Position numbers and translations under genes: made by a program
Notes under the pieces: model-generated
The model's input: only the letters and a program-made list of their open reading frames with translations
Databases searched by the model: none
What the model was told of the DNA's origin: nothing
Assembly (NCBI GenBank): GCA_017452265.1
Contig: JAFTMS010000030.1
Span: 1 to 56,842 of the forward strand
Direction of reading: 5' to 3'
Source of the DNA: Bacteroidales bacterium
Lineage (GTDB): Bacteria > Bacteroidota > Bacteroidia > Bacteroidales > UBA932
Length of the DNA stretch: 56,842 bases
Shown: positions 1 to 56,842 of the stretch, in pieces
Numbering within the stretch: position 1 is the stretch's first letter
Layout: each line of letters opens with the position of its first letter

Positions 1-38
1 ATAAGGGGAGGATTTAGGTGGGGTGGTAAATAGATATT

Positions 39-59
39 CGGTTTTAGGCACTAAAACCG
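39..59. repeat. small perfect hairpin upstream of dapD
   Basis: The 8-base arms CGGTTTTA (39-46) and TAAAACCG (52-59) are perfectly complementary around a 5-base loop. No T-run follows on the + strand, so it is not a clear terminator. It may be the end of a gene cut by the window edge, or part of the dapD leader. Confidence 0.45.
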
Positions 60-60
60 T

Positions 61-141
61 TAACGTCAGTTTGGCGGATTTATTTAGCACTAACATTAAA
101 TATCTGAAAAACAAATTAATAAATTCGTCGAACTGACGTTA
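61..141. repeat. 11-bp perfect inverted repeat framing the dapD leader
   Basis: TAACGTCAGTT (61-71) and its exact reverse complement AACTGACGTTA (131-141) enclose an AT-rich 59-bp segment. The right arm ends 4 bases before the dapD ATG at 146. Pairing in the mRNA would bury the ribosome-binding region. As DNA it could be a paired operator or the ends of a small element. No convincing TAnnTTTG promoter is seen here. Confidence 0.5.
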
Positions 142-145
142 TATT

Positions 146-916
146 ATGACAGAAAAGGAAAAATTCATACAGACCATTGCCGACTTGGAGAGCGGTAAGG
201 TCAGGGTGGCCGAGAAGGTCGGAGACGAATGGAAGGTGAACGCATGGGTGAAGGAGGTTATTCTTTCAGGATTCCGTCTCGGAAGCCTTGCGGACATGAG
301 TCAGGGCCAGTTCCCGTTCTTCGACAAGGACACCTTCCCGACAAGAAGTTTCACGGCAGAGAACGGAGTGAGGATAGTTCCGGGCGGAAGCAGCGTGCGC
401 AGGGGAGCGTATCTTGCTCCTTCCGTAATCATGATGCCGCCTGCATATGTGAACGTAGGTGCGTACGTGGATGAAGGTACGATGATAGATTCCCACGCCC
501 TTGTAGGCTCATGTGCCCAGGTGGGAAAGCACGTGCATCTTTCGGCGGCATCGCAGCTTGGCGGTGTGCTTGAGCCGGTGGGAGCACTCCCCGTAATCAT
601 CGAGGACAATGTTTTCATCGGCGGCAACTGCGGAATCTACGAAGGCACGGTCGTGAAGGAGAACGCCGTCATAGGTACCGGCGTGATAATCAATGCATCA
701 ACGGCGATATACGATGCAGTGAACGGCGGATATATACGTGCGAACGAGAATGGTCAGATAGTGGTGCCGGCAGGTGCTGTGGTCGTAGCCGGAAGCCGTC
801 CTGTGAGCAAAGGCCCGGGAGCGGAGCAGGGAATACACCTGTACTGCCCTGTCATCGTGAAGTACCGCGATGAAAAGACGTCAGGCTCGATCACTTTGGA
901 AGACATGTTGAGGTAG
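146..916 (+). CDS. dapD: 2,3,4,5-tetrahydropyridine-2,6-dicarboxylate N-succinyltransferase
   Basis: Transfers succinyl from succinyl-CoA to tetrahydrodipicolinate, committing the pathway to the succinylase route for meso-diaminopimelate and lysine in the cytoplasm. The N-terminal stretch around residues 15-45 ([19 protein letters not shown]) resembles the helical domain of E. coli DapD. Residues about 85-215 form hexapeptide left-handed beta-helix turns, including [18 protein letters not shown] at 111-128 and GGVLEP at 139-144. At 256 residues it is slightly shorter than the 274-residue E. coli enzyme. It is the first gene of a tight operon with an aminotransferase and dapF, which fits diaminopimelate synthesis for peptidoglycan. 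The start is the only Met preceding the family N-terminus. Confidence 0.95.
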
Positions 917-921
917 GGACT

Positions 922-2124
922 ATGCCTATGGACAGCATTAATTACAACGGACTGTTTTCAGAAGATGTCGGATCGTTCTTCCGTTCTCCTGTCAGGGAGA
1001 TATTCAAGAAGGTCGATCTGAATTCCATATATTCCTTTGCAGGCGGATATCCGTCGGTGGAGACATTCCCGCTTGAGGAAATCGAGGCCACGATGTCGGA
1101 GGTCATTGCGAAATACGGAGGAAAGGCTTTTCAATACGGTGCCACACAAGGAGTTCCGGAGCTGCGTGAGGCCGTGGCCAAGCGTTACGGCGTGCCCGTG
1201 GAAAGGGTGCAGATCACATCGTCGTCCCAGCAGGGAATCGATGTGTGTACGCGTGTGCTGGTGAATCCGGGTGATGTCGTGCTTACGTCGAATCCGTCGT
1301 ATCTCGGTGCCCTGCAGTCTTTCTGCTCATATCGTGCAGACATCAGGGGAGTCGGCCATGAAGAGGATATAGATGCCTTCAGAAAGGCCTACGAGGCCGA
1401 AATCGCAAAAGTGAAGGCGGAAGGGAAGCGCATAAAGTTCCTGTATATGATACCGGACTTCCAGAATCCGTCCGGCGAATCGCTCACCCTTGAGGAAAGA
1501 CGGATGCTGGTGGAACTGGCGCAGGAGCATGCTTTCCTGATTGTGGAGGACAGCCCGTACCGTGAGCTCAGATACGAAGGAGAGCATATTCCTGCAATGT
1601 ATTCACTGGCTCCCGACACTGTCATACATCTGGGCTCGTTCTCGAAGATATTCGCTCCGGGATTCCGTCTGGGCTGGGCGATTGCGCATCCGGACATCCT
1701 CGACAAGATATATGTCTGCAAGCAGTCCCTGGACCTCTGTCCGCCGATATTCGACCAGTATGTGGCGGCGGAATTCCTCGAAAGCGGCAGGCTGGATGCG
1801 AATCTGAAGAAGAGCATATCGCTTTACAGGACAAAACGCGACCTGCTTCTTTCCCTGCTGGAGGAACATATGCCTGAAGGCGTCAGGTGGACGCATCCCG
1901 AGGGCGGCCTCTTCCTTTTCCTGACCATGCCCGAGGGCTTCGATGCCGTGAAGTTCTACGACACGGCTCTGGATGCAGGAGTGGCATATGTGGCCGGAGA
2001 GTTCTTCCATCCGGACAGAAGCGGAAAGAATACGATGAGGATGAACTTCTCCTTCATGAGCCCCGAACGCATCACTGAAGGCGTGAAACTCCTTGCAAAA
2101 CTCCTTGAAAATCAGATGTCATGA
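922..2124 (+). CDS. PLP-dependent class I/II aminotransferase (LysN/2-aminoadipate type), candidate DapC
   Basis: A 400-residue fold-type I aminotransferase. Visible landmarks are IPDFQNPSG (177-185), VEDSPY (208-213) and the PLP-lysine motif SFSKIFAPGFRLGW with Lys242. RMNFS near residue 372 supplies the substrate carboxylate-binding arginine. The sequence style is that of LysN/2-aminoadipate or MocR-like aminotransferases, not the ArgD/DapC class III enzyme. It lies 5 bases after dapD and overlaps dapF by 4 bases (ATGA). Succinylase-route synthesis needs an N-succinyl-diaminopimelate aminotransferase between DapD and DapF, and no other candidate is present, so this job is inferred from context. 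A broader role in aromatic or branched-chain transamination remains possible. ATG at 928 is an alternative start. Confidence 0.85.
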   Translation: MPMDSINYNGLFSEDVGSFFRSPVREIFKKVDLNSIYSFAGGYPSVETFPLEEIEATMSEVIAKYGGKAFQYGATQGVPELREAVAKRYGVPVERVQITSSSQQGIDVCTRVLVNPGDVVLTSNPSYLGALQSFCSYRADIRGVGHEEDIDAFRKAYEAEIAKVKAEGKRIKFLYMIPDFQNPSGESLTLEERRMLVELAQEHAFLIVEDSPYRELRYEGEHIPAMYSLAPDTVIHLGSFSKIFAPGFRLGWAIAHPDILDKIYVCKQSLDLCPPIFDQYVAAEFLESGRLDANLKKSISLYRTKRDLLLSLLEEHMPEGVRWTHPEGGLFLFLTMPEGFDAVKFYDTALDAGVAYVAGEFFHPDRSGKNTMRMNFSFMSPERITEGVKLLAKLLENQMS

Positions 2125-2993
2125 AATTCTATAAGTATCAGGGCGCAGGCAATGACTTCCTTATAGCGGACAACCGCGACGGACGCATCGTTGAAAACGA
2201 CGGTCTGCTGACGGCAGTGGGTTCCGACGGTTCGCAGTGGAGCATGCGGATAGAGGACATCTGTGACAGACGATATGGCGTCGGCGCGGACGGGCTGATG
2301 CTGCTGGAGAATGGGGAGGGATGCGGTTTCCATATGGCCTACTACAATTCCGACGGTTCGGGAGGCATGATGTGCGGCAACGGAGGCCGCTGCATTGTGG
2401 CTTTTGCCGCCGACATGGGCATGACACGCTTCGATTTCGAGGCGGCGGACGGTTCCCATACGGCTCAGATTCTTGCGGACGACGGAAGGACAAAGACCGT
2501 ACGTCTGAAGATGAAGGATGTCGCGCAGATCGAGTTTCACGATGCTCTGACAGGCGTTTCAGTGCCGTCAAGAGGCTGTTTTCTTGATACGGGCACACGT
2601 CATTATGTCCGTGTGGTGGACGAGCTTGAGGCTTATGACATCGTGTCGGAAGGGCGTGACATAAGATATCATGCGGCTGAGCTGAAGCCTATAGGTGCAA
2701 ACGTGAATTTCATTGAACCTTACGAGGGAGGTATAAAGGTACGTACATATGAAAAGGGCGTCGAAGACGAGACTTTTGCGTGCGGAACCGGCATCGTGGC
2801 TTCGTGCATCGCGGCATTGAAGGCCGGAATGAAGCCATCACACAGGGATGAGGACGGACGTGTTCGCTATGACGTGAAGGCGAAAAGGGACAGACTCAGC
2901 GTGGATTTTCTGCCTATGCCTCCGCTGCAGGGAGTGGCCCGTGACGTGTATCTGACAGGCCCTGCGGCATATGTCGCAGAAATCATCCTCTGA
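2121..2993 (+). CDS. dapF: diaminopimelate epimerase
   Basis: Converts LL-diaminopimelate to the meso form, the last step before peptidoglycan cross-link precursor and lysine synthesis. Both catalytic cysteines are visible: Cys85 in MMCGNGGRC and Cys221 in FACGTG. The N-terminal MKFYKYQGAGNDF motif is typical. The length of 290 residues is slightly above the usual 270-280. It starts inside the stop of the upstream aminotransferase (ATGA overlap), so translation is probably coupled. The dapD-aminotransferase-dapF order puts three diaminopimelate genes under one transcript. Confidence 0.95.
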   Translation: MKFYKYQGAGNDFLIADNRDGRIVENDGLLTAVGSDGSQWSMRIEDICDRRYGVGADGLMLLENGEGCGFHMAYYNSDGSGGMMCGNGGRCIVAFAADMGMTRFDFEAADGSHTAQILADDGRTKTVRLKMKDVAQIEFHDALTGVSVPSRGCFLDTGTRHYVRVVDELEAYDIVSEGRDIRYHAAELKPIGANVNFIEPYEGGIKVRTYEKGVEDETFACGTGIVASCIAALKAGMKPSHRDEDGRVRYDVKAKRDRLSVDFLPMPPLQGVARDVYLTGPAAYVAEIIL

Positions 2994-2999
2994 AAAGAT

Positions 3000-3028
3000 T
3001 TTGAAGTCCGTAAAAAACGTTATCTTTG
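3000..3028 (+). promoter_or_regulatory. Bacteroidota-type promoter for the DUF4465 lipoprotein gene
   Basis: A -33 TTTG at 3000-3003 and a -7 TATCTTTG at 3021-3028 are separated by 17 bases, matching TTTG-Nx-TAnnTTTG with a slightly short spacer. The implied leader before the ATG at 3080 is about 45 bases. Confidence 0.6.
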
Positions 3029-3079
3029 CCCTGATGTGCGGAAATTTCCGCGTTGAATTAAAGTTGTGAAATTTTATTT

Positions 3080-3796
3080 ATGAAGAGATTCTTATTTATT
3101 CTGGCAGTACTTTTTGCTGCCGTATCATGCTTTGACGACAGTGTTACAAAGCAGTCCTACACTATGGTAGCGACGTTTGAGTATACCGGAGCTGATTTCG
3201 GTAAGGACAGCACCCATTTTGATACGCAGTTCGGTTATGGAGCGCAGTGGAACGACCTGCTGTTTTCACATAAGGTGGATATGGACAATGAAGCGTTCCT
3301 CGGCGGATTCATGCTTTCGAGGCTGAAGGCTTCAACTGAGGAGGGTGCGGATGGAACGTACCGCGTGAATGCTGCTTATGGCAACGGCAAGAGCGACACA
3401 TATATGGTGTTCCAGATCAGCGGAAGTGCTTCGAATATGCCGGACAAGGCCATTTCTTTCCTGTATTCAGCTTACGGAACATGCACGCCGGTCGGCTGTT
3501 ATGTGAACAATACCGTTGCTGTGACCGAAGCGGTGAAGGAGAATTTCAAGGACGGCGATGTGCTTATGCTGAAGGCCATAGGGTATGCGGGTGAGACAAG
3601 GACCGGCGAGGTGTCCATGAAGCTTGCGGAATACACGGAGGCGAAGGACTCGATTGTGAGCACATGGACTCCGTTCGACATGTCCTCTCTCGGAAGCATC
3701 GAGACGATTGACTTTGAGGTGATTTCCACTAACGATGCCGTGCCTGCATTCTTCTGCATGGACGACATGACGGCAAGCATCAGCCTCGAATATTAG
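3080..3796 (+). CDS. DUF4465-like lipoprotein
   Basis: A 238-residue exported protein. Residues 1-17 form a lipoprotein signal ending LFAAVSC, with Cys17 as the probable lipidated residue. The rest resembles the DUF4465 beta-sandwich family: tokens include YVNNTVAVTEAV, LMLKAIGY, STWTPFDMSSLG and a C-terminal PAFFCMDDM. Members are secreted or surface proteins of Bacteroidota with no defined biochemical role. Its own promoter (3000-3028) separates it from dapF, so it is probably an independent unit. Family assignment is by eye. Confidence 0.7.
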   Translation: MKRFLFILAVLFAAVSCFDDSVTKQSYTMVATFEYTGADFGKDSTHFDTQFGYGAQWNDLLFSHKVDMDNEAFLGGFMLSRLKASTEEGADGTYRVNAAYGNGKSDTYMVFQISGSASNMPDKAISFLYSAYGTCTPVGCYVNNTVAVTEAVKENFKDGDVLMLKAIGYAGETRTGEVSMKLAEYTEAKDSIVSTWTPFDMSSLGSIETIDFEVISTNDAVPAFFCMDDMTASISLEY

Positions 3797-3845
3797 GAAA
3801 CTTAACTTTCGAAGAAAATAATATTAACCTTTAAACAACTGAATT

Positions 3846-4025
3846 ATGATCGGATTTCTCGTGTGGCTCGTAGGCCTCATCTGCTGCATCTGGTGCGTCA
3901 AGGACGTATGGAGCAAGACAAGCATCGACAATGTAATCAAGATTGTCCTCACAATCGCCCTTCTCGTCTGCAGCTGGGTCGGCCTTGCAGTCTATTATTT
4001 CGTCATCAAGGACAGGATCAAATAA
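3846..4025 (+). CDS. 59-residue two-helix membrane protein
   Basis: A short open frame beginning MIGFLVWLVGLICC and ending VYYFVIKDRIK. Two hydrophobic segments (about residues 2-17 and 31-54) flank a short polar loop (VKDVWSKTSIDN). It resembles the very small membrane proteins with a phospholipase-D-nuclease N-terminal-like hairpin, but no function can be assigned. Support comes from a clean start after an AT-rich leader, a stop followed 26 bases later by a good terminator hairpin, and codon use like its neighbours. Overlapping frames on the same stretch look spurious. Confidence 0.65.
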   Translation: MIGFLVWLVGLICCIWCVKDVWSKTSIDNVIKIVLTIALLVCSWVGLAVYYFVIKDRIK

Positions 4026-4051
4026 GTCCTTTGTGCGATAATTGTTTATAT

Positions 4052-4082
4052 GGAGCAGTATGACGCTGCTCCTTTATTGTTT
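4052..4082 (+). terminator. rho-independent terminator after the 59-residue gene
   Basis: GGAGCAG (4052-4058) pairs perfectly with CTGCTCC (4066-4072) around a 7-base loop and is followed by TTTATTGTTT. Confidence 0.75.
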
Positions 4083-4166
4083 GAAACATATTGTAAAGGT
4101 CGCAGCAAGTATACTGGCGGCTGTACCCCTTCCAATCTTAAGGTCAATCCCTGCTTAGCCCCCTCG

Positions 4167-4217
4167 TCCGGAAAATCGCGCCTTTTTCCGGAGCACTGGC
4201 TCAAAAAGGCGTGTGCA
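4167..4217. repeat. REPIN-like hairpin repeat, site A (single unit)
   Basis: TCCGGAAAA (4167-4175), loop TCGCGCCT and TTTTCCGGA (4184-4192) form a perfect 9-8-9 hairpin. A 25-base tail (4193-4217) follows, starting GCAC, with CAAAAA in the middle and TGCA at the end. The second hairpin expected 51 bp further on is not recognisable. The loop is identical to that of the first hairpin at site E. It lies between the convergent 59-residue gene and the deformylase gene. Confidence 0.85.
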
Positions 4218-4255
4218 GAGTGACTCCCGAGACGGAGATTTCGCAGCCGCAGGAA

Positions 4256-4885
4256 TTACAGGCGGTCTGTGTAGAGGATACCGTCGAGGTGGTCGGTTTC
4301 GTGCTGGAAGATTACGGCTGTGAAGCCTTGCACGGTGTCGCGGACGGTTGAGGTGTAGCGGCTGGCTGAGTCGGCGTATTCGATTACGATTTCACGGGAG
4401 CGGAGCACCTGTCCGCGTCGGTTCGGGACGGACAGACAGCCTTCGGGCCCGTATTCAAGGGAGTCGGAATACCATATTATGCGGATGTTAGGATACACTT
4501 CGAACGGTTCTCCCGGCTTGTCGAAGCGCTGCACTGCCACCACTCTTCGGTTGAGGCCTACCTGTGGCCCGGCGATGCCGACTCCGTCCTGCGAAGGATG
4601 AGTGACCGTCGCAACCATGAGTCGTTCAAGCGTCTTGTAGTCGTCTGAAAGCAGGGCCTTCTGCGAGAGGTCTGTGCTTGCTGCCCTGAGAACTGCATTG
4701 TCGAGGCTGTCCTCGATTGTCAGCACGCGCATCGTGCCTTCGGGAATTCCAGCAGTCCTGACACCGTTTATCAGCGACAGCTCCTCCTGTGTGAAGTCTC
4801 CCTGAGATACACCGCCGCGGCATCCTGTGGCAGCGGACATTGTCATGATCAGAGCCATTGCTCCGAGAAAACGCACCGTCCTCAT
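4256..4885 (-). CDS. lipoprotein-type peptide deformylase homologue
   Basis: The three deformylase motifs are present: GVGIAGPQVG (101-110), EGCLS with metal ligand Cys150 (148-152), and HETDH (195-199). The chosen start at 4885 gives 209 residues and begins MRTVRFLGAMALIMTMSAATGC, a lipoprotein signal with lipobox Cys22. The upstream extension to 4966 would overlap ispF and bury the signal, so it is not used. Ordinary deformylases act in the cytoplasm on nascent chains at the ribosome. This one should be tethered outside the inner membrane, so its substrate is unclear. It starts 8 bases after the ispF stop, so the two are probably co-transcribed. Residues 23-95 extend the usual N-terminus. 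It may be a second, specialised paralogue. Confidence 0.85.
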   Translation of the reverse strand: MRTVRFLGAMALIMTMSAATGCRGGVSQGDFTQEELSLINGVRTAGIPEGTMRVLTIEDSLDNAVLRAASTDLSQKALLSDDYKTLERLMVATVTHPSQDGVGIAGPQVGLNRRVVAVQRFDKPGEPFEVYPNIRIIWYSDSLEYGPEGCLSVPNRRGQVLRSREIVIEYADSASRYTSTVRDTVQGFTAVIFQHETDHLDGILYTDRL

Positions 4886-4892
4886 GGCTGCA

Positions 4893-5387
4893 TCAGTTGA
4901 AGCAATCTTCCTCCCTGCCAAGCAGAGCCACTGCGTACACTTCGCATCCCTCGCCGCGTCCCACAAAACCGAGTTTCTCCGTGGTCGTTGCCTTTACAGA
5001 CACTCTGGCAGGCGAAATCTCCATGATCTCCGCCAGACATTCGCGCATAGGTACTATATACGGCGCCAGTTTAGGCCTCTGCATCGCGATGGTGATGTCC
5101 ACGTTGACCACATGCCAGCCTTCTCTTTCAATCAGTTCCATGACCCTTGACAGAAGTATCTTGCTGTCGATTCCGGCGAATTCGTCCGATGTGTCGGGGA
5201 AGTGCTTCCCGATGTCTCCGAGGGCCAGAGCACCTAACAGAGCGTCACACAATGCGTGTATAGCCACGTCACCATCCGAATGCGCGATGCATCCGACGGG
5301 ACTTTCCACCTGCACGCCGCCGAGCCAGAGGGGGAGTCCCGGAGCAAGGGCGTGCACGTCATATCCGTTGCCGATTCTTATATCCAT
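4893..5387 (-). CDS. ispF: 2-C-methyl-D-erythritol 2,4-cyclodiphosphate synthase
   Basis: Cyclises CDP-methylerythritol phosphate in the MEP isoprenoid pathway. Zinc ligands Asp10 and His12 (GYDVHA) and His44 are visible in the diagnostic HSDGDVAIHALCDALLGA block (36-53). TTTEKLGF near residue 138 is the CDP-binding strand. The length of 164 residues is normal. It is followed closely by the exported deformylase gene and transcribed divergently from the mutL cluster. Confidence 0.95.
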   Translation of the reverse strand: MDIRIGNGYDVHALAPGLPLWLGGVQVESPVGCIAHSDGDVAIHALCDALLGALALGDIGKHFPDTSDEFAGIDSKILLSRVMELIEREGWHVVNVDITIAMQRPKLAPYIVPMRECLAEIMEISPARVSVKATTTEKLGFVGRGEGCEVYAVALLGREEDCFN

Positions 5388-5413
5388 ATCGCAAGCTTCA
5401 AAAATAATTTCCG

Positions 5414-5441
5414 CAAATGTAAATAAAAAACATTAAATTTG
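5414..5441. promoter_or_regulatory. divergent -7 boxes for ispF (-) and the mutL cluster (+)
   Basis: TACATTTG reads leftward at 5421-5414, 27 bases before the ispF ATG. TAAATTTG reads rightward at 5434-5441, about 106 bases before the ATG at 5547. Both fit TAnnTTTG. No clean -33 TTTG is seen for either. The roughly 100-base + leader contains GGCGAAAGCC, a GNRA-capped mini-hairpin, and a CGTGGC/GCCACG pair, so it may fold. Confidence 0.5.
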
Positions 5442-5546
5442 CTCTTTGGCAGTGGAACGTGACTGTGCAAAAGTCGTGGCGAAAGCCGCGGAGCAGACGA
5501 TACAGGCCACGGAACAGATAACGTAAATATATAAAAAGATAAACAT

Positions 5547-5852
5547 ATGGGATTCAGCTTCAACTTTTTCGGAACGCAGGAAGTGCGTAAGTTCAGCTAC
5601 CGGCCTCGTTTTTATGACCCTGAGACGGAAGAACGCAGAAAGAAATACGGAGACTTCACCAAGCCAAAGGAGGAACGGTATGTTCCTGGCTCGTACGTTA
5701 AGGGCAAGTTCCGCGACGGAAACTATTCTCAGACCAAGGATGTGAGCCGCAATCAGAAGGTGCTCGGCATGATAACGATGCTGCTTCTGTTTGCCGTCGT
5801 ATACCTTATCTATAGGTATTTTCCGATACTTATAGATTCGCTTACATTATAA
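5547..5852 (+). CDS. small single-pass membrane protein upstream of mutL
   Basis: A 101-residue protein: a basic, aromatic N-terminal half (FSYRPRFYDPETEERRKKYGDF) and one hydrophobic helix at about 72-96 (VLGMITMLLLFAVVYLIYRYF). I recognise no domain. It ends 8 bases before the mutL start and shares its promoter, so co-expression is likely. The C-terminal half is membrane-embedded and the charged N-terminus should be cytoplasmic. Confidence 0.8.
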   Translation: MGFSFNFFGTQEVRKFSYRPRFYDPETEERRKKYGDFTKPKEERYVPGSYVKGKFRDGNYSQTKDVSRNQKVLGMITMLLLFAVVYLIYRYFPILIDSLTL

Positions 5853-5860
5853 GGTTTCTC

Positions 5861-7714
5861 ATGGACATAAGGATATTACCGAGCAATATAGCAAATATGA
5901 TCGCTGCGGGAGAGGTTGTGCAGAGGCCTGCGTCCGTAGTGAAGGAACTTGTGGAGAATGCCGTGGACGCAGGAGCGGATCAGGTGACCGTGGTCATACA
6001 GGACGCAGGAAGGACGCTCATACAGGTGATCGACAATGGCTGCGGAATGTCTCCGGATCAGGCCGTGCTCTGCTTCGAAAGGCATGCGACATCGAAACTG
6101 TCCACAGCGGAAGACCTGAATAACATCCTGACGTTCGGCTTCAGAGGCGAGGCTCTGGCGTCGATAGCAGCGGTTTCGGAGGTGACGCTGAAGACGAGGC
6201 GCGAAGAGGATGAGGTGGGCTGTCAGGTGGATTTCGCAGACTCGCAGCACCTTGCCACTCAAGAAATTGCAACGCCGCGAGGCGCGAATTTCTCAGTGCG
6301 CAACCTGTTCTACAATGTGCCGGCAAGGCGCAAGTTCCTCAAATCCGACAATGTGGAGTTCAAGCATATCGTGTCAGAATTCACAAGGGTGGCGCTGACA
6401 CGTCCCGAGATAGGCTTCACGCTGACACACAACGGCCGTGACATATACGTGCTCCGCCCTGCCAAGTCGCTGAAATTCAGGATACAGGACATTCTGGGGG
6501 CAAACGTCGTGAATGACGTTGTAGATATAAAGGCGGAGACGTCTGTCGTGAATCTGTGGGGATATGTCGGGCGTCCGGATGCGGCAAAGAAAGGCCTCGG
6601 AAACCAGTATTTCTTCGTGAACGGGAGATATTTCCGCAGCCCGTATCTGCACAAGGCCGTGATGAAGGCCTATGAGAACCTCATCCCGGAAGGTGTGACG
6701 CCGAGCTATTTCATATATATGGAGGTGGATCCGCAGACGGTCGATGTGAACATACATCCGACAAAGACCGAAATCAAGTTCGAGGACGACAGTGTCATAT
6801 TCCAGATTGTGTATGCCTGCATAAAGGAGTCCCTCGGAAAGAATTCGTTCGGCGAGAGCATAGATTTCGACCGTGAAGGCGTGCCCGAGATACCGGCGTT
6901 CGGCAGGAATTTCGACGAATTCCGTCAGGTGCTGGAGCCGCAGCCCGGTGTGGACAGTTCGTACAATCCGTTCGACAATGACGGATTCCCGTCCGAAAAG
7001 CCGGCCTTCGACAATGCCTTCGTTCCGGAAATGTATCCGCAGCAGCCATCGGAGCCGGAAAGCGTCAGTCCGTCGTACGGCCGTGGAGCTTCGAGCTTCA
7101 TCAACAGACGCGAAGATTACGGCAAGCTGTTCGAAGACAGGCTCATGCCTTCGAAGTCCCTGCTCACGCTTCAAGGAAAATATATATTGACGTCGGCCCG
7201 CAGCGGCCTGATGGTCATTAACATAAGCCGCGCCATGGAGCGTGTCCTTTATGAACGTTTCCTCCGTGCCATGTCACGCAACGGGCATGTGACGCAGGCA
7301 TCGCTGTTCCCTGTGACGGTGCAGGTCGGCGTCGAGAACATGTGTCTCTTTGAGGAACATTCGGCGATGCTCTCCGGCCTCGGCTTCGACATTGCGCCGT
7401 TCGGGATGGATACCGTCGTGGTGAACGGAGTGCCGGAAGGATACAGCGTTGAGGCCGGAAAAGTACAGACGATGATAGGGGACCTGCTGCTGATTCTGTC
7501 GGAGGATCACAATGCCCTGGAAGAGATGATGACTGCCAATATGGCATCCCGTTTCGCCCGTCTGGGGGCTCTGAGTGCCGACTCTGTCACTGATCCGGCA
7601 GAGGCACAGAGATTGATTGAAGAGCTGTCTGCATGCGAGAATGCGGAGTTCACGAGCACAGGCCGCAGGATCATGACAATAATCCCGATGGAAGAAATAG
7701 AAAAGAAATTCTAA
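5861..7714 (+). CDS. mutL: DNA mismatch repair protein MutL (endonuclease motif lost)
   Basis: A GHKL ATPase that links mismatch recognition by MutS to downstream repair. ATP-binding motifs are intact: KELVENAVDAGAD (28-40), DNGCGM (58-63), HATSKL (75-80) and GFRGEAL (93-99). A poorly conserved Pro-rich linker spans about residues 350-430. The C-terminal dimerisation domain follows from LTLQGKYI. The usual endonuclease motif DQHA-x2-E-x4-E is altered: the aligned stretch reads NISRAMERVLYE, keeping the glutamates but not DQHA. The terminal C-P-H-G-R-P block reads STGRRIM. The nuclease is therefore probably inactive. The length of 617 residues is normal. The rhomboid gene follows after 1 base. 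Confidence 0.95.
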   Translation: MDIRILPSNIANMIAAGEVVQRPASVVKELVENAVDAGADQVTVVIQDAGRTLIQVIDNGCGMSPDQAVLCFERHATSKLSTAEDLNNILTFGFRGEALASIAAVSEVTLKTRREEDEVGCQVDFADSQHLATQEIATPRGANFSVRNLFYNVPARRKFLKSDNVEFKHIVSEFTRVALTRPEIGFTLTHNGRDIYVLRPAKSLKFRIQDILGANVVNDVVDIKAETSVVNLWGYVGRPDAAKKGLGNQYFFVNGRYFRSPYLHKAVMKAYENLIPEGVTPSYFIYMEVDPQTVDVNIHPTKTEIKFEDDSVIFQIVYACIKESLGKNSFGESIDFDREGVPEIPAFGRNFDEFRQVLEPQPGVDSSYNPFDNDGFPSEKPAFDNAFVPEMYPQQPSEPESVSPSYGRGASSFINRREDYGKLFEDRLMPSKSLLTLQGKYILTSARSGLMVINISRAMERVLYERFLRAMSRNGHVTQASLFPVTVQVGVENMCLFEEHSAMLSGLGFDIAPFGMDTVVVNGVPEGYSVEAGKVQTMIGDLLLILSEDHNALEEMMTANMASRFARLGALSADSVTDPAEAQRLIEELSACENAEFTSTGRRIMTIIPMEEIEKKF

Positions 7715-7715
7715 T

Positions 7716-8420
7716 ATGAGCTATTATTCATACGATAACGGCAGCCGTGGCGGCTTCATGAGCAATGTTCCCCCGGCGGTAAAGAACATAATAATCATCA
7801 ATGTCTGCGTGATGATCATGACGGCATTGAACGAGAACTTCATGTACGAGAAGTTCGCCCTCTTCTATCCGACATCTCCGTTCTTCCATTGGTGGCAGCC
7901 TGTCACCCACATGTTCATGCACGGCGGATTCTGGCATCTCTTCTTCAATATGTACACCCTGTACATATTCGGAACGGTGCTGGAGCGCGTATGGGGCACG
8001 AAGAAGTTCCTCCTGTTCTATTTCGTGACGGGTCTTGGTGCAGCGCTGATTCATACAGGTGTGGAATGGATACAGATGCAGGGATGGATGTCGCAGGTGG
8101 CGGAAGGCTCGATGGCCGCACAGGCTTCGATCCACGCTCTGAAGATGACTCCGACTGTCGGAGCTTCCGGTGCCATATACGGCCTTCTGATGGGCTATGC
8201 AATGCTTTATCCTGATTCCGTCATGACGCTCATCTTCCCTCCTGTATCGATGAAGGCCAAGTGGTTCGTCCTCATATTCGCCGGCATCGAGCTCCTGACC
8301 GGAGTGACTGGCGCGGGTGGCGGAATCGCACATTTCGCACATCTCGGAGGCCTGATTTTCGGTTTCCTCCTGATAATGTACTGGAAGAAAAGACATACGC
8401 TGTACAGCAGATACGACTGA
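7716..8420 (+). CDS. rhomboid family intramembrane serine protease
   Basis: A 234-residue polytopic protein that cleaves transmembrane substrates inside the inner membrane. Catalytic Ser151 lies in GASG (149-152) and His209 in HFAHLGG. The oxyanion-helping HxxxN motif is HLFFN (74-78), and WR-like loop residues (RVWGTKK, 91-97) precede the third helix. About six hydrophobic segments are visible. It starts 1 base after the mutL stop and its stop overlaps the next start (TGATG), so translation is coupled. Substrates are unknown. Confidence 0.92.
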   Translation: MSYYSYDNGSRGGFMSNVPPAVKNIIIINVCVMIMTALNENFMYEKFALFYPTSPFFHWWQPVTHMFMHGGFWHLFFNMYTLYIFGTVLERVWGTKKFLLFYFVTGLGAALIHTGVEWIQMQGWMSQVAEGSMAAQASIHALKMTPTVGASGAIYGLLMGYAMLYPDSVMTLIFPPVSMKAKWFVLIFAGIELLTGVTGAGGGIAHFAHLGGLIFGFLLIMYWKKRHTLYSRYD

Positions 8421-9541
8421 TGGCAAGGAAAAGGAAGACAGCGCATAAAGACGGAAAGAAGAAGAATCTCCTTTTCGGAATCACGTCCAGAGTGCTCATG
8501 CTCATAGTGGCTGCGCTTCTGGTGCTGTCTTATATGTCCATAGTCGTGAATCCGGCCAAGGTGTGGTTGATCTCCCTCGTGGGAATCATGTTCGTGCCAC
8601 TGTCGCTGCTTAACCTTTTCCTTCTGCTCTGGGCCTTGAAACGCCGTTCTAAATCCATCCTCATACCGCTCCTCGCCCTTCTGCCTGCCTTCTTCTTTGT
8701 AGGAAGGTACGTGCAGTTCGAGTCGGAGGAAGAGCGTCTTGAACGGGAGGCCTATGAGGGAAATCCGTTGAGAATCATGTCATACAACGTCGGACGTTTC
8801 GCGCTTCACGACACAGGTGCAGGCATAGACAGCAGTTCGGAATGTGCGGATTCCGTATTCAGCTATATCCGTTCGCAGAATCCTGACATCGTGTGCCTTC
8901 AGGAGGTGCATGTGGACGATGTGGACAAGGTGAAGAGCTATCTGCAGCGCAAGATGAACGGGTATCAGGCTGAGTATTACCTCTTTCCGACGAGAAAGGG
9001 AGCCTTCGGCAATGTCACGTTGAGCCGTATTCCCGTGGTGGGAAAGGGAAAGATAAAGTTCGAGGAAAGTGCGAATCTGGCGATATATACGGACTACAGG
9101 CACGAGGGCCGCAGCTTCCGTGTATATAACTGTCATTTCGAGAGTTACGGCATATCCTTCTACGGCATCGTCAGGGCTCTCATCAACCGTGAGGACAATG
9201 TGCTTTCAGATACGGGCACGAAGATGAAGAGGTCGATCACGAGACGCCCCAAGCAGGTGGATCAGGTATTTTCAGATATTGAGAACTGCCCGACGGAGGC
9301 GTTTGTGTGCGGCGACTTCAACGATAATCCGATGTCATATACATATTTCCGAATGACTCGTGGAAGAAAGGATGCGTTCGTGGATGCAGGAAGGGGCTTC
9401 GGGGCGACATATGCCCGTCTGTGGCCGATGCTGAGGATAGACTACGTCCTCTTCCCGGAGCGCTGCAGGGCCATATCCCACGAAATTCCGCGCCTGCCGT
9501 ATTCCGACCATTATCCGGTGGTGACGGAAGTTGAATTATAG
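8420..9541 (+). CDS. membrane-anchored endonuclease/exonuclease/phosphatase-fold protein
   Basis: A 373-residue protein. The start at 8420 overlaps the rhomboid stop and gives MARKRKTAHKDGKKKN, a basic cap before three hydrophobic helices (about 22-41, 48-72 and 79-96). The longer in-frame start at 8261 lies inside the rhomboid gene and is rejected. The C-terminal domain (about 115-373) has EEP superfamily motifs: MSYNVGRF, CLQEVH, CGDFNDNP and YSDHYPV. These are the metal-binding and catalytic Asn, Glu, Asp and His positions of a phosphodiesterase. Bacteroidota homologues of this layout are common. The active site probably faces the periplasm. Substrate (nucleic acid, sphingolipid or phosphoinositide-like) is unknown. 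Confidence 0.88.
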   Translation: MARKRKTAHKDGKKKNLLFGITSRVLMLIVAALLVLSYMSIVVNPAKVWLISLVGIMFVPLSLLNLFLLLWALKRRSKSILIPLLALLPAFFFVGRYVQFESEEERLEREAYEGNPLRIMSYNVGRFALHDTGAGIDSSSECADSVFSYIRSQNPDIVCLQEVHVDDVDKVKSYLQRKMNGYQAEYYLFPTRKGAFGNVTLSRIPVVGKGKIKFEESANLAIYTDYRHEGRSFRVYNCHFESYGISFYGIVRALINREDNVLSDTGTKMKRSITRRPKQVDQVFSDIENCPTEAFVCGDFNDNPMSYTYFRMTRGRKDAFVDAGRGFGATYARLWPMLRIDYVLFPERCRAISHEIPRLPYSDHYPVVTEVEL

Positions 9542-9549
9542 ATATAAAA

Positions 9550-9582
9550 AAAGCTGCCGAATCCATAGGACCAGGCAGCTTT
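9550..9582. terminator. bidirectional terminator between convergent genes
   Basis: AAAGCTGCC (9550-9558) pairs perfectly with GGCAGCTTT (9574-9582). An A-run precedes it and a T-rich stretch follows, so it can end transcription from both the EEP gene and the fimbrillin-like gene. Confidence 0.8.
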
Positions 9583-9603
9583 ATCGTTTATGACAGGCTC
9601 GGC

Positions 9604-10539
9604 TTACTCTTCAGCAGGGGTTGCGCTGAACTCTATTGCAGGCCATGTGTAAATAAGTTCCTCAACACCGTCACCATCCATGTCATAAGTGAAGCTGTTG
9701 CACTTGTATTCCTCATTCACATATGTGGAATTGTCGTCAAGAGTTATTTCCACCTTGAATGTGGTGGCGTGGGCATCATCCTCGCTCAGAACAGAAACGA
9801 ACTCAAATGCGCTTGCGCTGATGAAATAGGTCTTTGCCAGAACAGCATCCATGGCAATCTCGATAGAATTGACCGGCTCACCTGTGATTTCACCTGTCGT
9901 GAGATCATATGTGGCATTCTTATAAGCCATTGTCTTGTCGCATGAGATGACAACCTTCTTAACCTTCTTGCCTACTACAACATCATCGGTCGGCTGGAAT
10001 GAAATACCGCCTTCGATGCTGTAAAGGGTGGCGTCAGAGGCGAAATCAAGGCTCACTGCTACCGAAGAATACTCTGAAACGGAAGTCTTTGCTACAGCGA
10101 ATTGAGCCGTTTTGGTCTTGGCCTGAGTCATCATGCCGGCAAAATCTGTACCGGCATATGGATCATACTCATAAGTCTCCTGAACCGTGTAATCTACCGG
10201 AATCTTTGTGTAGTCAGTAACCTCCGCAGAATACGGATAGTATGCGTAGATCATATGCTCGCCCTGCTTGAAGCCTGCCTTCTCGCCTTTGGCATTGAGG
10301 GCTACGCTTTCTTCTACATCAAACGATGCAGGGACATATGCGAGGTTGGACTGAGCCACTCCGTCAGAAGTCACGAAGATGCCGATTTCGTCACCTTCTG
10401 CCCATGCGCCCTGAGCGCTGCTTCCATAAAGTGTCAGGTCGCCGACAATCGGAAAGTCAACGATTTCCGGCTCGTTGTCACATGCTGCAGCTGCCGCTAT
10501 CGTCAGCGCTGCGCAAACAAGATAATTTAGACGTCTCAT
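9604..10539 (-). CDS. fimbrillin-family-like lipoprotein
   Basis: A 311-residue exported protein. The signal MRRLNYLVCAALTIAAAAAC has lipobox Cys20. The N-terminal region carries the fimbrillin-type signature WAEGDEIGIFVTSDG, followed by NLAYVPASFD and YAYYPYS, which resembles Mfa/FimA-like beta-sandwich domains of Bacteroidota surface pili and adhesins. It is last in the ten-gene leftward run, 48 bases after the PKD-like gene, and ends at a strong terminator. It could be a pilus subunit or the accessory surface lipoprotein of the adjacent SusCD locus. Context favours the second. Confidence 0.7.
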   Translation of the reverse strand: MRRLNYLVCAALTIAAAAACDNEPEIVDFPIVGDLTLYGSSAQGAWAEGDEIGIFVTSDGVAQSNLAYVPASFDVEESVALNAKGEKAGFKQGEHMIYAYYPYSAEVTDYTKIPVDYTVQETYEYDPYAGTDFAGMMTQAKTKTAQFAVAKTSVSEYSSVAVSLDFASDATLYSIEGGISFQPTDDVVVGKKVKKVVISCDKTMAYKNATYDLTTGEITGEPVNSIEIAMDAVLAKTYFISASAFEFVSVLSEDDAHATTFKVEITLDDNSTYVNEEYKCNSFTYDMDGDGVEELIYTWPAIEFSATPAEE

Positions 10540-10587
10540 TTGTTTTTTGATTTAAGGTTAAACATTAAGCTTAAGATATTCATAGGT

Positions 10588-12237
10588 TTAGAACTCTCCT
10601 TGATAATTCGTGGCCCATATCATATCCTTGATGTCCCCGAAACCTGAAATGGTCTTGAGCTCAAGGTCAGGTGCCGTGCCTTCGAAAAGACGTACCATCT
10701 TGGATTCTGCCACATCCAGCACGCTGACCGTTCCTCCTTCCTGTGCCACGGCAAGCCTGAAGTTCGGCGCAGTGCTGTTAGCTCCATAGCTGCTGAACGG
10801 ACATGCCAGAGGGCTCGGACAGAGACCTGTGATCTTGGACGAGGCTTCGTATGCCAGGACATGTGATCCGGTCTCCATGCTGTATACATACAGTTTCCTG
10901 TCACCGTCAGTGAAGTAGAAGAAAGGGTTCTTGACAAAGTCGGTGGACATCTGTATCACGCTTTTCGGAGAAAGAAGCGAAGCTCCCGAGAAAGGAACCA
11001 TCGTATTCTCCGTGATGACATGGTTGTTTGCGGATATAGGGTCGACGGTGAAGCGGTACAGCTGTACATTTCCGGAGCCTCCGAGGTCAAGCAGCGACAC
11101 GTATTCCGGATATATATGGAAACCGCCCGATGCTGTCGTTCCGGAATGCTCATATGCTCCGATTGCAAGACATCGGGTTCCGTTCCCGAGACTGTTCACA
11201 GGTGGTACACCGGCATCGAAACTTCCGTTCTGGTCATAATAATCAAGGTAGACGACCTTTGGGGCATAGGCATCGTAAGTGTCGCCGTAACCTCCTGATA
11301 TGAAGGCAAGGAAACGTGAATTCTGCTCATCGAACATCAGTGCGATTTCGTCGTCCGGTACATTGTAGGTCACATTCTGAAAGCCGTTGAAGCATGTTAT
11401 CCTGGCTCCGCCTTCAAAAGCGTATGGCGTCGACGAATATGTCCCGTAGTAAGGGATGCCTTCGTTCTCGTGGCTCATGCAGCGCAGATAGACATTGCCT
11501 TCCTCTGTGGCGATGAGGTAGAACTTGCCCTTCCACGCGAAGCCTGTCATCGTGAAGTCCTCTTCCGGCTCGGTTCCTGAGGCAAACTCGTCCCGCATCC
11601 ACTTGTCCTTCATGAAATTATCCCCGTCAAGCGTCACTGTGCCGCTCTTCTGATTCACGATAAGCTTCGACAGTCCGGAGATGTATACGTCCGGAATGGA
11701 ATAAAGCACATAATAGCGGTGCAGGCTTTTCGGTCCGCTGCCGAGGCCGCCGTCAATCATGTCTTCCAGCTCATGCTGTGCAAATAGGGCGACAGGGCTG
11801 ATGAACGACAGGCTTGAGGATTCCTCATCTCTTTCGCTGAGTACGATCCAGCCCCAGCCGAAGGAACTTTTGGCGGTGCTCCTGTAGACGTCGCTTATGT
11901 ATGTCTCTCCGGTTTCGCGGTGTACGACCTTGAGCACGATGGAGAAGCTTCCGGTCTGGGACACCACGTACTTCGTCCTGTATCCGCTTGCGATGGGTTC
12001 ACCGTTGGCAAACCATGTGATTTCGAATGTGGCGTCAATGTCGTCCTCATTCTCGAACGGAATCGAAAAGGATATAGGAGCGACCAGTTCCACTTCTTCT
12101 CCGGCAGTCCATTCGTAGCCGGAAACCATGTCCTGGAAGGTTACCTTGTTGGTTGTCCTGTATTCATACTGGCTCTTGTCCTCTATGCACGAGGCGAAGA
12201 GCAGGAGCAGGGGAAATATGTATATAAGCCGTTTCAT
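10588..12237 (-). CDS. PKD-like family surface lipoprotein
   Basis: A 549-residue protein with the start at 12237 (MKRLIYIFPLLLLFASC, lipobox Cys17). The in-frame extension to 12468 has no export signal and overlaps the upstream gene, so it is rejected. Residues about 30-130 look like a PKD-type beta domain (ITWFANGEPI, VLKVVHRETGETYIS). The remaining 400 residues read as repeated beta strands with KFYLIATEEGNVYL, RKLYVYSME and GGTVSVLDV, suggestive of a propeller. It starts 2 bases after the DUF4843 gene. In Bacteroidota SusC-SusD-DUF4843-PKD-like clusters recur, so it is probably an outer-surface binding partner of this SusCD pair. Ligand unknown. Confidence 0.75.
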   Translation of the reverse strand: MKRLIYIFPLLLLFASCIEDKSQYEYRTTNKVTFQDMVSGYEWTAGEEVELVAPISFSIPFENEDDIDATFEITWFANGEPIASGYRTKYVVSQTGSFSIVLKVVHRETGETYISDVYRSTAKSSFGWGWIVLSERDEESSSLSFISPVALFAQHELEDMIDGGLGSGPKSLHRYYVLYSIPDVYISGLSKLIVNQKSGTVTLDGDNFMKDKWMRDEFASGTEPEEDFTMTGFAWKGKFYLIATEEGNVYLRCMSHENEGIPYYGTYSSTPYAFEGGARITCFNGFQNVTYNVPDDEIALMFDEQNSRFLAFISGGYGDTYDAYAPKVVYLDYYDQNGSFDAGVPPVNSLGNGTRCLAIGAYEHSGTTASGGFHIYPEYVSLLDLGGSGNVQLYRFTVDPISANNHVITENTMVPFSGASLLSPKSVIQMSTDFVKNPFFYFTDGDRKLYVYSMETGSHVLAYEASSKITGLCPSPLACPFSSYGANSTAPNFRLAVAQEGGTVSVLDVAESKMVRLFEGTAPDLELKTISGFGDIKDMIWATNYQGEF

Positions 12238-12239
12238 GA

Positions 12240-12968
12240 TCAGTCTGGTATGGTGTCGTAGAGTGGAGTTGTCCCGTCGGTGTCGTAATAGCGGTGATTT
12301 CCTTCTTCCCACTGCCTCTTCCACCATGCCTTGAAGGCGAGGGCCTCGTCCTTGAATGTTATACTCGTATATTCGTCGAGATTCCTGAGAATCTTTCCGA
12401 GGTAGATGTTGAGCAGTCTGTATTTCATGGCTGAATAGGGGCCGAGGGCCTGCGTCGTGCCCCACCATGAAGGTTCGTCGGTAATCCTGTCGAAGATATG
12501 CAGGGTAACCGTGCTGTAGGAGGACGGGCCGACCACATGTGCGTCACCGGCGCTGTCAAGCCTCAACCGGAGGCTGTAATCCGTGGCAAGCAGCTCTTCC
12601 TTTCGGTTTACGCGGACCCAGAGTGTGTCCACATGGTGGCCGGCACGGAATGTGGCGTATCCCGGGTCTTCATAATCGGAGGATATGGCGGTGGTCCCTT
12701 CCGCAACGACGCTGACTTCACAGCGGAAGTCTTCGGTCGGAAGGTAGCCCCACAGGGTAAGTTCCACAGGAACAAGGACGCTTGTCTCTGCGGTGGTCAC
12801 GCCGTCAAGCGCGAAATTGTATGATGTCACGGCCACATCATCCGCGCCCGGAGTGAAGTGGACGTAATCTTCGCCGTGATAGACGTCAAGAGTGTCTTCC
12901 TTGCAGGAGGCGAGAGATGCGGCAAGGACAAGGAAGATGATGGCTTCATATGTGTGTTTCATAGTCAT
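12240..12968 (-). CDS. DUF4843 domain lipoprotein
   Basis: A 242-residue lipoprotein (MTMKHTYEAIIFLVLAASLASC, lipobox Cys22; Met3 at 12962 is an alternative start). The body shows the DUF4843 pattern: early YHGEDYVHFTP, a beta-sandwich middle, and a C-terminal SAMKYRLLNIYLGK stretch typical of this family. It sits between susD and the PKD-like gene, the usual order, and is presumably a surface accessory of the SusC/SusD importer. The biochemical role is unknown. Confidence 0.8.
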   Translation of the reverse strand: MTMKHTYEAIIFLVLAASLASCKEDTLDVYHGEDYVHFTPGADDVAVTSYNFALDGVTTAETSVLVPVELTLWGYLPTEDFRCEVSVVAEGTTAISSDYEDPGYATFRAGHHVDTLWVRVNRKEELLATDYSLRLRLDSAGDAHVVGPSSYSTVTLHIFDRITDEPSWWGTTQALGPYSAMKYRLLNIYLGKILRNLDEYTSITFKDEALAFKAWWKRQWEEGNHRYYDTDGTTPLYDTIPD

Positions 12969-12983
12969 GATGGTCTGGTTGCA

Positions 12984-14537
12984 TTAAAATGGACTTTCGC
13001 TTGTCGGAACCGGAAGTACGTATCCGGACTGCATCTGCTTTTCCTGGCCGGGTGCCGATGCGCTTGGAGTCGTCTGCCTGTTCATACGTTTGTACATGTA
13101 GAAGACCTGTCCTTCGCACATGAGATCCTTGCGTGCGTCCAGCAGGATCTCCTCCTTCAGCTGCTCCGCCGTCGTCACGGTAAGGGAGAGGTCGCGGAGA
13201 GCTCCTCTGGCCTCCCTGACGGTCTTGAGATAGTTGATGCCGTCACTTATACGTCCCTCGTCGGCTGCTATTTCAGCGAGGATATAGCAGACCTCGCTGA
13301 ATCTGAAAAGAGGCACCATCGGATTCTCGACCGTCGCCACGACGGTTTCGGCTGACGTGCTGTACTTGCCTGTATAATAGGCCTGGCTGGACGTGTTGCT
13401 CGACAGGATCTGATACTGGATGCGGTAGTCCGAATATATTCCGGTGTTGTCGCTTGAAAACAGTGCCTCTATGTTGGCCAGAGGGTATTTCACCGAATTG
13501 TCGTTACCATATAGCACGGCATCGTATTCTGTCGCAAGATTGCGGTAATATGCTCCCATGAGCACATCGTTGTACATCTTGTAATACCTCACATCCGGCT
13601 GGCAGGTGATGTTCTCGGCGGGAGTGAAGCCTATCCATGCCTCGTCCTTGTAATATGTGTCGTAAAGTTCCCTCGCGGCTGTCTTCGCGTTGGGATAGTA
13701 GGCCTGTCCGGCATACATGCAGATGCGTGCCTTCAATGCGAGAAGGGACAGATAGTTCATCCTCCATCCGCGGTACCAGAAGAATTCGCCCATCTCGTCA
13801 AGATGGATGCGGGAGTCGTAGCGGTATCTTGCGCTCCATTCCGTTGATGAACCGCTTGCCAGGGTGGCATGCATGGCCTCAGGATGAAATTCCGTATCGA
13901 AATGTTTCAGGAGCGGTTCGGCAGTGGCGATGTCCTGAAGGCAGCGCTCGATGAACTGCATCACGGACAGCTTTTCGCCTACAGATGAGGAGAATTCATC
14001 GCGGTAGGGGATGTATGTTCCGGCAGGGGCAGTAGCGGGAGCCGGGGCAAAAAGGCGCAGAAGGTCGAAATGCAGCATGGCACGGAGAGCATATGCCTCC
14101 GCCTTTATCAGACTGCGCTCGTCTTCGCCGTACGCGAATGCACTTTTGTCCGCTTCGTCTATATGCTCGATTATCTTGTTGATGTTGGCTATGACGGAGT
14201 ACTGGGTTTCCCAGACGGTCTGTATCACAGGCTGTGTGCTTGCCGAGTTGTAGATGAAGTCTGCTGCATCCTTGCTCACCTGCATGCTGTTGGCGCCCTG
14301 CTGCGAGTTGTCCGTGAGGTATTCCTGAGCAGCTGCACTCAGAAAGCCCCATGAAAGGTTTTCTCCGTAAAGATCCCGGCTGCCTATCTTCAGATAGACG
14401 CCGTTGAGGGAGTTGCGGAAGCCGTAGCCGGTGGCGAAGAGGTCGTCCTCATCTATGGCGTTTTCCGGCGTTATGTCGAGCCAGCCGCACGATACGGCCA
14501 GCAGTGAGGTCATAAATATAAGAATTTTTCGTCTCAT
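12984..14537 (-). CDS. RagB/SusD family nutrient-binding lipoprotein (first pair)
   Basis: A 517-residue surface lipoprotein that caps the SusC channel and captures ligand. The signal MRRKILIFMTSLLAVSC gives lipobox Cys17. SusD hallmarks include DLFATGYGFRNSLNGVYLKI near the N-terminus, an early EAYALRAMLHFDLLRLFAPA TPR-like helix, and a C-terminal LLDARKDLMCEGQVFYMYKR segment. It starts 1 base after the susC stop, so the two are translationally linked. Association with DUF4843 and PKD-like genes and absence of glycoside hydrolases do not point to one glycan; peptides are also possible. Confidence 0.92.
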   Translation of the reverse strand: MRRKILIFMTSLLAVSCGWLDITPENAIDEDDLFATGYGFRNSLNGVYLKIGSRDLYGENLSWGFLSAAAQEYLTDNSQQGANSMQVSKDAADFIYNSASTQPVIQTVWETQYSVIANINKIIEHIDEADKSAFAYGEDERSLIKAEAYALRAMLHFDLLRLFAPAPATAPAGTYIPYRDEFSSSVGEKLSVMQFIERCLQDIATAEPLLKHFDTEFHPEAMHATLASGSSTEWSARYRYDSRIHLDEMGEFFWYRGWRMNYLSLLALKARICMYAGQAYYPNAKTAARELYDTYYKDEAWIGFTPAENITCQPDVRYYKMYNDVLMGAYYRNLATEYDAVLYGNDNSVKYPLANIEALFSSDNTGIYSDYRIQYQILSSNTSSQAYYTGKYSTSAETVVATVENPMVPLFRFSEVCYILAEIAADEGRISDGINYLKTVREARGALRDLSLTVTTAEQLKEEILLDARKDLMCEGQVFYMYKRMNRQTTPSASAPGQEKQMQSGYVLPVPTSESPF

Positions 14538-14538
14538 G

Positions 14539-17500
14539 TCAGAATCCTATGTTGATTGAAAGGCTGATTGCACGTGAGTACGGATATGAAAGTCCGCGCT
14601 CACGACGTATGGTCGACAGATAGAATATGTCTTTTGCCGTCAGTGAAAGCTTGCACATGCTTATGTGTGCCTTCTTGAGCACTCCCGGCTTGAAGTCGTA
14701 GCTCAGCGTGACCGAACTGAACTGCAGGGTGTTGTCCTTCTGGACGAAGCGTGATGAGGCGCCCGTGGTGATGTTCCTGTCACGTATGTCCTTCATCGTG
14801 GTCACATCTCCCGGCTTCTGCCAGCGGTCCATGAGCACGCGTCTGTCCACGTTTTCATTGGCAAGATCCACATTCTCGACGTAATCGACGAGAGTGCTGT
14901 TGTAGGCATCTCCTCCGAAGTTGTACAGGAACGATGTGAACACCGACCATTCCCTGAAGGAGGCGGTGAGTCCGAACGAACCCTGTCCGAGCGGTGCCGT
15001 GTCGCCGATGGCCACCCAGTCCTCAGCCGACCATTTGTCGGTCACCTCTCCGTTCGGCTTCATATATATCTCCTTTCCGTTGGAAGGGCTGATGCCGAGT
15101 GACTTCATGCCGGCGATGGCTGTCATTGAGGCTCCTTCATAGTATTTCAGATACGGTTTCGAATATTCGCTTGATGTGGAGGAGGTCGGGTCATAATTGC
15201 TGAAAAGCTTCTCGACCTTCTCATTGTATGCCTTCATGGCCTCTGAAATCTCGACGACGGTGTTCTTGTTGCGCGCGAAGTTTCCGAATACGGACACCAT
15301 CCAGTCCCTGTCCTGATAGAGGCGCACCCTGAGGTCGAGCTCGACACCGAGGTTCCTGACGACACCCATGTTCTCCTTATGTGAGGTGAATCCCGTGGAC
15401 GAAGGAAGGGCGAAGTCGGTTATGAGGTCTACCGTGCGCGCATTGTAGCAGGAAGCCTTCAGGAAGATTCTGTCCCTCCAGAGACCGAACTCGAATCCCA
15501 GATCGAGCTGGTATGTCCTTTCCCACTGCAGGTCCTTGTTTCCCATCTGTGACAGATACACTCCGTATCCGGTCGGGAACCAGTTTCCGGTCTGCAGCTG
15601 ATACAGGTTGCGTGCCGAATATTGGGAGAAGTTTGTCTTTCCGGTCAGTCCGTATGAACCTCGGAGCTTCAGAGTGGAAAGCACGCTGTTCTTCAGGAAT
15701 TCATAGTTGTGGATGTTCACGCCCGCACCGGCTGCCCAGAACATTGACCAGCGTCTGTTCGAGCCGAACTCCGATGAACCGTCGAGACGTCCGGTGAGAT
15801 CGGCGAAATAGATGTTGTCGTAGGCATAGTTGCCGGTAAGAAGGAAGCCCAGCAGGCGGGAACGCTCGTCGTTGCGCGACGGCTTGTCCACGATTTCTGC
15901 CGCATAGTTCGAAGATGTGAGGTCTCCTCCGGGGAAGCCTCTGTAGCTGGCATATTCGGTCTCGTATGTCGTGGCGCGCAGGTTTCCGGAAAGGTTCAGG
16001 TTCAGATAATGCTTCTTTATGCTCCTGTTGTACATGATCTGGAGGGTTCCGTCAAGGATGTTGCTGTCTCCGGAGGTAACGGTCTTGTCTCCGTTGAGGG
16101 ACAGGCTGCCTGTTCCGTATGAAGACGATGCAGGATCCTTGTAAAGTTCGGACTTGTCACGCTTGATTGTCGCCGACAGCTGCAGCCTCATCCTCAGTCC
16201 CTTTGCGATGTCCCAGTTGACGAGAAGGTTGTCCACGATTTCGTTGTAGGAGGACTTGTCGTAACTGTTGTAGTTGTACATCTCGTAGAGCGGGTTGACG
16301 AGCGAACCGTTGTATCCGGTGAAGCTTTCCAGCTGTCTGAGGTAGTTGCCGTCTTCGTCGTACACCCTGAAATATGGCTGCAGATGCGAGTAGTCGCTGA
16401 ATGAGTTGAACGGCAGGTCGCTGCTGCTGCCGAATGTGAATGTCGCCTTGTTCTTTATCTGGAACCGGCCGATGCGGTAGTCTACGTAGAATCCGGCCGA
16501 AGTCACGTTTCTTGAAGACTCCTTCATGACGCCGTTGTTGCCTGTGTAGTTCAGCTCGATTCCCCAGCGCACGTCGTTCTCACCGCCGTCCACATAGACG
16601 GAATGCCTCTGGCTGAATGCGGTGCGCAGTCCGAGGGCAAGCCAGTAGGTGTCGACGCCCTGCAGGATGTTGTTCATACGCTCGTAGTAGCCGTTGGTAT
16701 ATGGGGAAACCGTCGGCATACTGCTGTCATAAAGTCCGGCAAGTCTTTCCGCTTCAAGCTTTTCGGAAGCGGTCATCAGGTTGTAGGACGACAGATCGGG
16801 CATGTCCATGGAAAGGGTGGTGTTGTATTGAAGACGAAGTTTTCCCGCCTCCGGGGCACGGAGTTCCACGACGATGACTCCGTTGGCTGCACGGGAACCG
16901 TACAAGGCCGTTGCGGCGGCGTCCTTCAGGATGTTGATGCTGTGGATACGTGTCGGGTCAAGGTCGTAGATCTTCTCCACATCCACTTCGAAGCCGTCCA
17001 GAATGAAGATAGGGAGGTTCGCGGTACCGGAAAGGGACTGTTTCGAGATGTCCTGCGTGTCAAGGGATGTCCCGCTTATGCTGGTCTGGCCTCGGAGGGT
17101 GATGTCCGGCATGGCGTTCGGATTTGAGCCGGCGGCAATGTTCTGCTGTATGCGGAAGGACGGGTCGAAGGTCTGTATTGCCGATATCATGTTCGTCGGG
17201 TTGGCCATGAGTATCTCGTCCTTCCTGATCTTTGTCGTATTTCCTGAGAAGCCGTCCTTTCTGATGGGGGCAAAGCCTGTGACAATCACATCGTCAAGGC
17301 TTTCTCTGGCTTCGACAAGAGTGACGTCCATCTTTGCGTGGTTCCTGATGCTGATGCTTCTGGTCTCGTATCCGATGAGGGAGAATACGAGCGTACCTCC
17401 GTTTTCAGGCCTTCTGATGGAATAATATCCGTTCTCGTCCGTGATGACGCCGTAGCTTTGGCCGTCAAAGTATATGGCGACACCGACGAGAGGCTCCTCC

Positions 17501-17646
17501 GTGACCCTGTCGGTCACGATACCGGCGACGAAACCGTCATCTTTCTGCTTCTGTGCAGATGCGTTCCCTCCGGTCCATGACAGCAGAAGTACGGCAAATG
17601 CTGTCTTCAGCAGGAGGAATAATCTTTTTTGAATATCAGAATTCAT
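14539..17646 (-). CDS. SusC/RagA family TonB-linked outer-membrane transporter (first pair)
   Basis: A 1035-residue outer-membrane beta-barrel that imports ligand with its SusD lid, powered by TonB. The order is: signal peptide (about 1-31, ending NASA), carboxypeptidase-regulatory-like domain with GVAIYFDGQSYGVITDENG, TonB-box region SLDDVIVTGFAPI, plug with ALYGSRAANGVIVVE, then the barrel ending ISLSINIGF. It begins only 17 bases after the stop of the second MutS-like gene with no recognisable promoter between, so it is probably read through from the ABC/MutS block. The N-terminal half (first 30 residues) lacks the usual clean SusC start MKK but is hydrophobic. Confidence 0.93.
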   Translation of the reverse strand: MNSDIQKRLFLLLKTAFAVLLLSWTGGNASAQKQKDDGFVAGIVTDRVTEEPLVGVAIYFDGQSYGVITDENGYYSIRRPENGGTLVFSLIGYETRSISIRNHAKMDVTLVEARESLDDVIVTGFAPIRKDGFSGNTTKIRKDEILMANPTNMISAIQTFDPSFRIQQNIAAGSNPNAMPDITLRGQTSISGTSLDTQDISKQSLSGTANLPIFILDGFEVDVEKIYDLDPTRIHSINILKDAAATALYGSRAANGVIVVELRAPEAGKLRLQYNTTLSMDMPDLSSYNLMTASEKLEAERLAGLYDSSMPTVSPYTNGYYERMNNILQGVDTYWLALGLRTAFSQRHSVYVDGGENDVRWGIELNYTGNNGVMKESSRNVTSAGFYVDYRIGRFQIKNKATFTFGSSSDLPFNSFSDYSHLQPYFRVYDEDGNYLRQLESFTGYNGSLVNPLYEMYNYNSYDKSSYNEIVDNLLVNWDIAKGLRMRLQLSATIKRDKSELYKDPASSSYGTGSLSLNGDKTVTSGDSNILDGTLQIMYNRSIKKHYLNLNLSGNLRATTYETEYASYRGFPGGDLTSSNYAAEIVDKPSRNDERSRLLGFLLTGNYAYDNIYFADLTGRLDGSSEFGSNRRWSMFWAAGAGVNIHNYEFLKNSVLSTLKLRGSYGLTGKTNFSQYSARNLYQLQTGNWFPTGYGVYLSQMGNKDLQWERTYQLDLGFEFGLWRDRIFLKASCYNARTVDLITDFALPSSTGFTSHKENMGVVRNLGVELDLRVRLYQDRDWMVSVFGNFARNKNTVVEISEAMKAYNEKVEKLFSNYDPTSSTSSEYSKPYLKYYEGASMTAIAGMKSLGISPSNGKEIYMKPNGEVTDKWSAEDWVAIGDTAPLGQGSFGLTASFREWSVFTSFLYNFGGDAYNSTLVDYVENVDLANENVDRRVLMDRWQKPGDVTTMKDIRDRNITTGASSRFVQKDNTLQFSSVTLSYDFKPGVLKKAHISMCKLSLTAKDIFYLSTIRRERGLSYPYSRAISLSINIGF

Positions 17647-17663
17647 GTCTCTTCATGTAAGTC

Positions 17664-18980
17664 CTATCGTTTCTTCAATATGTTGAGGATGCCCTCGTTG
17701 CGGATTATCAGCATTCCGTGCCTGTCCTCCGTGATGCCTTTCTCCAGTCTGTAGGTGTATTCCGGCATGCTTCCCTTCATGACTGTCGGCAGGTAGATGT
17801 ATCCGATGTTACCGCATTTTCCCTTGAGCTCTTCGCCTGCTTCGATGATATGGGTGGATATCATGAAAATGGCGCCTTTGATGTGCGAGAAGGCTTCTGT
17901 GACAGCCACGGTCGCGTCGAATGCGTCCTTCACGTTAGTTCCCCTGAACAGCTCGTCGAAGATGACCACGAGGCGCGGCCATCGGTTTACGCTCTGTGCT
18001 ACACGCTTCAGTCTTCTGACCTCGGCGTAGAAATGGCTGTAGCCGCGGTTGAGATTGTCAGGAAGGTTTATGGTCGTGAACAGGCCGTCACGTACTGAAA
18101 ACCTCATGGATGCCGCCGGGACAGGAAATCCGACATGGGCAAGGAATACGGCGATGCCGAAGGTCTTCATGAATGTGGACTTTCCTGCCATGTTCGCTCC
18201 TGTGAGGAAGACTATGTTGTTTTCTGCAGAAACGGTGAGGTCATTGGCGACCGGATTCCGCAGTGCGGGATGATATATTCCCCTGAATTCCATCACATTC
18301 TCCTCGGCTGGAAGCACTTCCGCCTGCACAAACCCTCTTTCCTTCGCCGTAGCGGCCACAGAGATGTACACGTCCAGATGGTATATGCAGTCCAGCATCG
18401 CCTTCACATCGTCTATGTGCTCATATCTCAGCAGATTGTCGAAATATGCCGCCTGCTCGTCTGAAAGATGCTCTATGCCTTTGCATTCCAGTACTTTGGC
18501 GAATACCGGCCCTGATATTACGGACCGTATGTCTGCCATGCTCTCGTCCGAAAACTCATAAAGGGTGTTGATTATCCATATCAGCGATATCATGCCCCTT
18601 TCCGCCTGCTCGAATTCGGTATCGGTCTTTATGACCTTCCTTATTTTCCGCTGCAAAGATACGGAATCCCTGCCTTTCCCGGAATCCCCATTTGTGGTTA
18701 TGCGCGTCCTTTCGTCAGTGTCCGAAAGATAGAATTCCGCTGCATCAAACCATGCTGTCCTGAACGGGAACTGCACCCCTGTATTCTGGAAACGGCTTAT
18801 CAGGTCCGCTCTTTTTCTGATGAGGGTGTAATTGTCGAGAGGATTGTAGAACATGTCCTCCAGTATTCTGGCACCTCCTCTTGTCCGCGCGTTGTTGTAG
18901 AGGGCGTAAACCGAAATCTCCTTGTTGCGGGAAAATATGCCGAGGTCGTCAAGTGTCTGTTTGTCAATTATAAAACTCAT
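17664..18980 (-). CDS. MutS-related ATPase lacking mismatch-recognition domain (copy 2)
   Basis: A 438-residue protein containing only the MutS lever/clamp-like region (about 15-220) and ABC-type ATPase domain (about 225-438). Walker A is TGANMAGKST, Walker B is VVIFDELFRGTN, and the switch reads STHIIEAGEEL. Mismatch-binding and connector domains, the MutS2 Smr domain and the terminal helix-turn-helix are absent. True MutS has about 850 residues, so this is not the mismatch sensor. It overlaps its paralogue by 4 bases. The pair may form a heterodimer with two composite ATP sites. DNA binding is not proven by sequence. Confidence 0.85.
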   Translation of the reverse strand: MSFIIDKQTLDDLGIFSRNKEISVYALYNNARTRGGARILEDMFYNPLDNYTLIRKRADLISRFQNTGVQFPFRTAWFDAAEFYLSDTDERTRITTNGDSGKGRDSVSLQRKIRKVIKTDTEFEQAERGMISLIWIINTLYEFSDESMADIRSVISGPVFAKVLECKGIEHLSDEQAAYFDNLLRYEHIDDVKAMLDCIYHLDVYISVAATAKERGFVQAEVLPAEENVMEFRGIYHPALRNPVANDLTVSAENNIVFLTGANMAGKSTFMKTFGIAVFLAHVGFPVPAASMRFSVRDGLFTTINLPDNLNRGYSHFYAEVRRLKRVAQSVNRWPRLVVIFDELFRGTNVKDAFDATVAVTEAFSHIKGAIFMISTHIIEAGEELKGKCGNIGYIYLPTVMKGSMPEYTYRLEKGITEDRHGMLIIRNEGILNILKKR

Positions 18981-20326
18981 ATTTCCTCGTTTACAGCCTC
19001 TCCTCTGATGATTTCGAGGATACGCTCGTTTCTTATGATTGTCATTCCGTGCCTGTCTTCGGATATGCCTTCTTCGAGCACATACGGGTAGACCAGCCTG
19101 CCTTCAGCCATCCTGGAAGGAAGACGCCTGAACTTCACGTTTCCGCACCTTTCGGACAAGGCCGGGCCGACCTCGACTATGTGGGTGGATATCACGAAAA
19201 GGCAGTTCCGGTGCACGGCGAACGCTTCAGTCACGGCAAGCGTGGCGTCGTAGGCATCCTTCACGTTCGTGCCCTTGAAAAGCTCGTCAAAGATCACGAA
19301 GAGGTTTCTGCCTTCCGCAACCTTCTGTGCAAGGCTCTTCACCCTCAGCACTTCTGCGTAGAAATGGCTGTAGCCCTGCGAAATGTCGTCAGGTACATTG
19401 ATGGATGTGAATATGCCGTCGACAGGTGTGAAGCGCATTCCTGCCGCCGGGACGGGGAATCCCATCTGAGCCAGGTACAGGGCGATGGACACTGCCTTCA
19501 TGAATGTGGACTTTCCGGCCATGTTCACGCCTGTCAGGAAGAGCACGTTCTTCCCTCCGTCTATGCGCAGATCGTTGGCAACCGGTCTGGAAAGTACAGG
19601 ATGATACACCCCGTGCAGTTCCATAAACCTCTCCTGTGCCGTCACCGCTTCTGCGAAGCCGAAGCCTTTTGCCACCGCAGCGTTGCCGACCGCCATCTGA
19701 AGGTCGAGTGCGGAGAGCAGCGGAAGCATCACGTCCATGGCTTCCCCTAGCTCCTTCCTGAACAGCCTGTCAGCCTTTACAGCCTGTGCTACGGTCATTT
19801 CCGTTCCTTTGGAAGCGATGTCTATGAGCCGGCTGGAGCGGCTTTCTGTGACAGCCGACAGGAATGTCTCTATTTCAGCACTGTCCGGGCATCCTTCCTG
19901 CGGGAAGTCCTTGAGAAGGGCGGCAGTCTTCACCATCACGTCCGCAAGGCATCCCATTCCTTCAAGCATCTTTTCGTATGCCCTGTTGTTGGCCAGTACC
20001 ATCCTGCATTTACCTGCGATGATGTTCAGGGTCGAGGACAGCACGTCCGACGGGTTTCCCGAATTCAGGTAATACTCCATACGCTCTATCTGCTCTTCCT
20101 CGAAAGGGAATTCCTTTCCCAGTGACGCATAATAACGGAATGCTGCACTCCTGCGGTTGATGGCCTCTGCATCGGTCATCGGAGAGCGGAACATCTCCTC
20201 CAGCTTCTGCCGTGCGGCACGTGTCCTTGTGCCGTCGAAAATGTTTATGACGGAGTCCTTCCTGAATCTTCCGAGCAGGTTCAGGTCTTCTGTGGTCTGT
20301 CTGTCTGTAATGAATGTATTCATCAT
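18977..20326 (-). CDS. MutS-related ATPase lacking mismatch-recognition domain (copy 1)
   Basis: A 449-residue paralogue of the following gene, with the same two-part build. Walker A is TGVNMAGKST, Walker B is FVIFDELFKGTN, switch STHIVEVGPAL, and the C-terminus GISEDRHGMTIIRNERIL parallels GITEDRHGMLIIRNEGIL in the partner. The lever regions have diverged far more than the ATPase domains, as expected for an old duplication. Its start overlaps the stop of the GldFG-like gene (ATGA), and it overlaps copy 2 by 4 bases. Four-base overlaps on both sides imply tightly matched expression with the ABC permease. Confidence 0.85.
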   Translation of the reverse strand: MMNTFITDRQTTEDLNLLGRFRKDSVINIFDGTRTRAARQKLEEMFRSPMTDAEAINRRSAAFRYYASLGKEFPFEEEQIERMEYYLNSGNPSDVLSSTLNIIAGKCRMVLANNRAYEKMLEGMGCLADVMVKTAALLKDFPQEGCPDSAEIETFLSAVTESRSSRLIDIASKGTEMTVAQAVKADRLFRKELGEAMDVMLPLLSALDLQMAVGNAAVAKGFGFAEAVTAQERFMELHGVYHPVLSRPVANDLRIDGGKNVLFLTGVNMAGKSTFMKAVSIALYLAQMGFPVPAAGMRFTPVDGIFTSINVPDDISQGYSHFYAEVLRVKSLAQKVAEGRNLFVIFDELFKGTNVKDAYDATLAVTEAFAVHRNCLFVISTHIVEVGPALSERCGNVKFRRLPSRMAEGRLVYPYVLEEGISEDRHGMTIIRNERILEIIRGEAVNEEI

Positions 20327-22665
20327 CGGCTCTTTCTACGTATAAGAAGGAAAATGCCCAGCAGTGCCACAAGTCCCGGAATCACGAGGGTGAACACCCA
20401 TTTGATCCACACTCTTGCACTGCGCTTGAGATAAAGCAGGTCGTTGTCCGGTCCGGCCGGCCGTGGCGCATAGATAGGGAACTGATCCCGGCTCAGGTAA
20501 CGGAAGGATTCCGATATGAGGCTGTAGTTGGCAGCCCTTATTCCCGAGCGCTGCTGCATGAGCTCGGAATTTGCGATCATGTCGGCGTTTCCGAGCACTA
20601 TTATCCTCTGCTCCTTTCCGCCCTTTTCCCTCCTGAGAGCTGTCGCGACCGGAACTCCGGACAGCCGGCGCTCCCCGGTCTCAGGATTGAATGCAGCCTT
20701 CTCCTCAATGAAGTCGGTCACCTGAAGCTCGTTCCATACGGGACGGCTGTCATTGGCCAGCGAGTCCGTCGTTATGATGTCGATGACTTCAAATCCCTTC
20801 TCTCCTGCGCCTGACGCATCTATCGCCATGGCGTCGGGTCCGGTGACCTTGTTGCCCTGAAGGATGTAGGTGCGGAATCCCTTTCCTACCTTGAGGGCTT
20901 CCGGTGCGATGTCGCCGACTATGAGGTTCTGTGCGTAGTCCTCCGTCTGCTGCACGAGGATTCCGTCCATGAACCTGACTCCGATGTGTTCCATCAGAGG
21001 CGTCAGCCGTTCCCTGTTGTATGGCTTGCCTGCCAGAAGCAGGTTCCCTCCCTTGTCGATGTATTTCTCTATCCTTTCAAGCTCCTCCGCACTCATTTCT
21101 TCCTGCGGATCCGCGATGAGGAGGATGTCGATGTCTTCCGGTATCTCCTCCTCTGCAACGGATATGACACTTACATCAAATCCCTGGTTTACAAGTGCAT
21201 GACGGAACACGTAGCTGCTTGCGAAGGTGAAGTAGCCGCGTTCTCCGATGTTGAACACATCCCTTTCCCCATGACCGGCAAGCACTCCGACCTTCGGCTG
21301 TCCGGCATAAAGGGTCTTCATCGCCGCGGTTATCTCCATCTCGCCGGGATGTTTCTCCTGGTCGTCATACATGCGCAGCTTTGCCGTTCTTCCGTAAGGG
21401 CCTCCCTCTATGACACGGATGAAGCGGTAGTCTTCAGTTTCCAGACCGAGCTTTTCCTCCAGTTCTCCGAGCTGCTCCGGAGCAAGGAACCTGTCGAACC
21501 TGACCTTCTGTATATGTGCCATCTTCTCAGCCTTTTCCTTGTCGGTCAGTCCGGTGAAGGCCTTGCTGTTGACGGGGTTGCTCTCCGACGGATGCCAATA
21601 GTAGACATACTTCATCTTGATTTCCGGCTTGAAACGGGTGTAGCGCGAGAAACGGTCTGTATCACGCATGTAGTTCTTCGGGAGTCCGTCGTGGAGGCTG
21701 TTCCCGAGAAGGTTCACATAAGTCGTGATCGTCATCGGGCCGTCAAGATTCTTCATGACCTCCTGACTTTCTTCGGTCAGCGTGCAGTATTTTGTACGGG
21801 TCGTGTCCAAGTAGCCTTTGAGGGCAGGACGCGAACTTACGAAGGCCACGGCGAAGAGCAGGGCGGCTGCTGCGGCGTAGCTGAGAGCCGTCATCCGTCC
21901 CGTGCATCTGGCTGTTTCTCCTCTGAGCTTGATGATGGTGAGGGCGAGGAAGAACGCTATGACTGAAATGAAATATATGACGTCCTCGCTGCATATCATG
22001 CCCTGGATGAATGTGCCGGCACGTCCTGACAGCCCGAGCCAGTAAGTCACATCGCGTATCACCGGTATGCCTTGTCCGACCGCAGGCATGTAGTTGAGCC
22101 CGAAAAGCACGGCTATCGTTCCCACGGCGGCAATGATCTGGTACCTTGTCAGCGAGGACATGAATATGCCGGCCGCAGCATATGCAAGCAGCAGCAGATA
22201 AAGTCCCAGAAGCCCGGAGAAGGCAGGGCCGGCGTCGATGTCCTTGACTACAACGCAGCAGAACAGTATCTGAAGCAGCAGCCCGGACAGCATGACGATG
22301 CCGTAGATTGCCATGGACAGAAATTTTCCCGATACGATCTGGAAGGCGGTCACGGGAGATGAGAGAAGCAGACGGTCTGTCCCTTCGGTCTTCTCACGGC
22401 TCATTATGCTCATCGTCAGAAGCGGAATGTATATGAAAAGATAGCCAAGAATTTCCGGGTACACTCCGTTCCAGTTGTCATTGAATATCTGGCTGGTCAC
22501 GGACGCAAGGCCCTGACCGAGGGCCTTGACGCGGATGAGCACGCTCATCACCTCGGAGAAGGCCATGCCGCACTGCACGAAGAATATCACGAGCAGTATC
22601 CATGCTATCGGTGAATAGAACAGCTGACGCAGCTCGTTCTTTGCTATATTATATATGGTCTTCAT
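20323..22665 (-). CDS. GldF-GldG fusion ABC permease/auxiliary protein (copy 2)
   Basis: A 780-residue fusion. Residues 1-245 form an ABC-2 type permease with about six helices (SPIAWILLVIFFVQCGMAF at the first). Another helix at about 258-276 leads into a periplasmic GldG/ABC-transporter-auxiliary region, including VGVLAGHGERD and DILLIADPQEEMSAEELE. A C-terminal helix ends LLIRRKSR. GldF and GldG are separate proteins in gliding Flavobacteriia; here they are one chain. It starts 3 bases after its paralogue and overlaps the MutS-like gene downstream. With the GldA-like ATPase it should make an exporter; gliding itself is not implied. Confidence 0.85.
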   Translation of the reverse strand: MKTIYNIAKNELRQLFYSPIAWILLVIFFVQCGMAFSEVMSVLIRVKALGQGLASVTSQIFNDNWNGVYPEILGYLFIYIPLLTMSIMSREKTEGTDRLLLSSPVTAFQIVSGKFLSMAIYGIVMLSGLLLQILFCCVVVKDIDAGPAFSGLLGLYLLLLAYAAAGIFMSSLTRYQIIAAVGTIAVLFGLNYMPAVGQGIPVIRDVTYWLGLSGRAGTFIQGMICSEDVIYFISVIAFFLALTIIKLRGETARCTGRMTALSYAAAAALLFAVAFVSSRPALKGYLDTTRTKYCTLTEESQEVMKNLDGPMTITTYVNLLGNSLHDGLPKNYMRDTDRFSRYTRFKPEIKMKYVYYWHPSESNPVNSKAFTGLTDKEKAEKMAHIQKVRFDRFLAPEQLGELEEKLGLETEDYRFIRVIEGGPYGRTAKLRMYDDQEKHPGEMEITAAMKTLYAGQPKVGVLAGHGERDVFNIGERGYFTFASSYVFRHALVNQGFDVSVISVAEEEIPEDIDILLIADPQEEMSAEELERIEKYIDKGGNLLLAGKPYNRERLTPLMEHIGVRFMDGILVQQTEDYAQNLIVGDIAPEALKVGKGFRTYILQGNKVTGPDAMAIDASGAGEKGFEVIDIITTDSLANDSRPVWNELQVTDFIEEKAAFNPETGERRLSGVPVATALRREKGGKEQRIIVLGNADMIANSELMQQRSGIRAANYSLISESFRYLSRDQFPIYAPRPAGPDNDLLYLKRSARVWIKWVFTLVIPGLVALLGIFLLIRRKSR

Positions 22666-22668
22666 CTC

Positions 22669-24978
22669 TTATCTGGATTTTCTGCGTATTATTATCACTA
22701 CAGCGGCGCCAAGCATGATGAGAGGCAGCACGAGAGTGAAGCCCCATTTTACGAAAGGAACAGCTTCAAAGCCGATGCGCAGGCTGTTGTCCGTGCCGCT
22801 TTCCCTCGGTGTGTCCACAGGGAACTTTCCGTCGGAAAGCCACTGGAACATCTTGTAGAGGAACGGGAAGTTTGACGATGACACGCCGTATCTCTGACGC
22901 GTGAGCTCTCCGTTGCTGAAGCAGTCTGCATCTCCGAGAAGAAGGATCTTCTGGGTACGGCCGCCCGCCTGGCGGGTCATCTGGAGCGCGACTGACTTTG
23001 CTCCGATTCTCTCGCCTGAAAGCGTGTCCGGGACAGCCACGTCGTTGATGAAGTCTCTTGTCTGGAATTCGTTCCAGCCGTCGTCGGCGCTTGCAAGCAG
23101 GGTGAGCGGAGCGAAGCCCTTGTCACGGAAGCCGGTCACATGCACGGCTCCCGGCATCGTCACCCTGTTTCCGTGTGAGGAAAGGGCCTTCAGGTCAGGG
23201 AAGTTCTTGACTGCGCTGGACGTCACCCTCGCAAGGACTAGATCCTGCTGCAGGTCTCCCTGAGGCACTGCAAGCCGTCCGGAAATGAAGCGGCCTCCGA
23301 CGAGCTTCGCAATTCTGTTCGCATTCTCCTGCGAGCCGGGGTCTGCGGCTATGAGCATGTTTCGTCCGCTGTCTATGTAACGTTCCAGTTCGCTGACTTC
23401 CGCATCGGTCAAGGCCTCGCGTGGATCTGCAATGACAAGAATCTGTATGTGGTCAGGAATGTGTCCTCCATCCCTTATGTCCACCGCTTCGACATCGAAG
23501 CCGTTGTTTATGAGCGAATGCCTCTGGCTTTTCTGTGCGCTGAATATATGGAAGTCCCTGTCGCCCTGTCTCTCTATGCTGCGTTCTCCATGTCCGGTGA
23601 GGAAGCCCACAGATACGGCGCCGTCCGCAAGCCGTTTGAACGCCGCAGTAATCTCTTTTTCCTCAGGCATCCTCTTGCTGTCGTCGAATACCCGGAGGAA
23701 CGTCCTGCGTCCGTCATCCGTCCGGATTTCGCGCACAAGGGTATATCCCTCGCCGCTGAGATCTATCTTGGATGCGATTTCGTCCGGATTCTGGAACATC
23801 TTGAAGTTCAGTTCGTAAACGTCGGACAGCACTTCAGCCCGTTCGGCATCCGTCATGTCCGGGAAGCGTCTGCGTACCGTCTTGCTGCCTGCGTCAGCCC
23901 AATAGAATTCGTACTTGGTCCTGAGGTCCGGCTTGAATCTTACATACTGCTTGAAATATTCCCTGTCATAATTGAACCGCGACGGAATGCCGAGGTAGAA
24001 GCCGTTCTCGTCAAGTATGTTCGAATATGTCGTCATGGTGACCTTTCCCTTGACCCTGTCCATGACTTCCTGGCTTGGAACCGTGATAGTGTTGTACTTT
24101 GTCTCCGTCACGTCATGGAACCACATGAGGGCAGGTCTCGAGGACAGTATGCTGACGAGGACGGTCGCTGCGACTGCTGCCGAATATCCTGCGAGACGCA
24201 CCTTTGCCGGACGGCATCTGCGGCGGTTCGAGATGCGCATTACCGTAAGTACAAGGAACAGTATGGTAAGTGTGATGAAGTATATGAGGTCTTCGCTGCA
24301 TATGAGTCCGGCTATGAATGTCTCGCACCGGCCGCTGATGGACAGCCACCATGTGATCTCACGCAGCCAGACGACGTTCTGCGCCACCTTGTTCATCATA
24401 TTGAGCCCGCCGAGAAGGGCGAATGTCGCCAATGCCGCGACGACCTGGTATGATGTGAGGGAGGACATGAATATGCCTATGGCTGAATATGTGCAAAGCA
24501 GCAGGAAAAGGCCGAGGAGGCCGGTCAGCACGAGAGGAACGTCCATGTTTACAATCGCGACAGAGCCGAAGACGGCCATCAGGATGATTACGCCCATCAT
24601 GGCGAGTCCGTATCCGAGCATCGCCATGAACTTTCCCAGCACTATCTGCGTGTCCGTGACAGGGGACGAATACAGGAGCTTTATCGAGCCTGTGCTCATG
24701 TCGCGGCTGAGCATTCCCATCGACACGAGGGGGATGAAGAGATACAGGTAGAACTGCACCGTCGGGAACAGTCCGTTTGAATCGGAACTGAACATGCCGT
24801 TGGTGATGTTCGACAGATGCGAACCCGCCTCCTGCGCCTCAGCGTACATTCCGTAAACATCGGTGAAGAAGAGTCCGCACAGAACGGTGAAGACCATCAG
24901 CATAATCCATGCGACCGGAGTCGTAAAGATGAGCTTCAGCTCCGCCCGAGCTATATTCATTATCATGCTTTTCTTCAT
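22669..24978 (-). CDS. GldF-GldG fusion ABC permease/auxiliary protein (copy 1)
   Basis: A 769-residue paralogue of the next gene with the same order: ABC-2 permease helices (residues 1-245), a linking helix with SILSSRPALMW, a periplasmic auxiliary domain carrying VGFLTGHGERS and ILVIADPREALTDAEVSELE, and a C-terminal helix ending IIIRRKSR. The shared landmarks SSRPALMW/SSRPALKG, TGHGER/AGHGER and RRKSR show descent from one fusion. It follows the ATPase gene by 8 bases. Two non-identical permeases beside one ATPase gene suggest a heterodimeric transporter. The substrate is not readable from sequence. Confidence 0.85.
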   Translation of the reverse strand: MKKSMIMNIARAELKLIFTTPVAWIMLMVFTVLCGLFFTDVYGMYAEAQEAGSHLSNITNGMFSSDSNGLFPTVQFYLYLFIPLVSMGMLSRDMSTGSIKLLYSSPVTDTQIVLGKFMAMLGYGLAMMGVIILMAVFGSVAIVNMDVPLVLTGLLGLFLLLCTYSAIGIFMSSLTSYQVVAALATFALLGGLNMMNKVAQNVVWLREITWWLSISGRCETFIAGLICSEDLIYFITLTILFLVLTVMRISNRRRCRPAKVRLAGYSAAVAATVLVSILSSRPALMWFHDVTETKYNTITVPSQEVMDRVKGKVTMTTYSNILDENGFYLGIPSRFNYDREYFKQYVRFKPDLRTKYEFYWADAGSKTVRRRFPDMTDAERAEVLSDVYELNFKMFQNPDEIASKIDLSGEGYTLVREIRTDDGRRTFLRVFDDSKRMPEEKEITAAFKRLADGAVSVGFLTGHGERSIERQGDRDFHIFSAQKSQRHSLINNGFDVEAVDIRDGGHIPDHIQILVIADPREALTDAEVSELERYIDSGRNMLIAADPGSQENANRIAKLVGGRFISGRLAVPQGDLQQDLVLARVTSSAVKNFPDLKALSSHGNRVTMPGAVHVTGFRDKGFAPLTLLASADDGWNEFQTRDFINDVAVPDTLSGERIGAKSVALQMTRQAGGRTQKILLLGDADCFSNGELTRQRYGVSSSNFPFLYKMFQWLSDGKFPVDTPRESGTDNSLRIGFEAVPFVKWGFTLVLPLIMLGAAVVIIIRRKSR

Positions 24979-24986
24979 GGCATCGT

Positions 24987-25922
24987 CTATTTGTTCCTGC
25001 GGCCCGAAAGCTGGGCGAAGACATCGTTCATGGAGCTCTTCTCAAGCTGGATCTCACACAGTCCCCAGCCGTTTCTCACGCTGGCATCCACCATGCGGCC
25101 AAGCGTCTCCCTATCTCCGTCGAACCATACACGGAAACGCGGGCTGTATTCGGACACGGCCTTGACGTCGGTTACCCCCGGCACCTTCATCAGTTCCTCT
25201 TCAAGAGGTGCATGGGAAAGGGTCATCACGAATGTGTCAGGCTCGATGTAGTTGTCGAAATCCTCGATGGTGCCGCTGAATACGAGAGAGCCGTGCTCTA
25301 TCATGATTATTCTGTCGCATGTCGCCTGTACCTCGGAGAGGATGTGTGTGGATATGAGCACAGCCTTGTCTTTGGCTATGTCCTTGATGAGGGTGCGTAC
25401 ATCGAGAATCTGGTTCGGATCCAGACCGTTGGTCGGTTCGTCCATGACCACTATCTTGGGGTCATGGATTATTGATTGGGCTATGCCGACGCGCTGCTGA
25501 TAACCGCCTGAAAGGTTTCGGATGAGCCTTTTGCTGAAATGTGATATGCCGCATCGCTCCTTTGCCCTTTCCAGGGCTGCTGGGATGGCTTTTGAGTCCA
25601 TGCCACGCAGCTGTGCCGCATAGGTGAGGTACTCGTCCACGGTCAGGTCTCCGTAAAGTGGCGGCCTCTGTGGAAGGAAGCCTATGCTGCGTTTGGCTTT
25701 TACCGGCTCGCTGCGCAGGTCGGTTCCGTCTATGAATACGTTTCCTTCGGTCTGGGAGAGCACGCCGCAGACTATGTTCATTATTGTCGATTTTCCCGCT
25801 CCGTTGGATCCGAGAAGGCCGGTGATGCCTGTCTGACCTATTTCGAAATTGATGTCACGCACCGCCCACTGCACGCTGTATCTGTGCGAAAGGTGCTCCA
25901 CTCTGACTATGCTTTGGCTCAT
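24987..25922 (-). CDS. GldA-like ABC transporter ATP-binding protein
   Basis: A 311-residue ATPase with Walker A GSNGAGKST (39-47), signature LSGGYQQRVG, Walker B VVMDEPTNGLDP and H-loop STHILSE. The extended C-terminal 80 residues (FVMTLSHAPLEEELMKVPGV onward) match the GldA/CcmA-type export subunits. It heads the leftward ten-gene run, so it is expressed ahead of both GldFG fusions, and is the only ATPase for them here. The start is 3 bases from the oppositely oriented tsaC leader. Called GldA-like by homology; a motility role is not implied. Confidence 0.9.
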   Translation of the reverse strand: MSQSIVRVEHLSHRYSVQWAVRDINFEIGQTGITGLLGSNGAGKSTIMNIVCGVLSQTEGNVFIDGTDLRSEPVKAKRSIGFLPQRPPLYGDLTVDEYLTYAAQLRGMDSKAIPAALERAKERCGISHFSKRLIRNLSGGYQQRVGIAQSIIHDPKIVVMDEPTNGLDPNQILDVRTLIKDIAKDKAVLISTHILSEVQATCDRIIMIEHGSLVFSGTIEDFDNYIEPDTFVMTLSHAPLEEELMKVPGVTDVKAVSEYSPRFRVWFDGDRETLGRMVDASVRNGWGLCEIQLEKSSMNDVFAQLSGRRNK

Positions 25923-25962
25923 CTGTGTTGGTGTTTATTAAGTTCGACAAATTGTATCCAAA

Positions 25963-25998
25963 TTTGCAAAATTACGCTTTTTTCGTTATCTTGCCAAA
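25963..25998. promoter_or_regulatory. overlapping divergent promoters for the gldA-like run (-) and tsaC (+)
   Basis: Leftward: -33 TTTG (25998-25995), 20-base spacer, -7 TAATTTTG (25974-25967). Rightward: -33 TTTG (25963-25966), 20-base spacer, -7 TATCTTGC (25987-25994), one base short of consensus. The two promoters interlock within 36 bp, so the polymerases would compete. The leftward one would drive up to ten genes. Confidence 0.6.
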
Positions 25999-26041
25999 AT
26001 ATTTATGTCGGCTGGAAGACCGGCGATATGATGATGTCATT

Positions 26042-26659
26042 ATGAACGAAGAAATTGCAAAAGCTCTTGAAGTGCTCCGCAAAGGAGGTGTCATGCTTTA
26101 TCCGACCGATACGGTCTGGGGCATCGGCTGTGATGCGACGGATCCTGCTGCGGTGGCGAAGGTGTATGAAATCAAGCATCGTGCTGACAGCAAGTCACTT
26201 GTGCTGCTTGCAAGCGATATGGATATGGTCTGCCGCTATGTGAAGGAGATTCCGGAAATGGCGGTGCAGCTCGTTGAGGTGAACGACAAGCCGATGACGA
26301 TAATATATCCGGATGCGGTGGCCGGTTCAGAGCCGGCGGCGGATTCACAGGAGCTTCCCAAGGCGGACCGTCACTGTCTGGCATTCAATACTGTAGCCGA
26401 AGACGGCACTGTGGGTATCCGTGTGCCGATGATGGATTTCTGCCGGCAGCTTGTCGCCAGGTTCGGTCGTCCGATAGTGTCCACTTCTGCCAACATTTCC
26501 GGTGAACCGACGCCGAAGAAGTTCGCGGAAATCTCTGAGCAGATACGTGGGGCGGTGGACCATATCGTGGATCCGTCTCTCGAAAAGGGCTCGACAGGAC
26601 GTTCGTCCTCGATAATAAAGGTGGGGCTGGACTATTCCATCGAGATAATCAGGAAATGA
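26042..26659 (+). CDS. tsaC: L-threonylcarbamoyladenylate synthase (Sua5/YrdC/YwlC family)
   Basis: Makes threonylcarbamoyl-AMP from threonine, bicarbonate and ATP for the t6A37 modification of ANN-decoding tRNAs. YrdC signatures are visible: GGVMLYPTDTVWGIGCDA near the N-terminus, the basic IKHRADSKSLVLLA, TVGIRVPMMDF and the STSANISGEPTP segment. The start at 26042 gives 205 residues and aligns with the family. An in-frame start at 25925 would place translation before the promoter and is rejected. The usual KRPxxKPL substrate-binding block reads KHRADSKSL here, a mild variation. No Sua5 C-terminal domain is present. Confidence 0.9.
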   Translation: MNEEIAKALEVLRKGGVMLYPTDTVWGIGCDATDPAAVAKVYEIKHRADSKSLVLLASDMDMVCRYVKEIPEMAVQLVEVNDKPMTIIYPDAVAGSEPAADSQELPKADRHCLAFNTVAEDGTVGIRVPMMDFCRQLVARFGRPIVSTSANISGEPTPKKFAEISEQIRGAVDHIVDPSLEKGSTGRSSSIIKVGLDYSIEIIRK

Positions 26660-26671
26660 TATTGAAGTGAT

Positions 26672-27397
26672 ATGGAACTTTTTTATTCCAAGGATATCGA
26701 CGGGAATATGTGCCGTCTGGACCAGGATGAGTCGGGGCATTGCGTCAAGGTGCTCAGGCATCGCAGCGGTGATGAAATAGCTGTAATCGACGGACGGGGG
26801 ACATTGTGTCGGTGCAGGATCACGTCAGATTCGCCGAAGGGTGTCGAGGCGGTCGTGCTGTCTTCGGAAAGCGGCTGGGGAGCACATACGTACCGTCTTC
26901 ATATGGCTGTGTGCCCGACCAAGAACAACGACCGTTACGAATGGTTCGCGGAAAAGGCCTGTGAAATCGGTGTGGACGAGATTTCGCCGATAATAGGGGA
27001 GCATTCGGAAAGGCGTGTATTCAAGACGGGACGCATAGAGAAGATTCTCGTCAGTGCTGCAAAGCAGTCGCTTAAGGCGGCGGTGCCGCAGGTGAACGAG
27101 CCGGTGTCCGTGAGGGAGTTCATCCGGGAGCAGGCCGGAAATGAGGGCGCACTGAAGCTGATTGCATATTGCTTTGAGGATGAAAATGTGCCTCGGAGAA
27201 GCGTCAAGGAGATGTTGGATGGATTTGAAGGTGAGGAAATCGTTGTCATGATAGGCCCGGAGGGCGATTTTTCAAAGGCGGAGGCTGAACTCGCGCTTGA
27301 GGCCGGTTTCGTCCCGGTGCATCTCGGAGCATCCCGCCTGCGCACGGAAACTGCGGCCCTCACAGCCGTTTCGGCGGCGTATTTCAGATATATTTAA
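26672..27397 (+). CDS. rsmE: 16S rRNA (uracil(1498)-N(3))-methyltransferase
   Basis: Methylates U1498 in the 16S rRNA decoding region using S-adenosylmethionine. The SPOUT knot motifs are clear in the C-terminal half: MIGPEGDFSKAEAELA, VHLGASRLRTETAALTAVS. The N-terminal PUA-like domain contains HCVKVLRHRSGDEI and VIDGRGTL. The length of 241 residues is typical. It sits 12 bases after tsaC and 2 bases before the phosphodiesterase gene, so all three probably share a transcript and two of them are RNA-modification enzymes. Confidence 0.94.
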   Translation: MELFYSKDIDGNMCRLDQDESGHCVKVLRHRSGDEIAVIDGRGTLCRCRITSDSPKGVEAVVLSSESGWGAHTYRLHMAVCPTKNNDRYEWFAEKACEIGVDEISPIIGEHSERRVFKTGRIEKILVSAAKQSLKAAVPQVNEPVSVREFIREQAGNEGALKLIAYCFEDENVPRRSVKEMLDGFEGEEIVVMIGPEGDFSKAEAELALEAGFVPVHLGASRLRTETAALTAVSAAYFRYI

Positions 27398-27399
27398 TC

Positions 27400-27894
27400 A
27401 TGTTTATAGGGCTTATTTCGGACACTCATGGGGTTTTCGATCCGCAGTTCAGGGAGTTTCTTGAACCGGTGGATGTGATCTGGCATGCAGGGGACTTCGG
27501 CGGAGGCATGGAGCTGGCGCAGGAGATTGCGGATTTCAAGCCGCTGATCGGGGTGGCTGGCAACTGTGACAACCATGAGCTGCGCTTCATTCATCCGATG
27601 CACCGTTTTTTTGAGTGCGAGGGCATGAAGGTGCTGATGACGCACATAGGCGGCTATCCGGGGCGTTACGATCCGAGGGCGCGCAGGCTCATAGACGAAT
27701 ATCGTCCGGATATATTCGTGTGCGGACATTCGCATATACTTAAAGTGGTCAGGGATACGAAAAGGAATATGCTTGTGCTGAATCCGGGGGCGGCGGGCAT
27801 ACAGGGCTTCCACATTGTCAGGACGGCGTTGCGTTTCCATATTGACGGTGGGCGGATCCATTCGATGGAGGTCTTCAATCTGGACCGGACGTGA
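27400..27894 (+). CDS. YfcE/MJ0936-type metallophosphoesterase
   Basis: A 164-residue calcineurin-fold phosphodiesterase. Metal-binding motifs appear in order: GLISDTHG (4-11), WHAGDFGG (28-35), GNCDNHEL (52-59), THIGGYPGRYD (88-98) and CGHSHILK (109-116). The family hydrolyses bis-p-nitrophenyl phosphate in vitro, with no settled natural substrate. It starts 2 bases after rsmE and ends before the cysteine-rich gene's own promoter. Confidence 0.9.
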   Translation: MFIGLISDTHGVFDPQFREFLEPVDVIWHAGDFGGGMELAQEIADFKPLIGVAGNCDNHELRFIHPMHRFFECEGMKVLMTHIGGYPGRYDPRARRLIDEYRPDIFVCGHSHILKVVRDTKRNMLVLNPGAAGIQGFHIVRTALRFHIDGGRIHSMEVFNLDRT

Positions 27895-27937
27895 GAATCT
27901 CGGGATTTAACAAAAAATTAACAAAATTGCCGGTGAG

Positions 27938-27972
27938 TTTGTTGTGATTCTTATAATAGTTGTGTAATTTTG
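27938..27972 (+). promoter_or_regulatory. promoter for the cysteine-rich lipoprotein gene
   Basis: -7 TAATTTTG at 27965-27972 matches TAnnTTTG. A TTTG at 27938-27941 is 23 bases upstream, a little far for the -33. The leader to the ATG at 28014 is about 35 bases. Confidence 0.5.
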
Positions 27973-28013
27973 TCGTTTGGTGTTTTGTTTTACCAATTAA
28001 ATATTAGTGAACC

Positions 28014-28253
28014 ATGAAAAAGGTATTTATGACAATGGCGGTAGTAGCCGCTATGTTCGCTGCAGCTTCATGTTCATGCTGCAACAATTCGAAGAATGCA
28101 GAGGCAGCCGCAACTGAATGCAGCGGCGATTGTAATAAGGCAGAAGGATGCTGCGGCGGAGATTCATGCTGCGGAAACGAGTGCAGTGACTCTTCTGAGT
28201 GCGCAGGCTGCGACAGCACAGCTGTCAAGGAGTGCTGCCAGAAGGCTGAGTAA
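28014..28253 (+). CDS. small cysteine-rich lipoprotein, possible metal binder
   Basis: A 79-residue protein. Residues 1-19 are a lipoprotein signal and Cys20 is the lipobox cysteine (AAASC). Fourteen cysteines occur, at 20, 22, 23, 36, 40, 46, 47, 52, 53, 57, 63, 66, 74 and 75. They fall in CC and CxxC-like clusters (EGCCGGDSCCGNECS), with Ser, Glu and Asp between and almost no hydrophobic residues. This looks like a metallothionein-like or disulfide-rich periplasmic peptide, but no named family is recognised. It has its own promoter and terminator. Confidence 0.75.
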   Translation: MKKVFMTMAVVAAMFAAASCSCCNNSKNAEAAATECSGDCNKAEGCCGGDSCCGNECSDSSECAGCDSTAVKECCQKAE

Positions 28254-28297
28254 TTCCGGCCCGTCTTATATCCGGCTCATGCCGTGAAAACGAATGA

Positions 28298-28328
28298 GAT
28301 ATTGTCCCGACGGAACAATATCTTTTTT
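28298..28328 (+). terminator. terminator after the cysteine-rich gene
   Basis: GATATTGT (28298-28305) pairs perfectly with ACAATATC (28315-28322), and six T residues follow directly. It separates the lipoprotein gene from radA. Confidence 0.85.
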
Positions 28329-28331
28329 GTG

Positions 28332-28339
28332 TATATTTG
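28332..28339 (+). promoter_or_regulatory. -7 box for radA
   Basis: TATATTTG fits TAnnTTTG and implies transcription from about 28346. That lies downstream of the longer in-frame start at 28337, supporting translation of radA from 28385. No clear -33 is seen. Confidence 0.5.
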
Positions 28340-28384
28340 TCCTTGGAATACGATCAGGATATTACGAAACTTGAGGATATTGAT

Positions 28385-29770
28385 ATGGCGACAGCAAAGA
28401 CAAAGACCGTGTGGTTCTGCAAGGAGTGCGGAAACGAGAGCGCTAAGTGGATGGGCAGGTGCCCGGCGTGCGGAGAATGGAACACGATGGTGGAGGAAAC
28501 TGTGGCGACGGGAAAGAAAAACGGCCCAGCAGCGGTGTCTGTGCCGGGTTCCGGCCATAAGCCTATGCCTTTGTCGCATATAGATTCTTCTGTAGAAAAC
28601 AGGATGTCGCTCAATAACGGCGAGGTGGACCGTATCCTCGGAGGCGGTCTGGTGGAAGGCTCGCTGGTGCTGATAGGTGGCGAACCGGGCATCGGAAAGT
28701 CCACCCTCTCGCTGCAGATTCCGCTTCACTGTCCGAACCTCAGGACGCTTTATGTGACGGGTGAGGAAAGCGCAAAGCAGGTGAAGCTGCGTGCAGCGCG
28801 TATCGGAGGCGATGATTCGGGCTGCATGATCTACAGCGAGACGCTCATGGAGAACATCATAGCGGAGGCCCGTGCCATGATGCCGGATCTGATGGTGGTG
28901 GATTCCGTTCAGACCATGTTCTCGCAGAATGTGGAATCTTCGCCAGGCTCCGTGACACAGATCAAGGAGACGGCTGCCATGCTGCTCCGCTTTGCGAAGG
29001 AAACGGGAGTGCCTGTGATTCTCATCGGTCATATAACCAAGGAGGGAAGTATCGCAGGCCCTAAGATTCTGGAGCATATAGTGGATGTCGTTCTGCAGTT
29101 CGAAGGAGAGAACAGAGGAACATACCGCCTTCTGCGCAGCATAAAGAACCGTTTCGGCTCTACGTCCGAGCTGGCTGTATTTGAGATGACCGGAAAGGGA
29201 CTCCGCGAAGTGAGCAATCCGTCCGAGATGCTGATTCCGATGCATGAAGAGGGCTTGAGCGGCGTGGCCGTAAGCGCGATGCTGGACGGTACGAGGCCAT
29301 TTCTCATTGAGGTCCAATCGCTTGTAAGCTCTGCCGCATACGGCACTCCGCAGCGCAGTGCCACTGGCTTTGACGTACGCCGTCTTAATATGCTTCTGGC
29401 TGTGCTGGAGAAGAGGGCCGGTTTCAAACTAAGCGTCAAGGATGTCTTCCTGAATATGGCCGGAGGCCTGAAGGTGAACGATCCTGCATGTGATCTTGCC
29501 GTCATTTCTGCCGTGCTTTCCTCGAATTTCGATTTCGCGATTCCGTCCGATGTCTGCTTTGCAGGCGAAATCGGTCTCAGCGGTGAGATCCGCCCTGTCG
29601 CCCAGACAGACCGTCGTGTGATAGAGGCGGCGCGTCTCGGATTCAAAAGGATTTTCGTATCCAGCTTCAGTTCGCTCGAAGGGCTTGAAAATGAGGGACG
29701 TGCGTCCGCGATAGAAGTCGTCAAGGTGGCGGATGTCCCGGCACTCTGCAGAACGCTCTTCAAGAACTGA
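28385..29770 (+). CDS. radA: DNA repair protein RadA (Sms)
   Basis: A RecA-like helicase that speeds branch migration during recombination. In order: four-cysteine zinc finger (FCKECGNES...GRCPACGEW, near residues 11-32), Walker A GGEPGIGKST, the RadA-specific KNRFGST motif, and a C-terminal Lon-like domain. Start 28385 gives 461 residues and MATAKTKTVWFC. The 16-residue extension to 28337 begins before the probable transcription start. The stop is only 2 bases from the convergent dacB stop, with no terminator between. Confidence 0.95.
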   Translation: MATAKTKTVWFCKECGNESAKWMGRCPACGEWNTMVEETVATGKKNGPAAVSVPGSGHKPMPLSHIDSSVENRMSLNNGEVDRILGGGLVEGSLVLIGGEPGIGKSTLSLQIPLHCPNLRTLYVTGEESAKQVKLRAARIGGDDSGCMIYSETLMENIIAEARAMMPDLMVVDSVQTMFSQNVESSPGSVTQIKETAAMLLRFAKETGVPVILIGHITKEGSIAGPKILEHIVDVVLQFEGENRGTYRLLRSIKNRFGSTSELAVFEMTGKGLREVSNPSEMLIPMHEEGLSGVAVSAMLDGTRPFLIEVQSLVSSAAYGTPQRSATGFDVRRLNMLLAVLEKRAGFKLSVKDVFLNMAGGLKVNDPACDLAVISAVLSSNFDFAIPSDVCFAGEIGLSGEIRPVAQTDRRVIEAARLGFKRIFVSSFSSLEGLENEGRASAIEVVKVADVPALCRTLFKN

Positions 29771-29772
29771 AA

Positions 29773-31320
29773 TCAGTTTCCGTAATCGGCTATCGTGGCC
29801 ATCATCCTGTCGAGCAGCGGCCTGAGCTTCCATGTAGGAGCGGTGCAGTTGTTCACCATGATCGAGAATACTACTGTGCGAGCCTTCATGTCTTCTGTGA
29901 GGCAGTCCGCCGGCTTATGGCCTGCCGGCAGAATATATCCTGAGTAACAGCGCACACCGTTCATCGAACCGCTCTTGGCCTTGATGCGGTTCTTCAAGGT
30001 TTCGGGCTGGCTTTTCATATTGTACAGCAGGGTGCCGTTTCCGCCAGGCGAAGGGAGGCTGCGGAGATAACTCCCGTAGCAGTCGGCGGACATCATTGCT
30101 CTGAGGAAGCGGCAGAAGAAGTCCGGCGACACATAGTTCTGACGTGACAGACCGCTTCCATCCTGCAGGTGCAGTCCGCGTGATGTGTCCACTCCGAGCG
30201 CCTTGAATGCATCGCTCACGGCGACGTATGACGAGTCGTAGCAGGCACTTTCATGCAGTTCCTTGCCGAGAGCCCTGAGCAGGGTTTCCGCATAAAGGTT
30301 GTTGCTGGCATGGTTGGTCTCGAACACGATGCGCTCCAGTGAGGGGGATGCCGTATATCCGAGCATGTTGATGTCGGTGGCGCCGCCGCTTTCCGTAATC
30401 CATTCAGTATTAAGCCTGTAATCTGCAGCCCCTCCGTCGCATTCTATGCCGTGGCTCCGCAGCCAGTCCGTGAAGTACCATGCGCAGGTGTATTCCGGAA
30501 ATTTGTTCGCGCAGTCAAGCCTCTTCGCGGCTCTGTCCACGGCAAAGGTTCCGCGTATTTCCGCAACAGGTGCAAGGTCGCTCGTATACATATAAAGCTG
30601 GTCTCCGGTACCTTTCCTTCCTGTCGTGCAGCTGTATCGGAACTCCATCCAGGGCGTCAGGGGATATGACGGACTTATGTTCACGTCTGCCCCGACTTCC
30701 GCTCCGGCTGATACGCTGAAGGACTGCATGTTTTCATAGAACATAAGCCCTGTGGCTCCGGCTCCGTAGTATGTGCCTATGTCGTTCCACAGCCACGTGG
30801 GCTCTTCCGCCATGCCCTCGAAACGGCTTCCGTCCCCGACAACGTGTCCCTTTATATGCCTGATTCCTGCATCTCTGACAAGCTTTTCCCATTCTCCGAA
30901 TGTCTTTCCCACGGCCACTGCTATGGAATCCTTCGAGCCTAAGGTGGGGTCGCCGCCTCCCGTGATGTAGAGGTTGCCGTACAGCACTCCGTCGATGATT
31001 TCCCCGTCATGCCCTATCCAGGTTCTGAACCTGTAGTCCGGGCCGAGTGTATACAGGGCCGTGCCGGTGCTGATCAGCTTCATGTTGGAGGCAGGTACGA
31101 GCATCTTAGCTGAATTCATTTCTGCGAGCGTTCTTCCGTCGCCCGTGCGTACGCATATCCCGAAAGCGGCCTGTGAAAGAACCGGGTCTGCCGCCAGAGT
31201 TTCCAGCTGCTCCTGAAGTGTCCGGGATGGCTGTGCTGTGGCGGTCTGGAATATTCCTGCAGCCAGATCAAGTGCCGCGGCGGTGAGAAGCGTCAATATA
31301 TATAAATACGTTTTTTTCAT
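29773..31320 (-). CDS. dacB: D-alanyl-D-alanine carboxypeptidase/endopeptidase (PBP4, class C)
   Basis: A periplasmic enzyme that trims or cleaves peptidoglycan peptide cross-links. The signal peptide covers residues 1-30 (ending ATAQ). The three penicillin-binding motifs are SNMK with catalytic Ser78 and Lys81, a GLSRQN (SxN) block, and KSGSMNG near 450. A long insert between the first two motifs is characteristic of the PBP4 family. At 515 residues it is slightly longer than the 477-residue E. coli enzyme. It is transcribed away from galE. Confidence 0.92.
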   Translation of the reverse strand: MKKTYLYILTLLTAAALDLAAGIFQTATAQPSRTLQEQLETLAADPVLSQAAFGICVRTGDGRTLAEMNSAKMLVPASNMKLISTGTALYTLGPDYRFRTWIGHDGEIIDGVLYGNLYITGGGDPTLGSKDSIAVAVGKTFGEWEKLVRDAGIRHIKGHVVGDGSRFEGMAEEPTWLWNDIGTYYGAGATGLMFYENMQSFSVSAGAEVGADVNISPSYPLTPWMEFRYSCTTGRKGTGDQLYMYTSDLAPVAEIRGTFAVDRAAKRLDCANKFPEYTCAWYFTDWLRSHGIECDGGAADYRLNTEWITESGGATDINMLGYTASPSLERIVFETNHASNNLYAETLLRALGKELHESACYDSSYVAVSDAFKALGVDTSRGLHLQDGSGLSRQNYVSPDFFCRFLRAMMSADCYGSYLRSLPSPGGNGTLLYNMKSQPETLKNRIKAKSGSMNGVRCYSGYILPAGHKPADCLTEDMKARTVVFSIMVNNCTAPTWKLRPLLDRMMATIADYGN

Positions 31321-31342
31321 GTCTGAAAGTTGTGAACCTGGA

Positions 31343-31383
31343 CAAATTTAATACAATTTTTAAGGATTTTATATATAACTTTG
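31343..31383. promoter_or_regulatory. divergent -7 boxes for dacB (-) and galE (+)
   Basis: TAAATTTG reads leftward at 31350-31343, about 23 bases before the dacB ATG. TAACTTTG reads rightward at 31376-31383, about 74 bases before the galE ATG. Neither has an obvious -33 TTTG. Confidence 0.55.
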
Positions 31384-31456
31384 TCGATTGCTGACATATA
31401 TTTACGTATATGTGCTTAATGGATTGTTTTAACATAAGATATTGATATTCGTTTTT

Positions 31457-32503
31457 ATGGCAAAGAAAGTTCTTGTTTCCGGCGGTGCCGGTTACATCGG
31501 CAGCCATGTGACTGTCGAACTGATTGGAGCCGGCTATGATGTGGTCGTGGCCGACAATATGTCGAACTGCGACATGACCTGCTTCGAAGGTGTAAAGAAG
31601 ATTACTGGAAGGGAAGACATCCCGTTCTATCAGATTGACTGCTGCGACTATGAGGCTGTGGACAAGCTGTTTGCAGAGCATAAGATCGATGCGGTGATTC
31701 ATTTTGCAGCGTTCAAGGCGGTGGGTGAGTCGGTAGCAAAGCCGATCATGTACTACCGCAACAATCTTGTGTCCTTCCTCAATATTCTCGAGGCTTCGAA
31801 GAATCACGGCGGCTGCAATGTCCTCTTCTCTTCGTCTGCAACCGTTTACGGTGAGGCCGAGAATCTTCCTGTGACCGAGCAGACTCCGCGTCTGCCTGCA
31901 ACATCTCCTTACGGAAATACGAAGCAGATGTGCGAGGACATTCTTCGCGATGTCGTGCTTGCAACGGCTGGAGGCGCTGACGGTCAGGGAGTTGTAAAGG
32001 GTATAGCTCTCCGTTATTTCAATCCTATCGGAGCGCATCCGTCGGCACTCATCGGCGAGCTTCCGCGTGGCGTCCCTAATAATCTCGTGCCTTTCATCAC
32101 ACAGACTGCAATCGGAAAGAGGGAGTGCCTGAGCATATTCGGAAACGACTATCCGACAGAGGACGGCACATGTCTGCGTGACTATATCGACATTGTGGAT
32201 CTCGCGAAGGCCCATGTGGCGGCTGTATCAAGAATGCTTGACGGAAAGATGAAGCAGGATTATGAGATATTCAATGTCGGAACTGGACGCCCTGTATCTG
32301 TGTATGAACTGGTTACAGCGTTTGAGAAGGTGAACGGTCTCAAGCTTAACTATAAGTTTGCTCCGCGCCGTCCTGGCGATGTGGTGGCGATATGGGCAGA
32401 CACAAAGCTTGCGAACGAAGAGCTCGGATGGAAGGCGGAGCGCACCGTTGGGGAGACCCTTGCGAGTGCCTGGGCCTGGGAAAGACATCTCGCCGGCAAA
32501 TAG
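31457..32503 (+). CDS. galE: UDP-glucose 4-epimerase
   Basis: Interconverts UDP-glucose and UDP-galactose with bound NAD, supplying surface glycans and galactose catabolism. The Rossmann motif GGAGYIGSH is at the N-terminus. The catalytic pair is seen as Ser in SSATVYG and the YGNTK (YxxxK) motif. The C-terminal RPGDVVAIWADT is typical. Start 31457 (MAKKVLVSGG) is preferred over 31442. The length of 348 residues fits. The 3' end converges on recO across hairpin site B. Confidence 0.94.
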   Translation: MAKKVLVSGGAGYIGSHVTVELIGAGYDVVVADNMSNCDMTCFEGVKKITGREDIPFYQIDCCDYEAVDKLFAEHKIDAVIHFAAFKAVGESVAKPIMYYRNNLVSFLNILEASKNHGGCNVLFSSSATVYGEAENLPVTEQTPRLPATSPYGNTKQMCEDILRDVVLATAGGADGQGVVKGIALRYFNPIGAHPSALIGELPRGVPNNLVPFITQTAIGKRECLSIFGNDYPTEDGTCLRDYIDIVDLAKAHVAAVSRMLDGKMKQDYEIFNVGTGRPVSVYELVTAFEKVNGLKLNYKFAPRRPGDVVAIWADTKLANEELGWKAERTVGETLASAWAWERHLAGK

Positions 32504-32517
32504 CCTCCGGCTTCTCA

Positions 32518-32604
32518 CTCATCCGGAAAAATGCCTCATTTTCCGGAGCACCCCACCATTTTTAAGGACTGCTCCGGAAAATCGCAGGATTTCCCGGAGC
32601 ACCT
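32518..32604. repeat. REPIN-like hairpin repeat, site B (doublet; 87-bp inverted-repeat arm)
   Basis: Two 9-8-9 hairpins start at 32522 (TCCGGAAAA, loop ATGCCTCA, TTTTCCGGA) and 32573 (TCCGGAAAA, loop TCGCAGGA, TTTCCCGGA, one mismatch), 51 bp apart. The whole 87 bp is, base for base, the reverse complement of 36790-36876. It fills the gap between the convergent galE and recO genes and reaches into the recO stop codon. Confidence 0.95.
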
Positions 32605-33256
32605 ATGCAAACAAGGCGCGGAGAACCTTCAGGGAGTTGATGTTGAGGGTGGATTCGGAGTGAAATTCGATGTAGCGGAGGATTTCCTCTGCGATTTCGT
32701 TGCGGACGGCTCCGGAAAGAGGTATGAGCATCGTTTCGGCAAAGGATTCACGCATGAAGCGCTCCACGATGGGATAATGCGTACCGACAAACGGCATGAG
32801 GTCGTGTGCTTCAGGGCTGAATCCGAGGGCGACGGCCAGTTCAAGAAGAAAACGTATATGGAAATTGCTGAAGTCGCTCTGTATCGCATCCAGCATGAGG
32901 ACGCTTTTCTCGCACCATTCGAAAAGTCCGGGTTCACAGCCTCCTTCCTTCACCACGCGATACAGCACTTCGCTCATGAACATGGTCATGGGGTTCTTGA
33001 AACGGCTGTCGCGTATACCTAAAAGCGGATATTTTGCAGCCAGATTCTTCGCCGTGTACAGCGTGGACTTGTTTGTCTCGACCACATCGGCCTCAAGCAC
33101 CGTCAGAGGCAGGAAAAGCGTCGTCATGGCTTTCTTTCCGACACCGCGTACAAGAAAACTCCGCCGCCCATACTCTTTGCTCAAGGTATGGACGACGGTG
33201 GAATTCTCACCGAATCTGGTGGTATGCAATACTATAAGGTCGGTGTTTACCGTCAT
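32603..33256 (-). CDS. recO: DNA repair protein RecO
   Basis: Part of the RecFOR pathway that loads RecA on single-stranded DNA at gaps. The N-terminal OB-fold reads IVLHTTRFGENSTVVHTLSKEYGRRSFLVRG, a RecO hallmark. A mostly helical C-terminal domain follows, without the four zinc cysteines found in some homologues. Start 33256 (MTVNTDL) gives 217 residues; the 57-residue extension to 33427 is Arg/Ser-rich shadow coding inside rdgB. It starts 1 base after the rdgB stop. Its last codon touches hairpin site B, so a past repeat insertion at its 3' end is possible. Confidence 0.88.
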   Translation of the reverse strand: MTVNTDLIVLHTTRFGENSTVVHTLSKEYGRRSFLVRGVGKKAMTTLFLPLTVLEADVVETNKSTLYTAKNLAAKYPLLGIRDSRFKNPMTMFMSEVLYRVVKEGGCEPGLFEWCEKSVLMLDAIQSDFSNFHIRFLLELAVALGFSPEAHDLMPFVGTHYPIVERFMRESFAETMLIPLSGAVRNEIAEEILRYIEFHSESTLNINSLKVLRALFA

Positions 33257-33257
33257 A

Positions 33258-33881
33258 TCATTTCTTAAGCCACTCGGCCATGGCCCTGAGAGCCTTGCCT
33301 CTGTGGGATATTTCGTTCTTCTGCTCCTCCGTGATGTCGGCGAGCGTCTTGCCCGGGAACTCGTCGGGAATGAATATGGGATCGTATCCGAAGCCTCCGT
33401 TGCCGGACTTCTCACGCGCAATCTCACCTTCGAGCTTTCCCTCGAAGATCTTCTTTTCTCCGTTGATTATCAGTGTGATGACACTCTTGAAGCACGCCCT
33501 TCTCGACACCGGCTTAACACTCAGTCCGAGCGATGCAGCCATCTGCGCCTCGCCTTCAAGGACGCTCAGTTCGTGCAGCACCTTGTCCATGTTTTTGTTG
33601 AAGTCCTTGTCTTCGCCTGCATAACGTGCCGTGTATACACCTGGAGCACCGCCCAGCGCATCCACTTCGAGTCCTGTATCATCTGCGAAACAGTTGCATC
33701 CGCATTTGTCAAACAGATACTGAGCCTTCTGCAATGAGTTGGCCCTCAATGTCTTTCCCGTTTCCGGAATATCTTCCGTGATTCCAACCTGTGCGGGGGT
33801 AACGAGCTCAAAGCCCTCGCCTAAAATCTCTGATGCTTCACGCAGTTTGCCGCTGTTGCCCGTTGCAAAAACCAATTTCAT
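33258..33881 (-). CDS. rdgB: non-canonical purine NTP pyrophosphatase (dITP/XTP)
   Basis: A house-cleaning enzyme hydrolysing dITP, XTP and related nucleotides to monophosphates. The HAM1 family N-terminus LVFATGNSGKLREASEIL is present, with FADDTGLEVDALGGAPGVYTAR around residues 66-87 and GFGYDPIF near 163. The terminal SHRGKALRAM motif is intact. The length of 207 residues is normal. It is co-transcribed with recO. Confidence 0.95.
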   Translation of the reverse strand: MKLVFATGNSGKLREASEILGEGFELVTPAQVGITEDIPETGKTLRANSLQKAQYLFDKCGCNCFADDTGLEVDALGGAPGVYTARYAGEDKDFNKNMDKVLHELSVLEGEAQMAASLGLSVKPVSRRACFKSVITLIINGEKKIFEGKLEGEIAREKSGNGGFGYDPIFIPDEFPGKTLADITEEQKNEISHRGKALRAMAEWLKK

Positions 33882-33928
33882 AATAAAAACTGCTTGATAT
33901 GTTCTACTAATACTACTAAAACCGCTGC

Positions 33929-33955
33929 AAAGGTATTAATTTTTTCTAACTTTGC
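33929..33955. promoter_or_regulatory. divergent -7 boxes for rdgB-recO (-) and the S41 protease (+)
   Basis: TACCTTTG reads leftward at 33936-33929, about 48 bases before the rdgB ATG. TAACTTTG reads rightward at 33948-33955. The + leader to 34042 carries two copies of TCGGAAAGACGTA, at about 33990-34025, of unknown meaning. Confidence 0.55.
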
Positions 33956-34041
33956 GGCATTAAATGTGCCACAGATTACTCGGCTGCGCTCGGAAAGACG
34001 TAAGGATACGTTCGGAAAGACGTAGTCAGGTATCTATATAT

Positions 34042-35667
34042 ATGAATATGAAGAAGAACGCAACAAACATCCTCATGGCTCTGGCCATGTTTTCCGCTGC
34101 CGTTTCCACGGCATCAGCCCAGTCAAAAAGCTTCAAGCTCGGCCAGTGGACCGAAATCCAGAACTCCATAATCAAGGAACTGAACCGCTCGTACGTGGAC
34201 TCCCTCCCGGTAGACCGCATCATGAGGGCCGGCGTGGATGCAATGCTCGACGAGCTGGATCCTTATACCATATATATACCTGAGGAAGAGAACGAAGACC
34301 TTCAGATGATGCTCTCGAAGACATACGGCGGCATCGGCGCGATCATCCATAAGAAGAAGGAGGACAACGTCATCATCAACGAGCCATACGCCGGCTCCCC
34401 TGCCCAGAAGTACGGCCTTCAGTGCGGTGACGAGATCCTCGAAATCGACGGGCTGCCGACAAAAGGCCTTGAGACAAAGGAAAGCAGCGACAGGATGAAG
34501 GGAAAGCCGGGTACAACCGTGGTGTTCAAGGTGAAGAAGGTACGCACGGGTGATACTCTCGACATCCCTGTGGTGCGCGAGCGCATACATTTTCCTGACA
34601 TCGAATATGCCGGCATGCTGGACGACACGACAGGCTACATCCTTCAGGGCGGATTCACCGACAACGTGTCCGCAGACGTCAGGGCAAGATTCCTCGACCT
34701 CAAGAAGCAGGGCATGAAAAGGCTTGTGCTCGACCTTCGCGGAAACGGCGGCGGCCTTATGAGCGAGGCAATCAACATCGTATCGCTTTTCGTTCCGAAA
34801 GGCTCTCTTGTGGTCACTTCAAAAGGGAACACAGAGGATTCGAAGCACGAATACAGGACCACAACGGAACCTATCGACACAGAAATACCTATAATCGTCA
34901 TGATAGATTCCGGTTCGGCATCCTCTTCGGAAATCGTTGCAGGAGCCTTTCAGGATCTCGACAGGGCCACAATCATGGGAAAGCGCAGCTACGGAAAGGG
35001 CCTCGTCCAGTCCATCAGACCTGTCGTCTACAACGGCCAGATGAAGATCACGACTGCTAAATACTACACTCCGAGCGGACGCTGCGTGCAGGCGATCGAC
35101 TATTCGAACCGCAACGAGGACGGCAGCGTGGGCCATATTCCCGATTCCCTCACACATGAGTTCAAGACCGCTGGCGGAAGGACAGTGCGTGACGGCGGAG
35201 GCATCACTCCGGATCATGAGATCGACTCTCCGGACTACAGCAGGCTCGTATATTCGATTGTCCTCGGCGGAGTGCTTGACCAGTATGTGATGGACTACTG
35301 CCGCAGACACGACAGCATCCCGGCCGTGGAGGACTTCCATTTCAGCGACGAGGACTTCGAGGACTTCATCTCTTTTGCAAAGACTCAGGATTTCGACTAC
35401 AGAAGCAGCGCAAAGACGCTCTTCGACCAGATGAAGCGCGAGCTTGAGAAGGACGGTCTGGCGGAAGCGATGACCGACGAACTGAAGGCAATGGAAAAGG
35501 CTCTGGAGATGGACAAGGAGCGCTTCATACGTCTGAAGAAGGACGAGATCGTGCCGTTCATCGAGGAAGAGCTGGCCACGCGCTACTGGTTCCAGGAGGC
35601 CGGAGTGAAGGTGCGCCTGCGCTACGACGACCAGCTGAAGGAGGCGCTTGTAAAACCGCTCATATAA
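34042..35667 (+). CDS. S41 family C-terminal processing peptidase (CtpA-like)
   Basis: A periplasmic serine protease that trims C-termini of exported proteins. The start at 34042 gives MNMKKNATNILMALAMF, a signal peptide ending STASAQ, 541 residues in all. The longer frame from 33964 lies close to the transcription start and lacks a signal. A PDZ domain spans about 80-165 (KTYGGIGAIIHKKKEDNV, SPAQKYGLQCGDEIL). The protease core has the catalytic serine in DSGSASSSEIVAG and lysine in GKRSYGKGLVQ. It lies in the block bounded by the 87-bp inverted repeats and leads a short run with the HAD gene. Confidence 0.9.
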   Translation: MNMKKNATNILMALAMFSAAVSTASAQSKSFKLGQWTEIQNSIIKELNRSYVDSLPVDRIMRAGVDAMLDELDPYTIYIPEEENEDLQMMLSKTYGGIGAIIHKKKEDNVIINEPYAGSPAQKYGLQCGDEILEIDGLPTKGLETKESSDRMKGKPGTTVVFKVKKVRTGDTLDIPVVRERIHFPDIEYAGMLDDTTGYILQGGFTDNVSADVRARFLDLKKQGMKRLVLDLRGNGGGLMSEAINIVSLFVPKGSLVVTSKGNTEDSKHEYRTTTEPIDTEIPIIVMIDSGSASSSEIVAGAFQDLDRATIMGKRSYGKGLVQSIRPVVYNGQMKITTAKYYTPSGRCVQAIDYSNRNEDGSVGHIPDSLTHEFKTAGGRTVRDGGGITPDHEIDSPDYSRLVYSIVLGGVLDQYVMDYCRRHDSIPAVEDFHFSDEDFEDFISFAKTQDFDYRSSAKTLFDQMKRELEKDGLAEAMTDELKAMEKALEMDKERFIRLKKDEIVPFIEEELATRYWFQEAGVKVRLRYDDQLKEALVKPLI

Positions 35668-35688
35668 ACCGTCATCAGGGAAGGACTT

Positions 35689-36327
35689 ATGAAGAAGCTG
35701 ACAGTATTATTCGATTTTGACGGCGTCATCTGCGACACAGAGACACAATATACGAAGTTCTGGAGCGGCAACGGAGTGAAATATCTCGGCATCGAGGATT
35801 TCGGCCACCTGATTAAGGGCCAGACGCTGCGGCAGATCTTCGACAGATATTTCAACGGGATGGAAGAGGCCCAGGCAGAGCTTGTACCGGCTCTTGACGA
35901 ATTCGAAAGGAACATGTCCTACGGATACGTGCCAGGGGCATATGAATTTCTGACCGCGCTCAAGAACGCCGGAGTACCTTCGGCCATCGTCACCAGCTCC
36001 GACCATCAGAAGATGTCACACGTCTACAGGGCACATCCTGCACTCACGGAACTGGTGGATGCGGTTCTTGTCAGCGAGGACTTCACCGCATCAAAACCCG
36101 ACCCGGACTGCTTCCTCAAAGGAATGGAGAGACTGGGCGGACGTCCTGAGGATACCGTCGTGTTCGAGGATTCGTTCCACGGACTGGCGGCAGGGCGCGC
36201 ATCAGGGGCACATGTGGTCGGACTGGCGACCACCAATACGCGTGAGGCGATCACACCATTGTGCGATATGGTCATCGACGACTTCCGGAACATGAATCTG
36301 GCGGTGCTGCTGAAACTTATTGGCTGA
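35689..36327 (+). CDS. HAD superfamily hydrolase, phosphatase/beta-phosphoglucomutase type
   Basis: A 212-residue cytoplasmic enzyme. HAD motif I is FDFDGVICDTE with nucleophile Asp9 and Asp11. Motif II is IVTSSDH. Motif III/IV occurs as KPDPDCFLKGMERLGG and VFEDSFHGLAAGRASG. The cap domain (residues 20-85) is C1 type. Sugar-phosphate phosphatase or mutase are both possible; residues do not settle it. It lies 21 bases after the protease gene. Confidence 0.85.
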   Translation: MKKLTVLFDFDGVICDTETQYTKFWSGNGVKYLGIEDFGHLIKGQTLRQIFDRYFNGMEEAQAELVPALDEFERNMSYGYVPGAYEFLTALKNAGVPSAIVTSSDHQKMSHVYRAHPALTELVDAVLVSEDFTASKPDPDCFLKGMERLGGRPEDTVVFEDSFHGLAAGRASGAHVVGLATTNTREAITPLCDMVIDDFRNMNLAVLLKLIG

Positions 36328-36366
36328 CGAATGCCGGCACAGGTGTAGGAATACCGAAAAAATTGT

Positions 36367-36374
36367 TACCTTTG
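36367..36374 (+). promoter_or_regulatory. -7 box for the 91-residue gene
   Basis: TACCTTTG fits TAnnTTTG and lies 46 bases before the ATG at 36421. No convincing -33 is present. Confidence 0.5.
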
Positions 36375-36420
36375 CGCTTGACTTTCGACAGAAACGTTTA
36401 AACACTTAATTTATACGACT

Positions 36421-36696
36421 ATGAACCTTAGAGTTTTCAAAAAAGACATCGAGTACTTCGTTGGTGAATTCATTGACGACTGCGCACTCTTCGTTGCGCT
36501 CAATCCGCACAAGGACGCTGACGAAATAGCACAGATAATCGACGAGGCGGTAGACCTCTACAACGACCTCAAGTGCAGAGCAAACCATCCTGAGGGCAAG
36601 AAGAAGGCATACTACAGCGCTCTCACAAAGGAAATGTTCGAGAAGCTCGACACCCTCTGCGAGAAGCTCAGCTCAGTAGTCTCAAAGCAGGACTAA
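36421..36696 (+). CDS. conserved-type hypothetical protein, 91 residues
   Basis: A small soluble, helical, acidic and lysine-rich protein: MNLRVFKKDIEYFVGEFIDD, then ADEIAQIIDEAVDLYNDLKC, then a Lys-rich C-terminus. No signal, helix-turn-helix or metal motif is seen, and I do not recognise a family. Compact composition, an own promoter and a strong downstream hairpin support it as a real gene. The orientation matches the S41-HAD pair. Confidence 0.75.
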   Translation: MNLRVFKKDIEYFVGEFIDDCALFVALNPHKDADEIAQIIDEAVDLYNDLKCRANHPEGKKKAYYSALTKEMFEKLDTLCEKLSSVVSKQD

Positions 36697-36706
36697 GCAG
36701 AAGGAC

Positions 36707-36752
36707 AGATATAGAGGAAGCCGGCCCGCATGGGTCGGCTTCCTCTATATCT
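36707..36752. terminator. long symmetric hairpin after the 91-residue gene
   Basis: AGATATAGAGGAAGCCG (36707-36723) pairs perfectly over 17 bp with 36736-36752, and the loop adds GCCC/GGGT pairs. No T-run follows on either side, so it is an atypical terminator or a transcript-end stabiliser. It lies 38 bp before hairpin site C. Confidence 0.6.
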
Positions 36753-36789
36753 GACGGTGAGCGCTTCCCACTCTTCGCTCGGAATGTCA

Positions 36790-36876
36790 AGGTGCTCCGG
36801 GAAATCCTGCGATTTTCCGGAGCAGTCCTTAAAAATGGTGGGGTGCTCCGGAAAATGAGGCATTTTTCCGGATGAG
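36790..36876. repeat. REPIN-like hairpin repeat, site C (doublet; 87-bp inverted-repeat arm)
   Basis: Hairpins start at 36796 (TCCGGGAAA, loop TCCTGCGA, TTTTCCGGA) and 36847 (TCCGGAAAA, loop TGAGGCAT, TTTTCCGGA), 51 bp apart. The entire 87 bp is the exact reverse complement of 32518-32604. It fills the gap between the convergent 91-residue and MATE genes. Confidence 0.95.
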
Positions 36877-36899
36877 GGTCGGGAATTGGCATCCTGTCA

Positions 36900-38315
36900 T
36901 CATGAGATGGTGCAGAGGACGGACTTCCGGTATTTTGCCGACAGGTAAATCGTGCGGGCGAGAAGATGGGCGAAGTAGGCGGCCATCAGGATGTGTATCG
37001 CGAGGATGCCGTAACGGGTGGCGGAAACCGTCTGATTGTCCGGCTCGGCCATCTGCGCAGCAGTGTCTGCCAAGATGTCCGGAACAAGATTCAGTCCTGC
37101 CATTCCAGCCGCCCAAACCGCCGCAAAGGCAGCCACGGCCCACAGCATGGCGTTACGTATGGCTTTGGATGCCGTAGCACCTATATATATACCGTCCCAT
37201 GTGAATGCCGCACAGCCCACAATCGGCATGAGCAGCAGCCACGGAAGGTATTCCTTCGACATCTCCACGACAGAGGCATCGGATGTCATCATCCTCAGCA
37301 GCGGGACTCCGGCCCAGTGGTATATCCCCATGAATACCACGGCTATGCCCATGCTCCAGATGAATGTCCACGTCACTGTCTGACGCAGCATCTTCCCGTT
37401 TCCGGCACCTATGTAACGCCCCGTCAGAGCCTCTCCGGCATAAGCGAAACCGTCCGTGAAATATGAGAACAGAAGGAGTATCTTCATCATTATCGAGCTT
37501 ACGGCAAGCAGAAGGTCGCCATAGCGCGCCGATATGGTCGTGAATCCTATGTATATGGCGATGAAGCAGAGCGAGCGGACGAAAAGGTCTGTGTTCATGG
37601 AGAAGAACTTCCTCGTCTGAGCCCCCTTGAACAGGCCCTTGAAATCCTCCTTTTCCAGCTCTCCGAACGTGTTCTTCCTGTATTTCACCCACAGCAGGAC
37701 AACAGCCGCAAGCAGTCCCGACCATTGGGCGATGACTGTGCCGGCCGCGATTCCGTCGAATCCCATTGACGTGTGCAGGGCCAGAAGAATGCTCATCAGC
37801 ACGTTCATGCCGTTGACCGTGAAGTCCGTGACCATAGGGCTGACGCTGTCCTGCATGCCTATGAACCAGCCTTTGAAGGCCATCAGGCCGAGGGTTGCCG
37901 GCGCCGCCCATATCCTTATGAAGAAATACCTCGAAGCGAGTTCCTGCACCTGCGGAGTGCAGTCCACGACCAGAAACGCAGCCTTCACGAAAATCCATTG
38001 TATGACAATCAGGAGCAGGGCGCAGGCGAGCGCGATTCCGAACGAACGGGCGAATATGCGTGCGCATTCCCTGCGGTCCTCCCTGCCGTATGCCTGAGCG
38101 GCGAGCCCTCCCGTACCTATGCGCAGGAAGCCGAAGTTCCAGTACAGCAGGTCGAAGAGCATAGAGCCTATGGCGATTCCGCCTATCATCGTGGCGGCTT
38201 CGGCCCCGAGATGGCCTGCCACAGCGATATCGACCATACCTACAAGAGGCACGGTGATGTTGGCCAGGATACTCGGCACCGCCAGCTTCAGTATGTCCTT
38301 GTTGATATCCTTCAT
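36900..38315 (-). CDS. MATE family cation-coupled efflux transporter (DinF-like)
   Basis: A 471-residue inner-membrane exporter with about twelve helices in two repeats. The start at 38315 (MKDINKDILKLAVPSIL) matches the family N-terminus, and residues added by the frame to 38360 are not typical. Diagnostic stretches are LVGMVDIAVAGHLGAEAA, the paired GIGTGGLAAQAYG-like segment (RIGTGGLAAQAYGRED) and SYFTDGFAYAGEALTG. The DinF subgroup is suggested by the last. Drug or metabolite substrates are unknown. The -7 box TATTTTTG (38333-38326) is 11 bases from the start codon. Confidence 0.9.
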   Translation of the reverse strand: MKDINKDILKLAVPSILANITVPLVGMVDIAVAGHLGAEAATMIGGIAIGSMLFDLLYWNFGFLRIGTGGLAAQAYGREDRRECARIFARSFGIALACALLLIVIQWIFVKAAFLVVDCTPQVQELASRYFFIRIWAAPATLGLMAFKGWFIGMQDSVSPMVTDFTVNGMNVLMSILLALHTSMGFDGIAAGTVIAQWSGLLAAVVLLWVKYRKNTFGELEKEDFKGLFKGAQTRKFFSMNTDLFVRSLCFIAIYIGFTTISARYGDLLLAVSSIMMKILLLFSYFTDGFAYAGEALTGRYIGAGNGKMLRQTVTWTFIWSMGIAVVFMGIYHWAGVPLLRMMTSDASVVEMSKEYLPWLLLMPIVGCAAFTWDGIYIGATASKAIRNAMLWAVAAFAAVWAAGMAGLNLVPDILADTAAQMAEPDNQTVSATRYGILAIHILMAAYFAHLLARTIYLSAKYRKSVLCTIS

Positions 38316-38325
38316 AATCGAGGCA

Positions 38326-38333
38326 CAAAAATA
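38326..38333 (-). promoter_or_regulatory. -7 box for the MATE exporter
   Basis: TATTTTTG reads leftward, 10 bases before the ATG at 38315, which would give an almost leaderless transcript. No -33 was identified. Confidence 0.4.
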
Positions 38334-38351
38334 AGCATTTATAAAATAGGT

Positions 38352-38420
38352 AACGAGCAAAATGTCTGGAAATGCTTGTTTTTGTTCTTGGTCCTCCGAT
38401 TATAAAAAAGAGCAAAACGT
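38352..38420. repeat. hairpin repeat upstream of the RAYT gene
   Basis: AACGAGCA (38352-38359) and TGCTTGTT (38373-38380) form an 8-base stem with one G-T pair around a 13-base loop. A degenerate second copy, AGAGCAAAAC, begins near 38409. The stem matches the CACGAGCA/TGCTCGTG hairpins downstream of the RAYT (39362-39443). Confidence 0.6.
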
Positions 38421-38501
38421 ATAAAAAAGAAAAATCTGATGAATCTTTTTCATATTCTGGTGACATATCGGGGAAAGCATCATAACTTCATCGAAAAAAA
38501 G

Positions 38502-39359
38502 ATGAAAAGTTATTATCATGTGAGCAGTCACGGATTGGAAAGGAAGGACATCTTCAGGACAAGAGAAGATTTCATTGCGGGAATGAATGATATTGCGATC
38601 TGCGCATTGGGCTTTGATGTGCGCATTCTGTGCTTTTGTCTGATGAGCAACCATTTTCATTTTGTACTTTATGGAACGTACCAGGAATGCAGTGGTTTCT
38701 CAGAAGAATATAAGAGAAGATGTGCAGTATGTATGAGAAGAGGTCACGGTGAAGTGCAAGGCATGAAAGCCGTTGATCTAAACATAAGCGAGATTACCGG
38801 ACAAGACTATCTGGAGAATGTCATAGCTTATGTCATGAGGAATCCTCTCGCTGCAGGAATCTGTGTGATGCCGTACAATTACCCATGGTCATCTGCTGCA
38901 GTCTATTTTGGCGGAAGCAACTGCGATGGAGGGTCCAGATTGAATGACATGAGTGACAGGAAGCGTTTCCGTATCCTCAAGTCGCGTTTTGAAGTACCTG
39001 ACAACTATGTCGTAGATGACAATGGAATGGTACTGCCCTCATGCTATGTGGATTCGGTCTTGGTCGAAAAGATTTTCCGTCACCCGTCCAGGCTGCTGAT
39101 GCTGCTGGCGAGAAAGATAGAGAATGATGTGGAACTACACCTCGGAATAGCAGACCAGGTCAGCATGACAGATCAGGACATTCTCACACAGCTGCCAGTC
39201 CTTATAAGAAAGGAATTCAGAAAAGATACCATAGAACAATTATCTATGGAGCAGCGCATAAAGTTATGTCTTCTGCTAAAGAAGAATTATAGGTCTGGTG
39301 TCAAGCAGATTGCCAGAATTACCCGTCTGGATCCGGGAATGGTAGCAAAAGTCGTATAG
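38502..39359 (+). CDS. REP-associated tyrosine transposase (RAYT, Y1 transposase)
   Basis: An HUH single-strand endonuclease of the IS200-like Y1 family, the type that mobilises REP hairpins. The HUH motif is SNHFHFVL, preceded by LCFCLM as in RAYTs. The YVMRNPLAAG block and YPWSSAAVY downstream are diagnostic, the first probably supplying the catalytic tyrosine. Start 38502 (MKSYYHVSSHGL) aligns best with the family; 38439 is an open alternative. It has 285 residues with a C-terminal helical extension (GVKQIARITRLDPGMV) that could bind DNA. Base composition is AT-rich relative to neighbours. It is flanked on both sides by related hairpins, with no second transposition gene. Confidence 0.88.
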   Translation: MKSYYHVSSHGLERKDIFRTREDFIAGMNDIAICALGFDVRILCFCLMSNHFHFVLYGTYQECSGFSEEYKRRCAVCMRRGHGEVQGMKAVDLNISEITGQDYLENVIAYVMRNPLAAGICVMPYNYPWSSAAVYFGGSNCDGGSRLNDMSDRKRFRILKSRFEVPDNYVVDDNGMVLPSCYVDSVLVEKIFRHPSRLLMLLARKIENDVELHLGIADQVSMTDQDILTQLPVLIRKEFRKDTIEQLSMEQRIKLCLLLKKNYRSGVKQIARITRLDPGMVAKVV

Positions 39360-39361
39360 GT

Positions 39362-39443
39362 CACGAGCAAAATAGCCTAAAAATGCTCGTGCCCCCCAGG
39401 AAATTGAGAGGGTCACGAGCATTTTCGCTTTTTTTTGCTCTTG
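39362..39443. repeat. hairpin repeat pair downstream of the RAYT gene
   Basis: CACGAGCA (39362-39369) pairs perfectly with TGCTCGTG (39384-39391). A second CACGAGCA (39414-39421), 52 bp later, pairs with TGCTCTTG (39436-39443) with one mismatch. The inner TGCTCGTG and second CACGAGCA can also pair, giving a larger alternative fold. The second ends in a T-rich run and may serve as terminator. The geometry parallels the 51-bp TCCGGA family. Confidence 0.75.
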
Positions 39444-39448
39444 ATGTC

Positions 39449-40108
39449 CTACTCTGACGGACTTGTAAAAGTTGTGTATTGAAAACTTGTGGTAACAGTT
39501 CCGTCTTTTTTTAGTCCATAGGCGAAAATCATATATTCTACACCCGGTTTTATGATTACTTGCGGACATTCCCTGACTCCGCTTGTCACGATAATCATCT
39601 CCCACCATTTCTTCATCTCTTCGATACGCTGTATGGATACGAATCTTCGAATGCCGTCACTCATATCTGCATATAGGTCGAAAAGTGATTTTTCTATCAT
39701 GCTGCAATCATATGTCGCATCGAGATCAGCAGGTGTGATCCTATACCCGACATATTCCGATGTAAGATACTCAACATCCATATCAAATTTGAAACCTTTG
39801 ATCTTATCTTCATCAATGGTGAAATTATAAGAACTCCATTCGGAATCATAAAACAAAGTCGTATCCGCTGATATGGCTTTTACCTGCAGGCAGTAATCAC
39901 CTTCTGCAAGGTCTTCAAATCTCAAAGAAGTCTCTGTCGTACTTGGCAGACTTTCACCATTGAGTAGAATGTCATACTTCAGTGCATCATTGACATGATC
40001 CCAATGCACATCCTTGCGGTTATACTTTGCAAGAATGTCAGTTGCATCATGAATTCCGGGAGCATTTAACGGAACAACAGCATATTCTTCCTCCTCTTTT
40101 TCCTCCAT
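39449..40108 (-). CDS. putative lipoprotein body, fibronectin-III-like; signal peptide lies in another frame
   Basis: A 219-residue open frame starting MEEKEEEEYAVVPLN. Residues about 25-98 read like a fibronectin type III-type beta domain (VHWDHVNDALKYDILLNGE, AEGDYCLQVKAIS). The remainder is a second beta domain ending in a YMIFAYGLKKDG strand. No signal sequence is present in frame, and an in-frame stop directly precedes the ATG. A good lipoprotein signal exists 30 codons upstream, offset by one frame (40066-40200). Either an indel has broken the gene, a frameshift joins them, or the body is made without export. AT-rich. Confidence 0.6.
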   Translation of the reverse strand: MEEKEEEEYAVVPLNAPGIHDATDILAKYNRKDVHWDHVNDALKYDILLNGESLPSTTETSLRFEDLAEGDYCLQVKAISADTTLFYDSEWSSYNFTIDEDKIKGFKFDMDVEYLTSEYVGYRITPADLDATYDCSMIEKSLFDLYADMSDGIRRFVSIQRIEEMKKWWEMIIVTSGVRECPQVIIKPGVEYMIFAYGLKKDGTVTTSFQYTTFTSPSE

Positions 40109-40200
40109 TTATCAGTGCTGTCAGTCATTTCACAGCAGACGGCAAGCAGAAGTGTAGCTAAAATGCCCCCAAAAACGGCTAATATCTTTTTTATATCCAC
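40066..40200 (-). pseudogene. lipoprotein signal-peptide frame out of register with 39449-40108
   Basis: From a GTG at 40200, 5 bases after the upstream gene's stop, the frame encodes VDIKKILAVFGGILATLLLA followed by VCCEMTDSTDKW. It stops at 40066 after 44 codons. The hydrophobic stretch and cysteines look like a lipoprotein signal. The sequence AAA AAG (40101-40096), preceded by G, is a -1 slippery site. Slipping there enters the downstream frame at GAG GAG GAA. Homopolymers of six A and five T plus five G in the signal are alternative indel sites. Confidence 0.5.
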
Positions 40201-40205
40201 CTTGA

Positions 40206-40604
40206 TCACTGTTTAATGTATGGGGAACCGCTGCCATCAGGATACAGCTTATTACCTTCGATAGTAAGAATCATTCCTTTCATCGGAATATACACCTTGT
40301 TTCCATCAAGATAGTAAGTTGCCCTCTCTTCGCATCCTTCCTGAAAATACCAATTGCCGTATCCTAAAGATTCAGAAAAACCATCCCAGTGTCTGTAGTC
40401 ATGAAGACGGTCATAGTATTTAACAGTATTGCTATTGACGAAATCCAGGCCCCAAGCTCTTTTGCCTCCATCCAATCCGCCATATTCATCAACACGCAGA
40501 TATAGTCCTTTAAGTGCTCCGGCGTCCTTGCTGCATCCTGTAAATGAGATTCCCATCACAACAATAGCGAAAGCAATAAATACATAGTTCAATACTCTTT
40601 TCAT
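40206..40604 (-). CDS. small lipoprotein of unknown function
   Basis: A 132-residue lipoprotein. The signal MKRVLNYVFIAFAIVVMGISFTGC gives lipobox Cys24. The body is rich in aromatic and Gly residues (YLRVDEYGGLDGGKRAW, FSESLGYGNWYFQEGCE) with a final EGNKLYPDG. I recognise no family. Codon use is AT-rich, like its neighbours in this island. It stops 5 bases before the GTG of the frameshifted lipoprotein, suggesting one transcript. Confidence 0.7.
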   Translation of the reverse strand: MKRVLNYVFIAFAIVVMGISFTGCSKDAGALKGLYLRVDEYGGLDGGKRAWGLDFVNSNTVKYYDRLHDYRHWDGFSESLGYGNWYFQEGCEERATYYLDGNKVYIPMKGMILTIEGNKLYPDGSGSPYIKQ

Positions 40605-40689
40605 CTTGTTATAGTTTATTTGTACGTTTTTAAATTCAATCTTATTTTCAAACTGAATTCATTTTATTTTTTTAGTGATTTGAGTCCTG

Positions 40690-40930
40690 ATGTTGGGGAA
40701 GGTGACAAATAAAAAAGCATGGGACTCATTGCATATATCGGATTCTGCGGTCTTGGACTACCTCACACCCGGATAATAGAATAAAGCCCATGCAAGAAGC
40801 ATAGGCGTTGAACTTTATTCCATTGGGTGTGATTGTGAAAGTGTCCAAGTTTCAGAATCCCCGAAATATAGCTAACGCTTTAATATATATGTCAATCGTA
40901 GATTATTATATCATAGGCATTTGAATTTGT
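40690..40930 (-). ncRNA. candidate structured RNA or long attenuating leader
   Basis: The region folds into an extended hairpin (40740-40860). Five paired blocks alternate with small internal loops: GGATTCTG/CAGAATCC, CTTGGAC/GTCCAAG, TCACACCC/GGGTGTGA, GAATAAAG/CTTTATTC, and an apical GCCCATGC/GCATAGGC with one mismatch. Read leftward it follows a good promoter (40967-40937), and a run of T residues follows near 40712. It could be a 6S-like or other small RNA, the leader of the 40604 lipoprotein, or a miniature inverted-repeat element. Strand and ends are inferred. Confidence 0.4.
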
Positions 40931-40936
40931 TGCTTA

Positions 40937-40967
40937 CAAAAGTATACAATTATTGTCAGAATTCAAA
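40937..40967 (-). promoter_or_regulatory. promoter upstream of the structured region
   Basis: Reading leftward: -33 TTTG (40967-40964), 19-base spacer and -7 TACTTTTG (40944-40937), a textbook Bacteroidota pair. Transcription would begin near 40930, 70 bases before the long hairpin and about 325 bases before the lipoprotein gene at 40604. Confidence 0.65.
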
Positions 40968-40978
40968 CATGTGATGGA

Positions 40979-41953
40979 TTATCTGTATTTCCCTTCTTCC
41001 TCCAGCATTCCAAGGTAAGAACTGTATCTGTCATAACTGATCTCACCCGCCTCAACAGCCTCCTTCACGGCGCAACCGGGCTCATGAGTGTGAGTGCATG
41101 GAGTGAAGCGGCAGCCTTCGGAGGCTTTGAGCATTTCCGGAAAATAGAGGGCGACTTCCTCCTTCTTCAGGTCCACGAGGCCGAAGCCGCGCAGACCGGG
41201 AGTGTCTACTATGAAGCCGAGCGACGAAAGGGCGTACATCTCATAGAAAGTCGTCGTATGCCTTCCCTGGAGATGCGCATCGGAGATCTCCCCCACCCTC
41301 GGGTCGAGCGATGGGTCAAGAGCCTTTATCAGCGAGGACTTGCCCACTCCCGATACGCCTGAAAATAGCGACAGACAGCCCCTGCAGGCCTCTCTGAGCT
41401 CGTCTATGCCTTCGCCGGTCAGGGCCGAAACCTCCATCACAGGATAGCCTGCGCCCTCGTATATCTCATGAAAGGCCTCAAGCATCTCCCTGTGCGATTC
41501 GCGGTAGAGGTCCACCTTGTTCAGGACGATCGTAGCCGGTATGTTGTAGACCTCACAGGTCACGAGGATACGGTCGAGGAACGGGAGCTTCACCTCAGGA
41601 AAGTCGATTGTGGCTATGATGAAAGCACGGTCGAGATTCGCGGCTATGACATGGGCCTGACGCGAGAGGTTCGTGGACTTGCGGATGATGTAGTTCCGCC
41701 GTGGCATCACCTCTGTGATCACGGCCGGATTCTCCGGTGTGATGCCTCCATCGCAGGCAGCGCTGCATCCTTCAGGCACCTCCGCCTCGAATTTCACGAC
41801 ATCGCCCACAGCCACGGGATTTGTGGCGGTACTTCCCTTCAGCCTTATCCTGCCGCGAAGCACGGCGGGAAACAGCTTCCACTCCGGAAGCTGTGAAAGC
41901 AGATAATGACTGCCTGTATGCTTTACAACCGTTGCCTGTCCTCTAATTACCAT
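40979..41953 (-). CDS. rsgA: ribosome small-subunit-dependent GTPase A
   Basis: A circularly permuted GTPase that checks late 30S maturation. The G motifs are permuted: NKVDLYRE (G4) comes before GVSGVGKSSL (G1), followed by GRHTTTF (G2-like) and DTPGLRGFGL (G3). An N-terminal OB-fold (RGQATVVKHTGSHYLL) and a C-terminal zinc knuckle (CRFTPCTHTHEPGC) complete the layout. The length of 324 residues is normal. It is divergent from the prenyl synthase and is the last host-like gene before the AT-rich island. Confidence 0.95.
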   Translation of the reverse strand: MVIRGQATVVKHTGSHYLLSQLPEWKLFPAVLRGRIRLKGSTATNPVAVGDVVKFEAEVPEGCSAACDGGITPENPAVITEVMPRRNYIIRKSTNLSRQAHVIAANLDRAFIIATIDFPEVKLPFLDRILVTCEVYNIPATIVLNKVDLYRESHREMLEAFHEIYEGAGYPVMEVSALTGEGIDELREACRGCLSLFSGVSGVGKSSLIKALDPSLDPRVGEISDAHLQGRHTTTFYEMYALSSLGFIVDTPGLRGFGLVDLKKEEVALYFPEMLKASEGCRFTPCTHTHEPGCAVKEAVEAGEISYDRYSSYLGMLEEEGKYR

Positions 41954-41975
41954 AAGTATGAATCATATCCGGATG

Positions 41976-42012
41976 CAAAGATAATGAAATTCGTTTTTAA
42001 TCGTTATCTTTG
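41976..42012. promoter_or_regulatory. divergent -7 boxes for rsgA (-) and the prenyl synthase (+)
   Basis: TATCTTTG reads leftward at 41983-41976, 22 bases before the rsgA ATG. TATCTTTG reads rightward at 42005-42012, about 20 bases before the ATG at 42033. The two boxes are identical. No -33 TTTG is clear. Confidence 0.6.
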
Positions 42013-42032
42013 TCGGATTAGTTGAAAACGAT

Positions 42033-43016
42033 ATGATACAGGAGACACATATTGAGGGAGCGCTCAAGGAGCTGTTCGCAAACCTGAAGTTCACGCAGGA
42101 GCCAGCAGGGCTTTACGACCCGCTTAGGTATATGATGGAAATCGGAGGAAAGAGGATAAGGCCACGGCTCTGTCTGACGGCATATTCGCTGTTCCGCGAC
42201 GGCTTCACTCAGGAGATTCTCTCTCCGGCCTCCGCCCTTGAGGTGTTCCACAGCTTCACGCTCATCCATGACGACATCATGGACAAGGCGGACGTGCGCC
42301 GCGGCGTGCCGACGGTATACCGCAAGTGGGACGAGAACACGGCCATCCTTTCGGGCGACGTCATGTCGATAGAAAGCTACAAGCTGGTTGCCAAAGCCCC
42401 GGCCGCCGTGCTTCCGCAGGTGCTGGAACTGTTTTCGCAGACTGCCGCTGAAGTATGCGAGGGACAGCAGTACGACATGGATTTCGAGGACATGGAGCAG
42501 GTGCCGATGGCGGATTACATGAAGATGATCGGTCTGAAGACGGCTGTGCTGATAGCATGTGCGGCGAAGATGGGAGCGATCATCGGAGGGGCTTCCGAAA
42601 AGGAATGCGACCTGCTGTACAGATTCGGATACGACCTCGGTCTTGCGTTCCAGATTGCGGACGACTGGCTGGACACCTACGGTGACGAGAAGGTCTTCGG
42701 AAAGGCAATTGGCGGAGACATAGTGAACAACAAGAAGAGCTGGCTGCTGACAAGGGCGCTGGAGAAGGCAGGAGACAGGCGCGAGGCATTGCTTCTGGCG
42801 ATGGACATGCCTGTGGGTACAGAAGATGGAAAGGCTGCTAAAGTGGCGGCTGTCAAGGAGATATATGATGCTCTCGGAATCGGAGAGGAAGCGCAGCAGG
42901 AAATCGTGAGGCTGCACGGACAGGCGCTCGATTCCGCAAAGGCTCTTAACCTCGGGCCGCAGAAGTACGAGCTCCTGCACAACTACGCGGCAAAGCTTTT
43001 AGGAAGAACGAAATGA
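42033..43016 (+). CDS. polyprenyl diphosphate synthase (trans-isoprenyl family)
   Basis: Condenses isopentenyl diphosphate onto allylic primers. The aspartate-rich motifs are DDIMD (80-84) in FTLIHDDIMDKADVRRG and DDWLD around 213-217; GGKRIRP (38-44) binds diphosphate. The residues before the first DDxxD are Leu, Ile and His, which give no reliable chain length, so farnesyl, geranylgeranyl or longer products are possible. The length of 327 residues fits all. It overlaps the U32 protease gene by 4 bases. Confidence 0.88.
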   Translation: MIQETHIEGALKELFANLKFTQEPAGLYDPLRYMMEIGGKRIRPRLCLTAYSLFRDGFTQEILSPASALEVFHSFTLIHDDIMDKADVRRGVPTVYRKWDENTAILSGDVMSIESYKLVAKAPAAVLPQVLELFSQTAAEVCEGQQYDMDFEDMEQVPMADYMKMIGLKTAVLIACAAKMGAIIGGASEKECDLLYRFGYDLGLAFQIADDWLDTYGDEKVFGKAIGGDIVNNKKSWLLTRALEKAGDRREALLLAMDMPVGTEDGKAAKVAAVKEIYDALGIGEEAQQEIVRLHGQALDSAKALNLGPQKYELLHNYAAKLLGRTK

Positions 43017-44341
43017 ACAGGAAGAATTTAGAGATAATGGCTCCTGCAGGCAATTTCGAATGTCTGCATGCGGCCATACAGGGAGGCGCGGATTCCGTAT
43101 ATTTCGGAGTCGAGAAGCTCAACATGCGGTCGCATTCGGCCAATAACTTCAGGATGACCGACCTTGACGAAATCGTGAAGATATGCTCGGAGCATGGCGT
43201 GAAGACATACCTCACCCTCAACATCGTGCTCTACAATGAGGATCTTGAGGACATGAAGAGGACATTGGAGGCAGCGAAGAAGGCCGGCATCACGGCTGTC
43301 ATCGCTTCTGACATGGCCGCAATCGCATACGCCCGTCAGCTGGGAATCGAAGTGCACATATCCACACAGCTCAGCATATCGAACGCCGAAGCGCTGCGGT
43401 TCTACGCCCAGTTTGCGGACGTCATCGTGCTTGCCCGCGAGCTGAACCTGAGTCAGGTGAAGGAAATCAAGGCAGTCATCGACAGAGATCGCATCTGCGG
43501 CCCGTCGGGAAGGCTCGTGGAGATCGAGATGTTCGCCCACGGAGCGCTCTGCATGGCCATTTCCGGCAAATGTTATCTCAGCCTTCATGAATACGGAGCG
43601 TCGGCCAACAGAGGCTCATGCTACCAGCTCTGCCGTAGGGCATATCAGGTGAAGGACCGCGAGACGGGTATGGAATTAGAGGTGGACAACAAATACATAA
43701 TGTCTCCCAAGGATCTCTGCACCATCGGGTTCATGGACAAGATCATTGATGCCGGAGTGACCGTATTCAAGATAGAGGGACGTGCCCGTTCGGCCGAATA
43801 TGTCAAGCGTGTCGCATCATGCTACCGTCGTGCGGCGGATGCCGTATGCGAGGGCACATACACGGCGGAGCTCGGCACGAAGCTGAAGGAGGAACTGGCC
43901 GAAGTGTTCAACAGAGGCTTCTGGGACGGTTATTACCAGGGCGCACGCCTCGGAGAATGGAGCGAAGTGTACGGCAGCAAGGCCACCAGAAAGAAAGCCT
44001 ACTGCGGCAAGGTCACCAACTGGTTCGGCAGGCTTGGAGTGGCGGAGATACTCGTGGAATCCGGCTCGCTCAAGGTCGGCGACAAGATACTTGTGATCGG
44101 CCCTACTTCCGGTTGTATAGAATATACGGTTCCTGAGATCAGAGTGGATCTGAAACCCGTTCAGGAGGCACTCAAAGGCACATACTGCTCAGTTCCGATA
44201 GACTGGTCGAAGGTGGTTCCCGGCGCCCGGGAAGAGGCTCAGGGCCTGTGCGGCGAGAGCTGTGACGAGAATGCATGCAGAGCCATAGAAGAATCGCGTC
44301 TGCGCCGCAGCGACAAGGTCTATATCTGGCCGGAAGCCTGA
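43013..44341 (+). CDS. peptidase U32 family protein (tRNA/rRNA hydroxylation type)
   Basis: A 442-residue cytoplasmic protein of the U32 family. Typical stretches are IMAPAGNFECLHAAIQGGADSVYFG near the N-terminus, HISTQLSISNAEALRFYA, and the cysteine cluster FAHGALCMAISGKCYLS with SCYQLCRRAY, which in characterised homologues binds an iron-sulfur cluster. Relatives TrhP (YrrO/YegQ) and RlhA hydroxylate tRNA U34 and 23S rRNA using prephenate, so RNA modification is likelier than proteolysis. It overlaps the prenyl synthase by 4 bases. Confidence 0.88.
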   Translation: MNRKNLEIMAPAGNFECLHAAIQGGADSVYFGVEKLNMRSHSANNFRMTDLDEIVKICSEHGVKTYLTLNIVLYNEDLEDMKRTLEAAKKAGITAVIASDMAAIAYARQLGIEVHISTQLSISNAEALRFYAQFADVIVLARELNLSQVKEIKAVIDRDRICGPSGRLVEIEMFAHGALCMAISGKCYLSLHEYGASANRGSCYQLCRRAYQVKDRETGMELEVDNKYIMSPKDLCTIGFMDKIIDAGVTVFKIEGRARSAEYVKRVASCYRRAADAVCEGTYTAELGTKLKEELAEVFNRGFWDGYYQGARLGEWSEVYGSKATRKKAYCGKVTNWFGRLGVAEILVESGSLKVGDKILVIGPTSGCIEYTVPEIRVDLKPVQEALKGTYCSVPIDWSKVVPGAREEAQGLCGESCDENACRAIEESRLRRSDKVYIWPEA

Positions 44342-44359
44342 CCCGGTTTACTTCGCTCG

Positions 44360-44487
44360 TCCGTGAAACAGGGCTTATTTCCGGAGCACCCGCTCAAAAA
44401 GTTGCACTCATCCGGAAATATGGCAGATTTTCCGGACGACCCCTTCAAAAAGTTGCACTCATCCGGAAATTCAATCGTTTTTCCGGA
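44360..44487. repeat. REPIN-like hairpin repeat, site D (triplet)
   Basis: Hairpins begin at 44360 (TCCGTGAAA, loop CAGGGCTT, ATTTCCGGA), 44411 (TCCGGAAAT, loop ATGGCAGA, TTTTCCGGA) and 44462 (TCCGGAAAT, loop TCAATCGT, TTTTCCGGA), exactly 51 bp apart. CAAAAAGTTGCACTCA occurs identically before the second and third. The third extends to a 16-bp perfect stem with TGCACTCATCCGGAAA on the left arm, followed by a T-run, so it is also a strong terminator. It sits between the convergent U32 and SGNH genes. Confidence 0.92.
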
Positions 44488-44536
44488 TGAGTGCAGTTTT
44501 TGATGCATCTCGTAGTCTAAAGCCTGTGGCGGCCCG

Positions 44537-45628
44537 TCATCTGATGCCGTACTTCCTGAGAATCTTCAGAATCGGCTTTTCGATTGACTTTGCCCAGAGG
44601 GTGTAGCCGTAGTCGCCCGGATGTGTGCCGTCCACTGAGGTTTCGTGGAGCTCGTCTGTGGCATCGGTCTGTATGAAGTATACGTTCCTGTATTTCTTGC
44701 AGGCTTCCTTCATGAGCTTTGCAGCCATCTCCTGCTTTGCGTTCTCCTTAGCCTCGGTAGCATGGTCGAAGTTGCGCCTTTCGCGGTAGATGGTCTGCTG
44801 GAAGATGAGCGGAATGTCCGGATGTGCCGTCTGGATCTTCTCGATGAACGGGAAGAGCCTTTCCTCTATCATCTTTGCGTCCGGGTTCGAGAAGGCGTCG
44901 AAGACGAGGGCGTCGACATCTGCGTCACAGAGCACGTCGGCGAAATACGGCTGCATCTTGCAGTTTCCGCTGCATCCGAGGCTGAGGAACTGGATGCCTG
45001 TCCAGCGCATGAGCTGCATAGGATAGCTCATTGCAGGGCGGCTTGTGCTGATTCCGTGGGTGTAGCTTGAGCCGAAGATGCCCACGCGGTAGCGGAACGG
45101 TGATTCAAGAGCCTCGATACGGGCGCCTTCCTGCACTCCGATCTTTACGGAAAGCACCTCCGAATAGATAGGAAGATAGAGCATGCACTCCTTCTCGCTG
45201 TTGTCCATGTTCTTTATGAGCACGAGGTTGTCACCTCCCTTTTCCGGCTTGGTCGCTCCTGAAGCTGCCCAGAGCCACTGGTCGCCGTCCTTGATGTAGA
45301 GGTCGTATCCTCTGTAGGCTATTCCCATCGTGTTCACGGCATTGTACTGCCAGCCGAATTCCGTCTGTACTGAAATGGTGGTCGAATTGGTCTTGAAGAG
45401 GACTGCAAGGCCTGCCGGGCATCTCACCTGCCTGTTCTCTCCTTTAGTGAAGCCCTTGTACTTCACTGTGTCCACTCTGTGGTAAGGATTCGGTGTGTCC
45501 GGAAGAATCTTTCCGATGAGGTTGAGGTCCGAGGCCTCTGTGAATGTGTAGACTACGTCTTTAGGAGTCTGGGCGCCCATGGCAAAGGAGATTGCGGCAA
45601 GGGCAATGATAGTCAAAAGTCGTTTCAT
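44537..45628 (-). CDS. SGNH/GDSL-type esterase, exported
   Basis: A 363-residue secreted hydrolase. Start 45628 (MKRLLTIIALAAISFAMGAQ) gives a clean signal peptide; residues from 45673 are not typical. An N-terminal beta-domain (about 20-170) of the SGNH type-2 N-terminal kind contains YRGYDLYIKDG. The catalytic block begins GIFGSSYTHG, with serine in the Gly-Ser-Ser box, and ends DGTHPGDYGY, giving the Asp-x-x-His pair. Bacteroidota enzymes of this build deacetylate glycans. No adjacent glycan gene confirms that here. Confidence 0.88.
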   Translation of the reverse strand: MKRLLTIIALAAISFAMGAQTPKDVVYTFTEASDLNLIGKILPDTPNPYHRVDTVKYKGFTKGENRQVRCPAGLAVLFKTNSTTISVQTEFGWQYNAVNTMGIAYRGYDLYIKDGDQWLWAASGATKPEKGGDNLVLIKNMDNSEKECMLYLPIYSEVLSVKIGVQEGARIEALESPFRYRVGIFGSSYTHGISTSRPAMSYPMQLMRWTGIQFLSLGCSGNCKMQPYFADVLCDADVDALVFDAFSNPDAKMIEERLFPFIEKIQTAHPDIPLIFQQTIYRERRNFDHATEAKENAKQEMAAKLMKEACKKYRNVYFIQTDATDELHETSVDGTHPGDYGYTLWAKSIEKPILKILRKYGIR

Positions 45629-45707
45629 GTTATATGGGTTTGTTATAATATACATCTTAGGTTTCAAAAACACGTAGCGAAATTAATGAAATTTCTCTTA
45701 TCTTTTA

Positions 45708-45715
45708 TACCTTTG
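45708..45715 (+). promoter_or_regulatory. -7 box for the OPA transporter
   Basis: TACCTTTG fits TAnnTTTG and lies 43 bases before the ATG at 45758. It also shows that the long in-frame extension back to 45479 is not coding. Confidence 0.55.
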
Positions 45716-45757
45716 CGGCTGTTTGCAACATCAAATCGTAATAAGAAGCGTATATAC

Positions 45758-47122
45758 ATGGGTTTTTACTCATTCTACAGGATAAGCAAGCCTTCGAAGG
45801 AGACGGTGGCTCCGGAAAAGGTCGACGGCATCTACAAGGCTCTGCGCAACAGGACCTTCTGGGGTGCGACGGTCGCATACAGCCTGTATTACGTGTGCCG
45901 TACGAGCCTGAATGTCGTGAAGCAGCCCCTCATCGATGAAGGGGTGCTGACGGCCGGTCAGCTCGGACTCATAGGCTCGGCACTTTTCTTCGTCTATGCA
46001 GTCGGAAAATTCATAAACGGCTTCATAGCAGACTATTGCAATGTGCGCAAGTTCATGGCGACAGGACTCTTCATCTCCGCTGCCGTGAATCTGCTCATGG
46101 GTGTCCTCGGCCTTCTGCAGGGCTTTGCCGGCATGTCTGCGATAGTGGTCTTCGTGTCCTTCGCCCTGCTCTGGGGCGTGAACGGCTGGATGCAGTCGAT
46201 GGGCGCGGCTCCCGGTGTCATAAGCCTGTCGAGATGGTTTCCGCAGTCGAAGAGGGGCACGTTCTACAGCGTCTTCAGCGCAAGTCCATATCTTGGCGAG
46301 TTCATATCGTACAATGTGCTGGCGGCTGTCGTGGCCGTCCTCGGCTGGCATTACGGCTTCATAATAGCTGCTCTGGCCGGTCTCATCGGCACGGCGATAA
46401 TCCTTGTCTTCGTGTCGGATACGCCTGAAAGCAAGGGACTTCCGCCGGTGCAGACGTTGTCCGGAGAGGCGCTTACGAAGGAGGACGGCATGCCGACGCG
46501 TGAGCTTCAGAAGATGATAGTCCGTCATCCGGGAATATGGGTGATCGCGCTTTCGAGTGCCTTCATATACATAACTAAATATGCCGTGGCAGGCTGGGGA
46601 GTGCTTTTCCTGCAGAAGGAGAAGTGCTTCGACCTTGACGAGGCCTCGCAGGTCATCGCCTTTTCTGCGGCTTTCGGAGTGCTCGGCACGGTGCTGGCGG
46701 GCTGGCTTTCTGACAAGGTGTTCAGAAGCGACCGCGTGAAGCCGGCCATATTGTCGGGAATATTGAGCTTCATTTCACTGTATCTGTTTCTCTTTACGGA
46801 AGGAGGCTTTGTCCTTAACATAATTTACGTATCTTTGTTCAGCCTTTCGGTGGGCGTGCTGTACTGCATCGTCGCCGGGCTCATGGCTGTGGACATCGTG
46901 CCGAGAAAGGCGACGGGTGCGGCTCTCGGGGTTGTAGGCATATCGAGCTATGTGGCGGCAGGCCTGCAGGACATCACGAGCGGCTATCTGATCCAGTTCA
47001 ACACGGAGCAGACCGGCGGCGTGGACATATACGATTTCGGCCCCGTATCCATATTCTGGCTCGCAGCGGCACTGATTTCGTTCATCCTGCCTGTCGTGAA
47101 CTGGAAGAAGATGAAGAAATGA
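45758..47122 (+). CDS. MFS sugar-phosphate:phosphate antiporter (UhpC/GlpT-like, OPA family)
   Basis: An inner-membrane transporter of 454 residues (start 45758, MGFYSFYRISKPSKETV) with about twelve helices. OPA signatures include VAYSLYYVCRTSLNVVKQPL, VYAVGKFINGFIADYCNVRKF and GWMQSMGAAPGVISLSRWFPQSKRGTFYSV. Members exchange glycerol-3-phosphate or hexose-6-phosphate for inorganic phosphate, or sense hexose phosphate (UhpC). No uhpAB-type regulators are adjacent, so transport is the likelier role. The extension to 45479 overlaps the promoter and the SGNH gene. Confidence 0.88.
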   Translation: MGFYSFYRISKPSKETVAPEKVDGIYKALRNRTFWGATVAYSLYYVCRTSLNVVKQPLIDEGVLTAGQLGLIGSALFFVYAVGKFINGFIADYCNVRKFMATGLFISAAVNLLMGVLGLLQGFAGMSAIVVFVSFALLWGVNGWMQSMGAAPGVISLSRWFPQSKRGTFYSVFSASPYLGEFISYNVLAAVVAVLGWHYGFIIAALAGLIGTAIILVFVSDTPESKGLPPVQTLSGEALTKEDGMPTRELQKMIVRHPGIWVIALSSAFIYITKYAVAGWGVLFLQKEKCFDLDEASQVIAFSAAFGVLGTVLAGWLSDKVFRSDRVKPAILSGILSFISLYLFLFTEGGFVLNIIYVSLFSLSVGVLYCIVAGLMAVDIVPRKATGAALGVVGISSYVAAGLQDITSGYLIQFNTEQTGGVDIYDFGPVSIFWLAAALISFILPVVNWKKMKK

Positions 47123-47164
47123 ATCCGACGCGTAAGTTTCAGATGGTTACAGCAGTAAAATTTG

Positions 47165-47172
47165 TATATTTG
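47165..47172 (+). promoter_or_regulatory. -7 box for the AAA-like/PD-(D/E)XK gene
   Basis: TATATTTG fits TAnnTTTG and lies 26 bases before the ATG at 47199. Confidence 0.5.
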
Positions 47173-47198
47173 CAGGAGATATATTTAAAAGGTTTCTT

Positions 47199-48746
47199 AT
47201 GTTGTATCCGATAGGCATACAGAATTTTGAGAAGCTTCGTGAAGGAGGTTTCTCATATGTTGACAAGACGGCTTTGATTCATAGACTGGCGTCTTCCGCT
47301 ACATATTATTTTCTCAGCCGTCCGCGCAGATTCGGCAAAAGCCTTCTTGTATCCACCTTGGAATCCTATTTCAAGGGAAAGAAGAATCTGTTCAAGGGCT
47401 TGGCCATTGAGCGTCTGGAGAAGGATTGGGAAGAGTATCCTGTGCTGCATCTGGACTTGAATTCCAGCAGGTATATGGAGCCGAAGGAGCTTGATGTGGT
47501 TCTGCAGCAGCATCTGAACAATTGGGAGGCCAGATATGGAATAACTCCGAAATACGAAGACCTGCCGGCAAGATTCAACGACGTCATTGATGCTGTTGCC
47601 GAGAAGACAGGGAAGAGGGTGGTCATTCTTATCGATGAATATGACAAGCCGATTGTGAACAATATCGGTAATGACGCTCTTACGGATTATTACAAAAAGA
47701 CGCTTCAAGGCTTTTACGGGGTTCTCAAGGCAAAGGACGGCCAGATACGTTTCTGCTTTATTACCGGTGTCTCCAAAATCGGAAAACTGAGTGTGTTCAG
47801 TACGCTCAACAATCTGACGGACATATCGTTGAATCCCGATTATGCGGCTATCTGCGGAATCTCTGAAAAGGAATTGAGGGAGTGCTTCGATGAAAGTGTA
47901 CAGGAACTGGCTCGGAGTCAGGAGATGACCGTAGAGGAATGTTATTCGGCACTGAAGGCAAAGTATGACGGTTATCATTTCGGAGAGAATACTGATGGCA
48001 TGTATAATCCTTTCAGTGTCCTTAATACATTCTATGCCAGACGGTTCAGTGACTATTGGTTCGAGACCGGTACTCCGACACTGCTGGTGAATGTGATGAA
48101 GCAGACATCGTTCGACATCACCACCCTGACTGATAATGTGATAGTGTCTGTGGATGATCTGAACGGAATGCAGGACATCGTGAACAAGCCGGTTCCGCTG
48201 TTCTTCCAGACAGGTTATCTGACCATCAAGGCATATGATAAGGAATTCCAGGAGTTCACGCTCGGCTTCCCTAACGATGAAGTCAAGAACGGCTTCCTGA
48301 AGTTCATATATTCATATTACGTTCCGGTAAATCCTGCTGCCGGCAACACAACGACCTCAAAGCTGGCCCGCGCCCTCAGGGCCGGGAAGCCGGAAGAGTT
48401 CCTGAACGTTCTGGATACAATCTTCTCAGGTGCGACATATCTTATTGAAATCAACTCTGAAAAAAGTTTCCAGCAGGCGATGTACATAATAATGGAACTT
48501 CTCGGTGAATATGTGGAAGCTGAACGCCACACCAGCAACGGCCGCATAGACCTTCTGCTTCAGACGAAGGACTATATCTATATAGTCGAACTGAAGATCG
48601 ATAATACTGCCGATGCTGCTTTACAGCAGATTGAGGATAAAGGCTATGCCAGACCATTCGCCGGCGATTTGCGTAAGTTGTTCAAGATAGGCGTCAGCTT
48701 CTCTACAAAAGACAGAAGAATCGAGGACTGGAAAATAGCTGAATGA
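47199..48746 (+). CDS. AAA-ATPase-like protein with C-terminal PD-(D/E)XK nuclease domain
   Basis: A 515-residue protein of the abundant Bacteroidota AAA-ATPase-like/PDDEXK_9 family. The N-terminal AAA region begins FEKLREGGFSYVDKTALIH, with the P-loop SRPRRFGKSLLVST near 42-55 and Walker B VVILIDEYDKPI near 140. The C-terminal domain ends with SNGRIDLLLQTKDYIYIVEL followed by KID, the Asp and Glu-x-Lys of a PD-(D/E)XK active site. These genes are multicopy and often sit alone, as here. A role in DNA maintenance or defence has been proposed for such families but is unproven. It ends 26 bases before malQ. Confidence 0.88.
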   Translation: MLYPIGIQNFEKLREGGFSYVDKTALIHRLASSATYYFLSRPRRFGKSLLVSTLESYFKGKKNLFKGLAIERLEKDWEEYPVLHLDLNSSRYMEPKELDVVLQQHLNNWEARYGITPKYEDLPARFNDVIDAVAEKTGKRVVILIDEYDKPIVNNIGNDALTDYYKKTLQGFYGVLKAKDGQIRFCFITGVSKIGKLSVFSTLNNLTDISLNPDYAAICGISEKELRECFDESVQELARSQEMTVEECYSALKAKYDGYHFGENTDGMYNPFSVLNTFYARRFSDYWFETGTPTLLVNVMKQTSFDITTLTDNVIVSVDDLNGMQDIVNKPVPLFFQTGYLTIKAYDKEFQEFTLGFPNDEVKNGFLKFIYSYYVPVNPAAGNTTTSKLARALRAGKPEEFLNVLDTIFSGATYLIEINSEKSFQQAMYIIMELLGEYVEAERHTSNGRIDLLLQTKDYIYIVELKIDNTADAALQQIEDKGYARPFAGDLRKLFKIGVSFSTKDRRIEDWKIAE

Positions 48747-48772
48747 TAATAATACTAAAATCAATACATATT

Positions 48773-51175
48773 ATGACTTTAAGAATAAGCATAGAATACA
48801 GGACAAACTGGGGCGAGGAAATCGTCCTTTGTCTTGGTGGAAAGCGCTGTCCGATGGAGTATACGGCCGATGGGGTATGGAGTGCGGAAATTGCGCGCTT
48901 CAATCCTGAAAAGGCTTCGGAATACTGCTATGAGGTGGTCTGCGGCGGTTCGACCGTACGCACTGAATGGAAGAAGCATACGCTTGCGCTTCCTGAGGGC
49001 GCTGCGCCTAAGGTGCTCGTGGTAAACGACAGGTGGAACGACCGTCCTGAGGATTCTCCTTTCTATTCTTCGGCATTCACAGACGCCATCTTCAAGCGCC
49101 CTGCATCGAAGAAGGCCAAGGCCGCAAAGGGTGCCAATGTGCTCCTGAAGGTGGCTGCCCCTTCGGTCCGCCCGAACGAGGTACTCGCTGTGGCAGGCAG
49201 CGGAAAGGCCCTGAAGAACTGGACGAAGGCCGTTCCGTTCGATGATTCGGAGTTTCCTGTATGGACTCTTCCGCTCAATGTCACTGAGTCGTTTGCATAC
49301 AAGATTGTAGTGGCGGACAGGGAGACACTCGAGCCTAAGGCATGGGAAGACGGTGAAAACAGATGGCTCGCTGCCGTTCCTGCAAAGGATGAATTCGTGG
49401 TGGAGGCCGCAATTCAGGTGCATTTCAGCGGACGCGACTGGAAAGGTGCCGGCACAGCGATTCCGGTGTTCTCGCTCCGCAGCGAAGACGATTTCGGAGT
49501 GGGTGAGTTCTACGATCTCAAGAAGATGGTTGACTGGGCCGCTTCCACAGGCCAGAGCATCCTCCAGCTCCTTCCTATCAATGACACGACGATGCTCCAT
49601 ACGTGGGAGGATTCGTATCCGTATAATCCTAATTCGACATTCGCCCTTCATCCTCAGTTCCTCAATCTTCCGGCTGTGGGCGTGAAGGAGGATGAGGAAT
49701 ACAAGGCTCTCCAGGCAGAGCTTAATGCGCTGGAACAGATTGATTATGAGCGTGTGAACAATGCCAAGACCGAGCTTCTGCGCAAGGCTTTCACAAAGAC
49801 TTTCAAAAAGCTCTCGACCAAGGCTTCGTACAAGGGATTCATAGAGAAGAACAGCCACTGGCTCCTTCCTTATGCGGCCTTCTGCGTGCTCCGCGACATG
49901 AACGGCACACCGGACTTCTCGAAGTGGAAGGGCTATGCGAAGTACAGCAGGAAGAAGGTGGCGGCATTCTGCGAGGAACACAGGGAGGACATAGACTTCT
50001 GGTGCTTTGTGCAGTATCATCTCGACCTGCAGCTTTCCGAGGTGTGTGCATATGCACATTCAAAGGGCGTCATCTTCAAGGGAGACCTTCCTATCGGCAT
50101 CAGCCGCACCAGCGTGGATGCATGGCTGTATCCGGAGCTCTTCCATATGGATTCACAGGCCGGAGCACCGCCTGATGCATTCTCTGCGGACGGACAGAAC
50201 TGGGGATTCCCGACATACAACTGGGAGAAGATGGCCGAGGACGGATATGCATGGTGGAAGTCGCGTCTGGCGAAGATGTCTGAATATTTCGATGCTTTCC
50301 GTATAGACCATATCCTCGGATTCTTCCGTATATGGGAGATTCCGATGTGGACGAAGAGCGGCCTCGACGGATATTTCAACCCGGCGCTTCCTTATCCTGC
50401 GCATGAGCTTCAGGCTCAGGGATTTGATGTAAATGATGGCGGCCTCTTCCTGCAGGATCCGCGTCAGGAGGGATACTATCATCCGAAGATCGGAGCACGC
50501 GACACCCAGTCGTATTATGTGCTTGACGCATACAGGCGTGCGGCATTCGACCGTCTGTACGATGATTTCTTCTACCGCCGCAACAACGAGTTCTGGAAGG
50601 ACAAGGCCATGCAGAAGCTCCCTGCGCTTCTCGACTCAACCGGAATGCTCGCATGCGGTGAAGACCTGGGAATGATTCCGGCAACGGTGCCTCAGGTGAT
50701 GTCGGACCTGCGCATCCTTTCACTCGAAATCCAGCGTATGCCTAAGTCTGTGCATGACAATTTCGCAAATCCGGCATGGTATCCGTATCTTTCGGTCTGC
50801 ACGACGTCTACCCACGACATGAACCCTATCCGCGCATGGTGGGAGGAAGACCGTCAGGTCACTGCTCAGTTCTGGCATGAGATGCTGGGCGGACAGGGTG
50901 ACGCTCCGTACTTCTGCGAGCCGTGGGTCTGCCGCCAGATTCTCAACCAGCACGTGTGGTCGCCTGCTATGCTGACCATCCTGCCGCTTCAGGACTGGCT
51001 CTCGATGGATCCTCAGCTTCGCCGCAGCAATCCGAACGACGAGCGCATCAACGTGCCTGCCAACTCACGCCACTACTGGCGCTACCGCATGCACCTCACG
51101 CTCGAACAGCTCTCGCAGGCATCAGAATTCAATTCGGAGCTTTCAGACATGATTTCATCTTCCGGCAGAGCATAA
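48773..51175 (+). CDS. malQ: 4-alpha-glucanotransferase with N-terminal starch-binding domains
   Basis: Disproportionates maltodextrins (GH77). The start at 48773 (MTLRISIEYRTNWG) gives 800 residues; ATG at 48743 adds an untypical leader. The first about 240 residues hold two CBM20-like starch-binding modules (GGKRCPMEYTADGVWSAEI; EVLAVAGSGKALKNWTKAV). The barrel from FSLRSEDDFGVGEFYDLKKM has GH77 catalytic residues: Asp in FDAFRIDHILGFFRIW, Glu in CGEDLGMIP, Asp in STHDMNPIRAWWEED. This N-terminal CBM20 layout is the usual Bacteroidota MalQ. It converges on the second SusCD pair with 3 bases between stops; no amylase is adjacent. Confidence 0.93.
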   Translation: MTLRISIEYRTNWGEEIVLCLGGKRCPMEYTADGVWSAEIARFNPEKASEYCYEVVCGGSTVRTEWKKHTLALPEGAAPKVLVVNDRWNDRPEDSPFYSSAFTDAIFKRPASKKAKAAKGANVLLKVAAPSVRPNEVLAVAGSGKALKNWTKAVPFDDSEFPVWTLPLNVTESFAYKIVVADRETLEPKAWEDGENRWLAAVPAKDEFVVEAAIQVHFSGRDWKGAGTAIPVFSLRSEDDFGVGEFYDLKKMVDWAASTGQSILQLLPINDTTMLHTWEDSYPYNPNSTFALHPQFLNLPAVGVKEDEEYKALQAELNALEQIDYERVNNAKTELLRKAFTKTFKKLSTKASYKGFIEKNSHWLLPYAAFCVLRDMNGTPDFSKWKGYAKYSRKKVAAFCEEHREDIDFWCFVQYHLDLQLSEVCAYAHSKGVIFKGDLPIGISRTSVDAWLYPELFHMDSQAGAPPDAFSADGQNWGFPTYNWEKMAEDGYAWWKSRLAKMSEYFDAFRIDHILGFFRIWEIPMWTKSGLDGYFNPALPYPAHELQAQGFDVNDGGLFLQDPRQEGYYHPKIGARDTQSYYVLDAYRRAAFDRLYDDFFYRRNNEFWKDKAMQKLPALLDSTGMLACGEDLGMIPATVPQVMSDLRILSLEIQRMPKSVHDNFANPAWYPYLSVCTTSTHDMNPIRAWWEEDRQVTAQFWHEMLGGQGDAPYFCEPWVCRQILNQHVWSPAMLTILPLQDWLSMDPQLRRSNPNDERINVPANSRHYWRYRMHLTLEQLSQASEFNSELSDMISSSGRA

Positions 51176-51178
51176 GCC

Positions 51179-52825
51179 TCAGTATCCGGGGTTCTGGATA
51201 AGGGCTGGGTTGACAGCGAGTTCGGTCGGCGGAAGGGCGAAGAGGGATTTGTAGGCCGGGAAGGATTGGCCGGAGAAACTGTCGCCGCCTTTGTATGGCC
51301 AGAGGTAGTCCTGTGTGCTGTAAAGGCCGTAACGGATAAGGTCTGTGCGGCGGTGGGCCTCCCACATCAGTTCGCGGGCGCGTTCCGCCATGAGCCAGTT
51401 GTCTGCTCCGTCCGTATTTTCGACATCGCTTGCCGACGGCGCTCCGACTCCGGCCCGCTCAGCCAGTTCCGCGAGATAAGGCAGTGCTGCTGCCGTCTGA
51501 CCGAGATTCATGCAGGCTTCGGCATATATGAGATATATTTCCGCAAGGCGTATCATCGGAAAGTCCACATCGGCAAAGGCCTTCGTGTCGGCTGTCGGCA
51601 GGAACTGCTCTGCCGTCATGTTGTGAGGTATGTTGTTGAATTTCAGGCAGGACCAGCCGTTGAGGAATACGTACAAGGCTCCGTCCATGGATTCCGAACG
51701 CCCCTTTATGTAGAACACCTCGCCGCGCTTGTCCGCCACTTCGTATTCTCCTGTCTCATAGTCCTGTCCGCTCACACCGAAGAATCTGGAAACATATTCG
51801 TAAGGCACGCGCAGGCCTGCCCAGCCGTTTCGCTGGCCGTTCGGCTTCGACTGGTCGGTGATGTCCGTCGCGGCGAGGGTTGCGGCGAGCAGGTATGATG
51901 TGCCGCCGTAGGATTCGGTGTTCGAGGCGTCGTAGGCCACAGACCAGAGCATTTCGCCACGTGCCTGCTGATTCTCACCGTTGTCGCCTCTGAAGAGGGC
52001 GGCGTAGTCCGGACAGAGGGAATATCCCATGCCGAATATGTATTCGCACGTTTCCTTTGCCTCGTCCCACATCTCTGTCCCGGTGTACACTTCGGCGTTG
52101 AGGTACATACGGGCGAGGAGGCCGGCGGCCGAGCCCCTGTCGGCTCGCGGATAATTGGCACGAGGTTCCGCCAACGGCCCGTCTGCTGCGGAAAGTTCCT
52201 TCAGTTCGCTGATGCAGAAGCTGAATATCTCGCTGCGTGATGCCTGAGGCGGTACATATGTGCCGCCGAACGGTGTGTTTTCGGTGGAGAAAGGCACACT
52301 GCCGAAGCAGTCGAGGGCCATCCAGTAGAAATATGCGCGTATGAAGCGTGCCTCTGCCCTGTAGCCGTCTATGACAGCAGCCAGTTCCGGAGATACGCCT
52401 CTGTCTGCAAGACGTGCCGGAGACGTCTGGCGCAGGTATTCGTTGACATATGCGATGCCCTGGAGCGTACGGACGTACACAGCGTAGACTGCATCGTTCT
52501 GTGCGGATGTCCATGTGTTCGTGTTGAGTGCGCGTACCCATGCGTCATTTTCCCATGAGCATTTGGCGGCATCTGCCGTCGTCTCCTGTACGGACCAGAA
52601 GGCGCGTACCACTTCAGATGCACCTCCGTCCATCTGCTGAAGGTCGGTCAGATCGTTGGATACGAACTGGAAGTACAGCCGTGCGAGTCCGTCGAGATAG
52701 GCGCTTTCCGAGTTGCCGTAGACATATTCCGATACAGGCTCGTTGCGGTTGAGGGGAAGGGTGTCGAGGTCGGCGGTGCAGGCGGTCAGGGATGCCGCCA
52801 AAAGTATGTATATGTGCTTTTTCAT
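51179..52825 (-). CDS. RagB/SusD family nutrient-binding lipoprotein (second pair)
   Basis: A 548-residue surface lipoprotein partnered with the upstream SusC. The signal MKKHIYILLAASLTAC gives lipobox Cys16. SusD landmarks are IDGYRAEARFIRAYFYWMAL, a DCFGSVPF turn, and the C-terminal RARELMWEAHRRTDLIRYG. It starts 13 bases after the susC stop, so the pair is a unit. It does not resemble the first SusD closely by eye, so the two pairs probably bind different ligands. Confidence 0.92.
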   Translation of the reverse strand: MKKHIYILLAASLTACTADLDTLPLNRNEPVSEYVYGNSESAYLDGLARLYFQFVSNDLTDLQQMDGGASEVVRAFWSVQETTADAAKCSWENDAWVRALNTNTWTSAQNDAVYAVYVRTLQGIAYVNEYLRQTSPARLADRGVSPELAAVIDGYRAEARFIRAYFYWMALDCFGSVPFSTENTPFGGTYVPPQASRSEIFSFCISELKELSAADGPLAEPRANYPRADRGSAAGLLARMYLNAEVYTGTEMWDEAKETCEYIFGMGYSLCPDYAALFRGDNGENQQARGEMLWSVAYDASNTESYGGTSYLLAATLAATDITDQSKPNGQRNGWAGLRVPYEYVSRFFGVSGQDYETGEYEVADKRGEVFYIKGRSESMDGALYVFLNGWSCLKFNNIPHNMTAEQFLPTADTKAFADVDFPMIRLAEIYLIYAEACMNLGQTAAALPYLAELAERAGVGAPSASDVENTDGADNWLMAERARELMWEAHRRTDLIRYGLYSTQDYLWPYKGGDSFSGQSFPAYKSLFALPPTELAVNPALIQNPGY

Positions 52826-52838
52826 GTTGTAAACTGCT

Positions 52839-55800
52839 TTAGAAATTTATGTTCAGCCTCAAAGAATACGTACGTGGACGCGGCCAGATGGTGTTGTCGA
52901 TGCCGTTTTCCGAGATCACTTCCGGATCCATGCCGCTGTAGCCCGTGATTATGAACACGTTCTGCACTCCGAACGCAACGCGGATGTCTGTGCTGAACGA
53001 GCCCACCGCGCGGAATGTGTATCCGAGGTTGATGTCGTCGAGACGGAAGAAGGATGCGTTCTCGATGAAGTAGTCCGAATACCACTGCTCGCCGCTGTTC
53101 GGAGCCGTGAATCCTGTCTTTTTCACAAGCTTTGCCTGATTCGGCAGGTTGCCGGCGTTCAGGTCGAGGCTCGATGTGGAGTTGGCCGAAGCGAAATCGT
53201 TGAACACCCATGTGCCGGCCGAGCCGTGTCCGTTGAATCCGAAGTCCCAGTTTTTCCAGGACACTTTGGCATTCACTCCGTAATAGAATTTCGGAGTGAC
53301 GCTCTTTCCACTCATGTAGCGGTCGTTTCCGGTGATGGCTCCGTCCCCGTCACAGTCCACGAACTCGTTCTGAAGAGGCTTTCCGTCGGCATCGTATTTC
53401 TGCTGGTACACATAATACGTATATGGCGCATATCCCACCATCTGGCGGCAGAGATATCCTCCGGTTCCCTTGGATATGGTTCCGGTCTCGATGTAATAGT
53501 TCTTGTCCTCGGTGGTGTTCAGTTTTGTGAATTCCGTGTTCTGGAATGTCCCGTTGAATCCCACCTGCACGCTCCAGTCTCCTGTCTGCACGGGAATGCC
53601 GCTGAGTGAGAACTCCAGACCCCGGTTTCGTATGGATCCGACATTGGTCATGAGCTTGTTCCCGAAGTTCGAGCCCATAGGTATCTGCACGGAGTTCAGG
53701 AGATTGCGTGTGTTTCTGATATATGCATCCACGCTTCCCGTAAGCCTTTCTCCGAAGAACCCGAAGTCGATGCCTGCGTTGTATGTGAGGGTGGTTTCCC
53801 ATTTTATCTCAGGGTCATATGCCTGGGGCGTGAGAGGGAATGAATATATGGCGTTGCCTTCGGTGTCAGCTCCCATGAAGTAGGTCTTTCCGGTGTCTGT
53901 CGTCCTGATGTAGCGGGCCAGATGCACATAGTCTCCGATGCCGTCCTGCTGTCCCGTCACACCTGCCGAAAGCCGGAACTTCAATGTCGAGACCGCTTTC
54001 GCATCCTTCATGAAGTCCTCCCCGGCGACGTTCCACGCAAATGCTCCTGATGGGAATATGCCCCATCTGTGGGCCTTCGCGAATTTGGACGAGCCGTCGG
54101 CCCTGACCGAAAGGGTGAAGACATAACGCGAATCTACTGAGTAGTTCGCACGTCCGTAGAATGAGATGAGGTAGTTCTCATTGCGCCATATAGGATACAT
54201 TTCCTCCGGCGTCAGGCCGTTGCTGAGGTTGATTTCATGGGTTTCATTGTAATACGACACGCTGCGGTTCGACCAGTAATTGTTCTGCCACGAGTAGCCG
54301 GCGAGAAGGTCGAGCGTGTGTATGCCCCATGTCTCATTATAGTTTGCATATGTCTCGAAAAGCTGGCTCCTGCTGATGTGCCTTCCCTTGCTGTACTGGC
54401 CGATACCGAGGTTCTGGGTGTCCGTGTATGCCTGGAATGAACCCGGTCTCACTCCGTTGTACGAGTCTGTGGCTGTGATGTCCAGACCTGCGCTGACATT
54501 GAAGCTCAGCGCCTCGAAGCCGTGTACCTTGTAGTTTACGGCCATGCGGCCGATGAAGCGTTTCGATGCGGCTGTGCTGATGTTGTCATATATCATCGAA
54601 AGAGGGCTCGGGCCTACGAGGGTGTTCGGCGAGAATTCGTCACCTCGGCCGTTGCCGTAGTTCCACCAGCCGTTTGTGGTGCTGTAGTCGATTGTGCCGT
54701 CGGCATTCCTCCAGCGCGGATCCTGCGTCGGATTGAAGAATGCCGCCTTGCCTATGGCTCCGCTGTCCGCATAGTCCGAATGGGCATACACTCCCTTCAT
54801 GTTCAGGTCTATGCTCAGGTGCTTGTCGAAGAAGCTTGGCGTGAGACTTATGTCGGCGGTGCCTCTGTCGTAGCGGGAGGATTCGAGAGTGCCGTTCTGG
54901 CCGCTGTAGCCCACTGAGGCGCGGAGCGGAATGTGCTCATACAGATTGCCGTACAGGCTCACGTTGTGCTCCGTCACGAAGGCCGTGCGGAAGATCAGCG
55001 CCTGCCAGTCAGTGGATGAAGTGCCGTAGAGCTCCTCGATTCTGTCGCCGGTGGATGTGCCTGCAGGATAGGTCTGCGAGTAGTATTCACGAAGCTCGGA
55101 CGGACTCATCACTGGGACGCTCCTGGTGTTCTGCTGTATGCTGAAACTGCCGTTGTAGGCAATCTGGAGGGTGTCCCCCCTGCCTTTCTTGGTCGTGATT
55201 ATGATTACGCCGTTGGATGCACGCGAGCCGTATATCGCTGCTGCCGATGCGTCTTTCAGAATGGAAAACGATTCTATGTCGTTCGGATTCAGCAGGTCGA
55301 GCGGATTGGACATCGCGCCGCCGGCACCGCTGGCAATCGGCACGCCGTCAATCACGATGAGAGGGTCGTTCGAGGCGTTCAGCGATGCAGAACCGCGGAT
55401 CCTGATGCGCGAACCGGAGCCGGGTCCTCCGTCCCCCGGCGTCACGAGCAGTCCCGCCACCTTGCCTTTCAGCATGTCCTGTGTGGAAACGACGGCACCT
55501 CTGTTGATGTCCTCCGCCTTTATGGCCGCCACCGAACCGGTCATGTCGTCCTTGCGGACGGTTCCGTATCCGATCACGACCACTTCGTCAAGAAATTCAT
55601 TGTCTTCCTGCAGTATCACGTTCTGGGGAATCTGAGATGCAGGGTATGTGACCGTCCGATAGCCGATGCAGCTTATTTCCACAACGGATTCCGGAGAGGA
55701 AACGGTCAGGGAGTAGCTTCCGTCCAGGTCGGTCGATGTACCGTTCGAGGTGTCCTGCTCCACGACAGCCGCTCCGATGACCGGGCCGTGACTGTCCGAG

Positions 55801-55898
55801 ACAGTGCCGTTTATCCCATATCCGCCCTGTGCGAGCAGGGGAGCGCCGCCCAGGCCAGCCAGCATGAGCGCCGCGCCAATTGTCAACAATCTGTTCAT
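52839..55898 (-). CDS. SusC/RagA family TonB-linked outer-membrane transporter (second pair)
   Basis: A 1019-residue outer-membrane barrel. The start at 55898 (MNRLLTIGAALMLAGLGGAP) gives a signal peptide; the frame to 55997 adds 33 untypical residues. A carboxypeptidase-regulatory-like domain (GINGTVSDSHGPVIGAAVVE) is followed by the TonB box and plug start DEVVVIGYGTVRKDDMTGSV, and AIYGSRASNGVIIITTKKG. The barrel ends YSLRLNINF. No sigma/anti-sigma or two-component regulator lies nearby. Facing MalQ at its 3' end raises a starch or maltodextrin link, but nothing in the sequence fixes the ligand. Confidence 0.93.
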   Translation of the reverse strand: MNRLLTIGAALMLAGLGGAPLLAQGGYGINGTVSDSHGPVIGAAVVEQDTSNGTSTDLDGSYSLTVSSPESVVEISCIGYRTVTYPASQIPQNVILQEDNEFLDEVVVIGYGTVRKDDMTGSVAAIKAEDINRGAVVSTQDMLKGKVAGLLVTPGDGGPGSGSRIRIRGSASLNASNDPLIVIDGVPIASGAGGAMSNPLDLLNPNDIESFSILKDASAAAIYGSRASNGVIIITTKKGRGDTLQIAYNGSFSIQQNTRSVPVMSPSELREYYSQTYPAGTSTGDRIEELYGTSSTDWQALIFRTAFVTEHNVSLYGNLYEHIPLRASVGYSGQNGTLESSRYDRGTADISLTPSFFDKHLSIDLNMKGVYAHSDYADSGAIGKAAFFNPTQDPRWRNADGTIDYSTTNGWWNYGNGRGDEFSPNTLVGPSPLSMIYDNISTAASKRFIGRMAVNYKVHGFEALSFNVSAGLDITATDSYNGVRPGSFQAYTDTQNLGIGQYSKGRHISRSQLFETYANYNETWGIHTLDLLAGYSWQNNYWSNRSVSYYNETHEINLSNGLTPEEMYPIWRNENYLISFYGRANYSVDSRYVFTLSVRADGSSKFAKAHRWGIFPSGAFAWNVAGEDFMKDAKAVSTLKFRLSAGVTGQQDGIGDYVHLARYIRTTDTGKTYFMGADTEGNAIYSFPLTPQAYDPEIKWETTLTYNAGIDFGFFGERLTGSVDAYIRNTRNLLNSVQIPMGSNFGNKLMTNVGSIRNRGLEFSLSGIPVQTGDWSVQVGFNGTFQNTEFTKLNTTEDKNYYIETGTISKGTGGYLCRQMVGYAPYTYYVYQQKYDADGKPLQNEFVDCDGDGAITGNDRYMSGKSVTPKFYYGVNAKVSWKNWDFGFNGHGSAGTWVFNDFASANSTSSLDLNAGNLPNQAKLVKKTGFTAPNSGEQWYSDYFIENASFFRLDDINLGYTFRAVGSFSTDIRVAFGVQNVFIITGYSGMDPEVISENGIDNTIWPRPRTYSLRLNINF

Positions 55899-56009
55899 AT
55901 CAAGTCCTGTTTTATATACAGAACCGATATAATCAATCCTTATTCCAAACTGAATCCCTTGATTAACCGGCGTGAGATTTTCGTGACATTCCGCCAAAAC
56001 CCTTGGTGC

Positions 56010-56086
56010 TCCGTGAAATCGCGCCTTTTTCCGGAGCAGTCATGCAAAAAATCTTGTTGCTCCGGAAAATCAAGCTTTTCTCCGGA
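56010..56086. repeat. REPIN-like hairpin repeat, site E (doublet)
   Basis: Hairpins begin at 56010 (TCCGTGAAA, loop TCGCGCCT, TTTTCCGGA) and 56061 (TCCGGAAAA, loop TCAAGCTT, TTCTCCGGA), exactly 51 bp apart. The first loop equals that of site A. The 25-base spacer GCAGTCATG followed by CAAAAAATCTTGTTGC keeps the family pattern. Unlike the others, this site lies upstream of a susC gene and not between convergent ends. Confidence 0.9.
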
Positions 56087-56394
56087 GCACTTTCCGTAAT
56101 TTCCGACTCGGAGCTGCAATCAGCGCTGCCATTCTGCATGGCGGAACATCGTGCGTAAAATGCAATCGATTGCAGCTTAGGCGATTATACGAAGTGCGTG
56201 CCGACCAAGGTGAGCACGCAGTTTTGGATGCCTGTGGTATCAGGACCAGATACTTCTGAACACGTCTGAACATTAGTCGGTAAACCGTCACCTGAGGATC
56301 ATGAGCCTGTTTGCGGCAGAAGAATACGGACCGGCGGAAAGGGGAAACATGTGCGTAATTGCCGTCAAGCTTGGTATTACCCACTCTTCTCACG

Positions 56395-56532
56395 TCATTG
56401 CGAGGCCGTCAGGCCGTGGCAATCTGAAGCGACGTTGCCCAATCGACGAAGGCACTTGAACTTTGCAAAAGAATCTTCACCTTGGAATGACTCCGCCCGT
56501 AGTGCATTTCTGCATCACGGGCGGAATGAAAG
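56395..56532. repeat. intergenic inverted repeats (two short hairpins)
   Basis: ATTGC (about 56395) and GCAAT (about 56420) flank nested GGCC motifs, the arrangement of common intergenic repeats of the type TCATTGCGAGG...GGCAATC. Further on, CCGCCCGT (56493-56500) pairs with ACGGGCGG (56517-56524), with AGTGCA/TGCAT inside. Both lie in the 655-bp gap before the Rpn-type gene, which otherwise shows site E and no credible gene. Confidence 0.5.
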
Positions 56533-56553
56533 AGCTGCATGTGTAATATGTTG

Positions 56554-56842
56554 CTACTGCTCTGCGGTCAGAGCTTCGACTGCTTCTGCATCGAGACCGG
56601 TGAACTGCACAATCTGCTCCAACGGCATTCCGGCTGCCAGCATCTTGCTCGCCATCTCGGCCTGAGCTTCTGAGCGGCCTCTGGCTTCACCTCTGGCTTC
56701 GCCCTCGGCCATGCCGTCCTCTCTGGCGGCCTTCAGTTCTCCTCTGCGTCTTTTTTCGTCGTACATGTCGTCCTCGTATTGTTTGCGTTTGTCCTTTCCG
56801 AACAGGTCTATCTCCCATGAGTCGAGGATGCTCTTGCACGGC
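56554..56842 (-). CDS. Rpn/PD-(D/E)XK-type transposase-nuclease family protein, C-terminal part (cut by the window edge)
   Basis: An open frame runs off the right edge; the visible 3' part reads WEIDLFGKDKRKQYEDDMYD and ends LDAEAVEALTAEQ. An ATG at 56766 is internal, not the start. The charged spacer with MAEGEARGEARGRSEAQ repeats and the terminal AGMPLEQIVQFTGLDAEAV helix are characteristic of Rpn-type recombination-promoting nucleases, whose catalytic domain would lie beyond the window. Such genes are multicopy in Bacteroidales, and repeat length in the EARGE segment varies. Confidence 0.7.
   Translation of the reverse strand, partial: PCKSILDSWEIDLFGKDKRKQYEDDMYDEKRRRGELKAAREDGMAEGEARGEARGRSEAQAEMASKMLAAGMPLEQIVQFTGLDAEAVEALTAEQ

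Follow-up and report, generated by a model that had tools for sequence, protein, structure and literature searches.

REP elements rank with the most abundant repeats of bacteria, and how RAYT transposases choose and spread them is an open question. In the available part of a survey of TnpAREP genes, those of Bacteroidetes are accompanied by "atypical" repeats with copies elsewhere, and subclass 2.6 and class 3 REPs lack the GT[AG]G foot, as do the arrays described here (Quentin et al. 2018, PMC6006769). From these Bacteroidetes repeats the kind of element that we describe is already known in outline (PMC6006769, same part). Subclass 2.6 (RAYT group 5) resembles our system in its HUH Y1 genes, footless flanking repeats, dispersed copies and mostly Bacteroidetes distribution. 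It is distinguished by NH[LIV]H and YIH[QN]NP motifs and a median length of 179 aa, whereas the proteins here have about 285-320 aa, a helical tail and Y-V/T-x-RN; the available text makes no mention of a fixed helix-matched array period for this subclass (PMC6006769). The REPINs of Pseudomonas fluorescens, as the portion of that study available to us describes them, are likewise non-autonomous, extragenic, RAYT-linked doublets with fixed spacing, some in tandem arrays (Bertels and Rainey 2011, PMC3116915). They are inverted doublets, whereas in 23 of 33 neighbouring pairs of our arrays the loops match better directly than inverted, and the AT is phased. E. coli BIMEs and the REPtron are also arrays of extragenic palindromes flanking a rayT gene; unlike the arrays here, the E. 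coli rayT flanks (one locus compared) show no 10.3-bp AT periodicity. The dRS3 and CGTC-type repeats, in the part of the source at hand, similarly place conserved inverted arms around a variable core, with different arms (PMC3733652). Within the Bacteroidales, the BrickBuilt MITE of Porphyromonas gingivalis is likewise a dispersed intergenic element with tandem repeats; from the available description, it has 23-nt repeats without spacers and leader and tail units (PMC4596501), whereas the period here is 51 bp with 25-bp spacers.

The window, meaning the whole stretch of 56,842 nt that was analysed, is contig C26 of an assembly (G000) of 2.56 Mb in 45 contigs that is 84.5% complete. An earlier note on this DNA had listed ten hairpins at five sites, and direct reading together with a scan of the window recovers all of them, with arms near TCCGGAAAA and TTTTCCGGA. 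The loop length of 8 nt given there is also the best-scoring one at every hairpin, and neighbouring hairpin starts are exactly 51 bp apart at B, C, D and E, as claimed. The sites are as follows.

Site A, 4167..4192, no strand: a single TCCGGAAAA-N8-TTTTCCGGA unit, with a DUF4465 gene (+) and a peptide deformylase gene (-) on either side.
Site B, 32522..32598, no strand: two units (32522, 32573), 51 bp apart, with an epimerase gene (+) and recO (-) on either side.
Site C, 36796..36872, no strand: two units (36796, 36847), 51 bp apart.
Site D, 44360..44487, no strand: three units (44360, 44411, 44462), 51 bp apart, with convergent flanking genes.
Site E, 56010..56086, no strand: two units (56010, 56061), 51 bp apart, with the 5' end of a TonB-receptor ORF 12 bp away.

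The window has 14 exact copies of the word TCCGGAAAA, and 12 of these lie within arrays; the shuffle mean is 0.45, and 0 of 100 shuffles reach 14; a function as DNA uptake sequence was considered by these counts only. Sites B and C hold the same 87-bp element with 100% identity on opposite strands in unrelated flanks, which points to mobility.

Across the assembly, 71 places match the pattern at up to 3 mismatches, compared with 1 for a reversed-pattern control. The reading as a dispersed family, which the earlier note had made dependent on further copies and a constant period, survives, both being found genome-wide. The site-level comparisons used 30 array sites out of the 71 places. With the duplicate L054 excluded, the 29 sites comprise 5 singles, 19 doubles, 3 triples and 2 quintuples. 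The unit is a 26-bp dyad, TCCGGA-W4-S6-W4-TCCGGA, together with 25 bp of spacer that has an AT core, and the usual copy has two units and about 87 bp. When the 30 sites were compared with 300-bp flanks, homology in most listed pairs ended a few bases beyond the outer dyads. The exceptions are L018 and L054, identical throughout all 677 bp compared; site E, L026 and L031, with a common repeat of 218-246 bp of which the array is one part; and L017 and L027, whose common stretch of 110 bp includes a second repeat. It is noted that the longer repeat, in the 56010-56230 region of the window and in L026 and L031, includes an AGCGCTG..CAGCGCT-like palindrome. A second dispersed repeat, CGTCATTCCGAGCG..GGGAATCTC, was seen by eye to adjoin TCCGGA arrays at L017, L020, L027, L028 and L033; judging from its first letters it is CGTC-type.

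The arrays are extragenic, with 1 of 30 sites well inside a strong ORF (L035:7203) and 4 further sites touching ORFs, which were taken as start/end artefacts. At L035:7203-7279 a two-unit array is located within a 1269-aa ORF (6111-9920). A coding repeat (51 bp being 17 codons) was considered and rejected, as the arrays of another genome, G007, have period 52 and those of G021 carry stops in some frames (by eye). Loops had been thought to vary freely; they are in fact GC-rich, and adjacent loops are alike, with a mean of 4.97 of 8 positions identical in 33 pairs. Apart from the 23 pairs with a closer direct match, 4 match better inverted and 6 are tied, so that inverted doublets are not the overall orientation, single arrays such as L031 being inverted. 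No GT[AG]G foot was found beside the hairpins (0 of 124 sides). The arrays share with REPs their many extragenic palindromic copies and, in other genomes, a RAYT gene with these repeats on its flanks; a cognate RAYT in the same genome was not found in G000. They most likely work like REPs, yet lack two REP features, the GT[AG]G foot and the inverted doublets.

A two-unit 77-bp pattern, allowing up to 3 mismatches, was matched in 9 of 121 genomes including our own: 34 times in G000, 7 in G021, 6 in G048, twice each in G043 and G067 and once each in G070 and G131, while the single 3-mismatch matches in G121 and G133 look like chance. A GTDB scan for the exact hairpin returned 84 stretches (80 taken as loci), mostly lone matches judged to be chance. 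Among these loci, 51-bp arrays were confirmed at L068, L086, L088 and L120, whose genomes (G137-G140) hold 6, 3, 5 and 17 matches to the 77-bp pattern with a control of 0; L092 and L131 gave a loose pair in a first look and no array on closer look. A search of 41 genomes had matches in 12, with constant-spacing series only in G000, G021 and G007 and the rest judged chance. The exact pattern is present in only 2 IMG/VR stretches.

The strict element common to the species is TCCGGA at 20 and then 31 bp. The hairpin build described in the earlier note stands for arms and loop in the window; what is constant across species is TCCGGA at this 20/31-bp spacing, not the inner A4/T4 pairing, which certain arrays of L120, G043, G067 and G131 no longer have. 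An RNA hairpin maintained by covariation was rejected, the inner arms in G000 being often mismatched (pair 6-21 is Watson-Crick in 33 and G-T in 9 of 62) and some inner tracts in those same four being non-complementary. No Rfam family matched the window at gathering scores.

The site D gene pair is kept only in our own genome and G013 among 30 neighbourhoods (own included), so that insertion was little tested by synteny; in G013 the two genes are about 24 bp apart with no array. The L022 gene, taken as a second synteny query, found relatives of at most 56% identity. At L256 (G024), TCCGT..ACGGA dyads 51 bp apart were seen by eye just downstream of an orthologue of the left gene of site D, a further version of the arms in a comparable position.

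In related genomes, TCCGG arrays flank genes of divergent IS200-like (RAYT) transposases, on both sides at L086, L120 and L187 and on one side at L179. There are 3 units upstream and 8 downstream at L187; at L179 the units are downstream only, with period 52 and a weak scan score, and were read by eye. On the RAYT tree L120, L187 and L179 form one clade (98/85) and L086 is placed elsewhere, which counts against the reading that a RAYT mobilised the arrays. The TCCGGA-type arms of L086 outside that clade could reflect arm exchange or convergence.

To place these loci among other RAYT genes, 71 of 77 RAYT loci were scanned for inverted 6-mers in their flanks, with spacing left unscored (five duplicates and one locus with a 2-base flank were dropped). 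Strong arrays (score at least 2.5) were found at 31 of the 71 loci, and 40 loci have no strong array. All 71 come from 12 genomes that were picked for holding TCCGGA-type arrays and hence give no estimate of frequency in the genus. The null, shuffled DNA of every third locus (23 shuffles), reached a maximum of 1.7. The commonest gap at the strong loci is 50-52 bp in 17, 71-73 in 7 and 82-85 in 4; two others have 41 (L231) and 58/53 (L190), and L241 has no gap within 40-110. Extra odd gaps occur at several loci, for example 104 at L230, 93 at L229 and 149 at L086. With 28 loci labelled by spacing class, the RAYT tree shows 4 changes of class, where 1000 shuffles average 10.1 and never go below 6; for 51 versus longer spacing it shows 2 changes, where the shuffles average 8.9 with a minimum of 5. 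Arm words differ among loci within one spacing class, and at L170 ATTTAGTGAA-type pairs 73 bp apart are found on both sides of the RAYT. Each RAYT tends to have its own arrays, and the spacing is fixed per RAYT clade at 50-52, 71-73 or 82-85 bp while the arms differ. It should be mentioned that in L200, L206, L208 and L243 one stop was counted inside the RAYT match, with open pieces of 304-306 aa; this stop may be the normal end.

In an order-wide search of 79 genomes, matches outside the genus cover only the core. Among the 14 loci taken from it (L281-L294), L281 is in-genus with gaps of 52 and three have short flanks. The other ten, outside the genus, show no 51/73/83 series, some of them scoring above the shuffle null with gaps of 36-43; two of these ten, L293 and L289, have one pair each with a 10.4-bp share above 0.1.

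The 51-bp period corresponds to about five turns of the double helix. In our own family (33 units) 38% of the Fourier power in the 51-bp AT profile falls at 10.2 bp, a level reached by 0, 0, 43 and 3 of 5000 block permutations with blocks of 3, 4, 5 and 6. RAYT-flank loci were tested with 200 permutations each, p values being clipped at 0.0025. Of the 18 loci holding a 49-53-bp gap, 10 had the fifth harmonic ranked top (combined p 6e-15). Of the 9 holding a 70-75-bp gap, 4 had the seventh ranked top (p 7e-7), and the signal is weak in the 81-86 class (4 loci, p 0.03). With random windows as control, their 95% level is surpassed by 24/24 own arrays and by 27/41 arrays from other families, and the peak is at 10-10.5 bp. 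Being homologous, the own arrays are not 24 independent cases, which makes the other families the stronger test. At the E. coli K-12 rayT flanks (one locus) the 10.3-bp AT periodicity is absent, with shares of 0.007 and 0.000. Taken by themselves, the three spacings yield no more than a broad optimum around 10.5 bp. Among the literature matches listed, we found no printed account of a whole-turn spacing that is constant within each transposase clade, nor of helical AT phasing of RAYT repeats. Taken together, spacing and AT phasing suggest double-stranded recognition or DNA bending in target choice.

The window itself contains a RAYT gene, absent from the earlier note, with dyads of another type in its flanks.

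38353..38379, no strand: degenerate GAGCA-type dyad upstream of the RAYT gene.
38502..39359, + strand: divergent RAYT/TnpAREP-like HUH transposase of 285 aa, with NHFH and YVMRN motifs and a C-terminal helical tail.
39363..39390, no strand: first downstream GAGCA-type dyad of the RAYT array.
39415..39442, no strand: second downstream GAGCA-type dyad, starting 52 bp after the first.

The protein has the HUH and catalytic Y motifs and the TnpAREP fold that define RAYT/TnpAREP proteins, and by NHFH, YVMRNP and its length of 285 aa it falls outside subclass 2.6. Its array was not scored strong by the automatic flank scan, and GAGCA dyads elsewhere in the genome give no signal beyond these flanks (178 matches at up to 3 mismatches against 176 in the control). 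No TCCGGA array was found within 450 bp of the RAYT-like genes found in the 84.5%-complete G000, and thus the cognate enzyme is not seen in this assembly.

We consider that the 51-bp arrays are, with good probability, non-autonomous mobile repeats of a RAYT (HUH Y1 transposase) system and a divergent variant of REP elements. Dispersed copies have similar ends, an identical pair is found in unrelated flanks, and TCCGG-flanked RAYT genes are present in four other genomes; since arrays flank transposase genes in related genomes, they are most likely small mobile elements. Activity of the RAYT system on the arrays is inferred. The lead toward REP/REPIN elements in the earlier note was right in kind, as the arrays of related genomes flank RAYT genes, while the terminator role that it attached to them was not borne out.

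That role had been suggested by placement. Four of the five window sites are indeed between convergent gene ends (A, C and D by the gene caller, B once recO was recognised), site E being the one without convergent placement. SusC-like TonB receptors are encoded in the window and, with the named relatives among the matched genomes, indicate Bacteroidales. A home-made gene caller put 11 of the 30 sites between convergent genes, 9 between tandem and 3 between divergent ones; 5 more overlap an ORF and the last 2 are at a contig edge. Background gaps are 6 convergent, 22 tandem and 8 divergent. The convergent enrichment is 11/23 classed sites against 6/36 background gaps (one-sided Fisher p 0.012), or 12/24 against 6/36 with site B reclassed (p 0.007), and the distance to a flanking gene 3' end is below 60 bp in 19 of 38. 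Although these figures and the stable folds would suit bidirectional intrinsic terminators or mRNA 3'-end stabilisers, we regard this as very unlikely: a terminator scan of 32300-45000, covering sites B, C and D, put 0 of its 9 terminator-like matches at any of them, and with 9 tandem and 3 divergent sites the placement fits promoter avoidance as well as a termination role. The same convergent enrichment, together with the helically phased AT tracts, might be expected of arrays that bind gyrase or a nucleoid protein of the host where convergent genes end and are selectively kept, as proposed for BIMEs. By this analogy such a function is conceivable but unlikely, as the TCCGGA family is found in a minority of congeners (9/121, two of them chance-like) and the arms beside RAYT genes are specific to each family, something that binding by one common host factor would not require.

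A closer competitor is that the arrays are ordinary REP/REPIN hairpins, recognised by the RAYT as single strands only, and that the 10.2-bp phasing is a by-product of copying one ancestral array. Each of the two strands folds strongly when single (z from -4.7 to -10.7 over six folds), which fits ordinary hairpin recognition without double-strand reading, and fixed doublet spacings of 71 and 110 bp are known in Pseudomonas REPINs from the part of that study available (PMC3116915). Yet the phasing is seen again in RAYT families whose arm words differ (the 27/41 arrays above) and is absent from the E. coli rayT flanks compared (one locus), and several species have not kept the inner pairing; we therefore hold this explanation possible but doubtful. 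The Neisseria dRS3 repeats, whose core is N8, suggest a further analogy, that of a recombination target or phage attachment array. Both presumably share a build of arms around an 8-nt variable core, and the core length is constant here between conserved arms. A core of 8 bp also brought a tyrosine-recombinase core site into consideration as a candidate reading. With the exact pattern in only 2 IMG/VR stretches and arrays seen flanking RAYT genes, a role as recombination target or phage attachment array appears extremely improbable.

Within the preferred reading of the arrays as RAYT-mobilised repeats, we tentatively propose, as a plausible and less than even possibility, that long RAYTs forming a clade within a single genus of the Bacteroidales recognise their repeat in double-stranded form, as an array in phase with the helix. 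Each transposase clade would have its own whole number of turns between dyads (5, 7 or 8), and almost every turn would carry an AT tract, while the arm letters could change freely. The conserved code for recognition would then lie in the spacing and not in the palindrome. Under the preferred reading itself, a cognate RAYT, missing from the assembly or lost, would have copied the arrays of G000. The transposase, via its C-terminal helical tail and/or as multimers, would read the array as double-stranded DNA, the feature read being dyads on one helix face or bent DNA, and would then cut and copy the hairpins in single-stranded DNA at replication. The enrichment at convergent 3' ends may come mainly from the purging of insertions elsewhere.

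The many RAYTs of related genomes, with different arms and one of three spacings, provide natural variants for testing recognition. If the phasing is the code, a family of HUH single-strand enzymes would have gained a layer of double-strand recognition, and a simple rule, a period of whole turns, may serve to find such families in other genomes.
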